From Pseudonocardia hydrocarbonoxydans (lineage in GTDB: Bacteria > Actinomycetota > Actinomycetes > Mycobacteriales > Pseudonocardiaceae): a stretch of DNA of 64,000 nucleotides. Both the position numbers and the translations under genes were made by a program. The notes beneath the pieces were generated by a model that had not been told where the DNA came from, did no database searches, and worked only from the letters and a program-made list of their open reading frames with translations. The stretch covers positions 62,001 through 126,000 of the forward strand of contig NZ_BJNG01000037.1 of assembly GCF_006539565.1 (NCBI RefSeq), written 5' to 3'. This document shows positions 1-64,000 of this stretch, piece by piece; the first letter of the stretch is position 1; each line of letters opens with the position of its first letter.

Positions 1-1
1 G

Positions 2-1291
2 GTGGTCTACGACGGGCCGGATCTCGACGAGGTCGGCCGTCTGACCGGGCTCGGGGCCGAGGGCGTGGTGCAGGCGCACACCGCCACCCCGTGGCGGGTC
101 GGCTTCGGCGGGTTCGCGCCCGGTTTCGCCTACCTCGCCGGGGGCGACGAGCGGCTGCACGTCCCGCGCCGCGACGAGCCGCGGACGGCGGTGCCCGCGG
201 GGTCGGTCGGCCTGGCCGGCGAGTTCAGCGGCGTGTACCCGAGATCCAGCCCCGGCGGGTGGCAGCTGATCGGGAGCACGACGGTGCGGCTCTGGGACGC
301 CCGGCGCACCCCCGCGGCGCTGCTGCGCCCGGGGGCGGAGGTCCGCTTCGTCCGCGTCGCGGAGGCCGCCGCTCCCCCGGCGGACGAACCCGGGGGCGAC
401 GCGGTGCCGGAGTGCGGGCCCCGGCGGCTGGAGGTGCTGGCCACCGGGGCGCTCGCGCTCGTGCAGGACCTCGGACGTCCCGGAGCCGGAGCCACCGGGG
501 TCGGCCGCTCGGGGGCCGCCGACCGGGCCGCCCTGCGGCTGGGCAACCGGCTGGTCGCCAACCCCCCGTCCGCCGCCGCCGTCGAGGTCGTGTTCGGCGG
601 GCTCGCCGTCCGGGCCGGGCCCGACCTGCCCGCCCCGTTGCTGGTCGCGCTCACCGGCGCCCCCGCACCCGCGGACGTCGACGGCACGCCGGTCGGGCAC
701 CACGCGCTGGTGACGCTGCGCGCCGGGCAGACGCTGCGGCTCGGGCCCCCGCCCACCGGGCTGCGCACCTACCTCGCCGTGCGCGGCGGGGTCGAGGTCG
801 ACGCGGTCCTCGGCTCCCGCAGCAGCGACGTGCTGTCCGGGATCGGCCCGGCCCCCCTCGCGCCGGGCGACGTGGTGCCGATCGGTCCGGAGCCCGGGTC
901 GCCGCCGCTCGTCGACGTCGCCCCGGTCGCCCTGCCCACCGGCGACGCCGTGACGCTGCGCGCCGTCCTCGGCCCCCGCGCCGACTGGACGGCCGACCCG
1001 GCCGCGCTCGCCCGCACCACCTGGACGGCGTCGGGGCGCAGCGACCGCGTCGGCATGCGCCTGGAGGGCCCGCCGCTGGAGCGCCGCGACCGGGGCGAGC
1101 TGCCCAGCGAGGGCATGGTCCGCGGCGCGGTCCAGGTGCCCCCCGGCGGCGAGCCCGTGCTGTTCGGCGCCGACCACCCCGTCACCGGTGGCTATCCCGT
1201 CGTCGCCGTGGTGCTCGACGCCGACATGGACCGCGCGGCGCAGATCCGACCCGGCCAGCAGGTCCGCTTCCGACTCCTGGAGACCCCATGA
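2..1291 (+). CDS. 5-oxoprolinase-type PxpB/PxpC fusion (KipI-KipA family), 5' end outside window
   Basis: This is the 3' part of a gene whose reading frame is open at the window edge, so the N-terminus is missing. Visible residues 1-120 are the end of a PxpB/KipI domain, with the family motif GFAPGFAYL near residues 37-45. From about residue 140 a complete PxpC/KipA domain follows, from the LVQDLGRPG block to a C-terminal [12 protein letters not shown] block. In characterised bacteria PxpA, PxpB and PxpC together form an ATP-dependent 5-oxoprolinase that opens pyroglutamate to glutamate. The B-C fusion is common in actinomycetes. The stop overlaps the start of the DUF1445 gene by 4 bp (ATGA), so the two are probably translated together. 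Substrate is inferred from the family only; allophanate hydrolase or KipI/KipA regulators are related alternatives. Confidence 0.85.
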
Positions 1292-2052
1292 CCCCCGCCC
1301 AGGCCCGCGCCCGCTTCCGCGGCGGCCTCGTCACCCCCACCGCCGGCTGGTGCGACGGCGCCACCCAGGCCAACCTGATCACCGTGCCGCGCGCGCAGGC
1401 CTGGGACTTCCTGCTGTTCGCCCAGCGCAACCCGAAGCCGTGCCCGGTCCTCGACGTCCTGGACGCGGGCGCGGTCACCGGGCCGTTGATGCCGGACGGC
1501 GACGTGCGCACCGACCTCCCGCTCTACCGCGTCTACGTCGACGGCGAGCAGGTCGCCGAGACCCCGGACGTCTCGGAATGGTGGCGCGCGGACCTCGTCA
1601 GCTTCCTGATCGGCTGCAGCTTCACCTTCGAGCGGGCGCTCGGGTCGGCCGGGGTGCCCGTGCGTCACGTCGAGCAGGGCGTCAACGTGCCGATGTACCG
1701 GACGTCGTGGCGCTGCCGGGAGGCCGGAGCGGTCGCGGGACCGCTGGTCGTCTCGATGCGCTGGGTGCCCGCCGACCTGGTGGCGACCGCGGTGGCGGTG
1801 ACGGCCCGCTACCCCGCCGTGCACGGCGCGCCGGTGCACACCGGCGACCCCCGCGAGCTGGGGATCGCCGACCTCGACAGCCCCGACTACGGCGACCCCG
1901 TGCGCCCCGAGCCGGGGGACGTGCCGGTGTTCTGGGCGTGCGGGGTGACCCCGCAGGCGGCGGTGGTGGAGTCGCGGCCCCCGCTGGCCATCGCCCACGC
2001 GCCGGGCCACATGCTGATCACCGACGCCCGCGACGACGACCACCGGATCTGA
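1288..2052 (+). CDS. Putative hydro-lyase, DUF1445 / D-glutamate cyclase-like family (254 aa)
   Basis: The product is a soluble 254-residue protein of full family length. The family signature regions are visible: the N-terminal block [33 protein letters not shown], and the central [14 protein letters not shown]. Members are annotated as putative hydro-lyases, and relatives include the mammalian D-glutamate cyclase that converts D-glutamate to 5-oxoproline. The location, translationally coupled to a PxpB/PxpC fusion by an ATGA overlap, agrees with a role in pyroglutamate or glutamate metabolism. The exact reaction is not known. The gene ends one base before the convergent EamA transporter gene. 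Confidence 0.82.
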
Positions 2053-2053
2053 G

Positions 2054-2935
2054 TCACCGCCGCCGCGACAGCCCCACCCCGGCCAGGCACACCACGCCGC
2101 CGACGAGCGCGAGCCACGGCGGCAGCTCGCCGAGCAGCATCGCCGACAGCCCGATCGTGACGGGCGGCACCGCGTAGGTGGTGACGCCGAGGCGCCCGGC
2201 GTCCATCCGCGCCAGTGCGTAGGCCCAGGCCGAGAAGGCCAGTGCGGTGGGGACGACGCCGAGGTAGACGAGCCCGGCGGTGGCGCCGGGCGGCGCCGCG
2301 GCGAGGTCGGCGAGCAGGGCGGGGGTGTACGGCAGGCAGGCGATCGCCCCGACCGCGCACGCCAGGAACGTCACCTGCAGGGCGGGCAGCCGGCGCAGCA
2401 CCGGTTTCTGCGCGAGCACCCCGATCGCGTACGTCACCGCCGCCACCAGGCAGAGGACCACGCCGAGGACGTCGGCGGAGTCGGTGTCGGCGGTGGCCGC
2501 CCCCACCAGCAGGACGCCGAGGAACGCGACGCCCGCGCCGATCAGCAGCCGGCGCGGGAACCCCTCGCCCAGCAGCAGGCCCGCGAACAGCGCGATGAGG
2601 ATCGGCCCGACGTTCACGAGCATCGCCGTGGTGCCCGCGTCGATCCGCTGCTCGGCGGCGTTGAGTGCCACGTTGTAGACGGCGAACCAGGCGATCCCGC
2701 ACAGCACGACCAGCGCCCACTCGCGCGCGGTCGGCGCCACCCAGCGGCGACCGAGGAGCACCCCGGCCCCCAGCGCGAGCGCCCCGACCAGCAGGCGGCC
2801 CAGCGCGAGCGGCCCCGGCTCGTAGAAGGCCCCGACGGCGCGGATCGCGACGAACGCCGAGGCCCACGCCAGCACCGTGACGACGACGGCGAGCAGGGCT
2901 CCGGACCGGACGCGCGGGGAGGCGGTGGTGCTCAC
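2054..2935 (-). CDS. EamA/DMT-family transporter (about 293 aa)
   Basis: This polytopic membrane protein has roughly ten hydrophobic segments arranged as two EamA repeats. It begins with the typical segment LAWASAFVAIRAVG, and its second half starts around LGVVLCLVAAVTYAIGVLAQ. Drug/metabolite transporters of this type usually export metabolites or amino acids; no substrate can be read from the sequence. I chose the GTG at 2935 (VSTTASPRV...). An in-frame GTG at 2986 would add 17 Arg-rich residues and cannot be excluded; neither start has a strong Shine-Dalgarno sequence. The gene is convergent with the DUF1445 gene, with no room between them for a separate terminator. Confidence 0.8.
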   Translation of the reverse strand: MSTTASPRVRSGALLAVVVTVLAWASAFVAIRAVGAFYEPGPLALGRLLVGALALGAGVLLGRRWVAPTAREWALVVLCGIAWFAVYNVALNAAEQRIDAGTTAMLVNVGPILIALFAGLLLGEGFPRRLLIGAGVAFLGVLLVGAATADTDSADVLGVVLCLVAAVTYAIGVLAQKPVLRRLPALQVTFLACAVGAIACLPYTPALLADLAAAPPGATAGLVYLGVVPTALAFSAWAYALARMDAGRLGVTTYAVPPVTIGLSAMLLGELPPWLALVGGVVCLAGVGLSRRR

Positions 2936-3015
2936 CCGTGGCACGCTACGACCGGTCGCCCGGGATCTCGCGCGGTTTCCGGACACGGCCCGCCGAGATC
3001 GTGCCGTTCCCCGGC

Positions 3016-3561
3016 TCAGTCCTCGACGACGGTGAACTCCAGCTCGACCCGCCGGTTCCGCCGCCGCCCCTCGGGGTCGTCGGATCCGTCCGGGGCGGCG
3101 TTCGCGGCCACCGGCTCGGCCTCGCCGCGCCCGGACACCGCGAACGTCACGGCACCCTCGGCCGCCGGTTCCAGCACGGCGCGGACGGTCTCGGCCCGGC
3201 GTCGCGACAGGTCGAGGTTGTAGTCGTCGGCCCCCAGCGCGTCGGTGTGCCCGACCACGGTGACCTCGCCGGTGGCCCGGTCGGCCAGGTCGGCGCCGAT
3301 GGTGTCCAGGGCCGCCGCGGCGCCGGGGGTGAGGTCGGCGCGGTCGAACTCGAACAGCACGTCGGTGTCGAGGACGACCGTGACGCGCCCGCCGTCGGTG
3401 CGCGCGGTCCGTCCGTCGTAGGGCACGACCTGGCGGACGATGCCGCGGGTCTCCCGCTCGATCGGCACGGTGCGGTCGTCGGTGTCCGGACCCGGCGGGA
3501 CGACCGTCGGCAGGAACGCCGCGCCCCCGACGAGCAGGGCCGCGGCGAGCCGCGAGGTCAT
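3016..3561 (-). CDS. OmpA-like peptidoglycan-binding domain protein (181 aa)
   Basis: A single N-terminal hydrophobic segment (LAAALLVGGAAFLPTVV) acts as a signal or anchor. The C-terminal half is an OmpA-like domain: VLFEFDRADLTPGAAAAL, then GHTDALGADDYNLDLSRRRA, then the basic RRRNRRVELEF end. Such domains bind the diaminopimelate of peptidoglycan, so the protein probably sits outside the membrane attached to the wall. The ATG at 3561 overlaps the stop of the upstream lipoprotein gene (ATGA), supporting this start. It forms a three-gene run with the lipoprotein and adenylate cyclase genes. Confidence 0.8.
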   Translation of the reverse strand: MTSRLAAALLVGGAAFLPTVVPPGPDTDDRTVPIERETRGIVRQVVPYDGRTARTDGGRVTVVLDTDVLFEFDRADLTPGAAAALDTIGADLADRATGEVTVVGHTDALGADDYNLDLSRRRAETVRAVLEPAAEGAVTFAVSGRGEAEPVAANAAPDGSDDPEGRRRNRRVELEFTVVED

Positions 3562-4106
3562 CGGTCGGAGACCGCGATCGCGGGCACGATCCCGAGCTCG
3601 CCCAGCTGGATGTCGACCTCGTCGGCGGCCGGGGACGGGTAGCTCGCCCGGACGTCCACGGCCGAACCGGCCGGCACGGTCGTGGAGCCCACGTCGCTGC
3701 ACACGCACCCGCCCGCGGTGTCGGTGAGGACGAGATGGCGCAGGTCCGTCGTGAGGTCGATCAGCGAGACGCCGGAGAGGGTGAAGTCGCTGATCGCGCC
3801 CGCGCTGAGGTCGGCCCCCGGCCGGTACTCGAACTCGTCGGACAGGTTGGCGATACGCAGGGCCAGCCGGGTGTCCGCACCGTCGCGCTCGAGGGACACG
3901 ACGTCGAACCGCAGGGTCACCACCTGGTCCTGGGCGTTGCTGGTGGCGATCTCCAGCGACGCGACCGGCGGGGCCGGGGCGCCCGGTGCCGCCGAGGGGG
4001 GTGCCGCCGACGGGGGTGCGGGTGCGGCCGGGGCGGGGTCAGCGCCGGTGCACCCGCTCAGCGTCAGGAGAAGTGCGGCGGCCAGCAGTGCCGTCGTGCG
4101 CCTCAT
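3558..4106 (-). CDS. Putative lipoprotein with Pro/Ala-rich linker (182 aa)
   Basis: The protein starts MRRTTALLAAALLLTLSGC, a lipoprotein signal with lipobox LSGC, followed by a Pro/Ala-rich linker of about 30 residues and a globular domain of mostly beta character. No named family was recognised. The start is supported by GGAGGG about 8 bases upstream. That start lies 68 bp inside the 3' end of the adenylate cyclase gene, an unusually long same-strand overlap. Its stop overlaps the start of the OmpA-like gene. The pair could form a wall-associated unit in which the lipoprotein is lipid-anchored and its partner binds peptidoglycan; this is inferred from synteny only. Confidence 0.7.
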   Translation of the reverse strand: MRRTTALLAAALLLTLSGCTGADPAPAAPAPPSAAPPSAAPGAPAPPVASLEIATSNAQDQVVTLRFDVVSLERDGADTRLALRIANLSDEFEYRPGADLSAGAISDFTLSGVSLIDLTTDLRHLVLTDTAGGCVCSDVGSTTVPAGSAVDVRASYPSPAADEVDIQLGELGIVPAIAVSDR

Positions 4107-5625
4107 CGTCGTCGCCCTCCATCGGTCGGTCCGCCACGGGGACGGCGAGCCGGGTCGGCTCGTCCCGTCCGCGCAGCACGGTCTGCTCGCCCGGTTCCCA
4201 GCGTGCCCGCTCGCCGTCGGCGGCGAGCGCGACGGCGGAGCCCGCGGCCAGCACACCCCCGCGCACCGACTTGGCCAGTTCGGTGAGCCGCGCGGCCTCG
4301 TTCACCGGGTCGCCGATCACGGTGTACTCGAAGCGGCGCGGGTCGCCGACGTTGCCGGCGACGGCGTCACCGGCGGACACGCCGATGCCGGCGTCGAGCC
4401 CGGGCAGCTCTGCGGCCAGTCGGGTGCCGAGCTCGCGCGCGGCGGCCAGCGCGCACCCGGCGGGGTCGTCGACCGCCACCGGCGCGCCGAAGACGGCGAG
4501 TGCGGCGTCGCCCTGGAACTTGTTGATCCACCCGCCGTGGGCCTCGACGACCTCGACGACGACACCGAAGAAGCGGTTCAGCATCCCGACGATCTCCTCC
4601 GCGGGCCGGCGCGTGGTCAGCGCGGTGGAGCCGACGAGGTCGACGAACAGGACCGCCACCGCCCGTACCTCGCCGCCCAGGCGCACCTCGTCGGCGGCGG
4701 CCGCGGCGGCCGCGACGTCGCGCCCGACGTGGCGGCCGAACAGGTCGCGGATCCGCTCCCGCTCGGCCAGCCCGGCGACCATCGTGTTGAAGCCCGACTG
4801 CAGCTGCCCCAGCTCGGTGCCGTCGTTGACGGTGACGCGCGCGTCGAACTCGCCCCGCTCCACCCGCCGCATCGCCCGGCGCACCGCGTTCACCGGGTCG
4901 GCGACGGCCCGGGCGGCGCCCGCCGTCACCAGTCCGCCGACGAGGAGGCCGGTGCCGCCGACGCTGAGGATGATCACCGCGAGCTGCTCGGCGGGGACGT
5001 CGCGGTAGGCCAGCGCGGAGATCGCCGAGAGCAGCAGCCCGACGACGAACACCGCCGTGCCCAGCGCCCAGAACAGCAGCGAGCGCACCACGATCCCGGG
5101 CAGCACCCGGCGCCGCGGCGGCTGCGAGGACAGCACCCGGCCCACCGAGCGCCGCAGGATGCGCTCGGTCAACAGGTAGGACAGCGCGCACACGGTGATG
5201 CCGCCGACCAGGATCGTCTCCCCGACCTGGATCGCCAGCCGCCACGAGTACCGCGCGTTGAGGAAGAAGAACAGCAGCGCGGCGGCCACCCACAGCACGG
5301 CCTGCACGGTGGTCAGGCGGAGCGGTCCGTAGAGGACGCGCCGGTGCTCGCGGCGCTGCTGGGTGACGGCGTCGCCGGTGATCCGCATCCGGAAGCGCAG
5401 GGTGCCCCAGACCGCCCCGGCGAGCACCGCGAAGAGCAGGTAGGCGCCGAACGCGATCAGGTTGACCACCCGCACCGTGTCCGGGTCCTCGATCGTGCCG
5501 CTGGGCAGCACCCAGGCGGCCAGCACCAGCACCACGCCGGCCCCGACGATGTTCTCCGCGACGACGACGACGAGCAGCGCCAGCCGCACCGGCCACGAGA
5601 CCACCCACCGCCGCGTCCGCGCCAT
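4039..5625 (-). CDS. Membrane class III adenylate/guanylate cyclase with HAMP domain (528 aa)
   Basis: The N-terminal half contains about six hydrophobic segments (residues 10-240). A HAMP region follows (ADPVNAVRRAMRRVERGEFD and a helix to GLAERERIRDLFGRHV), then a class III cyclase domain. Catalytic-domain hallmarks are visible: VLFVDLVGST with the first metal Asp, FFGVVVEVVEAHGGWINKFQGDAALAVFGAP with the second Asp, and GDPVNEAARLTELAKS. This is the usual layout of actinobacterial membrane cyclases (Rv1318c-like), which make cAMP in response to membrane signals. The two downstream genes encode envelope proteins, suggesting an envelope signal, but that is inference. Confidence 0.9.
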   Translation of the reverse strand: MARTRRWVVSWPVRLALLVVVVAENIVGAGVVLVLAAWVLPSGTIEDPDTVRVVNLIAFGAYLLFAVLAGAVWGTLRFRMRITGDAVTQQRREHRRVLYGPLRLTTVQAVLWVAAALLFFFLNARYSWRLAIQVGETILVGGITVCALSYLLTERILRRSVGRVLSSQPPRRRVLPGIVVRSLLFWALGTAVFVVGLLLSAISALAYRDVPAEQLAVIILSVGGTGLLVGGLVTAGAARAVADPVNAVRRAMRRVERGEFDARVTVNDGTELGQLQSGFNTMVAGLAERERIRDLFGRHVGRDVAAAAAAADEVRLGGEVRAVAVLFVDLVGSTALTTRRPAEEIVGMLNRFFGVVVEVVEAHGGWINKFQGDAALAVFGAPVAVDDPAGCALAAARELGTRLAAELPGLDAGIGVSAGDAVAGNVGDPRRFEYTVIGDPVNEAARLTELAKSVRGGVLAAGSAVALAADGERARWEPGEQTVLRGRDEPTRLAVPVADRPMEGDDDEAHDGTAGRRTSPDAERVHRR

Positions 5626-5636
5626 GAGCAGGGAGT

Positions 5637-6302
5637 TTAGGCCGTTCGGGGCATCGGGGTGTGCACCGCATCGACGCTCCCCACCCGGGCGCGCCGGATC
5701 ATCAGCACGCCGAGCCCGGCGACGGCGAGCCCCCGCGCGAGCTCGATCTGCAGCCCGCTGAGCACGGGCGCCTCCGGCAGCGGCGTCACCGCGAGCACCC
5801 CGGCGACGATCGACGCGATCCCGATCCAGCGCGGCACGACCGGGGTGCGCAGCAGCGCGACGCCCAGCACCACCAGGCCCGCCACCAGCACCAGCCCGCC
5901 CACCACCTGGACGGTCGCGAACAGCGGGGCGTCCAGGATCGAGCCGTCGTCGGGCACCAGCTCCGGGGCCCGCCGGGCGATCTCCGGCGCGACGAACGCC
6001 TCCACCACCAGGTGGCCCTGTGCGCTGACGGCGTTGCCGAGGAAGTACAGCGAGAACCCGGCGAAGCCGAGCCGTCCGACGTGCGGGGCGAGCCAGGCGT
6101 ACGCGGCCGGGAGCCCGAACATGAGCAGCAGCGCGCCGACGTAGATGAGGATCTGGGCGTACGGCGAGGCGGCCGCCGTCAGCGAGGCGACGGAGTGCGC
6201 GTCCCCGTCGACGACGGGATGGGCCAGCCCGCCGGCCAGGCTGACGACGAACGAGGCGATCAGGGCATGTCCGCCGAGGCTGAGCAGGCGCAACCGGTCC
6301 AT
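5637..6302 (-). CDS. Hypothetical polytopic membrane protein (221 aa)
   Basis: The product has about six hydrophobic segments (for example ALIASFVVSLAGGL, ILIYVGALLLMFGLPAAYAWL and VVGGLVLVAGLVVLGVALL) and no recognisable catalytic motif. It resembles the small uncharacterised integral membrane proteins common in actinomycetes. The ATG at 6302 follows a GGAAGGACC tract, which supports this start. It lies directly downstream of the broken SARP regulator gene on the same strand, 97 bp away. Function is unknown. Confidence 0.65.
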   Translation of the reverse strand: MDRLRLLSLGGHALIASFVVSLAGGLAHPVVDGDAHSVASLTAAASPYAQILIYVGALLLMFGLPAAYAWLAPHVGRLGFAGFSLYFLGNAVSAQGHLVVEAFVAPEIARRAPELVPDDGSILDAPLFATVQVVGGLVLVAGLVVLGVALLRTPVVPRWIGIASIVAGVLAVTPLPEAPVLSGLQIELARGLAVAGLGVLMIRRARVGSVDAVHTPMPRTA

Positions 6303-6399
6303 GGGAGGTCCTTCCACGAGGTCCCGGTGGGCGTTCGCCACCGGCCCGACGAGGCTGCGGCCCCCCGTTTGCGATGCTCTTGCGATCCGCTTGCGACCC

Positions 6400-9300
6400 T
6401 CAGGCGGGGACCCAGTGCGGTGCGCCGATCCGGCGGGCGAGCTCCCCGGCGGCGGTGCGGTGGCGCCGGGCGTCGTCGGCACGCCCGAGCAGCGCGGCCG
6501 TGCGGGCGAGGAAGCCGTCGACGGGTCCGTGCACGAGCACCCCGTTGAGCGAGCGCACGAGCTGCCCGCTCCACGGCAGCAGGTCCTGGTGGCAGCGGGC
6601 CGCCTCGACCGGGTCGCGCAGACGCACCGCGAGGTCGGCCCGCAGCGCCGTGACCGACAGCCACGTCGAGTTGCGCGGCCACGCCGGGATCGGCCACAGC
6701 GCCCGCGCCCCGGCCTCGTCGCCCGCGTCCAGCAGCGCCGTCGCGAGCTGGTCGTCCAGGACCCCGCGGGGGTACCGCGCGCGCAGGTCGAGCAGCTGGG
6801 GCAGCAGCGGTGAGGTGTCGCCCGCCGCGTGCTCGACGGTCGTGAGCGCCCAGATCCGCACGAGCGCGGCGTTCGGGTCGCCGGAGGCGGCGATCCGGTC
6901 GGTGGCGTCGACGAACGCGGCGCGGGCGCGGTCGACGTGGCCGTGCACGAGGTCGGCGGTGGCGGCGAACAGCGAGGCGGCCAGCAGCAGCGCGGGGAGC
7001 TGGCCCGTGGTGCCGGCCCGCACCGCACCCCGGACGTGCTCCGGGACGGAGCCGAGGTCACCCCGGCCCACCGCGTCGGAGGCCAGGACGAGGTGCGCCA
7101 GCGCCTGGTGGTCGAGCAGCCCCGCGGCCGTGGCGACGTCGAGCATCTCGCGACCCGTCCGCGCGGCGAACGTGACGTCGGAGTGCCGGAAGGTCTGCAG
7201 GTACTGCACGTTGAGGGCCTGGCACAGCAGCCGCGGGTCGTCGAGACGGCGGGCCAGCGCGAGTGCGGCCTCGGCGCTGCGCAGCCCGGTCTCCAGACCC
7301 CACGGCTCGGCCTCGGCGGCCCGGGTGGCGAGCAGCCGCGCGCGCAGGTGCGCGTCGGCGGGATCGACGCGGTCGAGCACCGCCGAGATGCGGTCGACCA
7401 CGGAGTGCTGGTCGGTGAACGGCCGGGTGCTCCACAGCCCCGGGGTGTCCCACACCCAGGCCCGCCCGACGTCGTCGGGCGACCCGATCTCCTCCGCGAC
7501 GCGGATCGACACCGCCCGCTCGGCGCCCGCCGCGACGAGGTCGCCGCCCGCGGCGATGCACCGCACCAGCTCGCGGTGCGCCTCGAGCCGCTGCGCCGTG
7601 GACCCGGCGCCGAGGTCGTGGGCGCGCAGCGCGGCCCGCCAGTACCCGGCGGCCTCCGCGACGGCCCCGGCCCGCTGGGCCTGCCGCGCGCCGGTGAGCA
7701 GGTGCGGCAACGCGCGGTCGGCGGTGGCGGCGCGCAGCGAGAGCGCGGCGTGGTGGGCGAGGGCGAACACGTGCCCGCCGGCACGCCGCTCCAGTGCGTC
7801 GAGGACGTCGAGGTGCAGCCGGGCCCGGCGGACCGGCGGGATCCGCTCGTAGGCGGCGTCGCGGACCAGCGCATGGGTGAACCGCAGCTCCCCCGGAGAG
7901 CCGGCCTGCAGCAACCCGGCGACGACACCCGAGTCGAGGTCGTCGACGATCTCGTCCTCGGTCTGCGACCCGCGCAGCGCCCCGACCTCCAGCAGCAGGT
8001 CGACGTCGATCTCGCGGCCGAGCACGGCGGCCCGGGCCAGGGTGGCGACGGTCCGTCCGGGCAGGCGGTCCAGGCGGCGACCCAGCACGTCGCGGATGCC
8101 CAGCGGCAGCGCGGTGGTGGCGGCGTCGGCGCCCTCCGAGGCCACGAGCCTGCCGAGCTGACGCAGGAACAGCGCGTTGCCCGCGGCCCGGTCGACCAGC
8201 CGTCGCCACACCGGCTCGGGCAGCTCACGGCCGACGTGGCGGCGCAGCAGGCGGCGGGCGGCGGGCTCGTCGAGCCCGGCCAGTGCGATGCGGTCGACCG
8301 TGCGCTCGGCGGTGGCCGCGAGGGTGCCGGCCAGGTCGGGGCCCACCTCGTCGCCGCGGAAGGAGCCGACCAGCAACAGGGGCCGCGTCCACGGCCGTGA
8401 CCAGGTGCCGCAGCACCTGCAGCGTCTCCTCGTCGGCGCGGTGCAGGTCCTCCAGCACCACGACGGCGCGGCGCCCGCCCAGCACCCGGGCGAGGGCGAG
8501 CGTCAGCGCGTAGGCGTCGTCGACGGCCGGGTCGTCACCGGTGAGCGCGCGCAGGACGTCGTGCCAGGCCCACGCCGGTGGGGCGCCGCGCACCTCGGAG
8601 CACCGCCCGCGCGCGGTGTCGGTCCCGACGCCGGCGACGAACCGCTCCAGCAGCGCCGACTTGCCGGTCCCGGCGTCGCCGGTGACCCAGACGACGACGG
8701 GACGCGTGCCCACCGACCCGGCCGCGGCGCGCAGCCGGGCCAGCTCGGCGTCGCGGCCCACCAGCTCGTCGCGGCCCACCAGCTCGTCGGGGTCCTCCCG
8801 GACGGCCTCGTCGGGGACCCGGGGCACGCGGACGGGGGCGGTGCGCAGGTGCTCGGCGTGGCCGAGGATGTCGGCCTCCAGCGCACGCAGGTCCGGGCCG
8901 GGATCGACGCCGAGCTCGTCGGCCAGGTGCCGGCGGGTGCGACGGAGCACGGCGAGCGCCTCGCCCTGCCGGGCGACCCCGTACAGGGCCGTGGCGAGCA
9001 GCCCCGCGGCCCGCTCGCGCAGCGGCTCCGCGCGCACGAGCTCCTCCAGATCGGCCACGACGGTGCCGGGCTGCCCGAGCCGGATCCGGCCCGCGGCCCG
9101 CAGTTCCACGGCGTCCGCGCGCAACCGGTGCAGCCGGTCGGTCTCGGCGGCGGCCCAGCCCTGGCCGGTGTAGGCGGCGTACGGCTCGCCCGTCCACAGG
9201 GCCAGCCCGTCGTCGACCAGCCGCACCACCTCGGCCGGGTCGGCGGCCTCCGCGGCCGAGCGGAGCAGCGCGGCGAACCGCCACGCGTCGACGGCGTCCT

Positions 9301-9596
9301 CGGCGACGGCGAGGCGGTAGCCGGGGGTGGCGCTGAGGATGGTGGTCGCCGGGGTGCGGGGAGCGCGGCCGGGCTCGAGCAGCCGGCGCAGGTGCGAGAC
9401 GTAGGACTGCAGCGCGCCGAGCGCCCTGGGCGGCGGCTCGCCCGCCCACAGGTCCTCGAGGAACCGGTCGGTCGACACCACCCGCCCGCCCGCCGCGACC
9501 AGCATGCCCAGCACGGCACGCTGCCGCGGGCCACCGAGGTCGACGGGCTCCCCGGCCACCTCCGCGCGGACCGCCGAGCACCTGCACCGACAGCAC
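6400..9596 (-). pseudogene. SARP (AfsR-type) regulator with BTAD and ATPase domains, broken by two frameshifts
   Basis: Read on the minus strand, three frames join into one SARP-family protein of about 1,060 residues. Frame 1 starts at GTG 9596 and gives VLSVQVLGG. The protein then continues in another frame as VRAEVAGEPVDLGGPRQRAVLG, the start of the DNA-binding winged helix, so an indel lies near 9575-9590. This second frame holds the BTAD domain (RHLADELGVDPGPDLRALE) and an ATPase with Walker A GDAGTGKS and Walker B VVVLEDLHRAD. A second break lies near 8376-8395 in a run of C/G, after HLVTAVDA; the continuation LLLVGSFRGDEVGPDL and the TPR-like C-terminus are in a third frame down to 6400. 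Intact homologues activate secondary-metabolite or stress genes. Two indels suggest decay, although consensus errors in GC homopolymers are possible. Confidence 0.75.
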
Positions 9597-9606
9597 GGTG
9601 ATCAGG

Positions 9607-10434
9607 TTATGCGCCGGGGCGGTCACCTGCTGTGGCCGTGAGGTGGGTGCCCTTCCGCGAGCGGACGTCGAGGCCCCACCCGTCGCCGTCGCGGCGCGTG
9701 CGCAGCTCGACGGTCGAGGGCAGCAGCAGCGGCCGGCCGAACGCGACGGTGTGCGTCAGCGCGTCGGGCAGGCGGCCCTCCAGCGCGGCGAGCGAGCGGG
9801 CGGCGGTCCACATGCCGTGCGCGATGGCCCGCGGGAACCCGAACGCCTTCGCGCTCAGCGGGTACAGGTGGATCGGGTTGACGTCGCCGCTGACGGCGGC
9901 GTAGCGGCGCCCGGTGTCGCCGTCGACGCGCCAGACCGCGGACGGCGGCCCGTCGGCGATCTCCGGCGGGGGCGGTGACTGCTCACCGGGTTCCGGCGCG
10001 TGGGCGCCGCGGGCCAGGTAGGTGCTGCGCCCGTCCCAGACCCGCTCGCCGTCGACGTCCACCGCCGCGACGAGATCGACCTGGGCCCCCTTCGGGTGCC
10101 CGACGAACCGCTCCGCGTGCACGGCGAGCTGCAGCCGTTCGGCGGCGTCGACGCGGCGGTGCACGGTGATCGTGTTCGCGACGTGCACGAGCCCGGGCAG
10201 CGGCAGCGGGAACGACCGCCCGGCCATCAGCTCGATCTGCAGCGCGAACGCGAGCACGTGCGGGTAGGTCGGGGGCAGGGCGTCGGAGAACCGGAAGCCG
10301 CACACCTGCGCGTAGGCGGCGAGGTGGGTGCGGTCGACGTCGACACTCCGGCGCAGCACCGTGTCGGGCAGCGTCGACGCGCGCGGCCCGACCGCGCCCA
10401 CGGCGGCCTTCGCGTACAGCGGTGCGAGGCTCAC
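9607..10434 (-). CDS. htdX: MaoC-like (R)-3-hydroxyacyl dehydratase, HtdX-like (275 aa)
   Basis: The protein has a double hot-dog layout, with the catalytic hydratase-2 motif in the C-terminal half (SGDVNPIHLYPLSAKAFG, Asp184 and His189) followed by AIAHGMW. Family members hydrate or dehydrate 2-enoyl and (R)-3-hydroxyacyl thioesters. It directly follows a FabG4-type reductase (one base between stop and start), and a FadA2-type thiolase lies further upstream. This reproduces the gene set Rv0241c-Rv0242c-Rv0243 of Mycobacterium tuberculosis, so HtdX is the likely orthologue. The start is GTG at 10434. Together these enzymes should process fatty acyl chains in the cytoplasm. Confidence 0.85.
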   Translation of the reverse strand: MSLAPLYAKAAVGAVGPRASTLPDTVLRRSVDVDRTHLAAYAQVCGFRFSDALPPTYPHVLAFALQIELMAGRSFPLPLPGLVHVANTITVHRRVDAAERLQLAVHAERFVGHPKGAQVDLVAAVDVDGERVWDGRSTYLARGAHAPEPGEQSPPPPEIADGPPSAVWRVDGDTGRRYAAVSGDVNPIHLYPLSAKAFGFPRAIAHGMWTAARSLAALEGRLPDALTHTVAFGRPLLLPSTVELRTRRDGDGWGLDVRSRKGTHLTATAGDRPGA

Positions 10435-10435
10435 G

Positions 10436-11746
10436 TCAGGCCCCGATCAGGCTCTGGCCGCACACGCGCACGACCTGCCCGGTGACGCCGCCGCTCTCCG
10501 CGCGCCCCAGCCAGCCCACGGTCTCGGCGACGTCGACGGGCAGCCCGCCCTGGCGCAGGCTGTTGATCCGCCTGCCCCCCTCGCGGGTCGCCAGCGGCAT
10601 CGTCGCGGTCATGGCGGTCTCGATGAACCCGGGCGCGACCGCGTTGACCGTGACCCCCTTCGCCGCCACCTGCGGTGCCAGCGCGCGGACCATCCCGATC
10701 ACGCCCGCCTTGCTGGCGGCGTAGTTGGTCTGGCCGCGGTTGCCGGCGATGCCGCTGGTGGACGCGACGCAGACGATCCGGCCGGTGTCGGAGAGCAGGT
10801 CGCTCCCCAGCAGCGCCGCGTTGATCGCCAACTGCGCGCGCAGGTTCACCGCGAGCACGGCGTTCCAGCGGTCGGCGTCCATGTTGGCGAGCAGCTTGTC
10901 GCGGGTGATGCCGGCGTTGTGCACCACGACGTCGACGCGCCCGTGCCGCTCGCGCAGGTGCGCCAGCAGCCGGTCGGCGGCGTCGGCGGCGGTGATGTCG
11001 AGCTGCAGCGCGGTGCCGCCGGTGCGGTTGGCGACGGCGGCGAGCGACTCGCCCGCGGCCGGGACGTCGACGGCCACGATCGTCGCGCCGTCGCGGGCCA
11101 GCGTCTCGGCGATGGCCGCGCCGATCCCGCGCGCCGCCCCGGTGACGACGGCGACCCGCCCGGCGAGCGGGTGCTCCTCGTCGGACTCCGCGGGCGGCGG
11201 GCCCACGGGGGCGCCGACGTGCACGACCTGCCCGTCGACGTAGGCGGAGCGCCCGGACAGGAAGAACCGCACCGACGACGCGACGTCGGCATCGGGCGTG
11301 ACGACCAGCAGGTTCGCGGTCGCGCCGGCCCGCACCTCCTTGGCCGCGGACCGCACGATCCCGTCGAAGGCGTGCGCCACGGCGGCGGCCTCCGGGTCGT
11401 CGGACGGCTCGGGGGCCAGCACCAGCAGGCGCCCGTTGGGGGCGAGCCGCTTCACCGCGGGCGTCAGGAACGCCTGGGCGGCGGAGAGGTCGTCGAGCGT
11501 GGTCGCGGCGGTGGCGTCGAGGACGACCGCGGCGACCTTCCCCTCGGTGGTCTCGGTGACGCCGGCCTCCTCGAGCAGCGCCCGGACCGGCTCGGCGAAC
11601 CGCCCGGCGCCGATTGCGCCGACGACGGCGGGCCCGTCGAGCAGGGGCGCGCCGACCGCGTGGCGGCGCAGCACCGGGATGCGGGGCACGCCGAGCCGCT
11701 GGACGAGCGGGTTCTGGGACAGGTCGCGGAAGGTGTCGTTCGACAT
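10436..11746 (-). CDS. fabG4: High-molecular-weight 3-oxoacyl reductase, FabG4-like (436 aa)
   Basis: The protein has two Rossmann-like halves. The N-terminal one (about residues 30-185) is degenerate, and the C-terminal one (about 195-436) is a complete short-chain dehydrogenase with TGAARGIG at 202-209, NNAG-like HNAG at 277-280, Ser329, Tyr342 and Lys346. The length and two-domain layout match the FabG4 class (Rv0242c), which reduces 3-oxoacyl-CoA or -ACP with NADH. Start and stop are each one base from the neighbouring fadA2 and htdX genes, so the three are one operon. FabI-like or simple FabG roles are less likely because of the extra N-terminal domain. Confidence 0.9.
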   Translation of the reverse strand: MSNDTFRDLSQNPLVQRLGVPRIPVLRRHAVGAPLLDGPAVVGAIGAGRFAEPVRALLEEAGVTETTEGKVAAVVLDATAATTLDDLSAAQAFLTPAVKRLAPNGRLLVLAPEPSDDPEAAAVAHAFDGIVRSAAKEVRAGATANLLVVTPDADVASSVRFFLSGRSAYVDGQVVHVGAPVGPPPAESDEEHPLAGRVAVVTGAARGIGAAIAETLARDGATIVAVDVPAAGESLAAVANRTGGTALQLDITAADAADRLLAHLRERHGRVDVVVHNAGITRDKLLANMDADRWNAVLAVNLRAQLAINAALLGSDLLSDTGRIVCVASTSGIAGNRGQTNYAASKAGVIGMVRALAPQVAAKGVTVNAVAPGFIETAMTATMPLATREGGRRINSLRQGGLPVDVAETVGWLGRAESGGVTGQVVRVCGQSLIGA

Positions 11747-11747
11747 G

Positions 11748-13043
11748 TCAGGCCGCCTCGAGGATGGCGACGACGCCCTGGCCGCCGGCTGCGCAGAGGG
11801 AGATCAGCCCCCGGCCCCTGTTCCCGGTGTCCCGGCCCTTCTCGTGCAGGAGCTTGGCCAGCGTGGCGACGATCCGCCCGCCGGTGGCGGCGAACGGGTG
11901 CCCGGTCGCCAGCGACGACCCGGCCACGTTGAGCCTCGACCGGTCGATCGCACCCAGCGGGGCGTCGAGGCCGAGGCGCTCCTTCGCGAACGCCGGGTCC
12001 TCCCAGGCCGCCAGCGTGGCGAGCACGGTGGACGCGAACGCCTCGTGGATCTCGTAGAAGTCGAAGTCCTGCAGCGTGAGGCCGTTGCGCTCCAGCAGCC
12101 GCGGCACGGCGTGCACGGGTGCGGTCAGCAGCCCGTCGCCCCCGTGCACGAAGTCGACCGCCGCGGTCTCGGCGTCGACGACGTGCGCGAGCACCGGCAG
12201 CCGGTGCTCCGCGGCCCACTCGTCGGAGCCGAGCAGGACCGCCGAGGCGCCGTCGGTGAGCGGGGTGGAGTTGCCGGCGGTCATCGTGCCGTCCGGGCCG
12301 CCGAACACGGGCTTGAGGCGGGCGAGCTTCTCGGCCGTCGAGTCCGCGCGCAGGTTCTGGTCGCGGGTGAGGCCCAGGAACGGCGTCACCAGGTCGTCGA
12401 AGAAGCCGCGCTCGTAGGCGGCGGCGAGGTTGCGGTGGCTGGCCGCGGCCAGCTCGTCCTGCGCCTCGCGGCCGACGTGCCACTCCAGCGCGGTCAGCGC
12501 GGCGTGCTCGCCCATCGACAGCCCGGTGCGCGGTTCGGCGTTGCGCGGGATCTCCGGCACGACCTGCCCGGGGCGGATCCCGGCGATCGCCCTGAGGCGC
12601 TCGCCGAGGGACCGGGCGCCGTTGAGCCGCATGAGGACGCGGCGCAGGTCGTCGTTGAGGGCGACGGGCGCGTCGCTGGCGGTGTCGACGCCCGCCGCGA
12701 TGCCGCTCTCGATCTGCCCCAGCGCGATCTTGTTGGCGACCAGGACGGCGGTCTCCAGGCCGGTGCCGCACGCCTGCTGCACGTCGTAGGCGGGGGTGGC
12801 GGGCGAGAGGCGGCTGCCGAGCACGGACTCGCGGGTGAGGTCGCGGTCGCGCGAGTGCTTGAGCACCGCCCCGCCCGCCACCTCCCCGATCCGCTCGCCG
12901 GCGAGGCCGAAGCGGGCGGCGAGGCCGTCGAGGGTCGCGGTGAGCATGTCGAGGTTGGTGGCCTGGGCGTAGGCCCCGTTCGCACGGGCGAACGGGATGC
13001 GGTTGCCCCCGATGACGGCGGCCTGCCGGGCTGAACGGGTCAT
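11748..13043 (-). CDS. fadA2: Acetyl-CoA acetyltransferase / 3-ketoacyl-CoA thiolase, FadA2-like (431 aa)
   Basis: This is a complete thiolase with the nucleophile Cys92 in QQACGTGLE, the HEAF motif in YEIHEAFAS, the GHP motif in LATGHPFAATGGR, and the second cysteine in SLCAAGGQG. It catalyses reversible cleavage or condensation of 3-ketoacyl-CoA. I chose the ATG at 13043 (MTRSARQ) because it aligns with family N-termini; an in-frame start at 13094 would add 17 unrelated residues and run into the repeat-rich promoter. It is the first gene of the leftward fadA2-fabG4-htdX operon and is divergent from tetR-fadE5. Confidence 0.9.
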   Translation of the reverse strand: MTRSARQAAVIGGNRIPFARANGAYAQATNLDMLTATLDGLAARFGLAGERIGEVAGGAVLKHSRDRDLTRESVLGSRLSPATPAYDVQQACGTGLETAVLVANKIALGQIESGIAAGVDTASDAPVALNDDLRRVLMRLNGARSLGERLRAIAGIRPGQVVPEIPRNAEPRTGLSMGEHAALTALEWHVGREAQDELAAASHRNLAAAYERGFFDDLVTPFLGLTRDQNLRADSTAEKLARLKPVFGGPDGTMTAGNSTPLTDGASAVLLGSDEWAAEHRLPVLAHVVDAETAAVDFVHGGDGLLTAPVHAVPRLLERNGLTLQDFDFYEIHEAFASTVLATLAAWEDPAFAKERLGLDAPLGAIDRSRLNVAGSSLATGHPFAATGGRIVATLAKLLHEKGRDTGNRGRGLISLCAAGGQGVVAILEAA

Positions 13044-13132
13044 GGTGCGGAAGGTACCCGGTACCGCCGGTCCCGCATACGTGACGCCCTTCACCTAGCC
13101 GATACTGCGAGTACTCGGTACCGTCGGTCCCG
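13044..13132. promoter_or_regulatory. Divergent fadA2/tetR promoter with two near-identical 17-bp repeats
   Basis: The 88-bp gap holds CGGTACCGCCGGTCCCG at 13059-13075 and CGGTACCGTCGGTCCCG at 13116-13132, which match at 16 of 17 positions. The second copy abuts the GTG start of tetR. Between them lie the perfect palindrome CGAGTACTCG (13108-13117) and a possible -10 element GATACT (13101-13106). No Shine-Dalgarno sequence precedes tetR. The repeats are good candidates for binding sites of the adjacent TetR protein, controlling both directions. Confidence 0.55.
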
Positions 13133-13770
13133 TGAAGACGGTCCGGGATCGCCGCGCCAGCCGATGGGACGCCCACCGGCAGGCCCGGCGCGTCGAGCTC
13201 ACCGACGCCGCGATCCTGGCGATCCGGACGCACGGCGCCGGCGTCGGCATGGACGACGTCGCGGCGCAGGCCGGCACCAGCAAGACCGTCGTCTACCGGC
13301 ACTTCGCCGACCGCACCGAGCTCTACGTCGCCGTGTGCGCCCGGGTGGCCGAGGTGCTGCTGGCCCAGGTCCGGGCCGCGATGGACGGCGCCGAGGGCCC
13401 GCACGCCCAGACCGCCGCGGGCATCGAGGCCTACCTGCGGCTCATCGAGCACGACCCCGAGGTCTACCGCTTCGTGGTGCACCGCCCGCTCGTCGACCGG
13501 TCCCCCGGCGCCGACCCGGTGGCCGACCTCGTCTCCCTCGTCGGCGACCAGGTCGCCGCGGTGATCGCCACCCGCACGGGTGACGCGGCGACCGCGGTGC
13601 CCTGGGGGCACGGCATCGTCGGGATGGTGCGGGCCGCCGCCGACAACTGGCTGGCCCGGGGTGGGCGGGGCGACGTCACTGCGATGACCCGCTCGCAACT
13701 GGCCGCCCACCTCACCGAACTCGCCTGGGCCGGACTCTCCGGAGTCACCGCCTCGAAGGAGGACTCATGA
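13132..13770 (+). CDS. TetR-family regulator of the fatty-acid locus (212 aa)
   Basis: The N-terminal HTH is clear: DAAILAIRTHGAGVGMDDVAAQAGTSKTVVYRHFADRTELYVAV at about residues 25-70. The C-terminal ligand-binding region is helical and divergent. The GTG start at 13132 lies at the edge of a 17-bp repeat and has no ribosome-binding site, so translation may start near the transcript end. The stop overlaps the fadE5 start (ATGA), so regulator and acyl-CoA dehydrogenase are co-translated. By position it probably represses both tetR-fadE5 and fadA2-fabG4-htdX, with an acyl-CoA or acyl acid as inducer; that is inference. Confidence 0.88.
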   Translation: MKTVRDRRASRWDAHRQARRVELTDAAILAIRTHGAGVGMDDVAAQAGTSKTVVYRHFADRTELYVAVCARVAEVLLAQVRAAMDGAEGPHAQTAAGIEAYLRLIEHDPEVYRFVVHRPLVDRSPGADPVADLVSLVGDQVAAVIATRTGDAATAVPWGHGIVGMVRAAADNWLARGGRGDVTAMTRSQLAAHLTELAWAGLSGVTASKEDS

Positions 13771-15671
13771 GTGACCTGCAGACCGTTCTCGACGGCCGCT
13801 GGGCCGACGTCCGCAACGACGTCCGCGCGCAGATGGGCGAGCTGAAGCTGACGCCCGACCCCGACGCGTCCACCGAGCAGTACCGCGCCGAGATCGCCGA
13901 CGCCGTGCGCACGCTGGCCGAGAGCCGCCGCCCGCACCAGGGCTTCGACCCGGCCTACGGCGGCGACGGCGACGTCGGCGGCGTCGTCGCGGCGTTCCAG
14001 ATGCTCGGCCACGGCGACCTGTCGCTGCTGGTCAAGGCCGGTGTGCAGTGGGGCCTGTTCGGCGGGGCGCTCGCGGCGCTCGGGACGCAGCGCCATCACG
14101 ACGCGCACCTGCGCGACATGATGGACGGCACGCTGCTCGGCTGCTTCGCGATGACCGAGACCGGCCACGGCTCCGACGTGCAGCACCTGCGCACCACCGC
14201 CACCTACGACGCCGACACGGGCGAGTTCGTCGTCCACACCCCGGAGCCCGGGGCGCGCAAGGACTACATCGGCGGGGCCGCCCGCGACGCGACGATGGCG
14301 GCGGTGTTCGCGCAGCTGGTCACGAGAGGCGAGACGCACGGCGTCCACTGCTTCCTCGTGCCGATCCGCACCGCCGACGGTGACGCGCAGCCGGGCGTCA
14401 CGATCTCCGACTGCGGCGTGAAGGCCGGCCTCAACGGCGTCGACAACGGGCGGCTGGTGTTCGACTCCGTCCGCGTCCCCCGCGAGGCCCTGCTCAACCG
14501 CTACGCCGACGTCTCCCCCGACGGCACCTACTCCAGCGACATCACCAACGAGACCCGTCGCTTCTTCACCATGCTCGGCACGCTCGTGCGCGGCCGGATC
14601 AGCGTGGCGGGCGGTGCGGCGAGCGCCGCCGAGAAGGCCCTCACCCTGGCCACCCGCTACGGCGCGACGCGGCGGCAGTTCAGCAACCCGGCCACCGGCG
14701 AGGAGGTCGTGGTCCTCGACTACCTCGTCCACCAGCGCAAGCTGCTGCCCGCCATCGCCACCTCCTACGCGCTGCACTTCGCCCAGAACGACCTGGTCGG
14801 GCAGATGCACGAGCTGCAGAAGCCGGGCGCCGTCCCGGACGAGGAGCGCCAGCGCGACCTGGAGACCCGCGCCGCGGGGATCAAGGCGATCGGCACCTGG
14901 CACGCCACCCGCACCATCCAGATGTGCCGCGAGGCGTGTGGCGGCGCCGGCTACCTCGCTGAGAACCTGCTGCCCGCGCTCAAGGCCGACACCGACGTGT
15001 TCACCACGTTCGAGGGCGACAACACCGTCCTGCTGCAGCTCGTCGCGAAGACGCTGCTGTCGGACTACGGCCGCCGCGTCGGGAAGCTCGACCTGCGCGG
15101 CAAGGTCCGCTTCGGTGCCGACCTCGTCGCGGGCACGGTGCTGGAGAAGACCGGCGCGCGCTCGGTGCTGAACCGCGGCGACGTCCGCTCGCGCGACTAC
15201 CAGCGCTGGCTGCTCGCCCAGCGCGAGGAGCACCTGATCGCCAGCGGGGCTCAGCGGATGCGCAAGGCGCTCGCCCCCGGCGCCGACCAGTTCGCGATCT
15301 TCAACGGCGCCCAGGACCACCTGCTCGCCGCCGCCCGCGCGCACGTCGACCGGATCGTGTTCGACGCCTTCGCCGCGGTCGCCGACCAGCACCCGCTGCT
15401 GGGGCGGGTGCTGGCGCTGCACGGGCTCTCCGTGATCGAGGGCGACCGCGCGTGGTTCGTCGAGCACGGGTACCTGACGGCGGCCCGCACCAAGACCGTC
15501 GCGACGGCGATCAACGCCCTGTGCGGCGAGCTGCGCCCGCACGCACGGGAGCTGGTGGACGGCTTCGGCATCCCGCAGAACTGGCTCGACTGCCCCCTCC
15601 TCGACGGCGAGCGGACGCCGACGACGGAGGCCGACGGGCAGCACGCCGACACCCTCACCGCCGTCGGCTGA
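13767..15671 (+). CDS. fadE5: Acyl-CoA dehydrogenase, FadE5-like (634 aa)
   Basis: A long acyl-CoA dehydrogenase of the FadE5 type. FAD- and substrate-binding blocks are visible: CFAMTETGHGSDVQ near residues 127-140, then FDSVRVPREALLNRYADVS, and IQMCREACGGAGYLAENLLPALKADTDVFTTFEGDN toward the C-terminus. The 634-residue length matches the extended ACAD class rather than the 380-residue classical enzymes. It oxidises acyl-CoA to trans-2-enoyl-CoA, the first beta-oxidation step, and so complements the divergent thiolase, reductase and dehydratase. It is co-translated with the TetR regulator through an ATGA overlap, with GGAGG just upstream. Confidence 0.92.
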   Translation: MSDLQTVLDGRWADVRNDVRAQMGELKLTPDPDASTEQYRAEIADAVRTLAESRRPHQGFDPAYGGDGDVGGVVAAFQMLGHGDLSLLVKAGVQWGLFGGALAALGTQRHHDAHLRDMMDGTLLGCFAMTETGHGSDVQHLRTTATYDADTGEFVVHTPEPGARKDYIGGAARDATMAAVFAQLVTRGETHGVHCFLVPIRTADGDAQPGVTISDCGVKAGLNGVDNGRLVFDSVRVPREALLNRYADVSPDGTYSSDITNETRRFFTMLGTLVRGRISVAGGAASAAEKALTLATRYGATRRQFSNPATGEEVVVLDYLVHQRKLLPAIATSYALHFAQNDLVGQMHELQKPGAVPDEERQRDLETRAAGIKAIGTWHATRTIQMCREACGGAGYLAENLLPALKADTDVFTTFEGDNTVLLQLVAKTLLSDYGRRVGKLDLRGKVRFGADLVAGTVLEKTGARSVLNRGDVRSRDYQRWLLAQREEHLIASGAQRMRKALAPGADQFAIFNGAQDHLLAAARAHVDRIVFDAFAAVADQHPLLGRVLALHGLSVIEGDRAWFVEHGYLTAARTKTVATAINALCGELRPHARELVDGFGIPQNWLDCPLLDGERTPTTEADGQHADTLTAVG

Positions 15672-15740
15672 GTCCGGCCGGCGGAACCCGTCGGCGGCGC
15701 CGCACGTTGAACGGGTGAGCGCCGCCGACGGAAGGACGCG

Positions 15741-16457
15741 ATGACCGGGACGATCCTGACCCTGCTGGTGGCGGTGGCCGTCGTGGCCGCCGCCGTCTGG
15801 CTGATCCGCGGGCAGCGCGCCGCGCGGGCGCGCGAGCTCGACGACGCGCGGTCCGAGGCGCGCCGCTGGGTGGAACGGCTCGGCGGCCAGGTCCTCTCGC
15901 TCGTGGGCACCGACGAGCCGTCGCGGCAGGCGGTGGCCGACGCGGCCGAGCGCTACACCGCGGCCGGATCGCAGATGGAGCAGGCCGCGAGCGTCGCGCA
16001 GGCCCGGCAGGTCACCGAGACCGCTTACGAGGGGCTGTACTACGTGCGCGCGGCCCGCACCGCGATGGGCATGGACCCCGGTCCCGACCTGCCGCCGCTG
16101 CCCGGGCAGCAGCAGGCGGGAGCGGTCAGCGAGGAGCGCGACGTCCGGGTCGAGGGCCACGCCTACAGCGCCTCGCCGCGCCCGTCGGACCGCAACTCCC
16201 ACTTCTACCCCGGCGGCACCGTCGCCGGGCGCCCCGTCCCGCGCGGCTGGTACTCCGAGCCGTGGTGGCGGCCCGCGCTCGTCGCGGGCGCGTGGGGCGT
16301 CGGGTCGATGGTGCTGTTCAGCGCGATGTTCTCCGGCATGGCCGGCACCGGGTACGAGGCCGGCTACGCCGACGGCCTGGATGCGGGTGGCGGCGACCCG
16401 GGCGGTGACGGGGGCTTCGACGACGGCGGGGGCTTCGACGGGGGCTTCGACTTCTGA
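15741..16457 (+). CDS. Hypothetical membrane protein with Gly/Asp/Phe-rich tail (238 aa)
   Basis: An N-terminal hydrophobic helix (ILTLLVAVAVVAAAVWLI) is followed by a helical, charged domain (residues 25-115) and a second hydrophobic stretch near 180-200. The tail is low-complexity and rich in Gly, Asp and Phe. No enzyme motif is visible. The Gly-rich end and helical middle recall accessory membrane proteins that occur with TPM-domain proteins such as the one at 33537. The ATG follows a GGAAGGACGCG ribosome-binding region. Function is unknown. Confidence 0.7.
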   Translation: MTGTILTLLVAVAVVAAAVWLIRGQRAARARELDDARSEARRWVERLGGQVLSLVGTDEPSRQAVADAAERYTAAGSQMEQAASVAQARQVTETAYEGLYYVRAARTAMGMDPGPDLPPLPGQQQAGAVSEERDVRVEGHAYSASPRPSDRNSHFYPGGTVAGRPVPRGWYSEPWWRPALVAGAWGVGSMVLFSAMFSGMAGTGYEAGYADGLDAGGGDPGGDGGFDDGGGFDGGFDF

Positions 16458-16461
16458 CCGC

Positions 16462-16842
16462 TCAGCGCGAGCGGGCGGCCTCGATCTCGGGCAGGCGGGT
16501 CTGGATGAAGCCGAGCAGCCCCGCGAGGTGGGGGGTGAGGTCGGCGCCCAGCGTCGTGAGGCCGTAGGTGACCTGGGGCGGTGTGGTGGGGGCGACCTCG
16601 CGGGTGAGGAAGCCGTCGGCCTCCAGCGTGCGCAGCGTCTGGGACAGCATCTTCTCGCTCACCCCGTCGATGCGACGGCGCAGCGCGCTGAACCGCAGCG
16701 GCCCGGTGTCGAGCGCGGCCAGCACGAGCACCGCCCACTTGCTCGTCACGTGGTCGAGCACGCCGCGGCTGGGACACCGGCTGCTGAACACGTCACCCAC
16801 AGGAGAGGGGTCGCTGTCCAGGACCTGGCGGCTCACATCCAC
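16462..16842 (-). CDS. HxlR-family transcriptional regulator (126 aa)
   Basis: The family core is complete: LDHVTSKWAVLVLAALDTGPLRFSALRRRIDGVSEKMLSQTLRTLEADGFL, then the wing region QVTYGLTTLGADL. An N-terminal Cys (SSRCPSRG) sits where redox- or aldehyde-sensing HxlR proteins such as HypR and QorR carry a reactive cysteine. It is divergent from an NmrA/QOR2-like gene, the classic arrangement of QorR-type regulators with a quinone reductase. The start is taken as GTG 16842; GTG 16836 is equally possible. Confidence 0.85.
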   Translation of the reverse strand: MDVSRQVLDSDPSPVGDVFSSRCPSRGVLDHVTSKWAVLVLAALDTGPLRFSALRRRIDGVSEKMLSQTLRTLEADGFLTREVAPTTPPQVTYGLTTLGADLTPHLAGLLGFIQTRLPEIEAARSR

Positions 16843-16848
16843 CCCCCA

Positions 16849-16873
16849 TACTTACTCACAGGTGTGTACTTAC
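16849..16873. promoter_or_regulatory. Repeated TACTTAC operator half-sites between hxlR and nmrA genes
   Basis: TACTTAC occurs at 16849-16855 and again at 16867-16873, start-to-start 18 bp apart, within the 63-bp divergent promoter. The spacing of nearly two helical turns fits a dimeric winged-helix regulator such as the adjacent HxlR protein. Confidence 0.45.
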
Positions 16874-16905
16874 CAATCGTTAGTGCGGAGACTACCGTCG
16901 AATCC

Positions 16906-17709
16906 ATGATCGCTGTCACCGGAGTCACCGGGAACCTCGGCCGCGTCGTCCTCGACGACCTCCTCACCCGCGTCCCCGCCACCGAGCTGGTCGCCGTCGC
17001 CCGCGACCCGGAGAAGGCCGCGGGCCTCGGCGTCGACGTCCGCCGGGGCGACTACGACGACCCCGCCTCGCTGCGCGCGGCGTTCGAGGGCGTCGACGTG
17101 CTGCTGCTCGTCTCCTCCCCCGACGTCACCCCCGGCGTCCGGCCGCGCCAGCACGGCAACGCGATCGACGCGGCGAAGGCCGCGGGCGTCGGCCGGATCG
17201 CCTACACCAGCGCGATCGGTGCGCAGGACGGCCAGGGCTTCCTCGCCGACCACACCACCACCGAGGCCCTGCTGCGCGACTCCGGCGTGCCGCACACCCT
17301 GCTGCGCAACACCTTCTACGAGGAGGTTCTGGTCAACCCGGGGCTGCGTGCGGTCGTCGAGGCGGGCGAGCTCCTGGGCGCCGACGGCGGACGGCCCGTC
17401 AACTTCGCGACGATCCGCGACCTCGGCCTCGCCGCGTCGGCCGCGCTGACCGGCGACGGCCACGCGGGTGTGGTCTACGAGCTGCGCGGCCCGCTCTGGA
17501 CCCTGCCCGACCTCGCCGCCGTCGTCTCGGAGGTGTCGGGCACCCCGGTGGCCTACCGCGTCGTGCCGTCCTCGGAGCTCGGCCCCATCGGCTTCGTGCA
17601 CGACCTCATCGCGTCGGGCCTGTTCAGCGAGCCCGCCCCCGACCTGGAGAAGCTCCTCGGCCGCCCGGCCACGAGCCTGCGCGACGCCGTGACGGCCGCC
17701 CTCACCTGA
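16906..17709 (+). CDS. NmrA/QOR2-like NAD(P)-binding oxidoreductase (267 aa)
   Basis: The N-terminus MIAVTGVTGNLGR carries the GxxGxxG dinucleotide motif of atypical SDRs of the NmrA/QorB type. Other family blocks are DVLLLVSSPD, GRIAYTSAIGA and LLRNTFYEE. There is no Tyr-x3-Lys pair, as is usual for this group, which reduces quinones with NADPH or acts as a redox sensor. It is divergent from an HxlR regulator, supporting a role in quinone or electrophile defence. Confidence 0.85.
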   Translation: MIAVTGVTGNLGRVVLDDLLTRVPATELVAVARDPEKAAGLGVDVRRGDYDDPASLRAAFEGVDVLLLVSSPDVTPGVRPRQHGNAIDAAKAAGVGRIAYTSAIGAQDGQGFLADHTTTEALLRDSGVPHTLLRNTFYEEVLVNPGLRAVVEAGELLGADGGRPVNFATIRDLGLAASAALTGDGHAGVVYELRGPLWTLPDLAAVVSEVSGTPVAYRVVPSSELGPIGFVHDLIASGLFSEPAPDLEKLLGRPATSLRDAVTAALT

Positions 17710-17717
17710 TCCGCGCC

Positions 17718-17786
17718 GCCCGCACACAGGTCCCGGGGCCCGCACACAGGGCCGGACCTGTGTGCGGGCCCCTCACCCTGTGTGCG
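17718..17786. repeat. CGCACACAGG repeat cluster forming a strong hairpin
   Basis: The 10-mer CGCACACAGG occurs at 17721 and 17741 in direct orientation and as CCTGTGTGCG at 17757 and 17777. GCCCGCACACAGGTCC (17718-17733) pairs perfectly with 17754-17769 (16 bp). The cluster separates the convergent NmrA and DUF998 genes and probably terminates both. The last copy is translated as the end of the DUF998 protein (SHTG, stop). Confidence 0.7.
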
Positions 17787-18357
17787 AGCCGAGGCGCAGG
17801 GTGGCGACCGCGAGCCAGCCGGTGTTCACGGCGAGCCAGGCGCGTTGCCAGGCGCCGAGGTCGGGGCCGCCGATGTTCAGGGCCAGCACCACCGAGGCGA
17901 CGGCGGCCGCGACGGCGAGCGCGGCGGCCGCCGGCCGGGTCCGGGCCAGCCGCCCTGCGACCGCCAGCATGGCCGCGACGAGCGCGATCTCGTACCCGAC
18001 GACGCCGTACACGTGCACGGCGTCGGCCAGGTCGGGCACGGTCTCGTTCGCCCCGGACCCGCAGCCGGCCGCCCCCAGCGGGCACGCGGTGCGGAACGCC
18101 GCCACCACGATCCCGCACAGCCCGGCGAGTCCGAGTGCCACCGCGGCCCTCCCCCGGACGGCGGCCGCGGCGGCGAGGTGCGCGCCCGCCAGCGCCAGCA
18201 GCGCCGCGATCCCGAGCGGCGCCACCTCCGAGCCGCGCCCGGCCAGGCTGGAGACGAAGTCGCCCCGCGCCGAGTACCCGGGCGCCAGCGCCCCGGCCAC
18301 CACGGTGCCCGCCCAGAAGACCGCGAGCGCACCGACCACCGTCCACCGCGCCCGCAC
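17773..18357 (-). CDS. DUF998 family membrane protein (194 aa)
   Basis: Six hydrophobic segments are visible, and the family features VVAGALAPGYSARGDFVSSLAGRGSEVAPLG and FRTACPLGAAGCG occur in the expected order. DUF998 proteins are uncharacterised integral membrane proteins of about 200 residues. The start is taken as GTG 18357; upstream in-frame sequence is Arg-rich and unlike protein. Its last codons lie in the CGCACACAGG repeat cluster. Confidence 0.72.
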   Translation of the reverse strand: MRARWTVVGALAVFWAGTVVAGALAPGYSARGDFVSSLAGRGSEVAPLGIAALLALAGAHLAAAAAVRGRAAVALGLAGLCGIVVAAFRTACPLGAAGCGSGANETVPDLADAVHVYGVVGYEIALVAAMLAVAGRLARTRPAAAALAVAAAVASVVLALNIGGPDLGAWQRAWLAVNTGWLAVATLRLGSHTG

Positions 18358-18371
18358 GGACGCATCCTGCC

Positions 18372-18722
18372 TCAGCCGGGGACCACCTCGACGGCCACGG
18401 TCCGCCGGTCGGCGATCGACACCTCGTGCACCGGGCCGGTCAGCTCCACCGACGCGGTGAGCACCGGGTCGGCGCACGACGTGCCGACGAACAGCTCCAC
18501 CCGCGCGACGGGGTCGCTGCCGTGGAGCTGGACGACGTCGGCCCCCGCGCGTGCACCGGTGTCGGTGACGCGGCAGCGCACGACGAGCGCGCCGTCCGTC
18601 CGCACCTCGGCGGCGTCGACGCGCGGGTCGGAGTGCGCGAACGTGGTGGAGGACAGCCCGAAGCCGAACGGCCGCACCGGTGTGGTGTCGAGGGTGCCCA
18701 CCGACGCCGGGCGGTGACTCAC
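18372..18722 (-). CDS. Orphan Fn3-like C-terminal domain of a GH3 beta-glucosidase (116 aa)
   Basis: After a short N-terminal stretch the sequence reads PFGFGLSSTTFAHSD, then VRCRVTDTGARAGADVVQLH and SDPVARVELF. This is the characteristic C-terminal fibronectin-III-like domain of glycoside hydrolase family 3 enzymes (PFGHGLSYTTF; V-NTG-RAGAEVVQLY; DP). No GH3 catalytic domain is present upstream. Instead the GTG start at 18722 overlaps the stop of the acyl-CoA ligase gene (GTGA), so the domain is apparently translated as a separate small protein. It may be a gene remnant or a stand-alone domain. Confidence 0.65.
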   Translation of the reverse strand: MSHRPASVGTLDTTPVRPFGFGLSSTTFAHSDPRVDAAEVRTDGALVVRCRVTDTGARAGADVVQLHGSDPVARVELFVGTSCADPVLTASVELTGPVHEVSIADRRTVAVEVVPG

Positions 18723-20302
18723 CCCGTCGCCAGGTCGGCGTGCTCCGCCCGCAGCTCCCGCTTGAGGATCTTGCCGCTGGGGTTCTTCGGCAGCGCGTCG
18801 GCCAGCACGACGTACTTGGGCCGCTTGTAGCCGGCGAGCACCCCGCGGGCGTGCGCGTCCACCTGCTCGGCGGTGAGCGCGACGCCCTCCTTCGGCACCA
18901 CCACCGCGGTGACGGCCTCGATCCACGTCGGGTGCGCGATGCCGAACACGGCCACCTCGGCGACGCCGTCGAGCTGGTAGATCGCCTCCTCCACCTCGCG
19001 GGAGGCGACGTTCTCCCCGCCGGTCTTGATCATGTCCTTCTTGCGGTCGACGACCGACAGGTAGCCGTCGGGGGTCATGACGCCGAGGTCGCCGGAGTGG
19101 AACCAGCCGTCGGCGAACGCGGCGGCGGTCTTCTCCTCGTCCTCGTAGTAGCCCAGCGCGGCGTGCGGGGAGCGGTGCACGATCTCGCCGATCTCCCCCG
19201 GCGCCACCGGCCGGCCGTCGTCGTCGACGAGGCGGGTCTCGACGTTGACCGCCGGCCGACCGGCCGAACCGGCCCGCTCCAGCTGCTCGTGCGGGCGCAG
19301 GATCGTGGCCAGCGGCGACATCTCGGTCTGGCCGTAGAAGTTCCAGAACGCGACGTCGGGCAGCCGCCGGGAGAGCTCCTTGAGCACCTCCACCGGCATC
19401 GCCGACGCCCCGTAGTAGCCCTTGCGCAGCGACGACAGGTCGCGGGTGTCGAAGTCCGGGTGGCGCAGCAGCGAGATCCACACCGTCGGCGGGCAGAACA
19501 GCTTGGTGGCCTTCTCCCGCTCGACGGTCGCCAGCAGCGTCGCCGGGTCCGGCCCGGGCAGGATGACCGAGGTGGCGCCGAGGTAGACGTCGACGGAGAG
19601 GAAGCAGTCGAGCTGCGCGCAGTGGTAGAGCGGCAGCGAGTGCACCTCGACGTCGTCGGCGCTCATCCCGCCGTCGATCGTGCAGCTCACGTACTGCGCG
19701 ATCAGCGACCGGCTCGACAGCATCACGCCCTTGGGCCGCGACTCGGTGCCCGAGGTGTACATCAGGCGCAGCGGGTCGTCGTCGCCGACCGCGACCTCCG
19801 GGTCGTGGTCGGGGCCCTGCCCCAGCCAGGTCTCGACGTCCTCCCAGCCGTCGGCGGGGTCGGCGCCGATCCAGCCCCGCACCCCGCCCTCGACGCCCGC
19901 CTCGGCCAGCGCCTGCGCCGCGGTGCCGGCCAGCGCGTCCTGCGCGACCATCCCGGACGCGCCGGAGTGCCGGAGGATGAAGGCGATCTCCGAGGCGCCC
20001 AGCATGAAGTTCACCGGCACCAGCACGACGCCGATCTTGGCCGTCGCGAAGGCGAGCACCGCGTAGGAGTAGGAGTTGCGGGCCAGCAGCGCGAGCCGGT
20101 CGCCCTTGCCCACACCGCGGGCGGTGAGCGCGTGTGCGGTGCGGTTGGCGGCGGCGTCGAACTCCGCGAAGGTGACGCGCCGGTCGCCGTCGACGACCGC
20201 GAGCTTGTCGGGATGGCGCAGCGCGGAGCGGCGCAGCAGGTCGCCGACGGAGTGCTGGCGGGCGCGGGCGACGGCGGCCTCGGTGCCGGGCGAGAAGGTC
20301 AC
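18719..20302 (-). CDS. Acyl-CoA ligase / AMP-dependent synthetase, FadD-type (527 aa)
   Basis: All adenylate-forming enzyme motifs are present: LMYTSGTESRPKGVM (phosphate loop), YGQTEMSP, GWFHSGDLGVMTPDGYLSVVDRKKDMIKTGGENV, and the C-terminal catalytic lysine in PSGKILKREL. It should activate a carboxylic acid as acyl-AMP and then acyl-CoA; chain length cannot be read. The GTG at 20302 (VTFSPGTEAAV) overlaps the stop of the MOSC gene by 4 bp and gives the usual family length. Longer in-frame extensions run through the MOSC gene and are rejected. Confidence 0.92.
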   Translation of the reverse strand: MTFSPGTEAAVARARQHSVGDLLRRSALRHPDKLAVVDGDRRVTFAEFDAAANRTAHALTARGVGKGDRLALLARNSYSYAVLAFATAKIGVVLVPVNFMLGASEIAFILRHSGASGMVAQDALAGTAAQALAEAGVEGGVRGWIGADPADGWEDVETWLGQGPDHDPEVAVGDDDPLRLMYTSGTESRPKGVMLSSRSLIAQYVSCTIDGGMSADDVEVHSLPLYHCAQLDCFLSVDVYLGATSVILPGPDPATLLATVEREKATKLFCPPTVWISLLRHPDFDTRDLSSLRKGYYGASAMPVEVLKELSRRLPDVAFWNFYGQTEMSPLATILRPHEQLERAGSAGRPAVNVETRLVDDDGRPVAPGEIGEIVHRSPHAALGYYEDEEKTAAAFADGWFHSGDLGVMTPDGYLSVVDRKKDMIKTGGENVASREVEEAIYQLDGVAEVAVFGIAHPTWIEAVTAVVVPKEGVALTAEQVDAHARGVLAGYKRPKYVVLADALPKNPSGKILKRELRAEHADLATG

Positions 20303-21189
20303 GAGCCCGATCCTGGCACCTCCGCGTGCGGATCGCCTACGGCCACCTCGCCGGTCCCGGCCACGTCGGCGTACACCCCCGCGCACGCCCACACCCCGCC
20401 GATCTGCGGGATCTCGATGCGGTTGTGCTTCGCGATCGTGCGCAGGGTGTCGGGGTCGGCGGGAAGGTCGCCCTGCCCGAGCGTGGTCATCACGCAGCGC
20501 ATGGTGGCGAAGGAGAACCGCACGGTGGCCCCGCCCAGGGTGGCGGTGCGGCCCGGCCAGTCGTTCTCCACGAAGCCGGCGTCCTCGTCGCGCAGGACGA
20601 AGTTGGGCCGGTAGCGGCGGGCGTCGAAGGTGGCGTCGGGGGCCAGCTCGCGCAGCCGGTCCAGCGTCGACTCGGTGAGCACGTGCAGCGCGGAGAGGTC
20701 GAAGAAGGTGCCCTTGGCGCCGAACGCGGAGATGTCGAAGCGGCTGATCACCTCGCCGGTGTCCTCGTGGCGGGTGGTGGTGGCGTCGATGAGCTGCTGC
20801 GGCGCCAGGCCCTCGATGTCGGGCCACAGCTCCTCGAAGTAGGCGCCCTCGGGCGGCACGCTCGCCAGGTGGACCGGACGGCCGAGCGCGGCCGAGAGCG
20901 CGGCGTCGACGTCGGCGTCGTCGCTGCGGTGCGTCGAGCCGTCCGGGAAGGTGATCTCGACCGGCGGGGGCGCGGCCCCGGCCTCCGGCTCGCTGACGAA
21001 CCGCGCCGAGAACGACAGCAGGTCGGCCCAGCGCCGCGGTACCTTCGCGCTCGCGACGATCCCGGTCTCGTCGTCGATCACCGCGTAGGCGCGGTCGCCG
21101 ACCACCCCGGTCGGCCCCACCACGCAGCGGGTGAGCGACTCGCCGAGCATCGACTTGACCGGATAGCGGTGGATCGCGGTGATCGTCAT
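20299..21189 (-). CDS. MOSC domain protein, MOSC_N plus MOSC (296 aa)
   Basis: The N-terminus ITAIHRYPVKSMLGESL is the beta-barrel MOSC_N signature. The MOSC domain follows, with GVVGDRAYAVID early, then RYRPNFVLRD and the conserved cysteine in FATMRCVMTT. MOSC proteins relate to the sulfur-carrying C-terminal domain of Moco sulfurase and to mARC, which reduces N-hydroxylated compounds. The coupled downstream acyl-CoA ligase suggests a small catabolic operon, but the substrate is unknown. The ATG at 21189 is well defined. Confidence 0.88.
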   Translation of the reverse strand: MTITAIHRYPVKSMLGESLTRCVVGPTGVVGDRAYAVIDDETGIVASAKVPRRWADLLSFSARFVSEPEAGAAPPPVEITFPDGSTHRSDDADVDAALSAALGRPVHLASVPPEGAYFEELWPDIEGLAPQQLIDATTTRHEDTGEVISRFDISAFGAKGTFFDLSALHVLTESTLDRLRELAPDATFDARRYRPNFVLRDEDAGFVENDWPGRTATLGGATVRFSFATMRCVMTTLGQGDLPADPDTLRTIAKHNRIEIPQIGGVWACAGVYADVAGTGEVAVGDPHAEVPGSGS

Positions 21190-21241
21190 GGTCCCGGTCT
21201 AGTGGGTCGCGCCGGGCGGGGACACCCTCCGACCGGACGGG

Positions 21242-21754
21242 TCAGCGCGTCCGTTCCGCACATGCGGCCAGGGTGCGCAGTTGCTTCCGCATCATCACCA
21301 GATCGCCCCAGGCGATCGGGGTGGCCAGGCGGGTCGCGGTGAGGTCGAGGCGTGCGACGAGCCGGCTGCCCGCACCGTGCGGGGTGACCCGGTAGGTGCA
21401 CGCCATCGGGCCGAACCGGCGCGTCGGCCCCGGCCGGCCGACGGCCGTGACCTCCCGCCCGGGCACGACATCGACCACCTCGAAGATCATGACGAACGGT
21501 GTGCCCGGCTCCAGCGCGTCGGCGCCCGGGGTGAGGGTGCGGGGACTGCGCCGGCCCAGGTTGTCGACCAGGTCGTAGCTGTAGGGCGCCTGCGTGAGCT
21601 GGGCGACCCAGCGGAACACGTGCGGCGCGGGCGCGGCGACGTCGACGGCCCGGACCATCCGCGCGGCGGGCTCGGGCACGAGATCGGCACAGGGGTAGGA
21701 GTCGTCGATCTCGGGGTCGGTGGCGCCCCAGGCCCAGGGCAGTCCGCGGCGCAC
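21242..21754 (-). CDS. SRPBCC (START-like) domain protein (170 aa)
   Basis: A short protein with the SRPBCC pattern: an N-terminal strand ARMVRAVDVAAPAPHVFRWVAQL, a central FVMIFEVVDVVPGREVTAVG and a C-terminal helix. Such domains bind hydrophobic ligands. No active-site assignment is possible. The start is GTG 21754. It is divergent from the MacB-type ABC operon. Confidence 0.75.
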   Translation of the reverse strand: MRRGLPWAWGATDPEIDDSYPCADLVPEPAARMVRAVDVAAPAPHVFRWVAQLTQAPYSYDLVDNLGRRSPRTLTPGADALEPGTPFVMIFEVVDVVPGREVTAVGRPGPTRRFGPMACTYRVTPHGAGSRLVARLDLTATRLATPIAWGDLVMMRKQLRTLAACAERTR

Positions 21755-21943
21755 CCGTCCAGCCTAGGAGCGGCCCAGGTTGAGAGCGCGCTGAGAACGG
21801 CGTGCGCGGGTGCGGGCGCGGGCCCGCTAGGTTCGCCGCACCGACCGTGCCGCTCCCCGCCCGCACGGTCCCGCTGCGAGACGGACGGCTGTGCGATGCC
21901 CAGGCCCCGGTCACGACCCGGTGACGCGCCCCCGCACGCCCGG

Positions 21944-22629
<686 letters not shown>

Positions 22630-22633
<4 letters not shown>

Positions 22634-23841
22634 CCGTCTGGGAGGCCGCCCGGCTGGCGCTGCGCGGGCTGCGCGCCAACAAGCTCCGCTCCGGGCTGAC
22701 GACGCTGGGCATCATCATCGGCGTCGCCGCGGTGATCGTGCTGGTGGCGCTGGGCAACGGCATCCAGAGCGGGTTCACCGAGTCGTTCGGGTCGCTGGCC
22801 ACGCAGATCACCGTGAACGCCAACCAGGAGGGCACGAACGGCGCGCCGCGCGACCTCACCGACGCCGACGTCGCCGCGCTCGACGACCCGGTCGACGCCC
22901 CGGACGTCGTCTCGGCCACCCCGATCGCCGGCGGCCCGGTCACCGTGCAGCTGCCCGGCGGCTCCCGGTTCCGCACCTCGGTGACCGGCACGACCGCGGG
23001 CTACCTCGACGTGACCGACCGCGACCTGGTCGTCGGCCGCATGTTCGACGCCACCGAGGAGCGCGGCAAGGCCAAGGTCGCGGTGCTGGCCCCCGGGCCC
23101 GTCGAGGACCTCTTCGCCGGTGACGCCGGTGCGGCGCTGGGCAGCGAGGTGCGGATCGGGCGCACCGCGTTCCGGGTGATCGGGGTCGTCGCGGCGACCG
23201 GCCAGGACGACGTGGTGATCACCCCGCTGGGCACCGCGCGCAGCTTCCTGCTCGGCGGGGGCGACGCCGTCAGCACCGTGGTGGTGGTGGCGCGCTCGCC
23301 GGAGGCGGTGCCTGCGGCGCTCGCGCAGGTCACCGCGATCCTCGACGACCGGCAGTCCGTCGACGACCCCGCCGAGCGCGACTACACCGCCACCGCCCAG
23401 CAGAGCCTGCTCGACCAGGTCAACCAGACCCTGTCGTTCCTCACCCTGTTCACCGTCGCCGTGGCGGCGATCTCGCTGATCGTCGGCGGGATCGGCGTCG
23501 CGAACATCATGCTGGTCACCGTCACCGAGCGGACGCGCGAGATCGGCATCCGTAAGGCCATCGGGGCGCGCCGCCGCGCGATCCTGCAGCAGTTCCTGCT
23601 CGAGTCGACGATCCTGGCCGGTTTCGGCGGGCTCGTCGGCATCCTGCTCGGCGTCGGCCTGTCGACGGCCGCCGCGATCGCGCTGCCGCAGGCGATCCCG
23701 GACTTCCCGCCGCCCGTCGTCGACGTCAACTCGGTGCTGATCTCGTTCGGGATCAGCCTGCTCATCGGCCTGGTCGCCGGTGGCTACCCGGCCAACCGCG
23801 CGGCCCGGCTGCGTCCCATCGAAGCGTTGAGGTTCCAGTGA
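22630..23841 (+). CDS. MacB-type FtsX-domain ABC permease (403 aa)
   Basis: The protein begins with a transmembrane helix (SGLTTLGIIIGVAAVIVLVALGNG). A large extracytoplasmic MacB_PCD domain of about 220 residues follows, then three helices of the FtsX core with the family motif GIGVANIMLVTVTERTREIGIRKAIGARR. These permeases work by mechanotransmission, moving substrate outside the membrane. It is translationally coupled on both sides (ATGA at 22630, GTGA at 23838). Substrate is unknown; peptides or antibiotics are usual for the family. Confidence 0.92.
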
Positions 23842-25394
23842 GGCATCCCGTCATGGCCCGGCTCGCGATCCTCGCCGGGGCGGTGCTGCTCACCGCCTGC
23901 AGCGGCGACGCGGCGCCGCCCCCGGTCGTCCGTGTCGACCGCGGGACGGTCGCCACCACCGTCACCGCCTCGGGGTCGCTGGTGGCGATCACCGAGCAGA
24001 ACCTGGGGTTCGCCGAGGGCGGGCGGCTCGCCGAGGTGCTGGTCTCGGTCGGTGACCGCGTGCAGACCGGTGACGTGCTGGCGCGCCTGGAGGACTTCGC
24101 CCTGGAGCAGGCGCTGGAGCGGGCCCGAGCCCAGCTCGACCAGGCCCGCGCCAACCTCGCCAAGATCGAGAACGGCAACTCCGTCGAGGCCGCGCAGGCC
24201 TCGCTCGACCAGGCGCGGGAGATCCTCGGCGCCACCCAGGACCAGGTGGACGCGACGAACGCCGCCAACGACGTGGCCACCGAACGGGCCCGCGTGCAGC
24301 TCGACTTCGACCGCGACCAGCTCGACCGCGCACAGGACCGGCTGGCGGCCGACGAGGCGGGGTGCAGCAGCCCGCCGCCCACCACGACGTCGTCGTCGGG
24401 GCTGCTGGCCGGCACGGAGCAGACGGCGCCCACGCCCGCGCCCGACCCGGAGTGCGAGGCGATCGCCGCCGACGAGACGGCCGTGCAGCAGGCGCGCGGC
24501 GCCGTCATCGCCTCGGAGACGGCGCTGCGAACCGCCGAGCAGCGCGAGCACGTCGACGAGGCGTCGGGCCGGCTCTCGGTCGAGAACGCCCGTAACAGCG
24601 TCGTGAGCGCGCAGAACCAGCTCGACCAGGCCGGTTCCGACCGCCCCGCCGACACCGGCGCGCAGGAGGCGGCGGTGCGCGACGCCGAGGCGGGCGTCGC
24701 GCTGGCCCAGCGCGACCTCGACGACACCGCGCTGCGCGCCCCCACCGCGGGGGTCGTCTCGCAGATCAACGGCGCGGTGGGCGAGTTCGTCGGGCCCGCG
24801 TCCGGGACGACCTCGCTCGCCCCCGGCAGCAGCGCACGCCTACCCGGCGTCACCGACTCGTCGAGCACGGGTGCGGGCGGCGCGACGGCGGGCGGGGCGT
24901 TCCTGGTGCTCAACGACGTCGAATCGTTCCAGCTCGTCGTGCCGTTCGAGGAGTCCGATGCGGCCCGCGTGCAGCCCGGGCAGGCCGTCGACGTCACGGT
25001 GGACGCGGTACCCGGCCTGACCGTCCCGGCCTCGGTGCTCGCGGTCGCCCCGACCGGCGCCGACGTCTCCGGCATCGTCAACTACTACGCCACGGTCGTC
25101 CTGGACCGCGGCGACCCGCAGCTGCGTGACGGCCAGACCGCCGACGCCGCGGTGCGCGTCGAGGCGGTGGAGGACGTGCTGCGCGTGCCGTCGTCGACGG
25201 TGCGGACCGACGAGGGGCGCCGCGTCGTCAGCATCCCCGGGGTGGACGGCGGCGAGCCGGTGACGGTCCCGTTCACCCCCGGCGCGGTGGGTGACGAGTT
25301 CACGGAGGTGCGCTCGGGCCTGCGGGAGGGCCAGGAGGTGCTGGTGCCGCAGGCCCAGGTGGCCTCGGCCCCCGGCGGCCCGCCCCGGAACTGA
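23838..25394 (+). CDS. HlyD/RND-type membrane-fusion lipoprotein adaptor (518 aa)
   Basis: The N-terminus has a lipoprotein signal ending LLTACSG. A lipoyl/barrel-sandwich part (GTVATTVTASGSLVAI, GDRVQTGDVLARLE) follows, then a long alpha-helical hairpin (residues 80-290, Ala/Gln/Arg-rich heptads), the second lipoyl half (LRAPTAGVVSQI) and beta-barrel domains. A Cys- and Ser/Thr-rich insert (GCSSPPPTTTSSSG) interrupts the hairpin. In monoderm bacteria such adaptors work with MacB-type pumps at the outer face of the membrane. The GTG start overlaps the permease stop. Confidence 0.88.
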   Translation: MRHPVMARLAILAGAVLLTACSGDAAPPPVVRVDRGTVATTVTASGSLVAITEQNLGFAEGGRLAEVLVSVGDRVQTGDVLARLEDFALEQALERARAQLDQARANLAKIENGNSVEAAQASLDQAREILGATQDQVDATNAANDVATERARVQLDFDRDQLDRAQDRLAADEAGCSSPPPTTTSSSGLLAGTEQTAPTPAPDPECEAIAADETAVQQARGAVIASETALRTAEQREHVDEASGRLSVENARNSVVSAQNQLDQAGSDRPADTGAQEAAVRDAEAGVALAQRDLDDTALRAPTAGVVSQINGAVGEFVGPASGTTSLAPGSSARLPGVTDSSSTGAGGATAGGAFLVLNDVESFQLVVPFEESDAARVQPGQAVDVTVDAVPGLTVPASVLAVAPTGADVSGIVNYYATVVLDRGDPQLRDGQTADAAVRVEAVEDVLRVPSSTVRTDEGRRVVSIPGVDGGEPVTVPFTPGAVGDEFTEVRSGLREGQEVLVPQAQVASAPGGPPRN

Positions 25395-25452
25395 CCCCAC
25401 CCGCGAGTCCCCCGTTCCCGTCCGCGAGTCCCCGCGCCGGCGGGTCGTGGCG

Positions 25453-26217
25453 TCAGACCGACGTCAGGACCCGCGGCCCGGCGTCGGTGACGGCGATCGT
25501 GTGCTCGGCGTGGGCCGCGCGGCTGCCGTCGGCGGTGCGCAGGGTCCAGCCGTCGGGGTCGTGGCGGTAGCGGTCGGTGCCGCGGGTCAGCATCGGCTCG
25601 ATGGCGATGACCAGGCCCGCCCGCAGCCGGGCGCCGCGGCCGGCCTTCCCCTCGTTGGGCACCGACGGCGCCTCGTGCATGGAGCGCCCGACGCCGTGCC
25701 CGCCGTGGTCGTCGAGCATCCCGTAGCCCGCGCCGCGGGCGACGGCGGCGATCGCGTGCCCCACGTCGCCCATCCGCGCCCCCGGCACGGCCGCCGCGAT
25801 CCCGGCCGCGAGGGCGCGCTCGGCGGTGTCGATCATCTCCTGGTCCGCGGCGCTGGGGGTGCCCACGACGGTGCTGAACGCGGCGTCGGCGCACCAGCCG
25901 TCCAGGTGCACCGCGAGGTCGACGCTGAGCAGCGCGCCGTCGGCGAGCGGTTCGTCCGACGGGATCCCGTGCACCACCGCGTCGTCGACGCTCACGCACA
26001 GCACGGCCGGGTAGGGCCCGGGCGCCCACGACGGGTGGTAGCCGCGGAAGCTGGACACGGCGCCGGCCTCGGCAATGAGGTCCGCGGCCATGGCGTCCAG
26101 CTCGCCGGGCCGGACGCCGGGGGCCGCCGCGGCCCGCACCGCGGCGAGCACCCGGGCGACCACCGTGCCCGCGGCGTCCATCGCGTCGATCTCGGAGGGC
26201 GTCTTCAGCTCGATCAT
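25453..26217 (-). CDS. map: Methionine aminopeptidase type I (254 aa)
   Basis: A full-length type I enzyme that removes the initiator methionine. Metal ligands are visible as Asp100 (SVDL), Asp111 (ADAAFS), His174 (GGHGVG), Glu207 (AIEPM) and the Glu of AEHTIAV. The active-site His83 is in VVHGIP. There is no SH3-type N-terminal extension. Actinomycetes often have two or three map genes; this copy is not next to secY/adk, so it is probably an accessory paralogue. It is divergent from an XRE regulator across a 34-bp gap containing a palindrome. Confidence 0.93.
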   Translation of the reverse strand: MIELKTPSEIDAMDAAGTVVARVLAAVRAAAAPGVRPGELDAMAADLIAEAGAVSSFRGYHPSWAPGPYPAVLCVSVDDAVVHGIPSDEPLADGALLSVDLAVHLDGWCADAAFSTVVGTPSAADQEMIDTAERALAAGIAAAVPGARMGDVGHAIAAVARGAGYGMLDDHGGHGVGRSMHEAPSVPNEGKAGRGARLRAGLVIAIEPMLTRGTDRYRHDPDGWTLRTADGSRAAHAEHTIAVTDAGPRVLTSV

Positions 26218-26225
26218 GAAAGATA

Positions 26226-26244
26226 ACTATACCGGTATTACTAT
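26226..26244. promoter_or_regulatory. ATACCGGTAT palindrome between map and XRE gene
   Basis: The perfect 10-bp palindrome ATACCGGTAT (26229-26238) is flanked by direct ACTAT copies (26226-26230 and 26240-26244) in an AT-rich island of only 34 bp between divergent starts. It is a likely operator for the adjacent small XRE protein, possibly overlapping both promoters. Confidence 0.5.
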
Positions 26245-26251
26245 CGGCGTC

Positions 26252-26521
26252 ATGGTGCGCGTCCCCCTCACCCCGGCCGAGCGCGAACGCGGCGAGCAGC
26301 TCGGCGCGGTGCTGCGCGCGGCCCGCGCCGACCGCAGCCTGGTCGAGGTCGCCGCGGAGTCCGGCATCTCGCCCGAGACCCTGCGCAAGATCGAGACCGG
26401 CCGCATCCCCACCCCGGCGTTCTTCACCGTCGCCGCGCTGGCGCAGACCCTCGGGCTGTCCCTGGACGAACTGGTCACACCGGGCCGGTCCGGGGCGCGA
26501 CAGTACGGACGTACTGCATAA
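26252..26521 (+). CDS. Small XRE-family HTH regulator (89 aa)
   Basis: A lambda-repressor-like HTH fills most of the protein: LGAVLRAARADRSLVEVAAESGISPETLRKIETGRIPTPAFFTVAALAQTLGLSLDELV. No ligand or toxin domain is attached. The ATG at 26252 gives the usual N-terminus. It ends 9 bp before the start of the YdeP-like oxidoreductase gene, so the two probably share a transcript and the regulator may control both itself and map. Confidence 0.85.
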   Translation: MVRVPLTPAERERGEQLGAVLRAARADRSLVEVAAESGISPETLRKIETGRIPTPAFFTVAALAQTLGLSLDELVTPGRSGARQYGRTA

Positions 26522-26530
26522 GGTCGGGGC

Positions 26531-28783
26531 GTGACGATCGAGCCCGATATCGAGGTCGGCGAGCCCAAGACCGCCGCGGCCGGCTTCCCGGCGGTGGCCG
26601 TCAGCCTGGGCATGGCGGTGAAGCAGATGGGGCCGGTGCGCACCGCGCGCAACCTGCTGCGCCTCAACCAGGTCGACGGTTTCGACTGCATGAGCTGCGC
26701 CTGGCCCGACCCGGACCCGGAGCACCGCCACACCGCGGAGTTCTGCGAGAACGGGGCCAAGGCCGTCGCCTGGGAGGGCGACACCCGCCGGATCGGCCGC
26801 GAGTTCTTCGCCGCGCACTCCCTGGCCGACCTGGAGACGCGCTCGGAGTACTGGATGGGGCAGCAGGGCCGGCTCACCGAGCCGATGGTCCGGCGCGCGG
26901 GCGGCACGCACTACGAGCCGATCTCCTGGGACGCCGCGTTCGCCCTGGTCGCGGAGCACCTGAACGCGCTGGGGAGCCCGGACGAGGCGCTGTTCTACAC
27001 CTCGGGCCGCGCGTCGAACGAGGCCGCGTTCGTCTACCAGCTCTTCGCGCGGGCCTACGGCACCAACAACCTGCCCGACTGCTCCAACATGTGCCACGAG
27101 TCCACCTCGGTGGGGCTCGCCGACACCATCGGCATCGGCAAGGGCTCGGTCTCCCTCGACGACATCCACGAGGCCGACCTCATCGTCATCTCCGGGCAGA
27201 ACCCGGGCACGAACCACCCGCGGATGCTCTCGGCGCTGGAGATCGCGAAGAACGACGGCGCCACGATCGTCGCGATCAACCCGCTGCGCGAGGCCGGGCT
27301 GCTGAAGTTCAACAACCCGCAGAAGCCCTCGGGCATGGCCGGGCGCGGCACCGAGCTGGCCGACCAGTACCTGCAGATCCGTTCCGACGGCGACCTCGCG
27401 CTATGGCAGGCGCTGGGCCACCTGCTGCTCGCCCGCGGCGTGGCCGACGAGGAGTTCATCGCCGAGCACACCGTCGGCTTCGACGCCTACGCCGAGCACC
27501 TGCGCGAGATCGACCGCGACGAGGTCCTCGCCGCCACCGGCCTGCGCTGGGCGCAGATCGAGGAGCTGGCCGACGTCTTCGCGCGGTCGCACAAGATCGT
27601 CAACTGCTGGGCCATGGGCATCACCCAGCACCGCAACGCCGTCGCGACGATCAAGGAGTTCGTCAACGTCGCGCTGCTCCAAGGCATGATCGGCAAGCCG
27701 GGAGCGGGGCTGTGCCCCGTGCGGGGGCACTCCAACGTGCAGGGCGACCGCACGATGGGCATCTGGGAGCGCTCCCCCGACTCCTTCCTCGACGCGCTGC
27801 GCGACGAGTTCGGCTTCGAGCCGCCGCGCGAGCACGGCCTCGACGCCGTCAAGGCCGTCCGGGCGCTGCGCGACGGCGCCGCGCACGTGTTCGTCGGGCT
27901 GGGCGGCAACTTCGTCTCGGCGATGTCCGACACCGCCGTCACCGAGGCGGCGCTGCGCGGTGCGCGGCTGACCGTCCAGATCTCGACGAAGCTCAACCGC
28001 AGCCACGTCGTGTGCGGGGAGACCGCGCTGATCCTGCCGACACTGGGCCGCACCGAGAAGGACCTCTCCGGCGGGACCGAGCAGCGCGTCACCGTCGAGG
28101 ACTCGATGTCGGCGGTGCACGCGTCGCGCGGGCGGATGGAGCCGGCGAGCGCGGACCTGCGCTCCGAGGTGGGCATCCTGTGCGGCATCGCCGCCGCCAC
28201 CCTCGGCGATCGGCACGGCATCCCGTGGCACGCGTTCGCGGAGGACTACGACGAGATCCGGCACCGCATCGCCCGCGTCGTGCCCGGCTGCGACGACTAC
28301 GCGGAGAAGATCCGGGCCCGCGGCGGATTCACGCTGCCGCACCCGCCGCGCGACAGCCGCACCTTCCCGACGGAGCCCGGCAGGGCCGTGTTCTCGGTGA
28401 GCCCGCTCGCCGCCGTGCAGGTGCCGGAGGGGCGCCTGGTGCTGCAGACGATGCGCAGCCACGACCAGTTCAACACCACGATCTACGGCCTCGACGACCG
28501 CTACCGCGGCATCCACCACGGCCGCCGCGTGGTGTTCATCGGCGCGGCGGACCTGGCCGAGCTCGGTTTCGCCGACGGCGACGTGGTCGACCTGGTCAGC
28601 GAGTGGGAGGACGGCGTCGAGCGGCGGGCCGACGGGTTCCGGCTCGTCGAGTACTCCACGCCGAAGGGCTGCGTCGCCGCCTACTACCCGGAGACGAACC
28701 CGCTGATCCCGCTCGCCTCGGTGGCGCTGGAGTCCAACACCCCGACGTCGAAGTGGGTCGTGGTCCGGCTCGTCAGGCCCTGA
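26531..28783 (+). CDS. FdhF/YdeP-family molybdopterin oxidoreductase (750 aa)
   Basis: This is a bis-MGD-type catalytic subunit of the YdeP group. The N-terminal CMSCAWPDPDPEHRHTAEFCENGAKAVAWEG block is typical of the group. Molybdopterin-binding regions follow: YTSGRASNEAAFVYQLFARAYGTNNLPDCSNMCHES, GQNPGTNHPRM and the C-terminal domain with NTTIYGLDDRYRG. E. coli YdeP contributes to acid resistance, but the substrate of the group is not established. The start is GTG 26531. Its last 11 bp overlap the convergent membrane-protein gene. Confidence 0.92.
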   Translation: MTIEPDIEVGEPKTAAAGFPAVAVSLGMAVKQMGPVRTARNLLRLNQVDGFDCMSCAWPDPDPEHRHTAEFCENGAKAVAWEGDTRRIGREFFAAHSLADLETRSEYWMGQQGRLTEPMVRRAGGTHYEPISWDAAFALVAEHLNALGSPDEALFYTSGRASNEAAFVYQLFARAYGTNNLPDCSNMCHESTSVGLADTIGIGKGSVSLDDIHEADLIVISGQNPGTNHPRMLSALEIAKNDGATIVAINPLREAGLLKFNNPQKPSGMAGRGTELADQYLQIRSDGDLALWQALGHLLLARGVADEEFIAEHTVGFDAYAEHLREIDRDEVLAATGLRWAQIEELADVFARSHKIVNCWAMGITQHRNAVATIKEFVNVALLQGMIGKPGAGLCPVRGHSNVQGDRTMGIWERSPDSFLDALRDEFGFEPPREHGLDAVKAVRALRDGAAHVFVGLGGNFVSAMSDTAVTEAALRGARLTVQISTKLNRSHVVCGETALILPTLGRTEKDLSGGTEQRVTVEDSMSAVHASRGRMEPASADLRSEVGILCGIAAATLGDRHGIPWHAFAEDYDEIRHRIARVVPGCDDYAEKIRARGGFTLPHPPRDSRTFPTEPGRAVFSVSPLAAVQVPEGRLVLQTMRSHDQFNTTIYGLDDRYRGIHHGRRVVFIGAADLAELGFADGDVVDLVSEWEDGVERRADGFRLVEYSTPKGCVAAYYPETNPLIPLASVALESNTPTSKWVVVRLVRP

Positions 28784-29279
28784 CCGGGGTCGGTCGGGTG
28801 GCGCCCCACAGCAGGCCGCCGAGCATGAACACCCCCGGCAGCACCCCGGCGAGCAGCGCCACGACGGCGGCCGACCCCCCGGCGACCGCCGCGACGAGGC
28901 CCGCCACACCCAGCAGGGCGAGGACGACGCCGGCCCGGCCCAGCACCGGGGCCCTCCACATCCGGGCCAGCGGAAGCAGGTGCAGGCCGACGACGATCGT
29001 CACCCACGGCAGCGGCGGCAGGCCCAGCGCGTTCAGCACCTGCGCCCCCAGGACGATCGCGACCACCTCGCCGAGCACGACGAGCCAGTAGAGGCGGTCG
29101 AAGTGCGGCCGCTCGCCGGGACCCGCGCCGCGGCCGCGGAACGTCAGCACCACCAGCGCGACGAACGCGAGCACGCCCGCCCCCTGCAGCACCGGTCCGG
29201 CCGGGTTGCCGAGCGCCCCCGCGTTGACCAGCACGTAGACCAGACCGAACGACCCGCCGATGAGCGCCCCGATGTTCAT
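28773..29279 (-). CDS. Hypothetical membrane protein, five to six helices (168 aa)
   Basis: The product is almost wholly hydrophobic, with segments such as IGGSFGLVYVLVNAGAL, GVLAFVALVVLTF and LVVLGEVVAIVLGAQVL. No motif for a transporter or enzyme is seen. The ATG at 29279 is preferred, since upstream in-frame sequence is short and polar. It overlaps the 3' end of the YdeP gene by 11 bp on the opposite strand. Confidence 0.68.
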   Translation of the reverse strand: MNIGALIGGSFGLVYVLVNAGALGNPAGPVLQGAGVLAFVALVVLTFRGRGAGPGERPHFDRLYWLVVLGEVVAIVLGAQVLNALGLPPLPWVTIVVGLHLLPLARMWRAPVLGRAGVVLALLGVAGLVAAVAGGSAAVVALLAGVLPGVFMLGGLLWGATRPTPVRA

Positions 29280-29344
29280 GAGGAGAGCATGACCGGCGCT
29301 CCGGGCCGCCGGTACGCACAAATGTCACCGCCGCGGTGCCGCCC

Positions 29345-29412
29345 CCGTCGCACACCCTCCGGCCCGTCGCAGACCGTCCGACCTCTGCGTCGAGCGAGAA
29401 CCTGTGCGACGG
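29345..29412. repeat. Inverted CCGTCGCACA repeat in an intergenic gap
   Basis: CCGTCGCACA at 29345-29354 is inverted at 29403-29412 (TGTGCGACGG) with a 48-bp spacer that also contains partial copies (CGTCGCAGACCG). It sits between two leftward genes and resembles the CGCACACAGG element near 17.7 kb, suggesting a genome-wide intergenic motif of this organism. Confidence 0.4.
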
Positions 29413-29420
29413 CGGCCGGC

Positions 29421-30326
29421 TCAGCCGATCTCCAGCACCACCTTGCCGGCCTCGTGGCCGCGTTCCACCGCTGCCAGGGCGGCGCGGGCGTCGTCGAACC
29501 CGACCACCCGGGTGACGTGCGGGTCCAGCCCGCCCGCCGCGACGAGGCGGGCCAGCTCGGCCAGCACCGCGGTGCTGCGGTCGCGCGCCACGTCGGCCCC
29601 GCCGAGCTCGGCCACCAGCGGCTTGTCGGCGACCGACCGCAGCCGCGACCGGTCGCCGACCAGCGAGGCGACGGTGCGCAGGGCGGCGCCACCGACCAGG
29701 TCGAACACCGCGTCGACGCCCGACGGCGCCGCGGCCCGCACCCGGTCGAGCACCCCGGTCCCGTAGGCGACCGGGACGGTCCCGAACCGCCGCAGCAGGT
29801 CGTGCTTGGCCGGGCTCGCGACACCGACCACGCGGAGGCCGCGGGCCGCGGCCAGCTGCACCACGGCCACCCCCACCCCGCCGCCCGCGCCGTTGACCAC
29901 CAGCGTCGCCCCGGCCGGGAGGTCGAGGCCGGTGAGCGCGTCGTGGGCGGTGCCGGCGGCGACCGGGAGCACGGCCGCGTCGACGGACGACACCCCGACC
30001 GGGCGGTGCGCGGCGAACGACGCCGTCACCCGCGCCAGCGGCGCCCAGCCGCCGACCATGCCGGGGCAGCCGCCGAACACCTCGTCCCCGACGGCGAAGC
30101 CCGCGGTCCCCGGCCCGAGCGCCACGACGGTGCCGGCCACCTCCCGGCCCAGCACCGCGGGCGGCTCGACGCCGTGGGCGCCCTCGCGCAGCCGCCGGTC
30201 GCCGGGGTTCACCCCGGCCGCGAGCACGCGGACCAGCAGCTCCCCCGCCCCCGCGACGGGCTCGGGCACGTCGAGGAACGCCTCGTGCTCCGGCCCGCCG
30301 ACGGCGGTGAACCCGTAGGCCCTCAC
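29421..30326 (-). CDS. Zinc-independent quinone-oxidoreductase-like MDR protein (301 aa)
   Basis: This medium-chain dehydrogenase/reductase has an N-terminal GroES-like domain (FLDVPEPVAGAGELLVRVLAAGVNPGDRRL) and a Rossmann domain with NGAGGGVGVAVVQLA. The structural-zinc cysteines of alcohol dehydrogenases are absent, matching the quinone-oxidoreductase branch. The GTG start overlaps the stop of the aminotransferase gene (GTGA). It probably reduces quinones or enones with NADPH; the true substrate is unknown. Confidence 0.88.
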   Translation of the reverse strand: MRAYGFTAVGGPEHEAFLDVPEPVAGAGELLVRVLAAGVNPGDRRLREGAHGVEPPAVLGREVAGTVVALGPGTAGFAVGDEVFGGCPGMVGGWAPLARVTASFAAHRPVGVSSVDAAVLPVAAGTAHDALTGLDLPAGATLVVNGAGGGVGVAVVQLAAARGLRVVGVASPAKHDLLRRFGTVPVAYGTGVLDRVRAAAPSGVDAVFDLVGGAALRTVASLVGDRSRLRSVADKPLVAELGGADVARDRSTAVLAELARLVAAGGLDPHVTRVVGFDDARAALAAVERGHEAGKVVLEIG

Positions 30327-31477
30327 AGCGCGGCGCGCAGCCCGGCGAGCCGCGAGACCGCCTCGGTCAGCACCTCGTCGCGCTTGCAGAACGCGAACCG
30401 CACCAGCGTGCGGCCCAGCTCCGGGTCGGCGCAGAACACCGACACCGGCACCGCGGCCACCCCGGCCAGCTCCGGCAGCCGCCAGCAGAAATCCGCCCCG
30501 TCGGTGACGCCCAGCGGTGCGACGTCGGTGACGACGAAGTAGGTGCCCGCCGACGGGTACACGGTCAGCCCGGCCGCGCGCAGGCCGTCCGACAGGAGGT
30601 CGCGCTTGCGCTCCAGACCGGCCGCGAGGTCGGTGTAGAAGGAGTCGGGCAGGGCGAGCGCGGCGGCGATGGCCGGCTGGAACGGCGCGCCGCTGACGTA
30701 GGTGAGGAACTGCTTGGCCGCGCGCACCGCCGCCACCAGCTCCGACGGCCCGTGCACCCAGCCGACCTTCCACCCCGTCACCGAGAACGTCTTGCCCGCC
30801 GAGGAGATCGTGAGCGTCCGCTCGGCCATCCCGGGCAGCGTCGCCATCGGCACGTGCGCGTGGCCGGAGAAGACCATGTGCTCGTACACCTCGTCGGCCA
30901 CGACCACCGCGCCGTACTCGGCGGCCAGCGCACCGATGTGCGCGAGCTGCTCCGCGGTGAACACCGCCCCGGTCGGGTTGTGCGGGGTGTTCAGCAGCAC
31001 CACGCGCGTGCGCGACGAGAACGCCGCCCGCAGCTCGTCGGGGTCGAACCCGAACGACGGCGGCCGCAGCGGCACCGCCTTGAGCACCGCACCGGCGAGC
31101 GCGACGGTCGCGGCGTAGGAGTCGTAGTACGGCTGGAAGGTGACGACCTCGTCGCCCGGGTCGCACAGCGCGAGCACCGCCGCCGCGATCGCCTCGGTGG
31201 CCCCGGTGGTGACCAGCACGTCGTCCGGGTCGACCGACAGGCCGTGGAACCGGCTCTGGTGCTCGGCCACCGCGGCCCGCAGCGCCGGGATCCCCGGCCC
31301 GGGCGGGTACTGGTTGAGCCCGCCGGTGATGTTGGCCGCGGCGTCGGCCAGCAGCGACGGCGGTCCGTCGGTGTCGGGGAAGCCCTGCCCGAGGTTGATC
31401 GCCCCCGTCCGCAGGGCCAGCGCCGACATCTCGGCGAAGATCGTCGACGTGAACGGTCGCATCCGCTCGACCAGCAT
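30323..31477 (-). CDS. Class I/II PLP-dependent aminotransferase, DapC/kynurenine type (384 aa)
   Basis: Fold-type I aminotransferase with LNTPHNPTGAVF, the Asp-Tyr pair in VVADEVYEHMVF, the PLP-binding lysine in SSAGKTFSVTGWKVGW, and the C-terminal arginine region RFAFCKRDEVL. The N-terminal MRPFTSTIFAEMSALA is typical of the actinobacterial group annotated as N-succinyldiaminopimelate or methionine/kynurenine aminotransferases. ATG 31477 (MLVERMRPF) is chosen; the longer in-frame extension is unlike protein. It is coupled to the downstream MDR gene. Confidence 0.9.
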   Translation of the reverse strand: MLVERMRPFTSTIFAEMSALALRTGAINLGQGFPDTDGPPSLLADAAANITGGLNQYPPGPGIPALRAAVAEHQSRFHGLSVDPDDVLVTTGATEAIAAAVLALCDPGDEVVTFQPYYDSYAATVALAGAVLKAVPLRPPSFGFDPDELRAAFSSRTRVVLLNTPHNPTGAVFTAEQLAHIGALAAEYGAVVVADEVYEHMVFSGHAHVPMATLPGMAERTLTISSAGKTFSVTGWKVGWVHGPSELVAAVRAAKQFLTYVSGAPFQPAIAAALALPDSFYTDLAAGLERKRDLLSDGLRAAGLTVYPSAGTYFVVTDVAPLGVTDGADFCWRLPELAGVAAVPVSVFCADPELGRTLVRFAFCKRDEVLTEAVSRLAGLRAAL

Positions 31478-31569
31478 TCCCGCACCGTAACCCGGCCGCC
31501 CGGTGTGTGCGGCGTCACACCCGGCGGAGATCGGGAACAACGCGCCGGAGGCCGGTCCTTGACCGCTCA

Positions 31570-32838
31570 GTGACGACAACCCCCGATCGAGTCGAGCTGA
31601 GAACGGCCCCCGATCGGGGCCAGCGGCTGCGGTTGATCGTGATCCTCGGATCGATGATCGCGCTCGGCCCCCTGACCATCGACATGTACCTGCCGGCCCT
31701 GCCGACGATCACCACCGACCTGCTGACGACCTCGGCCGCGGTCCAGCTGACGCTGACCGGCACCCTGCTCGGGCTCGCGCTCGGCCAGCTCGTCATCGGC
31801 CCGCTGTCGGACGCGCTGGGCCGCAAGCGCCCGCTGATCGCCGGCACCGCGCTGCACGTCGTGTCCTCGCTGCTGTGCGCCGTCGCCCCGAACATCGCGG
31901 TGCTCGGCGCGCTGCGGGTGCTGCAGGGCATGGGCGCCGCGGCCGGGGCCGTCATCGCGATGGCCATCGTGCGCGACCTCTACACCGGCCGCCCCGCCGC
32001 CACGCTGATCTCCCGGCTGATCCTGGTGATGGGTGCCGCGCCGGTGATCGCCCCGACGCTGGGCGGTGAGCTGCTGCGCTTCACCTCCTGGCGCGGGGTG
32101 TTCGTGGCGCTCGCCGCGATCGGCGTCGTCCTGATCCCGGTGGCGCTGGTGGGGCTGCGCGAGACGCTCCCGCCCGAGCGCCGACGCACCGCCGGGGTCC
32201 GCGGCACCCTGCGCGACTACGGCGCCCTGTTCGGCGACCGCACGTTCGTCGGGCTGGTGGTGGTGGCCGGGCTCGCGATGTCGGCGCTGCTCGGCTACGT
32301 CTCGGGCTCGTCGTTCGTGTTCCAGGACCAGTTCGGGCTCGACCAGCAGCAGTTCGGGCTGGTCTTCGGCTCCGGCGCGATCTTCCTGATCCTCGCCACC
32401 CAGCTCAACCCGGTGCTGCTGCGCCGCTTCGAGCCCCGCCAGATCCTGCTCGCCGCCGTCGCGGCGGGCGCGGGCGCCGGCGTCCTGCTCGTGCTGATCG
32501 CGGCCACCGGGTTCGCCGGGATCGTGGGCGTCCTCGGCGCGATGTGGCTGGTGCTGTTCTGCACCGGCCTCGCCCTGCCCAACGCGCCCGCCGTCGCGCT
32601 GTCGCGCCACGGCGAGACCGCCGGCACGGCGGCCGCACTGCTCGGGGCCGTCCAGTTCGGCATCGGCGCGGTGATCTCGCCGGTCGTCGGGCTGCTGGGC
32701 AACGACGCGCTCGCGATGGGCGCGGTCGTCGTGGGCGGGATGGTGCTGGCGCTGGTCGTGCTGGTCACCGTCGTGCGGCCGTGGACCCTGGCGGACGTGG
32801 CGTACGAACCGCCAGGAACGGCAGGAACGCCTGCGTGA
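31570..32838 (+). CDS. Bcr/CflA-family MFS multidrug exporter (422 aa)
   Basis: Twelve hydrophobic segments are visible. Early motifs typical of Bcr/CflA drug:H+ antiporters include LGPLTIDMYLPALPTI and GPLSDALGRKRPLIAG (motif A), and motif C-like GAAPVIAPTLGG. Relatives export bicyclomycin, chloramphenicol or sulfonamides. I chose GTG 31570 (VTTTPDRVEL); an upstream in-frame start would add 21 Arg-rich residues. The last 74 bp overlap the convergent YczE-like gene. Confidence 0.9.
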   Translation: MTTTPDRVELRTAPDRGQRLRLIVILGSMIALGPLTIDMYLPALPTITTDLLTTSAAVQLTLTGTLLGLALGQLVIGPLSDALGRKRPLIAGTALHVVSSLLCAVAPNIAVLGALRVLQGMGAAAGAVIAMAIVRDLYTGRPAATLISRLILVMGAAPVIAPTLGGELLRFTSWRGVFVALAAIGVVLIPVALVGLRETLPPERRRTAGVRGTLRDYGALFGDRTFVGLVVVAGLAMSALLGYVSGSSFVFQDQFGLDQQQFGLVFGSGAIFLILATQLNPVLLRRFEPRQILLAAVAAGAGAGVLLVLIAATGFAGIVGVLGAMWLVLFCTGLALPNAPAVALSRHGETAGTAAALLGAVQFGIGAVISPVVGLLGNDALAMGAVVVGGMVLALVVLVTVVRPWTLADVAYEPPGTAGTPA

Positions 32839-33415
32839 GCGGGCCGATGGCCAGCGCGTAGAGCACCGTGCCGGCGCCGACGGTGCCGCCGAGCAGCCAG
32901 CCCGCCGTCAGCACGGTGACCTCGATGCCCGTCCGCACCAGCCGCAGCGAGCGCCCGGTGCGGGCGGCCAGGCCGGTCATCAGCCCGTCGCGCGGCCCGG
33001 GGCCCAGCCGCGCCCCGACGTAGGCCGCCGACGCCACCCCGTTGAGCACGATCCCGGCCGTCATCAGCGCGACGCGGGCGGGCAGCGCGTCGGGTGCGGG
33101 GAGCAGGGCCAGCGCGACGTCCACGGTGACGGCGATGACCAGCACGTTCGCCACCGTCCCGACGCCCGGCCGTTGGCGCAGCGGGATCCACAGCAGCAGC
33201 ACCACGACCCCGGTGACGGCGGTGACGAGCCCGAACCCGAGCGGCGTCCGCTCCGTCAGCCCCTCGTGCAGGACGTCCCACGGGTTGAGCCCGAGCGTGG
33301 CGCGGACCTGCATCGCCATCGACGTGCCGTAGAGCGCGAGGCCGCCGACCAGCTGCGCCAGCCGCCGCACCGGGTCGTGCGTGACGGGCAGGGGGCGCAG
33401 CTCGATCGCGGTCAT
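32765..33415 (-). CDS. YczE/YyaS/YitT-family membrane protein (216 aa)
   Basis: Five to six hydrophobic helices and the family hallmarks LNPWDVLHEGLTERTPLGFG near residue 43 and GLGPGPRDGLMTGLA-type text (ARLGPGPRDGLMTGL) near 140 are present. Members are uncharacterised; Bacillus YczE is linked to surfactin production. The ATG at 33415 fits the family length. The 3' end overlaps the MFS exporter gene on the other strand by 74 bp, so both transcripts are complementary there. Confidence 0.85.
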   Translation of the reverse strand: MTAIELRPLPVTHDPVRRLAQLVGGLALYGTSMAMQVRATLGLNPWDVLHEGLTERTPLGFGLVTAVTGVVVLLLWIPLRQRPGVGTVANVLVIAVTVDVALALLPAPDALPARVALMTAGIVLNGVASAAYVGARLGPGPRDGLMTGLAARTGRSLRLVRTGIEVTVLTAGWLLGGTVGAGTVLYALAIGPLTQAFLPFLAVRTPRPPGSTAARR

Positions 33416-33536
33416 GCCCCGATCCTCACCGGCCGCGCCCGCCGCGCCAGATCCACCTCGGCACGGGTGGCCCCGTCCGGGCGACGGGGCGGGCCGCCAT
33501 GATGTGCGGATCAATCCCGGGTGTGCGGAGGTCGTC

Positions 33537-35456
33537 GTGCGCAGGTTGCTGGTGCTGGGGCTGCTGGTCCTCGGGGTGGGGCTGCTCGGGGGCGGGGTCG
33601 CCGCGGCCGAGCCGCCGCTGCGGGTCGGGCCGGCGGTCACCGACGCCGCGGGCGTCCTCGCCGCGGGCGACGAGGCCCGCATCACCGAGGCGTTCGGCCG
33701 GCTGCGCGAGGCCAACGGCACCCAGCTGTTCGTCGTCTACGTCGAGTCCTTCGACGGCGCGGGCGGGCAGGAGTGGGCCGACGAGTCCGCCGCGCTGTCC
33801 CAGTTCGGCCGCGACGACGTGCTGCTCGCCGTGGCCGTCGGCGACCGGGCCTACGGCGTGTCGGTCGCCGACGACCTCGGGCTCTCCGACTCCACCGTCG
33901 ACGGCGCGATCGCCGACGCCGAGGGACGGCTCGCGGCGGGCGACTGGGCCGGGGCGGCGATCGCGCTGTCCGACGGCCTCGGCGGCGGGGGCGGCGACTT
34001 CCCCACCGGCACCGTGCTGGTCGGCGGCGTGCTGCTGGTCGGGGGCGGCGCCTGGTACGTGACCTCGCGGCGGCGCCGCACCCGCGCCGCCCGGAACCCG
34101 GACGCACAGGCCCCGGCCGGGCCTGCCGCCCCGCGCGACGAGTTCACCGACGTCGCCACCGACGATCTCGCCTACCGCGCCAGCGCCGGCCTGATCGAGG
34201 TCGACGAGGCCGTGCGCACCTCGGAGATCGAGCTGTCGGCCGCACGCGGGCACTTCGGCGACCAGGCGGTGGCCGGGTTCGCCGCTGCCGTCGAGGAGTC
34301 GCGGGCCGACATGCTGCGCGCGTTCGGCATCCGCCAGCTGCTCGACGACGACGTCCCCGAGGACGAGCCGGCGAAGCGGGCGATGTACGCCGACATCGTC
34401 CGCGCCTGCCGCTCCGCCGACGAACGCCTCGACGCCCAGGTCGCCGCGTTCGACGCCCTGCGCGACCTGGAGACCCGGGCCCCGGAGTACGTGTCCGGCC
34501 TGGCCGCCCGCCGCGACGCGGTGCTCGCGCGGGTCCCGCGGGCCGAGTCGGCCTGGGCGGCGCTGTCGGCGCGCTACGCCCCGAGCGCGCTGGAGCCGGT
34601 GGCCGGGTCGCTGGACCGGGCCCGCGACCTGCTCGACGTCGCCGGCACCGAGATCGTCGCCGCCCGCGCCGCGCTCGACGCCGGCTCCCGCCCGGCCGCG
34701 GTCGTGTCCGGCCGGGCCGCGGAGGACGCGCTCACCCAGGCCGAGACCCTGCTCGACGCCGTCCTGCGCCGCGACGCCGAGCTGGTCGAGGCCGCCGCCG
34801 CCCTCCCCGCCGCGCGCGCCGAGACCGGGCAGGACCTCGCCGAGGCCCGCGCGCTGGACCCGTCGCTCGCGCCCGCCGTCGCCCGCGCCGAGGCCGCGGT
34901 CGAGGCCTCGGCCCAGGTCGAGGCGTCCGACCCGATCGCCGCCCTGCGCCTGCTCGACGAGGCGGGCGCCGCGCTCGACGAGGCCATCGCCGCCGCCCGC
35001 GCCGAGCAGGACCGGCGCCGCCGCACCGCCGCGGTGCTGGAGCAGACCGTGCTCACCGCCCGCTCGGCCGTCGCCGCGGCGGCCGACTTCATCGGGACGC
35101 GGCGCGGCGCCGTCGGCGCGCAGGCCCGTACCCGGCTCGCCGAGGCCCAGCGCCACCTGCAGGCCGCGACCTCCGGCGGCGACCCCGCGGTCGCGCTGCG
35201 GGAGGCGCAGCAGGCCGACGCCCGGGCCCAGGAGGCGTTGCGGCTCGCGCAGTCCGACGTGTCGGGCTGGTCGGCGCCCGCGTCGTCGGGCGGGGGCCTG
35301 GGGGTCGACCTGGGCAGCCTGATCCTCGGCGGGATCATCTCCGGGGCCACCCGCGGAGGGGGCGGGGGCTTCGGGGGTGGGGGCGGCGGCCGCTCGCCGG
35401 GCAGCTTCGGCGGCTCGTCGTCACGGGGGCGCCGGGGTGGCGGCGGCCGGTTCTGA
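33537..35456 (+). CDS. TPM-domain (TLP18.3/Psb32-like) membrane protein with coiled-coil and Gly-rich tail (639 aa)
   Basis: A signal peptide (LLVLGLLVLGVGLLGGGVAAA) precedes a TPM domain (residues 30-135: VTDAAGVLAAGDEARITEAFGRLREANGTQLFVVYVESF). A transmembrane helix follows (VLVGGVLLVGGGAWYV, near 165), then a long Ala/Glu/Arg-rich helical region of about 380 residues and a C-terminal Gly/Ser/Phe-rich tail. This is the standard layout of actinobacterial TPM proteins of unknown function. The GTG start has GGAGG eight bases upstream. It is the last complete host gene before the integrated element. Confidence 0.88.
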   Translation: MRRLLVLGLLVLGVGLLGGGVAAAEPPLRVGPAVTDAAGVLAAGDEARITEAFGRLREANGTQLFVVYVESFDGAGGQEWADESAALSQFGRDDVLLAVAVGDRAYGVSVADDLGLSDSTVDGAIADAEGRLAAGDWAGAAIALSDGLGGGGGDFPTGTVLVGGVLLVGGGAWYVTSRRRRTRAARNPDAQAPAGPAAPRDEFTDVATDDLAYRASAGLIEVDEAVRTSEIELSAARGHFGDQAVAGFAAAVEESRADMLRAFGIRQLLDDDVPEDEPAKRAMYADIVRACRSADERLDAQVAAFDALRDLETRAPEYVSGLAARRDAVLARVPRAESAWAALSARYAPSALEPVAGSLDRARDLLDVAGTEIVAARAALDAGSRPAAVVSGRAAEDALTQAETLLDAVLRRDAELVEAAAALPAARAETGQDLAEARALDPSLAPAVARAEAAVEASAQVEASDPIAALRLLDEAGAALDEAIAAARAEQDRRRRTAAVLEQTVLTARSAVAAAADFIGTRRGAVGAQARTRLAEAQRHLQAATSGGDPAVALREAQQADARAQEALRLAQSDVSGWSAPASSGGGLGVDLGSLILGGIISGATRGGGGGFGGGGGGRSPGSFGGSSSRGRRGGGGRF

Positions 35457-35473
35457 GCCCGCCGCCGCCCGGC

Positions 35474-35501
35474 TCAGGCGAAGTCCTCGGGCGAGACCTC
35501 G
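35474..35501 (-). pseudogene. Severed 3' end of the DUF151 nuclease gene (left junction)
   Basis: On the minus strand this stretch reads as codons for EVSPEDFA followed by TGA (stop at 35474-35476). That is the expected C-terminus of the DUF151 gene now found 12.7 kb away at 48166-48681, whose sequence matches up to ...DEVSP before diverging. The fragment is the part of the target gene cut off when the element integrated. Confidence 0.85.
35490..35501. other. attL core (left attachment repeat)
   Basis: GGCGAGACCTCG at 35490-35501 is repeated exactly at 48209-48220. The left flank (TCAGGCGAAGTCCTC) is host coding sequence, and the right flank (CCAAGCTCTTAGG) is element DNA. The integrase gene lies 0.4 kb inside this end, as expected. 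Confidence 0.85.
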
Positions 35502-35554
35502 CCAAGCTCTTAGGTATGCAAGCCACAACGGCTTGCCGACCGAGGGAGCAGTCA

Positions 35555-35917
35555 GTGAAGGTCATCGTTCGTAAGCCCCGGCTGACCAGCCGGCACTCTG
35601 AGATCCTGCGGTTCGTCGGGGTGGCCCTGGCCGCCGCTCTGACGGTCGTCGGACTCGGGTTCGTCGGTTCGTACGCCGGTGCGTCCGCAGCGTGCGTCGC
35701 GGCGGTTGGAGCGGTCGGGCTCGGTCGTCCGCTCCGAGAGATCAGGGACGACCGAGCCTCCGAGGTTCGGACCGGTGACGACCTCTGGTCGCCCGGTCGC
35801 GGGTTCCTCCCGGTCGTGGACACACTCCAGGACGATCGATACGTGGAGATCACCACCGACGACGCCGAGGCGTATGGCGCTGACGAGCTGGTGACGGTTC
35901 GTAGGGTCTCGGAGTGA
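35555..35917 (+). CDS. Small membrane protein upstream of integrase (120 aa)
   Basis: The product carries two adjacent hydrophobic stretches (FVGVALAAALTVVGLGFVGSYAGASAACVAAVGAVGLG, residues 20-55) followed by an acidic, soluble tail. GAGGGAG lies about 7 bases before the GTG start; an upstream in-frame ATG at 35516 would cross into attachment-site DNA. The GTG of the integrase gene overlaps its stop, so it is co-translated with the recombinase. No family recognised. Confidence 0.65.
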   Translation: MKVIVRKPRLTSRHSEILRFVGVALAAALTVVGLGFVGSYAGASAACVAAVGAVGLGRPLREIRDDRASEVRTGDDLWSPGRGFLPVVDTLQDDRYVEITTDDAEAYGADELVTVRRVSE

Positions 35918-37494
35918 CCCGCGCTCTGATCCTGATCCGTGTCAGCCGGACGACCGACACCGGATCCTCGCCGTCGACTCAGCGGGAAGACTGCGAGCGG
36001 TACTGCGAGATCCACGGTCTAGAGGTCGTCGGGATCGCTGAGGATCTGGACACCAGCGGGTCTACCAACCCGCTAGAGCGGACCGGGGCCGGACCGTGGC
36101 TACACGAGGACCGGCTACCCGAGTGGGACGTGATCGTCGCTTGGAAGCTCCACCGCGTCGGTCGTTCGGCGCGGCACATCTCAGCGCTGATGAACTACCT
36201 GATCGACCACGGCAAGTCGTTGGTGTGCGTGAACGACCCGATCGATCTGTCTACCCCGATCGGCAAGATGATCGTGTACATCCTCGCCACGATCGCCGAG
36301 ATGGACCTAGCGAACATCTCGGCGGGCAACGCTAGGGCGTCCGAGGAAGCGCGTAAGGAAGGCCGGTTCAAGGGCGGTACGTGGCCCGCCGGGTACCTCG
36401 CCCGCAGGGTCGAGGACGGGTATCGGTTGTTCCCGGACGAGGACGGTCTAGCGCCGGTGATGCGGTCGATCGTCCGGAGAGTGCTCGCGGGCGATCGGTT
36501 CACGTCGATCATCGCGGACCTGAACGAACGCGGTGTGCCGACCCCGACCGACAGGCAGAAGATCCTGTCGGGCCGGGAACCGGTGGGTACTCGGTGGTCA
36601 ATGGCGCCGTTCACGGCGATGCTGACGAGTCCGACGCTCGTCGGGTTCGCGGTGCACCGAGGTAGCGGGAGGCACGGCGGCCCGCCGTCGATCGTGTACG
36701 ACACGGACGACCTCCCGATCCAGCGTGCCGAACCGCTGATCAGCGAGGCTGACTTCCGATCGCTACAGCACACGATCTCCGAGCGGAAAAGAGGATCGAC
36801 CGGAACCAAGCGTTCGGAGACGAACGCGCTGCTGGTCCGGGTCATCTTCTGCGGCGTGTGCAAGCGGCCGATGTACCGGTTCAAGCAACCCACAGCGATC
36901 CGGTACCGGTGCCCTTCTCCGAACAAGGGCGACGCCTGCGGCAACGGATCGGTGATCGCAGCCGAGTTCGATGCGCTCGTGGCTCGGACGATGCTGTTGT
37001 TCAGCGAGTTCGAGTACATGGAGCAGAGGTACCGCCCCGGGTCCAACGCGGGGGCGGAGATGGCAGAACTGTCGGCGAAGATCGAACGGGTCACCGAAGC
37101 GTTGTTGACCGTGATGCCGGGCGTCCCGTCCGCTGCGAGTCTGGCCGACCGGCTCAACGAACTAGAGGCGCGGCGCGCTGAACTCGCGGCGCTGCCCCGA
37201 GAGGAAGCGGGGTACGAACTAGTGCCCACCGGTCGGACGTTCGGCGAGGAATGGGAGAACCTGACCGACGCCGGTCGCAACGATCTGCTCCGCAGGTTCG
37301 AGGTGCGGCTAGAGGTCTGGAAAGACCCGAAGTCGAGGACCGCAGGAACCGTCCGATTGGAGCTGGGGCAGACGGTCGAGTTCCTGCGGTCGATCGATCC
37401 TCGGTTCGGTCGAGACGATTTCGTAGCGATGGCCGAAACTCTCGGCTCGCGTATCCCAGACGGCGCCTCTATCGAGGTCGTCCACCCGGAGTAG
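35914..37494 (+). CDS. int: Large serine recombinase / phage integrase (526 aa)
   Basis: The N-terminal resolvase domain (residues 4-150) has the nucleophile Ser11 in LILIRVSRTT and the conserved WKLHRVGRSARH. The recombinase domain (about 160-265) contains GTWPAGY and WSMAPFTAMLTSPTLVGFAVHRG. A zinc ribbon has Cys313, Cys316, Cys333 and Cys342. A coiled-coil motif (about 375-425) and a C-terminal tail complete the phiC31/Bxb1-type architecture. It should catalyse attP x attB integration without host factors; excision normally needs a directionality factor, perhaps one of the small HTH proteins here. The attachment repeat lies 0.4 kb upstream. Confidence 0.95.
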   Translation: MTRALILIRVSRTTDTGSSPSTQREDCERYCEIHGLEVVGIAEDLDTSGSTNPLERTGAGPWLHEDRLPEWDVIVAWKLHRVGRSARHISALMNYLIDHGKSLVCVNDPIDLSTPIGKMIVYILATIAEMDLANISAGNARASEEARKEGRFKGGTWPAGYLARRVEDGYRLFPDEDGLAPVMRSIVRRVLAGDRFTSIIADLNERGVPTPTDRQKILSGREPVGTRWSMAPFTAMLTSPTLVGFAVHRGSGRHGGPPSIVYDTDDLPIQRAEPLISEADFRSLQHTISERKRGSTGTKRSETNALLVRVIFCGVCKRPMYRFKQPTAIRYRCPSPNKGDACGNGSVIAAEFDALVARTMLLFSEFEYMEQRYRPGSNAGAEMAELSAKIERVTEALLTVMPGVPSAASLADRLNELEARRAELAALPREEAGYELVPTGRTFGEEWENLTDAGRNDLLRRFEVRLEVWKDPKSRTAGTVRLELGQTVEFLRSIDPRFGRDDFVAMAETLGSRIPDGASIEVVHPE

Positions 37495-37508
37495 CTACGG
37501 CTCGTCGT

Positions 37509-37537
37509 GCCCCGGTCCGTGCTCAGCGGACCGGGGC
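37509..37537. terminator. Strong hairpin between convergent integrase and HTH genes
   Basis: GCCCCGGTCCG (37509-37519) pairs perfectly with 37527-37537 around a 7-nt loop (TGCTCAG). It can serve as a bidirectional terminator for the integrase gene and the leftward gene ending at 37548. Confidence 0.7.
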
Positions 37538-37547
37538 TCTCGCGTGT

Positions 37548-38123
37548 CTACGGCTGGTTTCGGCGATGTTCGGCGACGGCGTTCCGCCATGTGTCATCGG
37601 ACTGATCTGGCAGTGCGGCACGTCGCGCCTTCTCGGTGAGAGCGCCCCCCTTCCGGCCGTGCGAGCGCTCGAACAGCTCGCGTCGCTGCGCCTGCCATAG
37701 GTGGTGCTTGACGGTCGCGGGTGTCTTCCCGACCGCCCGCGCTAGGGCGTCGTGTGGCCGGTCGTGCTCAGCGTTGACAAGGACCAGGTACGCCGCAGCG
37801 AGCATCGCTAGGTACCGGTCGGTCAGCCCGTCCGAGGCTGCCTTGCGGAGCAGCCGCGTAGTCGGGTCTGAGTCCGTCCCGAACCTCTCCGCAGCGCTCA
37901 GCGTGCCGCGCCCGCGTAGTTGCCTGTAGGCGTCGGGGAACGAGACGTCCCGCAGGACCGTGGAGCTGAGCCCGTTGGGGGGTGGATCGGCTGGGTCGGT
38001 GGGTCTGATTTCCAGCGTGACGGGGCCACGGCCAGGCACCGGCACGTCCGTGTCCCACCGCATGACGGCGGTCCACCCGCCCGGTAGCTCTTGCTCGACG
38101 GTTGCGCCGTCTGGCGTAGTCAT
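37548..38123 (-). CDS. HTH-containing mobile-element protein, probable regulator (191 aa)
   Basis: The N-terminal half is a beta-rich segment (WTAVMRWDTDVPVPGRGPVTLEIRPTD). The C-terminal half is helical with an HTH-like stretch (DALARAVGKTPATVKHHLWQAQRRELF, around residues 135-160). It resembles the DUF6214-type proteins seen in actinobacterial mobile elements, but I cannot assign it firmly. It is one of only two leftward genes in the element. Its promoter faces an inverted-repeat region at 38154-38187 from which the rightward genes start, a typical place for an immunity-type repressor. Confidence 0.65.
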   Translation of the reverse strand: MTTPDGATVEQELPGGWTAVMRWDTDVPVPGRGPVTLEIRPTDPADPPPNGLSSTVLRDVSFPDAYRQLRGRGTLSAAERFGTDSDPTTRLLRKAASDGLTDRYLAMLAAAYLVLVNAEHDRPHDALARAVGKTPATVKHHLWQAQRRELFERSHGRKGGALTEKARRAALPDQSDDTWRNAVAEHRRNQP

Positions 38124-38153
38124 GCCCCCAGACTACCCGACCGACCAGCGTGT

Positions 38154-38187
38154 TTGACAACAGGTTGCGCCCTCTGCCAACCTGTTG
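38154..38187. promoter_or_regulatory. TTGACA box within an inverted CAACAGGTTG repeat
   Basis: TTGACA (38154-38159) overlaps CAACAGGTTG (38158-38167), which is inverted as CAACCTGTTG at 38178-38187 with a 10-bp spacer. The site lies between the leftward HTH gene and the rightward module. It is a likely operator-promoter of the element's genetic switch; I could not find a convincing -10 box. Confidence 0.5.
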
Positions 38188-38333
38188 CCGTACTGGTTGG
38201 GCCGCTGCCTCGGCCAGGACACCAGGAACGGACCGCACGGCGGGCCGGTGGAGACAACTCAATGTGGGCACTGAGCCCTGGGTCCCGGCTAATACGGGGC
38301 CGTTCATCCATCATCGAGAAAGGCAATCCGCAA

Positions 38334-38660
38334 GTGAAGAAGCACGCTCCCCGCAAGCGTTCGTTGCTCGTCGACTCCCCGATGTGGCTGACAGCCGGCC
38401 TCACGGACATGCCTCACGGATTCCGTGCGTTGCTCGTGTACGTCTCGGTCCGAGTACAAGAACACGACCGGATCTATCGGCCGGTCGCGGATCTGTTGTC
38501 CAGTGGGTGCCACCGGCTCGATTCGGTGGACACGGTCGAAGACCACACGATGATGGGCTACGAAGCGAATGAGCTGATCTACTCGATCTGGCCGGAATGC
38601 CCCGGCCCGCTCGTACCTCACGGGTGCGTTTCAGATCGCGTACGGGTTCAGACCCGATAA
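38334..38660 (+). CDS. Hypothetical element protein (108 aa)
   Basis: The protein starts with a basic stretch (VKKHAPRKRSLL) and continues as a mixed alpha/beta sequence with an acidic middle (DSVDTVEDHTMMGYEANELIYSIWPE). GAGAAAGG lies about 10 bases before the GTG start at 38334. No family is recognised. It is the first rightward gene after the operator region and is followed by a small hairpin and the 64-aa gene. Confidence 0.6.
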   Translation: MKKHAPRKRSLLVDSPMWLTAGLTDMPHGFRALLVYVSVRVQEHDRIYRPVADLLSSGCHRLDSVDTVEDHTMMGYEANELIYSIWPECPGPLVPHGCVSDRVRVQTR

Positions 38661-38668
38661 GACCCCCG

Positions 38669-38688
38669 CGGGTCGCAGAAGCGACCCG
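38669..38688 (+). terminator. Short hairpin between small element genes
   Basis: CGGGTCGC (38669-38676) pairs with 38681-38688 around an AGAA loop. No U-tract follows, so attenuation or mRNA processing is as likely as termination. Confidence 0.4.
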
Positions 38689-38706
38689 ACAGAGAAAGAG
38701 AATCAG

Positions 38707-38901
38707 ATGGAAATCGAGAAAGAAGACCGGGTGCCGTTGTGGCACCTTGCCCGGAACACCGGGATGCCGAAACGTGAGCTGCTGCCGCTGCTCGCCGAGA
38801 TCGGGATGACCGTCGAGGCAGACCTGACCACCGGCGACGTCTATGCGTCGCGCTCCGAGTTCGGTGACCTGCTTCGGTCGGTCGCCGAGGGGGCCGTGTG
38901 A
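38707..38901 (+). CDS. Small acidic HTH-like protein (64 aa)
   Basis: The sequence VPLWHLARNTGMPKRELLPLLAEIGMTVEADLTTGDVYASRSEFGDLL resembles a small winged or MerR-like DNA-binding fold, a class that includes excisionases. GAGAAAGAGA precedes the ATG. The stop overlaps the GTG of the next gene, so the two are co-translated. A role as recombination directionality factor or as partner of the winged-helix protein is possible but unproven. Confidence 0.6.
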   Translation: MEIEKEDRVPLWHLARNTGMPKRELLPLLAEIGMTVEADLTTGDVYASRSEFGDLLRSVAEGAV

Positions 38902-39473
38902 GCACGGCACTACTCACGCCCTACATCGAGGAAGCACACCAACGGCTCGGTGAGAGGGCTACACCGGACGTGCTCGCCGTAGCCGAGGCGTTGGAGCGGT
39001 ACGCGGCCGCTGACGGGCGACTCCCCGACGGGCGGGCCGTGGTCGAGGAGACCGGGCTCCCTTCCGAGGAGTTCAAGGCCGCGCTCTCCGTGCTCGGCGC
39101 GGCAGGGCTGTTCGTGGCCCGTGGAGAGAGCCGGGACGGCACGGCTCGGATAGTCGTCCCTGGCGTCCGGGTGCTCCGCTCCCCGGATCGGGAGGTGGAC
39201 TACCGCTGCTCGGTGATGGATCACCCCGGGCTCTCGGTGGGCGCCCGGTACACCGGCGTAGCGATCGTGCGGCACTGCTTCCGCAAGTTGGAGCTGTTCG
39301 CTGGCATGGACACGGTGGCTGAGTGGATCGGGCTCAGCCCTGAGTCCCGCAAGCAGGCGGGGAAGTACGTCGAGGAGCTTGCCAAGGCCGGGTTCCTGGA
39401 CCCGATCGGCAAGGCGGGCCGGTCCATCAAGTATCGGCTGACGATCCCGGAACGGGTGGATCCACCCCACTAG
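38898..39473 (+). CDS. Winged-helix DNA-binding protein, candidate replication initiator (191 aa)
   Basis: Two HTH-like halves can be seen: DVLAVAEALERYAAADGRLPDGRAVVEETGLPSEEFKAALSVLGAAGLF (residues 24-75) and ELFAGMDTVAEWIGLSPESRKQAGKYVEELAKAGFLDPIGKAGRSIKYRLTIP (130-185). This tandem winged-helix layout is found in Rep initiators of plasmids and phage elements and in some regulators. The gene's 3' end itself contains the first of a set of 19-bp iteron-like repeats that continue downstream, the usual geometry of an initiator and its origin. The GTG start overlaps the stop of the 64-aa gene. Confidence 0.65.
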   Translation: MSTALLTPYIEEAHQRLGERATPDVLAVAEALERYAAADGRLPDGRAVVEETGLPSEEFKAALSVLGAAGLFVARGESRDGTARIVVPGVRVLRSPDREVDYRCSVMDHPGLSVGARYTGVAIVRHCFRKLELFAGMDTVAEWIGLSPESRKQAGKYVEELAKAGFLDPIGKAGRSIKYRLTIPERVDPPH

Positions 39474-39696
39474 GGGGATCCTCGCTAACGGGTCGATCCG
39501 CCCTGTCCCTAGTGGGGCGGATCCGCCCTATGAGTGGGTCAATCCACCCCACTATGTAATAGAGCTAAGTAATAGCTGAGGTAGATAGAGGGAGCCCCGG
39601 AAGGGCTCCCTTCGAGGCCGGCCCTTGGGGGCCGTCCTGACCACTCTCACCTCACCGGGATAAACCGAGAGTCCTACGGGTCAATCCACCCCACTA
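39454..39696. repeat. Iteron-like 19-bp repeats, candidate replication origin
   Basis: The repeat GGGTCAATCCACCCCACTA occurs exactly at 39536-39554 and 39678-39696. A variant, GGGTGGATCCACCCCACTA, lies at 39454-39472, and a diverged copy starts at 39490 (GGGTCGATCCGCCC). An inverted copy at 39510-39524 reads GGATCCGCCCCACTA on the other strand. Between the third and fourth copies lies an AT-rich stretch (TATGTAATAGAGCTAAGTAATAG begins at 39553) that could be a DNA-unwinding element. There is no gene in 39474-39724 besides these repeats and a terminator. Confidence 0.7.
39589..39611 (+). terminator. Terminator hairpin after the replication-like module
   Basis: AGGGAGCCC (39589-39597) pairs perfectly with GGGCTCCCT (39603-39611) around loop CGGAA. 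It lies between the iteron copies, upstream of the zinc-ribbon gene. Confidence 0.75.
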
Positions 39697-39724
39697 GGGG
39701 TGCGGACCCTATCGAAAGGAAACC

Positions 39725-40384
39725 ATGACCACCGCATCCGCCCGAACGATCGTCTGCGTCGTCTGCGATCAGGCGTTCACCTACCCCTACACCGGCGGCC
39801 GTGACCGCCGGACGTGCGATCAGCCCGAGTGCAAGACCGCACGGAAGACGACAAACAAGCGCTCGGAGCGCGACCGACAAAGACCGAGGAACGGGCCGGA
39901 CGGATCGGAGTACGTGCCGGCCGACTACCCGCACAACATCCCGGGACGCCCGGGACTCGATGACGGCGAGTGGGCCGATGTCATCGAGCGGAACCGCTGG
40001 TACCGGGAGCGACACAGGCTCCGGGCACAACCCGAGGGGGTGACCGTAGATCAGCGCTCGATCCCGCTCAGCGGCGCCGACGGCTCGGTCCGTGAGCTGC
40101 TGAGCAGCGGCCACGGCTATGTCATGGACGACCACCGGGACCGTGACGAGGATCCGCTACGGCTGATCCCAACACAGTACCGAGGCGCGGTGAAGCACTG
40201 GTTCAAGCTGCACGGTGAACCGCTCGCCGGGCTTGCCGGGAGCCGGCCCCGGCCGGGCGATCCGGTCATGCACATAGTGGGCCGGCCGGACACCGGCCCC
40301 AGCTCGCCACCTCTGAGGATCACACGGCGGTTCTGCGCTCGGAACGCGCTCGTTCCGCTCGAAAGGTTCTCGCTCACGCTCTAA
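39725..40384 (+). CDS. Zinc-ribbon element protein of unknown function (219 aa)
   Basis: An N-terminal treble-clef-like zinc ribbon has Cys11, Cys14, Cys31 and Cys36 (CVVCDQAFTY...CDQPEC). The rest is highly charged with no known motif. GAAAGGA lies directly before the ATG, a strong ribosome-binding site. The gene is alone between two terminators (39589 and 40455), and a 19-bp iteron copy overlaps its promoter region, so the repeat-binding protein could control it. Confidence 0.65.
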   Translation: MTTASARTIVCVVCDQAFTYPYTGGRDRRTCDQPECKTARKTTNKRSERDRQRPRNGPDGSEYVPADYPHNIPGRPGLDDGEWADVIERNRWYRERHRLRAQPEGVTVDQRSIPLSGADGSVRELLSSGHGYVMDDHRDRDEDPLRLIPTQYRGAVKHWFKLHGEPLAGLAGSRPRPGDPVMHIVGRPDTGPSSPPLRITRRFCARNALVPLERFSLTL

Positions 40385-40454
40385 GTGTCGCTTTTTCCCT
40401 TATCTTTGAAGGGAGAGCGGCGCCCGCCTCTCACCGCTAACCCCTTCCTGACGC

Positions 40455-40486
40455 AGCCCCGTACCCCTTGGCGGAGGTACGGGGCT
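40455..40486 (+). terminator. Terminator upstream of the tape measure gene
   Basis: AGCCCCGTACC (40455-40465) pairs perfectly over 11 bp with GGTACGGGGCT (40476-40486), loop of 10 nt. It isolates the tape measure gene from upstream transcription. The 193 bp from 40385 to 40577 otherwise holds no gene. Confidence 0.75.
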
Positions 40487-40524
40487 GTTGCCGTTCCTGG
40501 ACCCTGCCAGGGTGATAGTTCCTT

Positions 40525-40560
40525 ACTCGGTTTGCCGCTCGGTGGGGTCGCCCACCGAGT
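40525..40560 (+). promoter_or_regulatory. Mutually exclusive leader hairpins before the tape measure gene
   Basis: CTCGGTGGG (40538-40546) pairs with CCCACCGAG (40551-40559) around a GTCG loop. ACTCGGT (40525-40531) can instead pair with ACCGAGT (40554-40560). Only one structure can form. The sequence ends just before the AAGGAA ribosome-binding site and ATG at 40578, so it could control tape measure translation. Confidence 0.45.
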
Positions 40561-40577
40561 AGCAAGGAAAATCCCGA

Positions 40578-43088
40578 ATGGCAGAAACGCAGACCATCGG
40601 TCGCGTGGGAGTCAAGGTCACTCCCGAACTCCGAACATTCGCCCGCGATGCCCGAGCGGGCATCACATCCGCACTCCGGAACCTCCGCGTAGAGGTCCCG
40701 ATCTTGCCCGACACCGACCGGCTACGGCAGGGACTCGAAACCGCCGTCCGGCAGGCATCGGCCGGAGTCGTCGCTCAGGTCCGTGTCCAGTGGGTGCCCG
40801 CCGCTGCAGTGCTCCGGGCTGAGCTACAGCGGCTCGCCGACGCCGCTGCTCGTGGTGTCCGGGCCGACATCGAAGTCAGCGCAGACGCTTCCGGCCTGCG
40901 AAACGCGATGCGGGCGCTCACCGGGTCGTCTGGCGGTGGTGGTCCGGGCCGGGTGCTCGCCGGCCTGTCTCGCTCGTTCTCGGTCCTGACACGGTCCGTG
41001 GCGGGTCTCGCCGCCGCCGGTAGTGCCGTCCAGGTGATCGGCGGTCTCTCGGCCGCTCTCGCCCAACTAGCGCCTATCGCGCTCGCTCTCCCGGGTCTGC
41101 TGCTCGGTGTAGGCGCCGCGTTCGCTGCGGTGAAGATCGGGCTCTCCGGTGTCGGTGAGGCGATCAAGACCGGGGACCTCTCCGGGCTCGCCGGTCCGGC
41201 CGCCGAGTCGGTCACCGCGCTCCGATCCCTGAAGCCCGCGCTCGACGACCTGAAGTCGTCTGTCCAGGGCGCGCTGTTCGAGGGTCTGGCCGGGCCACTC
41301 CGGGAGGCCGGCACGACTCTGCTGCCGATCCTGAAGACCGGGCTTACAGGGATCTCTACCGAGTTCAACGGGATCGCCAAGTCTGCTCTGGCCGCTACTC
41401 AGTCTCCGTTCTTCCAGGACGACCTGACACAAATCCTGGGCAACACCGCCGGGATGCTCGGCAACATGCGAGATTCCCTAGGGAATCTCCTCTCCGGTTT
41501 CGTCGGTCTCGGTGGCGTCGGATCCACCTACCTTCCCGCGCTCGGTAACGCGATCGACAACGTCGCGTCGAAGTTCAAGGCGTGGGTCGACCAGGGTGTC
41601 GAAGACGGCTCGATCAAGGCGATGATCGATGGCGCGATCCAGGGCTTTAACGACCTGGGCGCGGTGCTCGGCAATATCGGTAGCTCGATCGGCTCCGTGT
41701 TCTCCGGTCTCCAGGCCGGAATGGGCGGCGCCGGCCTGCTCTCGAACCTCGTAGCGCTTACCGATCAGGTCGCCCGGTTCATGGAGACCGCAGCGGCACA
41801 GGATGCGCTCCGCTCGCTCGGTGAACTCATGGCTACGGCTGGAACGGCTGTCCGGGAGATCCTGGGTGCTGCGCTCCAGGCGCTCGCACCGATCGTGTCG
41901 GCTCTCGCTCCGCTGATCTCCGCGTTCGCTACCGCGCTGTCTAGCGCGCTGGTCCCGATCCTGGAATCGGTCGGTCCTCCGATCGCCCGGCTCGTCGAGG
42001 CGTTCGCTAACGGGCTCGCTCCGATCCTGCCTTTGCTCGCTAGTGCGTTCGCTCAGCTAGGCCCGATCGTCGGGACGCTGATCGACGCTCTCGTTCCGGT
42101 CGTATCGATGCTCGCAGAGACGATGCTCCCGGTCTTCGAGATGCTGCTCCCGCTCGTCGTGGACATCGCGGACGCTCTCGGCTCGGCTCTCGCCACGGCG
42201 ATTCAATCCGTGGCACCGTTCATTCCGCCGCTCGTCCAGGCCGTGAGCGACGTCCTGGCGGCCGTGCTGCCGCTGATCCCGAAGATCCTGGAACTCGCTC
42301 AGATCGTGTTCCCGCTGCTCGTCGGGATCATCGGATCGGTAGTGGTTCCCGCGATCCAACTGATCGCCGGGATCATCACGAACGTCCTTGTTCCGGTCGT
42401 CTCCGGGGTTATCGACGTGATCCTGTTCCTCGCACGGATCTTCACGATGTCGTGGTCCGACATCGACGCGGTGGTCCGCGACGGCGTAGCGATCGTGTCC
42501 GGTCTGCTCGGACAGATGATCGATTTCGTCGGCACGATCCCCTCACGGGTCGTGTCGGTGCTCGGCAACCTTGGGTCGCTGCTCGTGAACTCTGGTCGGG
42601 CGATGATCGACGGGTTCGTCACCGGTATCCGCAACGCGATCGGTTCCGCGATCAGCGCGGTATCCGGGTTCATCGGACGGATCCGCAACCTGTTCCCGTT
42701 CTCTCCCGCTAAGGACGGCCCGCTATCGGGCCGAGGGTACGTCACCCACTCCGGTAAGGCGCTAACCCGAGACTTCGCTAAGTCGCTCCGCAAGGGAGCG
42801 GCAGTAGTCCAGCGCGCCGCGGCCGGCGTCGTCTCCGGTGTCGAATCCGAGTTCGCGGGCGTGCCGCTCGCTATCGGCGCTATCGACGCTGCGGTCGACC
42901 GCATGAAGCGGGTTGACATGAACTCCGATATCCGAGCGTCGGTCACCTCCGACGATTTCGGTATCGACTACGACCGACTCGCCGACTCGGTGGTTAACGG
43001 TCTGACCGGATCGACTCTCAACGTTGAGGGCAACGGCATGGCCAAGATCGTCAACAAGTCGAACACCCGCAAGGCTCGACGCAGGTAA
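40578..43088 (+). CDS. Phage tail tape measure protein (836 aa)
   Basis: The protein has the tape-measure pattern. A positively charged, helical N-terminus (IGRVGVKVTPELRTFARDARAGITSALRNLRVEV) is followed by a very long series of hydrophobic alpha-helical segments (residues 130-200 and 430-680, for example LAPIVSALAPLISAFATALSSALVPILESVG), and then a C-terminal region with GRIRNLFPFSPAKDGPLSGRGYVTHSGKALTRDFAKSLRKG. Near-repeats rich in Leu, Ile, Ala and Pro recur. At about 1.5 angstrom per residue the family rule predicts a tail of about 125 nm. AAGGAA precedes the ATG. It forms its own transcription unit between terminators. In ordinary siphophages it follows the tail-tube gene, which is absent here. 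Confidence 0.92.
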   Translation: MAETQTIGRVGVKVTPELRTFARDARAGITSALRNLRVEVPILPDTDRLRQGLETAVRQASAGVVAQVRVQWVPAAAVLRAELQRLADAAARGVRADIEVSADASGLRNAMRALTGSSGGGGPGRVLAGLSRSFSVLTRSVAGLAAAGSAVQVIGGLSAALAQLAPIALALPGLLLGVGAAFAAVKIGLSGVGEAIKTGDLSGLAGPAAESVTALRSLKPALDDLKSSVQGALFEGLAGPLREAGTTLLPILKTGLTGISTEFNGIAKSALAATQSPFFQDDLTQILGNTAGMLGNMRDSLGNLLSGFVGLGGVGSTYLPALGNAIDNVASKFKAWVDQGVEDGSIKAMIDGAIQGFNDLGAVLGNIGSSIGSVFSGLQAGMGGAGLLSNLVALTDQVARFMETAAAQDALRSLGELMATAGTAVREILGAALQALAPIVSALAPLISAFATALSSALVPILESVGPPIARLVEAFANGLAPILPLLASAFAQLGPIVGTLIDALVPVVSMLAETMLPVFEMLLPLVVDIADALGSALATAIQSVAPFIPPLVQAVSDVLAAVLPLIPKILELAQIVFPLLVGIIGSVVVPAIQLIAGIITNVLVPVVSGVIDVILFLARIFTMSWSDIDAVVRDGVAIVSGLLGQMIDFVGTIPSRVVSVLGNLGSLLVNSGRAMIDGFVTGIRNAIGSAISAVSGFIGRIRNLFPFSPAKDGPLSGRGYVTHSGKALTRDFAKSLRKGAAVVQRAAAGVVSGVESEFAGVPLAIGAIDAAVDRMKRVDMNSDIRASVTSDDFGIDYDRLADSVVNGLTGSTLNVEGNGMAKIVNKSNTRKARRR

Positions 43089-43093
43089 GCGCC

Positions 43094-43128
43094 AGGGTCC
43101 CGTCTACGGACGGGACCCTCCTCTTTTT
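43094..43128 (+). terminator. Rho-independent terminator after tape measure gene
   Basis: AGGGTCCCGTC (43094-43104) pairs with GACGGGACCCT (43109-43119) around TACG, followed by CCTCTTTTT with five T residues at 43124-43128. This is the clearest intrinsic terminator in the window. Confidence 0.92.
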
Positions 43129-43157
43129 ATGATCTACCAATACAGACAGGAGTAAAC

Positions 43158-43358
43158 GTGTATCACGGTCCAGGCAGCACGGAGAAGATCAGTGCTGCGA
43201 TCCGATCGTCCGGCATGACTCAGCGCGAGATCGCTCGCGCGGTCGGTCTCTCGGAAGGCTCGATCAGCCACTACGTCAACGGGTGGCGACTGCCATCGGC
43301 CGGCAACCTCTACCGGCTCGCCGGTGTGCTCGGTGTCGACGTCCGGTCGCTCACGTGA
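43158..43358 (+). CDS. Cro/C1-type HTH regulator (66 aa)
   Basis: An XRE-type HTH fills the protein: TEKISAAIRSSGMTQREIARAVGLSEGSISHYVNGWRLPSAGNLYRLAGVLGVDVRSL. GACAGGAG lies before the GTG. It is the first gene of the rightward structural operon, so it may regulate late genes. Its stop overlaps the next GTG. Confidence 0.85.
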   Translation: MYHGPGSTEKISAAIRSSGMTQREIARAVGLSEGSISHYVNGWRLPSAGNLYRLAGVLGVDVRSLT

Positions 43359-43567
43359 GCGCATTCCCCTATCCGCAGACCGAGACGGCAGAAGACGTCG
43401 AGGCGCTGATGAACCACGCGGCGCAGATCGCCGCCGATCGAGGCCGGCTCGGCTCCGATGGTGCCGCTTATGCGTTCGCGCTCGCATCGCTCGCCGTGAA
43501 CTCCGTGTTCGCCGGTTCGTTTCCCGATAGCCCGCCGACCCACCGACAAGGGCTGTACGCCGTATGA
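43355..43567 (+). CDS. Hypothetical element protein (70 aa)
   Basis: A short, Ala-rich, probably helical protein (TAEDVEALMNHAAQIAADRGRLGSDGAAYAFALASLAVNSVF). Starts at GTG 43355 overlapping the HTH stop and ends overlapping the next ATG, which supports it as a real co-translated gene. No family recognised. Confidence 0.6.
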   Translation: MSAFPYPQTETAEDVEALMNHAAQIAADRGRLGSDGAAYAFALASLAVNSVFAGSFPDSPPTHRQGLYAV

Positions 43568-43740
43568 CCGAGTCGCTAACCGAAACGCTCGCTCGCATCA
43601 AGCGGGAGAGCGATGGTCGATGCCTGAGCCAACGAGTAGCCGAGGACGGCTACCGAGTACTCGCCGATCCGTTCGGCGATAAGACAACCGCCGCCGTAGA
43701 GCGGCGGACCGATACCGAGACAAGGGAGCAGAATGACTGA
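43564..43740 (+). CDS. Very small element protein (58 aa)
   Basis: An unbroken 59-codon frame runs from ATG 43564 (overlapping the previous stop as ATGA) to TGA 43738-43740 (overlapping the next start). The product is highly charged and hydrophilic, starting MTESLTETLARIKRESDG. The overlaps on both sides are the main evidence for it. Confidence 0.55.
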   Translation: MTESLTETLARIKRESDGRCLSQRVAEDGYRVLADPFGDKTTAAVERRTDTETREQND

Positions 43741-44740
43741 CTGGAAGAACGATTTCATGGCCCGGATGCCCGCCGGGTTCGGTGATATCGCCCCCGGCGC
43801 GGGCGCGCCGACCGAGTACGACTACGCGGGCAACGTGGTCGGGTTTGCCCGCACCGAGGACGAGCTGTACGCGAATCGTGCCCAGCAGGCGCTCGCGATC
43901 CGGGAGGCCGGTGGAGCGGCCGGGGTTCTCGATCCCGCCCGGCTCGACAAGGACGACCGGAGCAAGGCGCTCCCGGTGCTCGCGCGGTACGGCGTGAAGA
44001 CCCCCGAGAGGATCACCCACGCGATGACCGTCGCCGGGCAGGTAGAGCTTGCCCTGACGCCGGATAACCCCCACCTGGACGTGCGGACCGTTCCGGTGGA
44101 CCAGATCCAGGACCGGGTCCGGGAGCACATCGCCCAGAAGCAGCGCGAGGCGTACCTGAACACCGAGTCGGCGGTACTGCGTCAGCAGGCAGCGCACGGC
44201 GTGGTGAGCGCGTTCCGTGCGTCGTTCTCTGACGTGCTCGCCGAGAAGGAGATCCGCGACGAGTTCGACCAGGCGCGCGACGAGTTCCTGGCGGCTCTCC
44301 CGATCGTCGGCGGGTGCCGGTCGATCGCCGATGCCGGTCTGCTCGACGAGACCGGCGAGGGTGTGGCCGCGTGGTGGCGCGCGGTGAAGTCCGCTCAGCG
44401 CATGGACAAGATCGTCGAGCTGCTGGTCTGGTTCGCCGCACCCGCGAAGGTGCAGGCGCTCGGGTCGCTGCGCCGCTCGATGGAGTCCGGCGAGATCCTG
44501 GCCCTGTCCGCTGAGCCGGTGGACACCCTGACCTATATGGGAGCGCTCGCAGCGCGCGGGATCGACCATCACGAGCACCTGCGCCGGCCGGCCGACGCCG
44601 CACCGTTCGCGCTGTACGCCGCTCAGGTCGAGGCCGGATGCACGCTCGGTCTCCCCACGAGCGCCGAGGAGTTCGAGGCTCGTTCGCTCTCGTTCAACCC
44701 CTACGCCGTGATCGCCGACGCGATGAGCGCCGATGTCTGA
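43733..44740 (+). CDS. Uncharacterised element protein in structural operon (335 aa)
   Basis: A mostly helical soluble protein with no recognised domain. Regions include an acidic N-terminus (DWKNDFMARMPAGFGDIAPG), a long helix with many charged residues (IQDRVREHIAQKQREAYLNTESAVLRQQAAHGVVSAF) and a C-terminal block. AAGGGAG precedes the ATG. It sits just before the MuF-like gene, where typical phages have portal or scaffold genes. At 335 residues it is short for a portal and lacks portal features. A scaffold- or capsid-remodelling role is possible. Confidence 0.7.
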   Translation: MTDWKNDFMARMPAGFGDIAPGAGAPTEYDYAGNVVGFARTEDELYANRAQQALAIREAGGAAGVLDPARLDKDDRSKALPVLARYGVKTPERITHAMTVAGQVELALTPDNPHLDVRTVPVDQIQDRVREHIAQKQREAYLNTESAVLRQQAAHGVVSAFRASFSDVLAEKEIRDEFDQARDEFLAALPIVGGCRSIADAGLLDETGEGVAAWWRAVKSAQRMDKIVELLVWFAAPAKVQALGSLRRSMESGEILALSAEPVDTLTYMGALAARGIDHHEHLRRPADAAPFALYAAQVEAGCTLGLPTSAEEFEARSLSFNPYAVIADAMSADV

Positions 44741-44990
44741 GCGCGGTGAATGTCAGCGGTACGGGTGCGGCCGGCGGTTCAGCGACCCCGGCCTACACAA
44801 GCACTGTTCTCGGATGTGCTCTGCCGTAGACGGTGCGTTCGACAACCTCCGAGGTTTGTACAAGCGGAGACCGGAGGACATCGATCAGTTCGATGAGCAG
44901 TGGGACGCGCTGTGCGCCGTCACCGCAGCGCTCACCGGGTTTTACGCGCTGGTCGACGCTCATCGGGCGGAGAGAGGCGAGACCCCGTGA
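44733..44990 (+). CDS. Small Cys-rich zinc-binding protein (85 aa)
   Basis: The N-terminal third has CQRYGC, then HKHC and MCS, placing Cys7, Cys12, His22, Cys25 and Cys29 for a zinc knuckle. The remainder is helical (EDIDQFDEQWDALCAVTAALTGFYALVDAHRAE). It overlaps both neighbours and directly precedes the MuF-like gene. Function unknown. Confidence 0.65.
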   Translation: MSERGECQRYGCGRRFSDPGLHKHCSRMCSAVDGAFDNLRGLYKRRPEDIDQFDEQWDALCAVTAALTGFYALVDAHRAERGETP

Positions 44991-45796
44991 TCCTCGCCGA
45001 GTACTTCGCTGGCACGCGGGCGATCCGTCGCCCGCTCGCCCGGGCGGTCATCGCGATCATGAATCCGCTCGCTCGGCTCGATCGGAAGCCCGCCGACAAC
45101 GCTGCCGCGCTCCGCTCGCTCTGGCCGGTGGTCGAGGCCGCTCACACCGAGTCCGGTGATCTCGCACGCCGGTTCTACGACGAGGAACGCGCGTCGCGCG
45201 GGATGGCCCGTCACGACACGTACCGCTCGGTCATCAAGCCCGAGTGGTTCGGGGAGGCGCTGACCCCGGTCCTGATCGAGACCTCCGAGCCGGCCCAAGA
45301 CGGCGCAGAGCAAGCACGACAGACAGAACTCGTCACCGCCGCCGCTATCGCGGTGGTGGACTCCGGCGGCCGACGGACGATGCTGCGAGCCACCGAGACG
45401 GATCGGGAACTCGCGGGGTGGGCTCGCGTCGAGGGAGGCGCGGAATCCTGCGCTTTCTGCACGATGCTGATCTCCCGGGGGCCGGTCTACTCGTCCGCCG
45501 ACTCGGCCGGCCTGGACTCGGACGACGAGTCCGCGAAGGAACTCGCCGAGGCGTACCAACGCACCGGCGACCGGTCCGAACTTGACTCGCTCATGAAGCG
45601 ATTCCACGTCCGGTGTGACTGTCAGGTGGTCCCGGTGTTCGACCGGGCGGACTGGCCCGGGATCGACCAGTACCGCGCGGCAGAGGCCGCGTGGATCAAA
45701 GCCAGCAAGGCAGCCAGAGAAGCGGGCACCGACCCGATGACCGCGCTCCGATACCAACTCGACGGCCGGGCCGTCCCCGCGAAGGAGAAGAAGTGA
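44987..45796 (+). CDS. MuF-like / VG15-type phage head morphogenesis protein (269 aa)
   Basis: The C-terminal region carries the conserved metal-site pattern of actinophage MuF-type minor capsid proteins: ESCAFCTMLISRGPVY (Cys155, Cys158) followed about 50 residues later by FHVRCDCQVVPVF (His207, Cys210, Cys212). The N-terminal part is helical. MuF proteins sit at the portal inside the capsid and are normally encoded directly after the portal gene, which is missing here. The GTG start overlaps the upstream stop, and the downstream GTG overlaps its own stop. Confidence 0.85.
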   Translation: MILAEYFAGTRAIRRPLARAVIAIMNPLARLDRKPADNAAALRSLWPVVEAAHTESGDLARRFYDEERASRGMARHDTYRSVIKPEWFGEALTPVLIETSEPAQDGAEQARQTELVTAAAIAVVDSGGRRTMLRATETDRELAGWARVEGGAESCAFCTMLISRGPVYSSADSAGLDSDDESAKELAEAYQRTGDRSELDSLMKRFHVRCDCQVVPVFDRADWPGIDQYRAAEAAWIKASKAAREAGTDPMTALRYQLDGRAVPAKEKK

Positions 45797-46137
45797 GTTT
45801 GCTCGACAGGGGCAACGCCGACGTTGTCCTGTTCCCCGAAGTCACGATCACCGATCCGGACGGGAACACGATCACCCGACCGGCAACGGCCGGAATCCCG
45901 GCTCGCGCCACCGTCCAGCCGCTCGGCTCGACGACCGACGACCAGGACGGGGCCGGGTTCGTCACCGGCCCGACCCGATACCGGCTCAGGCTCACCAGGA
46001 GCTACGCCGGCCCGGTGCTCGGCCGGCAATCCCGAGTGGAGTGGAACGGTGATCGATACGCGGTTCTCGGTGATCCGGTGCACTTCACCGGGTCCAGGAA
46101 GACCGCACACACTGACTACGTGATCGGCCGTGCCTGA
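45793..46137 (+). CDS. Putative head-tail connector / head closure protein (114 aa)
   Basis: A small, beta-rich protein: VVLFPEVTITDPDGNTITRPA, then RYRLRLTRSYAGPVLGRQSRVEWNGDRYAVLGDPVHF. This layout matches head-closure (stopper) proteins of siphophages, which are small beta-barrels encoded between head and tail genes. Its position right after the MuF-like gene supports the call, but similarity is by pattern only. Confidence 0.6.
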   Translation: MSLLDRGNADVVLFPEVTITDPDGNTITRPATAGIPARATVQPLGSTTDDQDGAGFVTGPTRYRLRLTRSYAGPVLGRQSRVEWNGDRYAVLGDPVHFTGSRKTAHTDYVIGRA

Positions 46138-46454
46138 TGTCCGTGACGATCAGGCTCTACGGAGACAAGACGATCAACCGGATCGTCTCACGTCTCCCTG
46201 CCGTCAGGGACGCGGTGAAGGACCACGCGGACCAGATCGGCCGCCGGGCCGAGGCTCGGTTAGCGGCTCATCGAGATGCCGGCGCCACCCGCGTCGGTGT
46301 CGACCATTCCGGGCAGATCGACTCCGTGGTCTACCTGGACGACGAGCGCGGCGCTAAGGCCGCGCTCTCTATCGAGTTCGGGCACACCGACCCGAGGACC
46401 GGCCGCCACGTCGAGGGGCTGTATGTCCTCTACGGTGCTGCCGGCTTGCTCTAG
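46137..46454 (+). CDS. Putative neck/tail-completion protein (105 aa)
   Basis: The N-terminus VTIRLYGDKTINRIVSRLPAVRDAVKDHADQIGRRAEARLAAHRD followed by DSVVYLDDERGAKAALSIEFGHTDP is similar in layout to HK97-gp10-like and related neck proteins, with a helix first and then strands ending in the EFGH motif region. It is encoded after the head-closure candidate as in phages. ATG overlaps the upstream TGA by one base. Confidence 0.65.
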   Translation: MSVTIRLYGDKTINRIVSRLPAVRDAVKDHADQIGRRAEARLAAHRDAGATRVGVDHSGQIDSVVYLDDERGAKAALSIEFGHTDPRTGRHVEGLYVLYGAAGLL

Positions 46455-46756
46455 TGCCGTGGGACCCGGCGGCCCGGAAAGGCCGCTCTGGGCTACCTCC
46501 GGACTGGGCTCGGCTCCGTCTCCGAGTGCTTGCCCGCGACGAGCACCGGTGCCAGATCAAGGGACCGTCGTGCGTCGGGTTCGCTACCGACGTCGACCAC
46601 CGAGACGACCGTGACGACCACTCGCTAGGGAATCTCCGCTCGGCCTGCCGGCCGTGCCACAACCAGCACACGAGCGCTCAGGGAGTCGCCGCGAAGGCGC
46701 GGCTCCGAGCAGCCCGACGCCGGCCCGAAGGCCGTCACCCCGGACGGCTCGACTGA
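46454..46756 (+). CDS. HNH endonuclease (100 aa)
   Basis: The small phage-type HNH domain is complete: Cys33 and Cys40, then DVDHRDD with catalytic His49, Asn60 in SLGNLR, and CRPCHNQHT with Cys65, Cys68 and His69. In many phages such nucleases assist terminase at cos sites and lie close to it. Here it is the last gene of the structural operon, followed by a strong terminator and 250 bp of non-coding DNA. The GTG start overlaps the preceding TAG by one base. Confidence 0.9.
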   Translation: MPWDPAARKGRSGLPPDWARLRLRVLARDEHRCQIKGPSCVGFATDVDHRDDRDDHSLGNLRSACRPCHNQHTSAQGVAAKARLRAARRRPEGRHPGRLD

Positions 46757-46772
46757 TCCCGCGTAGACCGCT

Positions 46773-46797
46773 GAGAGCGCCCCTAACGGGCGCTCTC
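46773..46797 (+). terminator. Terminator of the structural operon
   Basis: GAGAGCGCCC (46773-46782) pairs perfectly over 10 bp with GGGCGCTCTC (46788-46797) around CTAAC, directly after the HNH gene. Confidence 0.82.
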
Positions 46798-47048
46798 GGC
46801 ACTCCCGACCCATCACACCGGGAAGATCCGAGAGACGAGATCAGCGCCTCTCCGACCTGCGGAAACGTGATCCGTACGGACGTCGGTGCTCACGAAACGC
46901 ACGCGCGCCGAGACCCCAGGGGCCGTACCCCTCCCCCAGGCGTCCCCACCCGCTGCGTAATGCGGGTCCCCGGCTCTGTACGGGTTAGAAGGTCGATGGG
47001 GCCAACCAGCCATGATCGAGATGCACGGGTTTTGGGACGACCAAGAAC
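46798..47048. other. Non-coding stretch after HNH gene, possible packaging region
   Basis: No credible gene is present on either strand. The stretch contains small dyads, for example ACCCGC (46948-46953) with GCGGGT (46962-46967), and a C-rich block near 46914-46948. HNH genes often lie beside cos sites, so a packaging site is a possibility, but nothing in the sequence proves it. Confidence 0.3.
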
Positions 47049-47078
47049 GATGTTCCTCGCGACGCTGCGAGGAACATC
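47049..47078. terminator. Bidirectional hairpin at the 3' end of the leftward 59-aa gene
   Basis: GATGTTCCTCGC (47049-47060) pairs perfectly over 12 bp with GCGAGGAACATC (47067-47078), loop GACGCT. It lies 3 bp past the stop codon of the leftward gene. Confidence 0.8.
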
Positions 47079-47081
47079 CGC

Positions 47082-47261
47082 TCAGCCGTTCACGCGCTCG
47101 ACGCGCTCAACCGTTTTCTCCGGAAGTCGGAGCACGAGGCCGTCCCCGTCGTAGAACGACATCCATCCGCCCGAGATATCCATGTCAGCCGCCTGGACAG
47201 TCTCCGTGTTCCCGTTGATGTGTCTTTGCGTGGGAACGGTCGTGATCTGGTACTTGTGCAT
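47082..47261 (-). CDS. Small leftward element protein (59 aa)
   Basis: Starts MHKYQITTVPTQRHINGNTE and contains the segment DISGGWMSFYDGDGLVLRLPEKTV, which suggests a small beta-rich fold. GAGAGGAA is well placed before the ATG at 47261, and a strong hairpin follows the stop, so this looks like a real monocistronic gene. It is transcribed against the structural operon, like lysogenically expressed accessory (moron) genes in prophages. Function unknown. Confidence 0.65.
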   Translation of the reverse strand: MHKYQITTVPTQRHINGNTETVQAADMDISGGWMSFYDGDGLVLRLPEKTVERVERVNG

Positions 47262-47401
47262 CGTGCTGTTCCTCTCGTGGGGAGCGAAGTGACTGGATGT
47301 CACTGCGACCACTCTAATGGATAACCCCGACAGATGTGGTTGCTTGGCATTGCTGCCGAACGTGAAGCAGTCCTGTCGGTGCCCCGTGGCACGATCCTCG
47401 C

Positions 47402-47596
47402 GTGGACCTCGAAGCGACCCCTCTGGACTCGATCGCTCAGCCCCGGCCGTGTGTCCGGTGCTCGAAGCCATGCCTCCTCTGGGTGGTCGGGCGATGCGCC
47501 GACTGCATGGCAGACATGTACTTCAACCACCCCGAGGACTACCGGGCGTTCAAGGACGACGTCCGCGAGGAGTTCGGTACCAAGGCCATCGCCTAG
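47402..47596 (+). CDS. Small zinc-ribbon protein near the right end (64 aa)
   Basis: Two Cys pairs, CVRC (Cys17, Cys20) and CADC (Cys32, Cys35), suggest a zinc ribbon; the C-terminus is acidic and helical. The GTG at 47402 has no clear ribosome-binding site. A hairpin follows at 47646-47665. No family recognised. Confidence 0.55.
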   Translation: MDLEATPLDSIAQPRPCVRCSKPCLLWVVGRCADCMADMYFNHPEDYRAFKDDVREEFGTKAIA

Positions 47597-47645
47597 CGCC
47601 GATCGACACACCCGCCTATAAGGGGGGTAGATTGAGACGGCACGC

Positions 47646-47665
47646 CCCGGGGTTGCAGCCCCGGG
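47646..47665 (+). terminator. GC-rich hairpin after the small zinc-ribbon gene
   Basis: CCCGGGG (47646-47652) pairs with CCCCGGG (47659-47665), loop TTGCAG. No U-tract follows. Confidence 0.5.
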
Positions 47666-47927
47666 ACGAGCCACGACCTCTCCTAGTGGTCGCTGAAGTA
47701 GAAGCACACCTGAATGAGCAGCCACAGGTAGCGCAGTGGCGTGAGAAGGCGGCTAGCCCAACCGGGCCGGTCGCCTTCTCGCTTGTCCGTCGACCGATCC
47801 GGGTCGACAGGGTCGGGTCTGTTCAACGCACCTCCGGGCTAGCTGCGACCGCGGAACCGAATCGGTATCCGCTGCATCTGAGACTAACGAGGAGTCCCGA
47901 CAGATCGGCGGCTAGGACCCGCCCAGG

Positions 47928-48115
47928 TTGTCCACAGAAGGCCGAACAGCCACCGGTTCTGGCGATCTCAGCCCAGCTAAGCGATGCCCATAGGACAGCC
48001 GGACTAGTCGAACTGATCCGAATGCCGCACGGAGACGGGGTCAAGGTCAGGTTGGGGTCGTCGCCGATGAGGACGTGTGGACGGACGCGCGGTAGTCATC
48101 CACAGATGTGGACAA
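47928..48115. other. DnaA-box-like cluster at the right end of the element
   Basis: TTGTCCACA, the preferred actinobacterial DnaA box, occurs at 47928-47936 and inverted at 48107-48115 (TGTGGACAA). Related boxes are TCATCCACA at 48096-48104 and inverted CCGTCCACA at 48076-48084. Three of the four lie within 40 bp. The gap 47597-48165 contains no credible gene, so an origin or replication-control role is plausible. Confidence 0.55.
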
Positions 48116-48165
48116 CGTTGCTCGGGAAGGCAGACCCCGGCTCGGACGGTCCGAGCCGGGCTGCA

Positions 48166-48681
48166 TCAGCCCGCCGGGTGACCCGGGTCACGCCAACCTT
48201 GACTATCCGGCGAGACCTCGTCGATGAACTTGCGGAAGTCCTCGAGCTGCTTCTCCGGCGCGGCCTCGGTGCCGTCGGGGAACAGGTCGGCGGTGGGCTG
48301 GCCGACCTCGTCGAGGATCGTCGACTCCACCCCGATCGGCAGCCCCTCGCGCACGGCGATGGCGAGCGCGTCGCTCGGCCGCAGCTCGACCCGCGCGCCG
48401 TCGGCGAACACCAGGTCGGCCTGGAACTTGCCGTCGACCAGCGCCACGATCTCGGCCCCGGCGATCCGGTGCCCGAGCCCCTCCAGCAACGGCACGACGA
48501 CGTCCTGCGGCAGTTGCGGATCATCCTCCCCGCGCGCGCCGAGCGCGATCGCGTCGGCCTGGGGACGGCGCAGGAAGACGGGGAGGCAGCGCTCACCGTC
48601 GACCTCACCCAGCAGCAGCACCGGCTCGCGGGTCCGCACGTGGACCACCAGCCGCAGGACCCGCATCGTCGTCATCGACAT
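48166..48681 (-). CDS. DUF151 bifunctional nuclease-family protein, C-terminus replaced by element DNA (171 aa)
   Basis: The DUF151 domain is complete: REPVLLLGEVDGERCLPVFLRRPQADAIALG, then VVPLLEGLGHRIAGAEIVALVDGKFQADLVFADGARVELRPSDALAIAVREGLPIGVE. Plant and bacterial relatives have RNase/DNase activity. The last residues after DEVSP (DSQGWRDPGHPAG) are encoded by the integrated element; the native end EDFA is left at 35474. The catalytic domain lies upstream of the junction, so the protein probably still works. Start taken as ATG 48681; an ATG two codons later is equally good. Confidence 0.88.
   Translation of the reverse strand: MSMTTMRVLRLVVHVRTREPVLLLGEVDGERCLPVFLRRPQADAIALGARGEDDPQLPQDVVVPLLEGLGHRIAGAEIVALVDGKFQADLVFADGARVELRPSDALAIAVREGLPIGVESTILDEVGQPTADLFPDGTEAAPEKQLEDFRKFIDEVSPDSQGWRDPGHPAG
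48209..48220. other. attR core (right attachment repeat)
   Basis: GGCGAGACCTCG repeats the attL core exactly. The right flank (TCGATGAACTTGCGG) is host DUF151 coding sequence, and the left flank (CTTGACTATCC) is element DNA. Joining the outer flanks restores an uninterrupted DUF151 gene. Confidence 0.85.
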
Positions 48682-48696
48682 CGCGTCAGTCTCGCC

Positions 48697-49788
48697 TCAT
48701 CCCCGCAGCGTGTCACTGGGCGATCGCCCGAATCGGCGACGATAGTCGCTGGCGAACCGTCCGGGATGGCCGAATCCCCAGCGGGCGGCGATCGCGCCGA
48801 CGGTGCTGCCGTCGCCCGGGTCGGCCGCGCGCAGGTCCTCGTGGGCGTGGTCGAGCCGGACCGACCGCAGGTAGGCCATCGGGGTGCGGTCCATCGCACG
48901 GCGGAACGCCCGCTGCAGGGCCCGCGGCCCCACGTGTGCGGCGCGGGCGACGGCGGTGAGGTCGAGGTCCTCCGCGGCGTGCTCCTCCATGAACACCATC
49001 GCCCGGCGCACGGCCTCCGGCGAGGCCGCCGCGCCGGTGGAGCGGAGATCGGGCGAGGTGCCCGAGTTCGGGAAGGTGTCCAGCAGCGTGGCGACGACGA
49101 GCCGCTGCACCTGGCGCAGCACCAGCGGGCTGCCGTGGGCCGCGGGGTTCTTCGCGACGTCGTTGGTCACGTACTGCATGAGCCGCTTCCAGTGCACCGC
49201 CTTGTCGGTCGACACCGGGCGGCCGGTGTCGAACAGGATCGGGTGCACGCGCCGGTCGTCGCCGAACATCTCGCTGGCCAGCCGTTCGACGACCGACCGC
49301 TCGATGCGGACCTGCGCCATCCGGATGTCGTTCCAGCTGACGGCCATCTGCACGTCGGGGTCGTAGGAGAAGACGTCGCCCGGGCCGGCGGCCACCTCGG
49401 CGGTGGGCGAGCGGATCGTGAACCGCCCCTCGAGCAGGTGGCTGAACAGCAGCATGTCGTCGAGCGGGTCCCAGGTGCCGCGCAGCGCCATCGAGTGCCG
49501 GGCGACGCCGACCTTGAAGGACCCGAAGTCGGCGACGCTGTGCGAGAACCGGAAGGCGTTGGACGGTCCGGAGAGCGACACGTGGTGGTCGGCGTAGGCG
49601 TTGCGCAACCAGGCGTGGGCCTCGTCCGGGTCGGGAGTGTCGATGGACAGCCGCATCAACGTCTCTGCCACGGTCAGAACCCCTCGATTGCCGAGCACGA
49701 GACTGTAGTTGGACGAAACGGACTGCGCACTCGTCCATCCGGAGCAGAGCCCGTGCGTCGTCCGATTCGCGTCGCCACTGTCCGTCAT
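48697..49788 (-). CDS. AraC-family regulator with AraC_binding_2-like domain (363 aa)
   Basis: The C-terminal 100 residues hold two HTH motifs (LDLTAVARAAHVGPRALQRAFRRAMDRTPMAYLRSVRLDHAHEDLR and VGAIAARWGFGHPGRFASDYRRRFGRSPSDTLR). The N-terminal part is a cupin-like sensor (HLLEGRFTIRSPTAEVAAGPGDVFSYDPD) typical of AlkS/FeaR-type activators. Such regulators usually control catabolic operons, but none is adjacent. ATG 49788 is assumed; internal starts near 49656 are possible because the first 40 residues are polar and unlike the family. Confidence 0.85.
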   Translation of the reverse strand: MTDSGDANRTTHGLCSGWTSAQSVSSNYSLVLGNRGVLTVAETLMRLSIDTPDPDEAHAWLRNAYADHHVSLSGPSNAFRFSHSVADFGSFKVGVARHSMALRGTWDPLDDMLLFSHLLEGRFTIRSPTAEVAAGPGDVFSYDPDVQMAVSWNDIRMAQVRIERSVVERLASEMFGDDRRVHPILFDTGRPVSTDKAVHWKRLMQYVTNDVAKNPAAHGSPLVLRQVQRLVVATLLDTFPNSGTSPDLRSTGAAASPEAVRRAMVFMEEHAAEDLDLTAVARAAHVGPRALQRAFRRAMDRTPMAYLRSVRLDHAHEDLRAADPGDGSTVGAIAARWGFGHPGRFASDYRRRFGRSPSDTLRG

Positions 49789-49910
49789 GCGAGTACGGCG
49801 TACGGCCGAGTTGTGTACGGCCGGGTAAGGGTCTACCTATTGCGTGCGGTGCGGGAGCACCTCCGCTGGAGGGGGCGGACGGTCCTCCCGGCCGTGGGGT
49901 GGCCGGCCGG

Positions 49911-50900
49911 CTACAGGTCGGCCGGTCCCTCCTGCACCGTCATCCCGAGCTGCCGGGCCACGGCGTCCATGACGTCCTGCACCACCACGGTGTCCGCGAG
50001 CGGCATCACCGCACTCTGCAGCCGCCCGTCGGCGACGCCGTCGGTGACCTCCCGCAGCTCGTGGGCGTACCCGCTGCCCGCGGGCGGGGCGACGATCCGC
50101 TCCGGCTCGGCCCCGTTGCGGCACAGCACGATCGAGTCCGGGTGGTGGAAGCGGGGCGGCACGTCGATCCAGCCCTCCGTGCCGACGACGCGCGCCGCGC
50201 CGGGCGTCGCGCAGCGCAGCGACGCGAGCAGCGACGCGGTGCGGCCGTCGGGGTAGGACAGCAGGACCGCCTCCTCGACGTCGACGCCGCTGGGGGCCAG
50301 CACGCCGTGCGACGCGACGGCGTCCGGGGTGCCGAGCACCATCTGCGCGAAGGAGATCGGGTACACGCCGACGTCGAAGAGTGCACCTCCCCCGACGGCC
50401 GGGTCGTAGAAGCGGTCGGACGGGTCGGTGGGGTGCTGCGCGCCCAGGTCGGCCTGCACCGACTGCACCTCCCCGATCGCCCCGTCGGCGATCAGCTCCC
50501 GCATCCGCACGATCGCGGGCTGGAAGCGGGTCCACATGGCCTCCATGGCGAACACCCCGGCCGCGCCCGCGGCGTCGACGATCTCGCGGGTCGCCGCCGG
50601 CGTCACCGTGAACGCCTTCTCCACCAGCACCGCCTTGCCCGCCCGCAGCGCGGCCAGCGCCACGGCCCGGTGCTGGGGGTGCGGCGTGGCGATGTAGAGG
50701 ACGTCGACCCCGTCGTCGTCGACGATCGCCCGGTAGGACCCGTGCGCGCGGGCGACGTCGTGCCGCGCGGCGAACGCCCGGGCCCGCTCCGGCGAGCGCG
50801 ACGCCACGGCCACCACCTCGGCGCCGGGCACGTGCGGGAAGTCCGCCGTCACCTTCGACGCGATCCGGCCCGGCCCGACGATCCCCCAGCGCACGCTCAT
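49911..50900 (-). CDS. Gfo/Idh/MocA-family oxidoreductase (329 aa)
   Basis: The Rossmann domain starts [14 protein letters not shown]. The conserved [15 protein letters not shown] block carries the catalytic lysine (EK), and the C-terminal alpha/beta domain contains [21 protein letters not shown]. Members oxidise or reduce sugars, inositols or dihydrodiols with NAD(P). ATG 50900 (MSVRWGI) is preferred over a start nine codons upstream. No sugar genes are adjacent. Confidence 0.9.
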
Positions 50901-50950
50901 ACGCCCTAGCATCGCAGTGCGGATCAACGACCGGACGGAGTGTGTGTCAC

Positions 50951-51529
50951 GTGAGTGTCAGCCTGGCCAAGGGTGGGAACGTCAGCCTGAGCAAGGAGGC
51001 CCCCGGCCTCACCAACGTCATCGTCGGGGTGGGCTGGGACGTGCGCGCCACGACCGGAGCCGACTTCGACCTCGACGTCTCGGCGATCATGCTGGGGGAG
51101 AACGGCAAGGTCCTGTCCGACGCCCACTTCGTGTTCTTCAACAACCTCACCGCCCCGGACGGCACCGTCGAGCACACCGGCGACAACCTCACCGGCGAGG
51201 GTGACGGCGACGACGAGCAGCTCAAGGTCGACCTCGCCGGCATGTCGCCACAGGTCGACAAGATCGTCTTCCCGGTGAGCATCTACGACGCCGACAACCG
51301 GCGGCAGAGCTTCGGGCAGGTCGCCAACGCCTTCATCCGGATCGTCAACGCCGCGGGCGAGGCCGAGATCACCCGCTTCGACCTCACCGAGGACGCCTCC
51401 ACCGAGACCGCGATGCTGTTCGGCGAGCTCTACCGCCGGGGCAGCGAGTGGAAGTTCCGCGCGATCGGGCAGGGCTACGCCTCGGGGCTGGCGGGCATCG
51501 CCCGCGACTTCGGCGTGAACGTCGGCTGA
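50951..51529 (+). CDS. TerD-family protein (192 aa)
   Basis: Full TerD domain: [46 protein letters not shown], then [41 protein letters not shown] and [25 protein letters not shown]. The acidic DFDLD and GDGDDEQ regions are the calcium-binding sites of the family. TerD proteins are linked to tellurite resistance and envelope or stress responses in actinomycetes. This is a lone copy without a full ter operon. GTG 50951 is chosen because GGAG lies 10 bases upstream. Confidence 0.92.
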
Positions 51530-51600
51530 CGCGGCACCCACCGCTCCGCTCCGGGCCCACCCGCGAGAACCCGCGCGCGTGGCCCGCGGCGCGGGCCGGG

Positions 51601-52143
51601 TCAGAACAGGTCGGGCGTCGTCGACGGCGGGCCGGGTGAGCGGTTCGGAGCGGGCGGCCGCGGCCGCGGGGGCTTCGCCGTCGAGGGGGCCGCGGTGCCC
51701 CTGCCGAGCAGCGCCCGCAGGTCGGCACCGGCCGCGGCGGGGCGCCCGGTGTCGACGGCGATGACCGGCGCCACCCGGCGCAGCGCCGCGACCAGCCGTG
51801 CGTCGACGAGGTCGTGCGCCCGCTCGACGGCGCCGGTGACGATCACGTCGGGCTTCAGCGCGGCCACCGCCCGCAGGTCGGGCGCCCGCTGCTCGCCGAC
51901 CGCCGCGACGCCGTCGAGGCTCCCCGCGCAGCCGACCACGTCGCCCCCGAGCGCGCTCAGCAGCCCGCCGACGACCTCGTCGGTGGCCACGAACCGCCGG
52001 ATCGACGGTGGCAGCGACACCGACGCGCCCGTGGCGTCGATGAACGCCCTGCGCCCTCCGCCGCCCGCGTCGCTGATGACGCCGGTGAGCGCGGCCGTGC
52101 GTGCGGGCTGGCTGCGCGGGTCCTCCCCGCCGGTGGGTGGCAC
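51601..52143 (-). CDS. Truncated TroA/FecB-like substrate-binding domain protein, no signal peptide (180 aa)
   Basis: The text RRFVATDEVVGGLLSALGGDVVGCAGSLDG, DLRAVAALKPDVIVTGAV and LRRVAPVIAVDTG matches the N-terminal lobe of iron-siderophore or cobalamin-type binding proteins. A C-terminal lobe is missing; instead the protein ends in a Pro/Arg-rich tail. There is no signal peptide or lipobox. It looks like a half-size relic or a repurposed cytoplasmic domain. Confidence 0.6.
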   Translation of the reverse strand: MPPTGGEDPRSQPARTAALTGVISDAGGGGRRAFIDATGASVSLPPSIRRFVATDEVVGGLLSALGGDVVGCAGSLDGVAAVGEQRAPDLRAVAALKPDVIVTGAVERAHDLVDARLVAALRRVAPVIAVDTGRPAAAGADLRALLGRGTAAPSTAKPPRPRPPAPNRSPGPPSTTPDLF

Positions 52144-52246
52144 CCGCCGAGCGTAACCGCGCCGTGGCCCCGGGCCGTCACACCGACTTCAGAACACTCT
52201 TGTATCCAATACATGCTCGTTCTAGACTCACGGAGGGAGGTGCGAC

Positions 52247-52936
52247 ATGTCCACATCGGACGGTCCGGCCGACACCCGGATGATGGCGATCGTTCACGAG
52301 GCGCTGAAGCGGGATCTGCGCCGCGCGCGTGCCGTGCTGGCCGCGGATCCCCCGCCGGTCGGCCGGCAGCAGGTGGCGCTGGGCCGGCACGTGAGCTGGA
52401 TGATGGACTTCCTCCACGCGCACCACACCGGTGAGGACGAGGGCCTGTGGCCGGTGGTGCGGCGGCGCAACCCGGCCGCGGAGGGCCTGCTGGACTCGCT
52501 CGAGGCCGACCACGCGCGGATCGCCCCGGCGGCCGGGGCGGTCACCGCCGCGGCCCGCCACTACACCGACGGCGTCTCGGACGGGGCGCGGTCCGCACTC
52601 GTCGCGTCGCTGGACGATCTGCTCGCGGTCCTGGTGCCCCATCTGGACCGCGAGGTGTCCGAGGCGATGCCGGTGGTCGCGGCGAGCATCACCGACCGCG
52701 AGTGGGACGCCGTGGAGCAGGAGTACAACATCAAGCCCAAGTCGGTGCGGGCGCTGGCCATGGAGGGCCACTGGTTGCTCGAGGGGATCGATCCGGAGGG
52801 CTACGACATCGTCGTGCACAAGGTCCCCGCGGCGCTGCGCCTGCTCCTGCTGCACGGTTTCGGACGCGCGTACCGGCGCCAGGCGTCGGCGCGGTGGTCG
52901 GCGGAGCTGCCGCAGCGCCGCGGCGCGACCGCGTGA
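52247..52936 (+). CDS. Hemerythrin HHE-domain protein (229 aa)
   Basis: Iron-ligand motifs of the HHE cation-binding domain are visible: HEALKRDLRR near residue 17, HVSWMMDFLHAHHTGEDEGLWP (His and Glu ligands near 48-65), LEADHARI and VPHLDREVSEAMP. Such proteins bind a di-iron centre and sense oxygen, nitric oxide or peroxide in actinomycetes. A strong GGAGGGAGG ribosome-binding site precedes the ATG. Its stop overlaps the GTG of the TetR gene. Confidence 0.88.
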   Translation: MSTSDGPADTRMMAIVHEALKRDLRRARAVLAADPPPVGRQQVALGRHVSWMMDFLHAHHTGEDEGLWPVVRRRNPAAEGLLDSLEADHARIAPAAGAVTAAARHYTDGVSDGARSALVASLDDLLAVLVPHLDREVSEAMPVVAASITDREWDAVEQEYNIKPKSVRALAMEGHWLLEGIDPEGYDIVVHKVPAALRLLLLHGFGRAYRRQASARWSAELPQRRGATA

Positions 52937-53613
52937 CGGCCGATCCCCGGGACGTCGGGCCCGTTGCCGGCGGTCCCCGCCCGACGGCGGCGGGCGGCCG
53001 GCGGGCCTACCGGTCCGCACGGCGGCAGGAACAGGCGGCGGAGACCCGCGCGCTCGTCGTCGCCGCCGCCACGTCCCTGTTCTCCGAACGGGGCTGGGCC
53101 ACGACCGGGATGCGCGACGTGGCCGCGTCGGCGGGGGTGTCCGTCGAGACCGTCTACGCGAACTTCCGGTCCAAGAGCGAGCTGCTGCTGACCGCCATCG
53201 ACGTCGGCGTCGTCGGGGACACCGACCCGGTGCCGCTGTCGCAGCGACCCGAGTACGCGGCACTCGCCACCGGCTCCTTCGACGACCGGGTGGCGACGGC
53301 GGCGAGACTGCTGACCGTCATCAACAGCCGGGGTCGGGGCCTGCACCGCGCGCTGTACGAGGCCGCGGGCGGCGACGCCCGGATCGAGGCCGCGCTGCAC
53401 CGGCTGGAGCTGCGCCGGCGCGACAACATCGCCGACGCCGCGGCCCTCGTCACGGGCGGCCCGGTCGGCGACGACGTCCTCGACCGGCTGTGGTCGCTCC
53501 TGAGCTCGGACACGTTCTCCCTGGTCACCCACATCGCCGGCCGCTCCGTGCCGGACTACGAACGCTGGTTGGCGACCACGATCGCCGCCGTGCTGCGAGC
53601 CGGTCCACCCTGA
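52933..53613 (+). CDS. TetR-family regulator (226 aa)
   Basis: HTH domain at about residues 35-85: TRALVVAAATSLFSERGWATTGMRDVAASAGVSVETVYANFRSKSELLL. The C-terminal domain is of the common TetR_C type. The GTG start overlaps the hemerythrin stop, so both are co-translated. It probably regulates the hemerythrin-SRPBCC-reductase cluster. Confidence 0.87.
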   Translation: MTADPRDVGPVAGGPRPTAAGGRRAYRSARRQEQAAETRALVVAAATSLFSERGWATTGMRDVAASAGVSVETVYANFRSKSELLLTAIDVGVVGDTDPVPLSQRPEYAALATGSFDDRVATAARLLTVINSRGRGLHRALYEAAGGDARIEAALHRLELRRRDNIADAAALVTGGPVGDDVLDRLWSLLSSDTFSLVTHIAGRSVPDYERWLATTIAAVLRAGPP

Positions 53614-53646
53614 GGCGGGCGGACCTTCCCCGGACGAGGAGGAGTC

Positions 53647-54138
53647 ATGGCGCAGGTCCAGAAGACCTCACGGGTCGAGGTCGTCGTCGACGCCGCCGCG
53701 CACCTGGTGTGGGAGGTCGTCGCCGACGTCACCCGGGTCGGTGAGTGGAGCCACGAGTGCCGCTCCGCCCGCTGGCTCGACGGCGACGGTCGCGCCCGAC
53801 CGGGCGCCCGGTTCCGCGGCCGCAACCGGGCCGGTCGGGCCCGGTGGAGCCGGACCGCCGAGATCGTGTCCGTCGACCCGCCGCACGAGATCGTCTGGCG
53901 GACGGTGCCGACGTGGATCGTGCCCGACAGCACCGTCTGGCGGATCCGGGTCGACCCCGTCGTGGGCGGCACGCGCATCCGGCAGTCCTTCGACGTCGTC
54001 GCCGCACCCTGGCTCCTGGACCGGTTCTTCGCCCGGGTCCTGCCGGCTCACCGGGACCGCGACGCGCGCCTGGTCGAGGACCTGCGGCGCATCGGCCGGG
54101 TGGCGTCGCGGGAGGCAGCGCCGTGGACCGGCGCCTGA
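53647..54138 (+). CDS. SRPBCC-family protein (163 aa)
   Basis: Typical polyketide-cyclase/dehydrase pattern: SRVEVVVDAAAHLVWEVVADVTRVGEWSHECRSARWLDG, then FRGRNRAGRARWSRTAEIVSVDPPHEIVWRTVP and a long C-terminal helix. It binds a hydrophobic ligand; reaction unknown. GAGGAGGAG lies before the ATG. Its last 16 bp overlap the next gene. Confidence 0.82.
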   Translation: MAQVQKTSRVEVVVDAAAHLVWEVVADVTRVGEWSHECRSARWLDGDGRARPGARFRGRNRAGRARWSRTAEIVSVDPPHEIVWRTVPTWIVPDSTVWRIRVDPVVGGTRIRQSFDVVAAPWLLDRFFARVLPAHRDRDARLVEDLRRIGRVASREAAPWTGA

Positions 54139-54563
54139 CCCGTATCGGCAATCGGCTCGGCGTCGGGCTCTACCGGCGCACGAACGGGCGCCTGGTCGGC
54201 TACCCGGCCGTCGACGTCCTGCTGCTCACCGTGCCCGGGCGACGGAGCGGCCGCTCCCGTGCCACGTGCGTCCGTTTCCTCCGCACCGCCGACGGTCTCC
54301 TGCTCTGGGGCACCGCGTCGGGCTCCCCCCGCGACCCCGACTGGTTCCGCAACCTCCGTGCGGCCGGGACCGCCGTCGTCCGGATCGGGCGCGAGAGCGT
54401 GCCGGTGCGCGCCCGGGAGCTGCTCGGTCCGGAGCGGGACACCGCCTGGCGTCTCGTCCGGCAGGAGCTGCCCCAGGTCAACCGGTACGCGCGCAGGTCC
54501 GGCCGGACCATCCCGGTCGCCGTCCTCCGGTCCGGCGGGGATCCCGTCGTCGACGACCAGTAG
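54123..54563 (+). CDS. Deazaflavin (F420)-dependent nitroreductase-family protein, DDN-like (146 aa)
   Basis: Family features are clear: an N-terminal helix, LLLTVPGRRSGRSRATCVRFLRTADGLLLWGTASGSPRDPDWFRNLRAAGTAVVRIG, and a C-terminal beta segment. Rv3547 (Ddn) and its relatives use F420H2 to reduce quinones or nitroimidazoles. F420-based enzymes are typical of actinomycetes. The GTG start lies within the SRPBCC gene, indicating coupling. Confidence 0.85.
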   Translation: MDRRLTRIGNRLGVGLYRRTNGRLVGYPAVDVLLLTVPGRRSGRSRATCVRFLRTADGLLLWGTASGSPRDPDWFRNLRAAGTAVVRIGRESVPVRARELLGPERDTAWRLVRQELPQVNRYARRSGRTIPVAVLRSGGDPVVDDQ

Positions 54564-54605
54564 GACGAGCGGGTCCCGGGAGCCGGGCGGTGCGGAGCGG
54601 GTGGG

Positions 54606-55052
54606 CTACCAGGCGCCGGGCGCGAACTCGGCGGACATCTCCCGCCAGGACACCGGCTCGGCACAGTGCGCGCAGGTCATGCGCGGTTCGGCCGGGTGCC
54701 CGCAGCCGCGGTGGATCAGCCGCACCGGCGGCACGTCGTTCTCGTAGCGGTCGCCCCAGGCCATGAGCGCGACGAGCACGGGGTAGAGGTCGGCGCCCTT
54801 GGGGGTGAGGCGGTACTCGTGGCGCACCGGGTTGTCCTGGTAGGCCACCCGGTCCAGCACGCCCTCGCCGACCAGGACCCGGAGCCGGTCGTTGAGGACG
54901 TTGCTGCCCAGGCCGAGCTTGGACCGGAAGTGGTCGTAGCGGCGCTCCCCGCGGAAGCACTCGCGCAGGATCATCATCGTCCAGCGCTCGCCGATGACCG
55001 ACCAGGTGCGGCCGACCGAGCAGTAGACGTCCTGCAGCTCGTCGTGCTTCAT
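54606..55052 (-). CDS. HxlR-family regulator with C-terminal zinc-ribbon extension (148 aa)
   Basis: The HxlR core is complete (WSVIGERWTMMILRECFRGERRYDHFRSKLGLGSNVLNDRLRVLVGEGVLDRV). After it a Cys-rich tail, GCGHPAEPRMTCAHCAEPVSW, suggests a bound metal. The N-terminal Cys in VYCSVGRTWS may be the redox-sensing residue. The ATG at 55052 is flanked by TTCGAGTC sites. It is divergent from a tautomerase gene that it probably controls. Confidence 0.87.
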   Translation of the reverse strand: MKHDELQDVYCSVGRTWSVIGERWTMMILRECFRGERRYDHFRSKLGLGSNVLNDRLRVLVGEGVLDRVAYQDNPVRHEYRLTPKGADLYPVLVALMAWGDRYENDVPPVRLIHRGCGHPAEPRMTCAHCAEPVSWREMSAEFAPGAW

Positions 55053-55072
55053 GCACTCAGAATAGGACACCT

Positions 55073-55133
55073 TTCGAGTCCTTCGAGCTTGCGGGCACGT
55101 CGGCCCGTCGGTAGCTTCGACTCGATTCGAGTC
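55073..55133. promoter_or_regulatory. TTCGAGTC operators between hxlR and tautomerase genes
   Basis: A perfect 15-bp palindrome GACTCGATTCGAGTC (55119-55133) lies next to the tautomerase promoter, and half-sites TTCGAGTC (55073-55080) and TTCGAG (55082-55087) lie near the hxlR start. They are likely binding sites of the HxlR dimer. Confidence 0.6.
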
Positions 55134-55157
55134 CCACCGACCCGCGGAGGCCCTGCG

Positions 55158-55547
55158 ATGCCCTTCTACCAGTTCACCGTCCCCACCGGCGGCGCGACGC
55201 TGCGGCACCGGGCCGAGGTCGCGGCGGCGATGACGAAGGTGCACAGCGAGGTCACCGGCGCCCCGGGCACCTACGTGCACTGCTCGTTCGTCGAGGTCGC
55301 CCCGGACAGCGTCTTCGTGGCCGGTGAGCCGGTGAACGACGCCCGGATGGTCGGGCTCATCCGCGAGGGGCGTTCCGCGGAGGTCCGGGCAGCGCTCATC
55401 CACGGGATCGCCGACGCCTGGTCCGCGGTCACCGGGGACGCCAGGGAGAAGCTGGCGATCTTCCTCGTCGAGATCCCGGGGGCGAACGTCATGGAGGACG
55501 GCGTGATCCTGCCCGAGATCACCGAGGAGCCCGGCGCCGTCTACTGA
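55158..55547 (+). CDS. Tautomerase-superfamily protein (129 aa)
   Basis: Met is followed by Pro (MPFYQFTVPTGG), the catalytic Pro1 of 4-oxalocrotonate tautomerase-type enzymes. The 129-residue length fits the tautomerase_3/MSAD-like groups. CGGAGG precedes the ATG. Divergent from and probably regulated by HxlR. The substrate could be an oxo-acid or aromatic ring-cleavage product. Confidence 0.82.
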   Translation: MPFYQFTVPTGGATLRHRAEVAAAMTKVHSEVTGAPGTYVHCSFVEVAPDSVFVAGEPVNDARMVGLIREGRSAEVRAALIHGIADAWSAVTGDAREKLAIFLVEIPGANVMEDGVILPEITEEPGAVY

Positions 55548-55598
55548 GCCGCCCCCTCGCGCGGGTCGGCGCCGGCCCGACCGCGCCTCGTCGACCGG

Positions 55599-56048
55599 TC
55601 ACCGGTACGGGTCGGTGATCTCACGGAGCCGGCTCAGGAGCTCGTGCAGCCGCGCGGTGGCCCGCCGCCCCAGGTGGCGGGTCCACTCCTCCTGCACGAC
55701 GGCCTCGGTCCGGCGCGCCACCTCCTGCGCCGCGAGGCCCCGCTCGGCGAAGACCACCAGCCGGGCACGGGCGTCGGAGGGGTCCGGGACCCGGCGCACG
55801 TACCCGGCCCGCTCGAGGTGGTCGACCATGAAGGTGGCGGTCTGCCGGGTGACGCGCGCCCGCTCGGCGAGATCGGAGAGCCGGGTGCCCTTGGCGTCGA
55901 CGCGGGCCAGCACCCGCCCCTGCGCGATCGTCACGTCGTCGTACCCGGCCGCGGCCAGGTCGGCGAGCACCCGGTCCTCCATCGCGCGCTGGACGATGAA
56001 GCACAGCAGGCCGATGTTCAGCGGCCCGTCCATCGCCTGCTCCGGCAT
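55599..56048 (-). CDS. MarR-family regulator (149 aa)
   Basis: The winged helix reads VTIAQGRVLARVDAKGTRLSDLAERARVTRQTATFMVDHLERAGYVRRVPDPSDARARLVVFAERG, with the DxR wing motif PDPSDARAR. N- and C-terminal helices give dimerisation. It is divergent from a mycothiol-type enzyme gene, with candidate operators between, and probably represses it until a toxic phenolic or electrophile binds. Confidence 0.9.
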   Translation of the reverse strand: MPEQAMDGPLNIGLLCFIVQRAMEDRVLADLAAAGYDDVTIAQGRVLARVDAKGTRLSDLAERARVTRQTATFMVDHLERAGYVRRVPDPSDARARLVVFAERGLAAQEVARRTEAVVQEEWTRHLGRRATARLHELLSRLREITDPYR

Positions 56049-56057
56049 GTACGCCCC

Positions 56058-56104
56058 TTGACATTAGGCAGAGAATCGAATCAAGATAGTACCATCTTCG
56101 AATC
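56058..56104. promoter_or_regulatory. MarR-locus promoter with AAGAT/ATCTT inverted repeat
   Basis: TTGACA (56058-56063) is a good -35 box for the rightward gene. Downstream, AAGAT (56083-56087) and ATCTT (56094-56098) form an inverted repeat, flanked by direct CGAATC copies at 56077-56082 and 56099-56104. This arrangement suits a MarR dimer covering the promoter. Confidence 0.55.
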
Positions 56105-56117
56105 GTCTGGAGGGGCC

Positions 56118-56783
56118 GTGGACGACGACGCCATCTGGCGGGTCATCGACGACGAGCGCAGCCGCCTGGCCGACCTGCTCGACGAGCTGGGCGACGCCGA
56201 GTGGCGCACGCCGTCGCTGTGCACGGCCTGGACCGTGCGGGACGTCGTCGCGCACCTGACGCTGGCCCACGCGAGCCCGCTCACCGCCGCCGTCGGCCTG
56301 ATCCGGGCCGGGGGGAACTTCGACCGGACGATCCGCGACACCGCGATCCGGCAGGCCCGCCTGCCGGTACCGGAGCTCCGGCGGCGGCTGAGGGCGATGG
56401 TGGGCTCGCGCCGCATCGTGCCGTTCCTCGTCCCGATCAACCCGATGATCGACGTCCTGTGCCACGCCCAGGACATCGCCCGCCCCCTCGGGCGGACCCA
56501 CCCGATGCCGGTGGCCCCGGCCGTCGCGGCGGCGGACCGGATCTGGGGCCAGTCGTTCCCGTTCCGGTCGCAGCGCCGGCTGGCCGGGTTCGAGCTGGTG
56601 GCCACCGACGCGCCGTGGCGGGCGGGGTCCGGCGTCCGGGTGGAGGGGCCGATGTCGGCGCTGCTGCTGCTGGTCACGGGCCGCCCGGCCGCGCTGGCCG
56701 AGCTGTCCGGGCCCGGCGCGGCCACGCTCCCCGCCCGGTTCCCGCACGTCACCGGCACGGCACCCACGAAGGAGCGGTCATGA
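56118..56783 (+). CDS. Mycothiol-dependent maleylpyruvate-isomerase-family (DinB-like) protein (221 aa)
   Basis: The N-terminal DinB-like four-helix region has WRVIDDERSRLADLLDELGDAEWRTPSLCTAWTVRDVVAHLTLAHAS, with the W-T-V-R-D-V-V-A-H metal motif, and a C-terminal TIGR03083-like part. Members use mycothiol in isomerisation or detoxification. The GTG follows GGAGGGG. The stop overlaps the next ATG. Control by the divergent MarR protein is likely. Confidence 0.87.
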   Translation: MDDDAIWRVIDDERSRLADLLDELGDAEWRTPSLCTAWTVRDVVAHLTLAHASPLTAAVGLIRAGGNFDRTIRDTAIRQARLPVPELRRRLRAMVGSRRIVPFLVPINPMIDVLCHAQDIARPLGRTHPMPVAPAVAAADRIWGQSFPFRSQRRLAGFELVATDAPWRAGSGVRVEGPMSALLLLVTGRPAALAELSGPGAATLPARFPHVTGTAPTKERS

Positions 56784-57097
56784 CCTACTTCGCACACGTC
56801 GTCGACGTCCCGGCCCCCGCCGCCGTCTACGACGCCACCCACGCCGAGCTGCTGCGCCGCACCGGCGGGCACGTCGACGGCCTCGTCGTGCACCTGTGCC
56901 GGGTCACCGACGCCGGCTTCCAGGTGGTGGAGGTGTGGACCGACAGGGCCGCGTTCGAGAAGGCCGAACGGGAGCACGTCGGGCCGATCCTGGCCGAGCA
57001 GGCCGCGGCCGCGTCCGGCGCGCCGCTGTCGCCCCCGCGGGTGGAGGAGTTCGAGCTGCGCGGGCTGGCCGTCCCCGCGGCCGGCATCGCGACGTAG
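56780..57097 (+). CDS. ABM-like small protein (105 aa)
   Basis: A compact alpha/beta protein with YFAHVVDVPAPAAVYDATHAELLRRTG and GFQVVEVWTDRAAFEKAEREHVGPIL, resembling the dimeric alpha-beta barrel (antibiotic biosynthesis monooxygenase-like) fold. GGAGCGG precedes the ATG, which overlaps the upstream stop. Probably works with the mycothiol-type enzyme; reaction unknown. Confidence 0.7.
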   Translation: MTYFAHVVDVPAPAAVYDATHAELLRRTGGHVDGLVVHLCRVTDAGFQVVEVWTDRAAFEKAEREHVGPILAEQAAAASGAPLSPPRVEEFELRGLAVPAAGIAT

Positions 57098-57099
57098 GC

Positions 57100-58284
57100 G
57101 TGCCGCGGACCGTGGGCGGCGCGACGCTCGACCCCGCCGCCCTGGACGACCTCGACGACCTCGGCCTCGGCCCGGAGCCGCTGTCCCGGCTCGGCTCGAT
57201 GGTGGCCGCGCAGCTCGGGCGTCCGCGCGTGCGGGTGTGCACCGTCCACCGGCGGGACCACCCCTACGACCGGCCCGCGTTGACGACCCGCAGCCGCCAC
57301 CTGGTCGGGGGCACCGCCGTCGACGAACTCGGCCGGACCCGGGAGTACGCGTTCTTCGTCAAGGTGGTCCAGGCCTGGCGGAGGTCGCCGCTGGCCGCGG
57401 AGGTGCCCGAGCCCCTGCGCTCGCAGCTGGCACCGCTGATGCCCTGGCGGACCGAGATCGACCTCTACCGCAGCGATCTCGCCGCGCACCTGCCCACCGG
57501 CCTCGGCCTCGCGCCCGCCCGCCACGTCGCCGAGCTGGACGCGGAGTCGGCCGCTCTGTGGCTCGACCACCTCCCGGTCCGCCCGGTCCGCCGCGACCTC
57601 GCGCACCACCGGCGCGCGGCGTACCTGCTGGGGCGGCTCGCGGCGAGCCCGTCCGTCGCGCCGTACGCCGTGGACGTCCCGCCGGGCCGGACCCCGCGGC
57701 GGTTCGCGGAGCACTGGCTGGCCGTGAAGGTCGTCCCCGACCTCGGCACGGAGGTCTACTGGCGGCAGCCGGGTGTGGCCGAGACCTTCGACGCCCCCCT
57801 GCGCCGACGGATCGTCGCCGCTGCCGACGCCCTCCCGGCGCTGGTCGACGAGCTGGAGTCGCTGCCCGTCACGACCGCGCACGGCGACGCGTGCACCGAC
57901 AACCTGCTGCTCACCACGCGCGACGACGACCTCATCATGATCGACTTCGGCTTCTGGGGCCGGGCGCCGGTGGGGTTCGACCTGGGTCAGCTCCTGCTCG
58001 GCGAGATGCAGCTGGGGCGGCGCCCGGCGCACGAGTTCCCCGAGCTGGAGCGGGAGTGCCTGGCGGCCTACGTCCGGGGCCTGCGCGACGAGGGCAGCAC
58101 CGTCCCGGCCGACCGGGTCCGGAGGGCCCACGCGCTGGCCATGACGATCTTTCACGCCGTCCCGGCCGTCCCCTACGAGATCCGGGACGCCGGGGCGGGG
58201 CCGGAGCTGCAGCCACTGCTCGCCACCCGCGCGGCGATCGCCCGGTACGTCCTGGACCTCCTGGACGCCACCGCCCGGCCGTGA
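57100..58284 (+). CDS. Aminoglycoside-phosphotransferase-like (APH/ChoK-fold) protein (394 aa)
   Basis: Kinase-fold hallmarks are the catalytic loop TTAHGDACTDNLLLT and metal-binding MIDFGFWGRAP. The N-terminal lobe is divergent, with a possible ATP lysine in FFVKVVQAWRR. The GTG at 57100 begins three bases after the previous stop and gives a full-length protein. This is the uncharacterised APH branch common in actinomycetes, and antibiotic phosphorylation is not established. Confidence 0.82.
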   Translation: MPRTVGGATLDPAALDDLDDLGLGPEPLSRLGSMVAAQLGRPRVRVCTVHRRDHPYDRPALTTRSRHLVGGTAVDELGRTREYAFFVKVVQAWRRSPLAAEVPEPLRSQLAPLMPWRTEIDLYRSDLAAHLPTGLGLAPARHVAELDAESAALWLDHLPVRPVRRDLAHHRRAAYLLGRLAASPSVAPYAVDVPPGRTPRRFAEHWLAVKVVPDLGTEVYWRQPGVAETFDAPLRRRIVAAADALPALVDELESLPVTTAHGDACTDNLLLTTRDDDLIMIDFGFWGRAPVGFDLGQLLLGEMQLGRRPAHEFPELERECLAAYVRGLRDEGSTVPADRVRRAHALAMTIFHAVPAVPYEIRDAGAGPELQPLLATRAAIARYVLDLLDATARP

Positions 58285-58305
58285 CGCGGCCCCACCCCCG
58301 CGGCC

Positions 58306-58665
58306 TCACCGCGTGAGCAGCTGCTCCAGTCGCCGGGCCGCGGGCCCGGGGATGCGGCGGCGTCCGCGCAGGTGCCGGAACACCGGCCCGAGCAGGTCGT
58401 CGGCGAGCAGCGCGGCGCGGGGCAGCGGGTCGTCGAGGAGATGGACGACGCATGCCGCGAACCGCCCGCCGTCGGGCCGCTGCACCGCGTCGCCGGTGAA
58501 GTCGACGACCGCCGCGACGCCACCGCCGGGCCCGGTGCGGTAGACGACGGCCCGGTCCCCCGCCCGCGTCGGGCGCAGGCAGCAGGGAGCGGTGGGTGGG
58601 TCGAGCAGCTCCTCGGCGTTCCACAGCAGGATCGAGGTCGGCACGGGGCCTGCGGGGACGGGCAC
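58306..58665 (-). CDS. Hypothetical EVE/PUA-like small protein (119 aa)
   Basis: The pattern SILLWNAEELLDPPTAPC, GDRAVVYRTGPGGGVAAVVDFTGDA and RRAALLADDLLGPVFRHLRGRRRIPG resembles the EVE domain, where a YRTG-like motif follows GD, although the similarity is weak. EVE/PUA-like domains bind modified bases. The start is uncertain: GTG 58665 or GTG 58644. Confidence 0.5.
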   Translation of the reverse strand: MPVPAGPVPTSILLWNAEELLDPPTAPCCLRPTRAGDRAVVYRTGPGGGVAAVVDFTGDAVQRPDGGRFAACVVHLLDDPLPRAALLADDLLGPVFRHLRGRRRIPGPAARRLEQLLTR

Positions 58666-58724
58666 GGGAACAGTCTCGTCCGTGGTCCCGGGGCGGGGGC
58701 CGGGGGCGGGGGTGGCGGGACGGC

Positions 58725-59162
58725 TCAGGCGAGTACGCGTGCGAGGGCAGCCCAGCGCCGGTGCCGGTAGCGGTAGAACGCCCGCGCGGTGAGGACGACC
58801 AGCGGGGTCAGCGCCCCGGCGTCGATCTCCACCTCGTCGGTGTACCGGCAGCTGCGCGCCGAGACCGGGGTGACCACCAGGCGATGGCGCCAGGCCCGCA
58901 GCGGACCGCCGTGCTCCTCGGTCCGCGCCTCGCCTGCCGACCCGTCGCCCGCGACGACGCGCACGGTGTGCCGCCACAGGGGGAGCACCCCGAACAGGCG
59001 CAGCCGCACCGTCATCTCGTGACCGACGCGGAACTCCCCGTCGGGCAGCTCCGGTAGGACGAGCACCGGCCAGGTCACGTACCGCAGCAGCTCCGGCTTG
59101 CGGATCAGGCCGGCCGCCACGTCGGCCGGGATCGGCAGCTCGCTCGAGACCCGGACCACCAC
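58725..59162 (-). CDS. SRPBCC-like protein (145 aa)
   Basis: Pattern VVRVSSELPIPADVAAGLIRKPELLRYVTWPVLVLPEL with strands such as GHEMTVRLRLFGVLPLWRHTVRVV and a C-terminal helix ending in basic residues suggests a START-like lipid-binding fold. The start is GTG 59162. It is divergent from an APH-like gene with no clear partner. Confidence 0.7.
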   Translation of the reverse strand: MVVRVSSELPIPADVAAGLIRKPELLRYVTWPVLVLPELPDGEFRVGHEMTVRLRLFGVLPLWRHTVRVVAGDGSAGEARTEEHGGPLRAWRHRLVVTPVSARSCRYTDEVEIDAGALTPLVVLTARAFYRYRHRRWAALARVLA

Positions 59163-59289
59163 GTCGTCCCCCTCGGGCGTGTCGGATCGACCACGGTGAG
59201 CCTATCGGCCGGGACGCCCGGATCGGTTGGACATCGGCGCGTGACGCCGTCGAGTGATGCCCGCGCCGCGGGCGTGTGAGGATCGGTCG

Positions 59290-60189
59290 GTGGTGCCCGA
59301 CCCGTTCGCACGTCAGCACCGGAACTGGGCCGAGTGGTTCGGGCCGGAGTGGGACGCCGTCCGCATCGCGACGGCCGCGCGGGCACGGGCGGCCATGCAG
59401 GAGTGGGGCGTGGTCGACGCCCGGCCGTTCGGCAGCGGCGGCGTGGGATACGTCTACCGTGCGCGGCTGCGCACCGGCGATGCGGTCGTGCTGAAGGTCG
59501 AGCCGGTCACGAGCGCCTGGACGGCCGGGGCCGCCGACCGGGCGCTGGTCGTCTGGGCCCGGGCGGGGCTCGCGCCTCGCGTCCTCGCCGCCCGTGACGA
59601 CGGCCGGACGCTGCTGCTCGAGCCGGTCACACCGGGGACCGAGCTCGGCGACGTCACGGCGGGCTCGGTCGGCGTGTCGTTCCCCGTCATCGCCGACGTC
59701 GCCCGGCGGCTGCGGCATGCCGACCGCACCGCTGCGGACGGCCCGTTCCCCACCATCGCCGAGCACGCCGACTCGGACGGCTGGCGACGGGCGCTGACCC
59801 GTCGGTGTCCGGCGGCCGGGGCCGAGCTGGATTCCCTGCTCGCGCTGCCCGCGACGGACCTGATCCACAACGATCTCTACCAGGACAACGTCCTGCGAGC
59901 CGGCGACGACTGGGTGGTGATCGACCCGAAGCCGGTCCTCGCCGATCCCCACGCAGAGTGCTTCGCCTTCCTCGCGGCGGCCGAGCATGTGACCGATGTG
60001 GCCGTCGTGGCGGGCTACGCCCGAACGGCGGGCCTGTCCGACCCGCAGCTGCTGGCCCGGTGGGTGCGCATCCGCGCGATCATCGCCATCGCGCAGCATT
60101 CCGAGAGCGCGGAGCCCAGCCCCGATTCCGCGCGGTGGATCGCCCACCTGCAGGCCCTGGCACGAAGGCTCGAACCGGTGTGTCGGTAG
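59290..60189 (+). CDS. APH(6)-type (streptomycin/hydroxyurea kinase-like) phosphotransferase (299 aa)
   Basis: The nucleotide-binding loop GSGGVGYVYRARLRTGDAVVLKVEP carries the ATP lysine. The catalytic loop LIHNDLYQDNVL and metal-binding VIDPKPVLADP match the APH(6) family (streptomycin 6-kinases), in which the metal loop reads ID-PK. The normal H-G-D of the loop is H-N-D here. A resistance function is possible but unproven. GTG 59290 is preferred over ATG 59254 on family length. Confidence 0.82.
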   Translation: MVPDPFARQHRNWAEWFGPEWDAVRIATAARARAAMQEWGVVDARPFGSGGVGYVYRARLRTGDAVVLKVEPVTSAWTAGAADRALVVWARAGLAPRVLAARDDGRTLLLEPVTPGTELGDVTAGSVGVSFPVIADVARRLRHADRTAADGPFPTIAEHADSDGWRRALTRRCPAAGAELDSLLALPATDLIHNDLYQDNVLRAGDDWVVIDPKPVLADPHAECFAFLAAAEHVTDVAVVAGYARTAGLSDPQLLARWVRIRAIIAIAQHSESAEPSPDSARWIAHLQALARRLEPVCR

Positions 60190-60345
60190 AGCCGCCCGCG
60201 CGGCCGGGACCCTGTTGCCCCCCGGCGTGGACGGCGTCCACCAGCCGCCGGGCAGTCACCGGCACGAGTCCGGTCAGGAGGATGCTCATCCCAGCAGGAT
60301 CAGGAACCGGAGTCATCCGCGACCCGTCCCGCGGATGCCGTGTCG

Positions 60346-61776
60346 TCACGTCGACCGCCCGTCCGGGCCGGTCATCGGCTCGGTGCTCCGCGGCCCACGG
60401 GGGTCGCCACCGCCGGCAGCCTCGTCGGGCAGTGGCATCGGCTCGGGGGAGTCGGCCAGCGCGATGACCGGGCGGGCGGTGATGCGGTGGCCCAGGAAGA
60501 CCGGCCGGTTGGCCTGCCCGAGCAACAGCGGCAGCAGCTCCTCCGCGCGGACCTGTCCCCACCAGCCGTGCCGGGCCGGGAGCTCACCGAACTCGGTGAC
60601 GGTGTCGGCGCGCACGGTCGGCCCGGTGACCAGCAGCGGGGTCGGGTCGGCGGTGTGCATGACGCCGTGGGTCGAGGGGGTGGCGTGGTCGCCGGTGACC
60701 GCGACGATCGCGCGGTCGGCGATCCCGTGCAGGCCGACCAGGCCGCGGTCGATGGCCTCGAGGGCGTCGCGCTTGGCGTAGGGCTGCTTGGTGTGGCCGG
60801 CCTCGTCGGTGGCCTTGGTGTGCACGTGCACGAACCGGGCCCCGCCGGCGATCAGGTCCTGCGCGGCGGCGAGACGCGCGGCGAGGTCCGTCCCCAGGTC
60901 CTCGACGGGCGGCAGGTGCACCGAGTCCATGACGAGGGCGGCGGCGATGCCGCGGTAGAGCCGGGTGCTCGTCACCAGCGCCCCGGGTACGCCGACCTGG
61001 TCGACGAAGGAGGGGATCCGTCCGCGCCGCCCGGACCACTTGGTCGTCAGCACGTCCAGGGCGGGCAGGCCGCGCCGCCGCCGGGCGGTGTTGACCGCGC
61101 TGCCCGACAGGTGGGTGCGGGCGGCGCCCAGCGCGGCGGTGAGGTCCGCGGCGAACGCGGCGCCCTCGTCGCCGGTCGGGACCGGCCGCATCCAGGGGTG
61201 GAAGGTCTCGAACAGCGGGTCGCTGTCGGTGACGTCGCCGCAGCGGTGGGCGGGCGCGGCGAGCAGCGCCTCGCCCCGGTCCCCCAGGCGCTGCAGCGTC
61301 ATGCCGTGCGCGGCGAGCACGGGCACGAGCCCGGCGAGCAGCTCGGCGACGTCGGCGACGTCGTCGCGCCCGGCGCGTCCGGTGAGGTGCAGGGTGTCGC
61401 CGTCGCGGCGGGAGGTGCGCAGCGAGGCGTGGGTGACGGCGTGGTCGGGATCGACGTCGAGACCTCCGCCGAGCGCTTCGAGCACCGCCCGGCCGGGGAA
61501 GCGGACGGGGGCGTAACCGAACATCGCCCAGTGCGCGAGCTCCGAGGCCGGGGCCCGGCCCCAGCCGAAGGGCAGGTGCCAGCCGCTGGCTCCGCGGCGG
61601 GCCAGCGCGTCCAGGTTCGGGGTGTGGGCGGCCTCGGCCGGGGTGCGCCCGTCGAGCTCGGCGATCGGACGGTCCCCGAGCCCGTCGAGGACGACCAGCA
61701 CGATCGGCAGGCGGTCGTCGTGCAGCCGAGGCTGGTTCTCCCCGTAGCCCGCGGGCACGGTCGGGGTCGTGGTCAT
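60346..61776 (-). CDS. Archaeal-type cofactor-independent phosphoglycerate mutase homologue, ApgM/COG3635 (476 aa)
   Basis: The alkaline-phosphatase fold is seen: VVLDGLGD with the first metal Asp, TPNLDALARRG, the nucleophile region ASELAHWAMFGYAPVRFPGRAVLEALG, VHVHTKATDEAGH and TGDHATPSTHGVMHTADPTPLLV. These blocks correspond one-to-one with archaeal ApgM, where the sequences are SDVAHLSLLGYDP-like, TDEAGH and TGDHSTP. Family members interconvert phosphoglycerates; phosphonopyruvate-decarboxylase-related proteins share the family. Glycolytic PGAM is normally a different protein in actinomycetes, so this copy probably acts on another phosphate ester. The ATG overlaps the stop of the nucleotidyltransferase gene. 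Confidence 0.88.
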   Translation of the reverse strand: MTTTPTVPAGYGENQPRLHDDRLPIVLVVLDGLGDRPIAELDGRTPAEAAHTPNLDALARRGASGWHLPFGWGRAPASELAHWAMFGYAPVRFPGRAVLEALGGGLDVDPDHAVTHASLRTSRRDGDTLHLTGRAGRDDVADVAELLAGLVPVLAAHGMTLQRLGDRGEALLAAPAHRCGDVTDSDPLFETFHPWMRPVPTGDEGAAFAADLTAALGAARTHLSGSAVNTARRRRGLPALDVLTTKWSGRRGRIPSFVDQVGVPGALVTSTRLYRGIAAALVMDSVHLPPVEDLGTDLAARLAAAQDLIAGGARFVHVHTKATDEAGHTKQPYAKRDALEAIDRGLVGLHGIADRAIVAVTGDHATPSTHGVMHTADPTPLLVTGPTVRADTVTEFGELPARHGWWGQVRAEELLPLLLGQANRPVFLGHRITARPVIALADSPEPMPLPDEAAGGGDPRGPRSTEPMTGPDGRST

Positions 61777-62321
61777 GCCCGGCCTCCCGTCGTCGCCCTC
61801 GTGGCGAGGATCTCGATCAGCAGGGGTACCACCGCGGCGGGGACGAGGTCGGCCCAGCCGGCCGGGTCACCGTGCAGGTGGGCGCGGACGTCGGTGGCCG
61901 AGAGCTTCGTGGCCGGGTCGCCGTCGAGGACGGTGACCGGGTAGCCGGCCCCGGCCAGGCGCGAGGCCTTCTCCCGTTCCCAGTCGCCGTACACGCGCAC
62001 CAGCTGCCGGGCGTGCAGCGGCACGTACTCGACCCAGGTCTGCGGGCGGGTCAGGTCGAACGGGACGATCGTGGCGTGCTCGGCCGGCCCCCGCCCGGCG
62101 AGCGCGGCCCGCAGCATCCGGGCCCGTTCGAAGAAGGTGAACGGGTTGGACCGGGGCAGGTGGCGGTGCGCCGAGGTCGACTCGGCGTGCCGGGCGCCGG
62201 AGTCGGGGTTGGTGACGGCGACGACGAGATGGTCCGCGTCGCGTGCGGCGATCTCGAACAGCTCCAGGTGCTGCGCGTGCACCGGCTGGAAGCGCCCCGT
62301 CACGCAGGCCAGGCGGGTCAT
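61773..62321 (-). CDS. NadM-like nucleotidyltransferase (NMN adenylyltransferase family, 182 aa)
   Basis: The GRFQPVHAQHLELFE motif is the (H/T)xGH-type nucleotidyltransferase signature; here GH is QH. NPFTFFERARMLRAAL and the C-terminal KLSATDVRAHL (ISSTxxR-like) match archaeal-type NMN adenylyltransferase (NadM), not the bacterial NadD. It should transfer a nucleotidyl group from NTP to a phosphate ester. Start and stop overlap neighbouring genes by 4 bp, so it is co-translated with selD and the ApgM homologue. The change of the second motif His context could alter substrate. Confidence 0.87.
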   Translation of the reverse strand: MTRLACVTGRFQPVHAQHLELFEIAARDADHLVVAVTNPDSGARHAESTSAHRHLPRSNPFTFFERARMLRAALAGRGPAEHATIVPFDLTRPQTWVEYVPLHARQLVRVYGDWEREKASRLAGAGYPVTVLDGDPATKLSATDVRAHLHGDPAGWADLVPAAVVPLLIEILATRATTGGRA

Positions 62322-63424
62322 CGGGCGGTCCCCCGCAGGCCCGCCGCGCGGTCGTCGCCCGCGATGCCGACCTGCCCGGCCACGCCCTCGACGAGCTCGC
62401 CGACCACGGTGGCGTGCTGCTCACCGACGGCCCGCAGCCCGCCGAGCACCTGGTCCACCCCGGCCGGGGGGACGGCGAGCAGCAGCCCGCCGGAGGTCTG
62501 GGCGTCGGCCAGCAGCAGCTGCGTCGTCGGGTCGAGGTCGCCCGGGACGAACCAGCCCGCGGCGAGGGCGTCGCGCAGCGTGCGGCGGCTGCCGTCCGGG
62601 GCGCACCCGGCCTGCACCAGCTCCCGCACGCCCGGCAGCAGCGGCACCGCCGAGGGCCGGACCCGGGCCGCCACACCGGCGGCGAGGGCCATCTCGTGCA
62701 GGTGCCCGATCAGCCCGTAGCCGGTGACGTCGGTGCCACCACGCAGGCCGGCGGCCACGGCGACCTGCGCGGCGGTGGCGTTGAGACGCGTCATCGAGGT
62801 GACCGCGTCCCGGACGTGGGCCTCGCCGGCCTGCCCGCGCCGGATCGCGGTCCCGACCACACCCAAGCCGAGCCGCTTGGTCAGCACCAGCCGGTCCCCC
62901 GCCCGGCCGCCGCCCTTGCGCAGGACGGCGTCGTGGGCGACCTCGCCGACGACCGCGAGCCCGTACTTCGGCGCCGGGTCGACGATGCTGTGCCCGCCGA
63001 CGATGAGCGCCCCGGCCCCGGTGACCGCCGCCGCGCCGCCGCGCAGCACCTCGGCGAGCAACGCCCGGTCCAGATCCGCGGGCCAGCCGAGCAGGTTCAC
63101 CGCGACCAGCGGGCGGCCGCCCATCGCGTAGACGTCGGAGAGGGCGTTGGTGGCCGCGATGCGACCCCACTCGAACGGGTCGTCCACCACCGGGGTGAGG
63201 AAGTCGGTGGTCACCACCAGCGAACGGCCCTCCCAGCCGGGAAGGTCGACCACGGCGGCGTCGTCGGCCGGGTCGAGCCCGACCCGCAGGATCCCGCCCG
63301 TCCCGCCGGCGAGGTGGCCGTCCCGTACCGAGGTCAGCACCTCGTCCAGGAGCCGCTGGGGCAGCTTGCAGGCGCACCCCCCGCCGGGCGAGTACCGCGT
63401 CAACGGCATCGGTGCGGTGGTCAT
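62318..63424 (-). CDS. selD: Selenide, water dikinase, Cys-containing SelD (368 aa)
   Basis: The N-terminus LTRYSPGGGCACKL carries Cys17 and Lys20, the same positions as the essential Cys17 and Lys20 of E. coli SelD. The residue is encoded by TGC, so this is the cysteine form. ATP- and metal-binding regions follow: DPADDAAVVDLP, TTDFLTPVVDDPFEWGRIAATNALSDVYAMGG and GGHSIVDPAPKYGLAVVGEV. SelD makes selenophosphate for selenocysteine, selenouridine or small selenium metabolites. No selA/selB or ybbB gene lies in the window. The ATG overlaps the stop of the acyl-CoA dehydrogenase gene. Confidence 0.95.
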   Translation of the reverse strand: MTTAPMPLTRYSPGGGCACKLPQRLLDEVLTSVRDGHLAGGTGGILRVGLDPADDAAVVDLPGWEGRSLVVTTDFLTPVVDDPFEWGRIAATNALSDVYAMGGRPLVAVNLLGWPADLDRALLAEVLRGGAAAVTGAGALIVGGHSIVDPAPKYGLAVVGEVAHDAVLRKGGGRAGDRLVLTKRLGLGVVGTAIRRGQAGEAHVRDAVTSMTRLNATAAQVAVAAGLRGGTDVTGYGLIGHLHEMALAAGVAARVRPSAVPLLPGVRELVQAGCAPDGSRRTLRDALAAGWFVPGDLDPTTQLLLADAQTSGGLLLAVPPAGVDQVLGGLRAVGEQHATVVGELVEGVAGQVGIAGDDRAAGLRGTAR

Positions 63425-64000
63425 GCCGCGGGGCTCCGCAACAGGCCGCGCGCGATGGCGTTGCGCTGGATCTCCGACGTCCCGGCCGGGATGCGCAGGT
63501 TGCGCGCCACCCGGAACAGCTTCTCCTCGGGCGAGTCCTGCACCAGCCCGACCGCGCCGCGGACCTGCACCGCGGTGTCCGCGACCCGGAAGAACGCCTC
63601 GTCGTTGATCACCTTGATCAGGCTGATCAGCCGCGGGGCCTCGCGGTGCAGCGGGATCGCGAACGGGCCGAGCTCGTCGAGCTCGGCCTGGGCGACCAGT
63701 GAGGTGGCCCGGGCCTGGTAGACGTCGGCGTCCATGTTCGCGAGCATGTGCTGCACGACCTGCTGCTCGGCGATCGGTCGGCCGCCGGAGTGGCGTTGCC
63801 GGGCGTAGGCCACCGCCCGCTCGAGCAGCCACCGCCCCCAGCCCGCGCACATGCCGCCGCGGCACATCCGCCGCCAGTTGATCCACGACATCGCCAGGGC
63901 GAACCCGTCGCCGACCTCGCCGACCACGTTCTCCGCCGGTACCCGCACGTCGCGGAACTCCAGGGTGCCGGTGAGCCCGTCGGCCATCGTGGTGGGCAGC
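63421..64000 (-). CDS. Acyl-CoA dehydrogenase, C-terminal part (5' end outside window)
   Basis: The open frame runs off the right edge; about 193 residues are visible. Family blocks are FRDVRVPAENVVGEVGDGFALAMSWINWRR, the helical C-domain, and the ending DTAVQVRGAVGLVQDSPEEKLFRVARNLRIPAGTSEIQRNAIARGLL, with the conserved R-x5-I-x-GT-x-EIQ-RN. The stop overlaps the selD start by 4 bp, placing this enzyme first among the visible genes of the selenium operon. Confidence 0.9.
   Translation of the reverse strand, partial: LPTTMADGLTGTLEFRDVRVPAENVVGEVGDGFALAMSWINWRRMCRGGMCAGWGRWLLERAVAYARQRHSGGRPIAEQQVVQHMLANMDADVYQARATSLVAQAELDELGPFAIPLHREAPRLISLIKVINDEAFFRVADTAVQVRGAVGLVQDSPEEKLFRVARNLRIPAGTSEIQRNAIARGLLRSPAA

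Follow-up and report, generated by a model that had tools for sequence, protein, structure and literature searches.

A low-GC island of 12.7 kb (35490..48220) lies in the window, i.e. the whole stretch of 64,000 nucleotides of the actinobacterium Pseudonocardia hydrocarbonoxydans that was analysed (Table 1). It is bounded by 12-bp direct repeats, as the initial annotation had stated. Between the two scanned flank regions, repeats of at least 12 bases occur eight times, the GGCGAGACCTCG pair counted in, so that the length of this repeat alone is not significant; what is decisive is the position of the core, which falls within a bifunctional-nuclease gene (PF02577), at its 3' end. As read from the sequence, the C-terminus of the nuclease gene now consists of element codons, and its former last codons are stranded across the element. 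A 121-nt query made of the joined flanks spanned the junction in G343, G345, G332, G325 and G370 (94, 88, 95, 88 and 93%, respectively) and gave two split matches in the own genome; uninterrupted sites are present in at least five relatives, and the joined flanks also matched, more weakly, in many others among the 62 genomes. The element has an integrase and precise ends, and its genes contain no stops. The earlier description of all genes as intact and tightly packed holds for the reading frames, and for the packing up to 46756, the final ~1.45 kb being sparse.

Table 1. Features of the element and its insertion site (positions in the window)
Feature	Position	Strand	Evidence
Left att core GGCGAGACCTCG	35490..35501		direct repeat in sequence; empty sites in relatives
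Small protein ahead of integrase, hydrophobic stretch (by eye)	35555..35917	+	simple gene caller; no NCBIfam match
Serine (large) integrase, 526 aa	35914..37494	+	PF00239/PF07508/PF13408; phrog_95 2.5e-100; phmmer 1.3e-112 vs L118 integrase
HTH DNA-binding protein, repressor candidate	37548..38123	-	phrog_11473 3.5e-38; opposite strand
GP70-like small protein	38334..38660	+	PF17429 5.5e-11, phrog_4421 1.1e-9, both on longer ORF
64-aa protein common to L071 (41%) and L118 (3.9e-6)	38707..38901	+	pairwise comparison
191-aa protein, initiator or regulator candidate	38898..39473	+	PF22168 0.0016, below cut-off; phrog_2030 0.0048; precedes iterons
Five palindrome-like iterons GGGYSRATCCRCCC, ori candidate	39454..39691 (starts 39454, 39490, 39515, 39536, 39678)		pattern search
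p219, Cys-rich N-terminus (by eye)	39725..40384	+	common to island L118 (1.9e-54)
Tape measure protein (TMP), 836 aa	40578..43088	+	phrog_305 5e-103; profile c6 2e-90
Cro/CI-type HTH protein, 66 aa	43158..43358	+	PF01381 5.6e-12
~70-aa protein, start inferred	43355..43567	+	ORF 43283-43567; by eye like 69-aa protein before MuF in L071
58-aa protein directly before p335	43564..43740	+	at place where L118 has scaffold piece
p335, all-helical protein	43733..44740	+	sequence searches; structure model
85-aa Cys-rich protein (by eye)	44733..44990	+	ORF
MuF/VG15 minor head protein	44987..45796 (longest ORF from 44900)	+	PF25310 6.9e-29; phrog_193 7.7e-54
Head-closure protein Hc1	45793..46137 (longest ORF from 45691)	+	phrog_320 1.1e-28; profile c9 1.5e-33
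Neck / tail-completion protein Ne1 (DUF5403)	46137..46454	+	PF17395 3.5e-20; phrog_321 6.1e-22
HNH endonuclease, 100 aa, prophage packaging-module kind	46454..46756	+	phrog_333 3.7e-32
64-aa Cys-rich protein (by eye), sparse right end	47402..47596	+	ORF and gene calls
Host bifunctional-nuclease gene, 3' end = integration site	48166..48681	-	PF02577 3.3e-21
Right att core GGCGAGACCTCG	48209..48220		direct repeat in sequence; empty sites in relatives

The replication-like module proposed for the left part stands in so far as five iterons follow the 191-aa protein, which weakly matches a winged-helix family (PF22168); no known replicase family was matched among the element proteins in family scans, and no primase was found. 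The iteron pattern, itself derived from these repeats, gave 11 matches, and 0 of 100 shuffles reached 11. Family scans of p219 yielded no match except phrog_1271 at 0.038. Proteins similar to the GP70-like protein are encoded in locus L071 of another Pseudonocardia, in an island on contig C40 of the own genome (phrog_4421 2.2e-9) and in island L118 (via a match to the C40 protein).

The serine integrase, the tape measure, the MuF-like protein, the two small connectors (Hc1 and Ne1) and the HNH nuclease of the initial annotation were each matched by protein families and carry no stops. When 16 virion-module profiles, built from 14 related prophages and not including HNH, were searched against the element, TMP, MuF, Hc1 and Ne1 alone matched at E<=1; at this threshold there was no match for TerL, portal and capsid (profiles c2, c3 and c8), adaptor, tail tube, tail tip or the chaperone profiles c5 and c15, which chaperones of other kinds would escape. 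Likewise, a PHROG scan of 20 window ORFs, which probably include some that are not genes and do not include 35555-35917, gave no match to TerL, portal, capsid, tail-tube or lysis families, in agreement with the reported lack of terminase, portal, major capsid, tail tube and lysis genes. The sole packaging name among these ORFs was phrog_4581 'terminase small subunit' (1.3e-6), to which the HNH protein matched over residues 17-81, HNH motif included; TerS was not matched by profile. Since profile c14 also missed TerS in both L071 and C40, the silence of a profile is no proof of absence. The element has no recognisable scaffold piece, which, like the undetected TerS, counts against a satellite; the 58-aa protein before p335, considered as such a piece, had no scaffold similarity (profile c7, E 0.13). 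The virion and packaging genes of the element are thereby an incomplete set.

On balance, we favour the reading that the element is an integrated phage satellite, one of a family in Pseudonocardia, which would substitute selected parts of the virion of one helper type and give rise to chimeric particles. Most virion parts resemble a single kind of phage, such as L064, which speaks for this reading. The putative helper would be a siphophage with a VG15-MuF type virion module, and its replication would be the trigger. The element would then excise via its own serine integrase, replicate from the iterons with its own candidate initiator, and be packaged by the helper terminase, possibly assisted by its own HNH protein, while relatives would bring their own TerS. 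Capsid, portal, tail tube and tail tip would be borrowed from the helper, and the satellite MuF, Hc1, Ne1 and TMP would enter the particle, resulting in a tail length set by the satellite and a head-tail joint of satellite type. Rather unlikely, in our estimate, is a satellite in which these four proteins mainly interfere with helper assembly, by poisoning or diverting it, and are dispensable in its own particles. A partial connector set could compete with that of the helper, and systems encoded by bacteria or prophages are described as blocking the assembly of tails or virions (PMC11364771, PMC10884400); however, a decoy would hardly need a TMP of full length along with three intact connectors, and the satellite TMP of the Vibrio cholerae element PLE is reported to be needed for transduction (PMC12987554).

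We consider it improbable that the element is a decayed prophage, in which a few late genes were kept after internal deletions. Remnant prophages are described as common in Actinobacteria (PMC10023795), and the four virion proteins belong to one prophage type. In order to compare gene orders, we used loci carrying MuF, which matched in 41 of 390 family genomes (surroundings taken for 20 regions in 19 of 40 other genomes) and, in a class search, in 15 of 394 genomes, the gene-order comparison leaving out 14 other genomes with weaker matches. Among the 20 fetched regions, with genes called by a simple gene caller, 14 served for the profiles, L071 is a sister element, and L073, L075 and L076, where no Hc1, Ne1 or TMP was seen, were used solely in the MuF tree and for comparing HNH proteins; L077 and L078, MuF fragments among host-like genes, were dropped as phage loci. 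The HNH protein of the element showed 40-56% to HNH proteins in 18 of the 20 loci. TMP matched in 16 of 62 genus genomes, with surroundings for all but G155, G330, G332, G336 and G344; by eye, L099, L100, L101 and L113 are phages of the usual kind, portal and capsid profiles matched in L107, and L102, L103, L104, L106 and L110 were given no class.

All 14 related prophages, a yardstick biased by its choice for similarity to the window MuF, have the order MuF-Hc1-Ne1-TMP, whereas the element and its sister (L071/L112; Pseudonocardia sp. 73-21, NZ_MKVV01000075.1) have TMP-MuF-Hc1-Ne1, an order that deletion alone cannot reach. In addition to the same reduced cassette, the sister has TerS, with no TerL detected, and a scaffold of which the C-terminal half is left. 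These two elements are those found with the full TMP-MuF-Hc1-Ne1 cassette, the gene set being conserved across two species. Their versions cluster in all four gene trees (MuF 97/92, TMP 95/94, Ne1 89/84, Hc1 85/84), with moderate support in two; the MuF, Hc1 and Ne1 trees were built on the best-matching piece of each protein (189 aa in the case of the L071 MuF), and the MuF of L071 was flagged as a long, unsure branch. Counting against kinship of the two elements, the window MuF is closer in pairwise comparison to that of prophage L061 (47%) than to that of L071 (38%). Between the two elements the four genes contain no stops, and most changes fall at third codon positions. The initial annotation had named, as what would refute it, full-length prophages as relatives with the element as a recent internal deletion; this reading fails because the prophage order differs and a second species has the same reduced, rearranged set. 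With intact frames, no broken genes, no colinear prophage subset, and with TerS and a scaffold half, but no detected TerL, in related islands, decay of a prophage appears already contradicted. The failed deletion test, the sister element and the TerS and scaffold pieces in islands together support the proposal of a candidate actinobacterial phage satellite.

These islands are linked by p335, which was found at no fewer than four sites spread over three Pseudonocardia genomes; counts from protein databases are lower bounds because the best 7997-8000 candidates were scored, and five per genome in the per-genome p335 search. Islands L118, C40 and L105 each carry p335 and TerS. A search for direct repeats that would mark the ends of L112 and L118 gave no convincing pair. 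TerS was named by PHROG in four relatives (L071, C40, L118 and L105), and the TerL profile was silent on L071 and C40 at E<=1, as it was on the L118 and L105 regions at E<=0.01. The scaffold C-terminal half corresponds to positions 84-136 of the 161 of phrog_233 in L071 and to 80-158 in L118. Of the three p335/TerS islands, one has a firm and one a weak scaffold piece: p335 adjoins the scaffold half in L118 and the scaffold-like p67 in C40, the latter matched at 1.4e-4 with filters off in a set of five sequences and missed at E<=1 with default filters. Counting against a single family, the TMP of L105 is placed elsewhere in the TMP tree, and its TerS matches no prophage. An AlphaFold model of p335 from five sequences was mostly helical (mean pLDDT 70, pTM 0.63); a fold search of PDB and BFVD gave no match at E<=0.001, and nothing was confirmed for p335 in searches of genome contigs and viral contigs. 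In L071, p276 comes after the scaffold piece, the place that p335 has in L118, and is similar by eye, but hhalign gave a probability of 20-25%, and its profile score of 4.9 bits lay below that of the best shuffled self (12.2; 300 shuffles), so that homology is not claimed. Given its neighbours in L118 and C40, p335 could be a partner of a CpmB-like capsid-size switch. TerS without detected TerL, truncated scaffold and a protein shared with further islands point to a satellite family. It is quite possible, and we propose it tentatively, that this is a previously undescribed Pseudonocardia family in which each element has its own selection (HNH or TerS, scaffold C-terminal half, MuF, Hc1, Ne1, TMP), most with the lineage-specific p335, and in which the head-tail joint and the tail ruler are rebuilt and the shell is not.

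Regarding the own genome, C26, the sole full-looking prophage, was set aside as a helper because its head type differs (by eye). A PF03354 terminase search of this genome was negative; this says little, because a terminase-like gene read by eye in C26 escaped the same search. No second VG15-type MuF was found in this genome, which also counts against the satellite reading. On contig C25, a lone HK97-type capsid gene (PF05065) and an integrase-like gene are ~3 kb apart. This capsid gene and the p335/TerS island on C40 might suggest a split system with another element in the cell as dedicated source of capsid, portal and TerL, which is very improbable as a second VG15-type MuF is lacking and the virion-module profiles were silent on the C40 island (E<=1) and the C25 stretch (E<=1e-3).

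The long-standing picture of satellites is that they redirect capsid size and DNA packaging, and to our knowledge PICIs have no tail structural genes, from which the element, taken as a satellite, departs by its TMP. According to PMC6893505 and PMC6092414, SaPI-type PICIs share with the element an integrase, an opposite-strand regulator and an own replication origin, for which the element has a candidate, and with its relatives TerS and, in logic, CpmB as counterpart of the scaffold-like piece; the parts of these two papers drawn on here do not mention TMP, MuF or neck genes, all of which the element carries. The PICI integrase is described as typically of the tyrosine type (PMC10690885), whereas that of the element is of the serine type, and the element has HNH and no detected TerS. 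The cf-PICIs resemble it in head-tail connectors and HNH (PMC10690885), and some are said to have putative tmp genes (PMC12987554), but they encode capsid, portal, TerL and TerS (PMC10690885), none of which was found in the element. MulchRoom and MiniFlayer, helper-dependent satellites of Streptomyces, are likewise actinobacterial but nearly the reverse of the element, with terminase, portal, capsid and scaffold present and key replication genes absent (PMC10690885); 'tape measure' does not occur in the text of that paper.

The initial annotation had considered an own tape measure unusual for a satellite, a view that has been overtaken by PLE, with which satellites bearing a TMP have been known since 2026 (PMC12987554, Nature 2026). 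There, chimeric tails via the satellite TMP were demonstrated, and PLEs were called the first satellites known to remodel tails (PMC12987554). PLE, like the element, has its own TMP, and it uses the helper capsid and most helper tail parts; its TMP is accompanied by a tail assembly chaperone and, in PLE11, by a baseplate hub as well (PMC12987554), in contrast to the MuF, Hc1 and Ne1 of the head-tail joint in the element. The two are likened by description, and their hosts belong to different phyla. A satellite-encoded TMP is already known from PLE, and the element adds a variant with TMP plus head-tail joint. If an actinobacterial family with this combination is real, the neck-tail axis would be remodelled by satellites in more than one way, and such elements would offer natural swaps for asking which interfaces decide the fit of heads and tails from different genomes. 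The element also agrees with the suggestion in PMC10023795 that satellites make up some of the small prophage elements of actinobacteria.

The initial annotation had described a 12.7-kb phage-like element encoding a tape measure protein (TMP) but no terminase, portal or capsid, and this observation was confirmed. Its genes are arranged in the order serine integrase, opposite-strand HTH, GP70-like, 64 aa, 191 aa, five iterons and p219, followed by TMP (836 aa), Cro-type HTH, ~70 aa, 58 aa, p335, 85 aa, MuF, head closure (Hc1), neck (Ne1) and HNH (p219 and p335 named by length). For the search of virion genes, 16 profiles were made from 14 Pseudonocardiaceae prophages (with 13 loci contributing to each of TerL and portal and 12 to capsid), whose labels were assigned from gene order and size, PHROGs concurring for MuF, TMP, Hc1, Ne1 and scaffold. 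Against the six frames of the element at E<=1, only MuF (3e-74), TMP (2e-90), Hc1 (1.5e-33) and Ne1 (7.7e-34) matched, and PHROG and Pfam scans of the element gave no match to TerL, portal or capsid. Since the TerS profile missed TerS genes that PHROGs detect in two related islands (L071 and C40, see below), one profile's silence proves no absence. The closest listed phage proteins were distant for both MuF (40.8% over 77% of query) and TMP (29.7% over 63%); 1045 and 2017 phage records were matched, respectively, every one at <60% identity.

GC content of the island is 0.58–0.74 in 250-base steps, that of the left flank ~0.80–0.83 and that of the right 0.71–0.76. The 12-bp core of the island is located in the 3' end of a bifunctional-nuclease gene (PF02577), whose present end is made of element codons and whose former last codons were left stranded on the element's left side. 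A joined-flank query matched unbroken over the junction in five relatives (G343, G345, G332, G325 and G370; 88–95%) but was split into two pieces in the strain's own genome; these ends and empty sites show integration at the nuclease gene. Since the element is internal to one 129,770-base contig, there is no assembly edge.

The order of the virion genes was MuF, Hc1, Ne1, TMP in all prophages used for the profiles (14/14; three further MuF loci, in which Hc1, Ne1 and TMP were undetected, stand outside this count), whereas it is TMP, MuF, Hc1, Ne1 in the window element, which speaks against its reading as a deleted prophage. The same order as in the window was found in a sister element, L071/L112 of Pseudonocardia sp. 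73-21 (MAG contig NZ_MKVV01000075.1), with identities of 53% for TMP (49% by tblastn), 62% for Ne1, 57% for Hc1 and 38% for MuF. The sister also encodes TerS (phrog_1496, 4.1e-17) and a C-terminal piece of the scaffold, 88 aa long (phrog_233, 6.5e-7); TerL, portal and capsid profiles had no match in it. The two elements were united in the trees of MuF (support 97/92, 17 prophage rows), TMP (95/94, 18 phage rows and L105), Ne1 (89/84) and Hc1 (85/84, both 14 prophage rows), although the window MuF is nearer by identity to prophage L061 (47%) and the L071 MuF was flagged as a long branch. All four genes of both elements have zero stops in frame, and change between them peaks at third codon positions in 4/4 genes (TMP: 0.37/0.29/0.57). 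Judging from these sequences, the cassette is probably old, selectively maintained, and passed on or exchanged as a unit.

Further islands were found in the genus. L118 (G325) encodes an integrase matching that of the window element (1.3e-112), p219-like (1.9e-54), a scaffold C-terminal piece (phrog_233, 1e-5), p335-like (1.6e-21), TerS (7.6e-17) and, by eye, a transposase; partly by eye, this satellite-like island appears mixed with integrative-element genes. Its scaffold half followed by p335 parallels the SaPI1 CpmA/CpmB pair in layout only; in the available text of PMC6893505, CpmA and CpmB of this PICI-type satellite always occur together, and CpmB binds capsid protein via its C-terminus at the scaffold's site. 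In the strain's own genome, the C40 island is truncated at a contig end and carries an integrase C-terminal piece, GP70-like, p335-like (37%), a 274-aa protein (56% identity over 135 aa to the 245-aa protein of L071), five 27-nt repeats, TerS (5.6e-20) and a Shedu protein; it also has a scaffold-like piece of 67 aa, which gave a weak profile match but looks like that of L118 by eye. The Shedu and Mrr-like proteins of this TerS-carrying island are possibly defence cargo of a satellite-like island. L105 (G329), at a contig start, carries a TMP of 1200 aa (our own gene caller), TerS (1e-12) and p335-like (1.3e-11). Since p335 is present in at least 3 of the 62 genus genomes (four places), the identical three among 390 family genomes, and had no match in the genome of L071, it marks part of the family only.

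Coordinates of the window element and of features in other fetched regions
Feature	Region	Coordinates
Window element	window	35490-48220
Shedu-type (PF14082 4.8e-27) and Mrr-like (PF04471 1.3e-4) proteins	L005 (C40 island)	9336-10571 and 13815-14810
FtsK/SpoIIIE-like protein (phrog_1358 2.7e-17); RepSA-type initiator resemblance by eye (phrog_11698)	L118	4377-6676
Partial match to phage DNA polymerase/primase families (phrog_28894 5.4e-18)	L105 (G329 island)	378-1331
HK97-type prophage	L108 (own genome C26)	C26:33000-52999
Lone HK97-type capsid gene (PF05065); integrase-like gene (by eye)	L109 (own genome C25)	9869-11062 and 14166-15320
Second tape-measure-like frame of own genome	L006 (own genome C57)	18723-20000
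Resolvase/integrase-like frame and tape-measure-like gene	L103 (G370:C82)	970-5394

The reading of the window element as a satellite is supported, and a chimeric particle is a candidate mechanism. After integration at the nuclease gene, the element would be excised and replicate from its iterons; repeat clusters adjoin a possible initiator gene in the window, C40, L112 and L118 (only two copies in L118; those of C40, L112 and L118 without shuffle control). Helper TerL would package the element with the satellite HNH or TerS; HNH proteins were reportedly described as packaging partners by Kala in 2014. The particle might then consist of helper shell and tail tube with satellite MuF, Hc1, Ne1 and TMP, by analogy with PLE11, one of the Vibrio cholerae satellites carrying their own TMP, in which, according to the available text of PMC12987554, the satellite TMP substitutes for the helper's and TMP deletion lowers transduction by ~99.9%. 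Since the TMPs of the window (836 aa) and L071 (857 aa) are slightly below the prophage median (897 aa, range 543–1020, n = 13, some perhaps cut short), the tail is expected to be only slightly shorter. In the portions of the open-access literature available to us, no description was found of a satellite with MuF and head-tail connectors but without capsid, nor of a Pseudonocardia satellite; the available text of PMC10690885 mentions that genes of Streptomyces satellites have matches in Pseudonocardia genomes.

MuF, scaffold, Hc1, Ne1 and TMP match one and the same prophage type, except that the L105 TMP was placed elsewhere in the tree. The islands therefore carry differing selections: HNH, TMP, MuF, Hc1 and Ne1 in the window; TerS, scaffold half, TMP, MuF, Hc1 and Ne1 in L071; TerS and TMP in L105 (incomplete); TerS and scaffold half in L118; and TerS, perhaps with the scaffold piece, in C40. 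TerS of C40, L118 and L071 shows 41–43% identity to that of prophage L064, and that of L105 had no match to any of the prophages; the window HNH is 40–56% identical to HNHs of 18/20 loci. From the shared prophage type, a siphophage of the VG15-MuF type is predicted as the helper.

The own genome also holds a full-looking prophage (L108), not of the VG15-MuF type, in which searches found HNH, capsid (PF05065) and tape measure, and inspection by eye pointed to genes resembling TerL, portal and protease; the terminase-like gene was missed by a PF03354 search. In L109, where no further virion genes were evident in the gene list, the capsid gene lies ~3 kb from the integrase-like gene, possibly forming another small element. 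The frame in L006 lies near a contig end. In L103, the resolvase/integrase-like frame stands directly before the tape-measure-like gene, on a contig too short to separate prophage from satellite.
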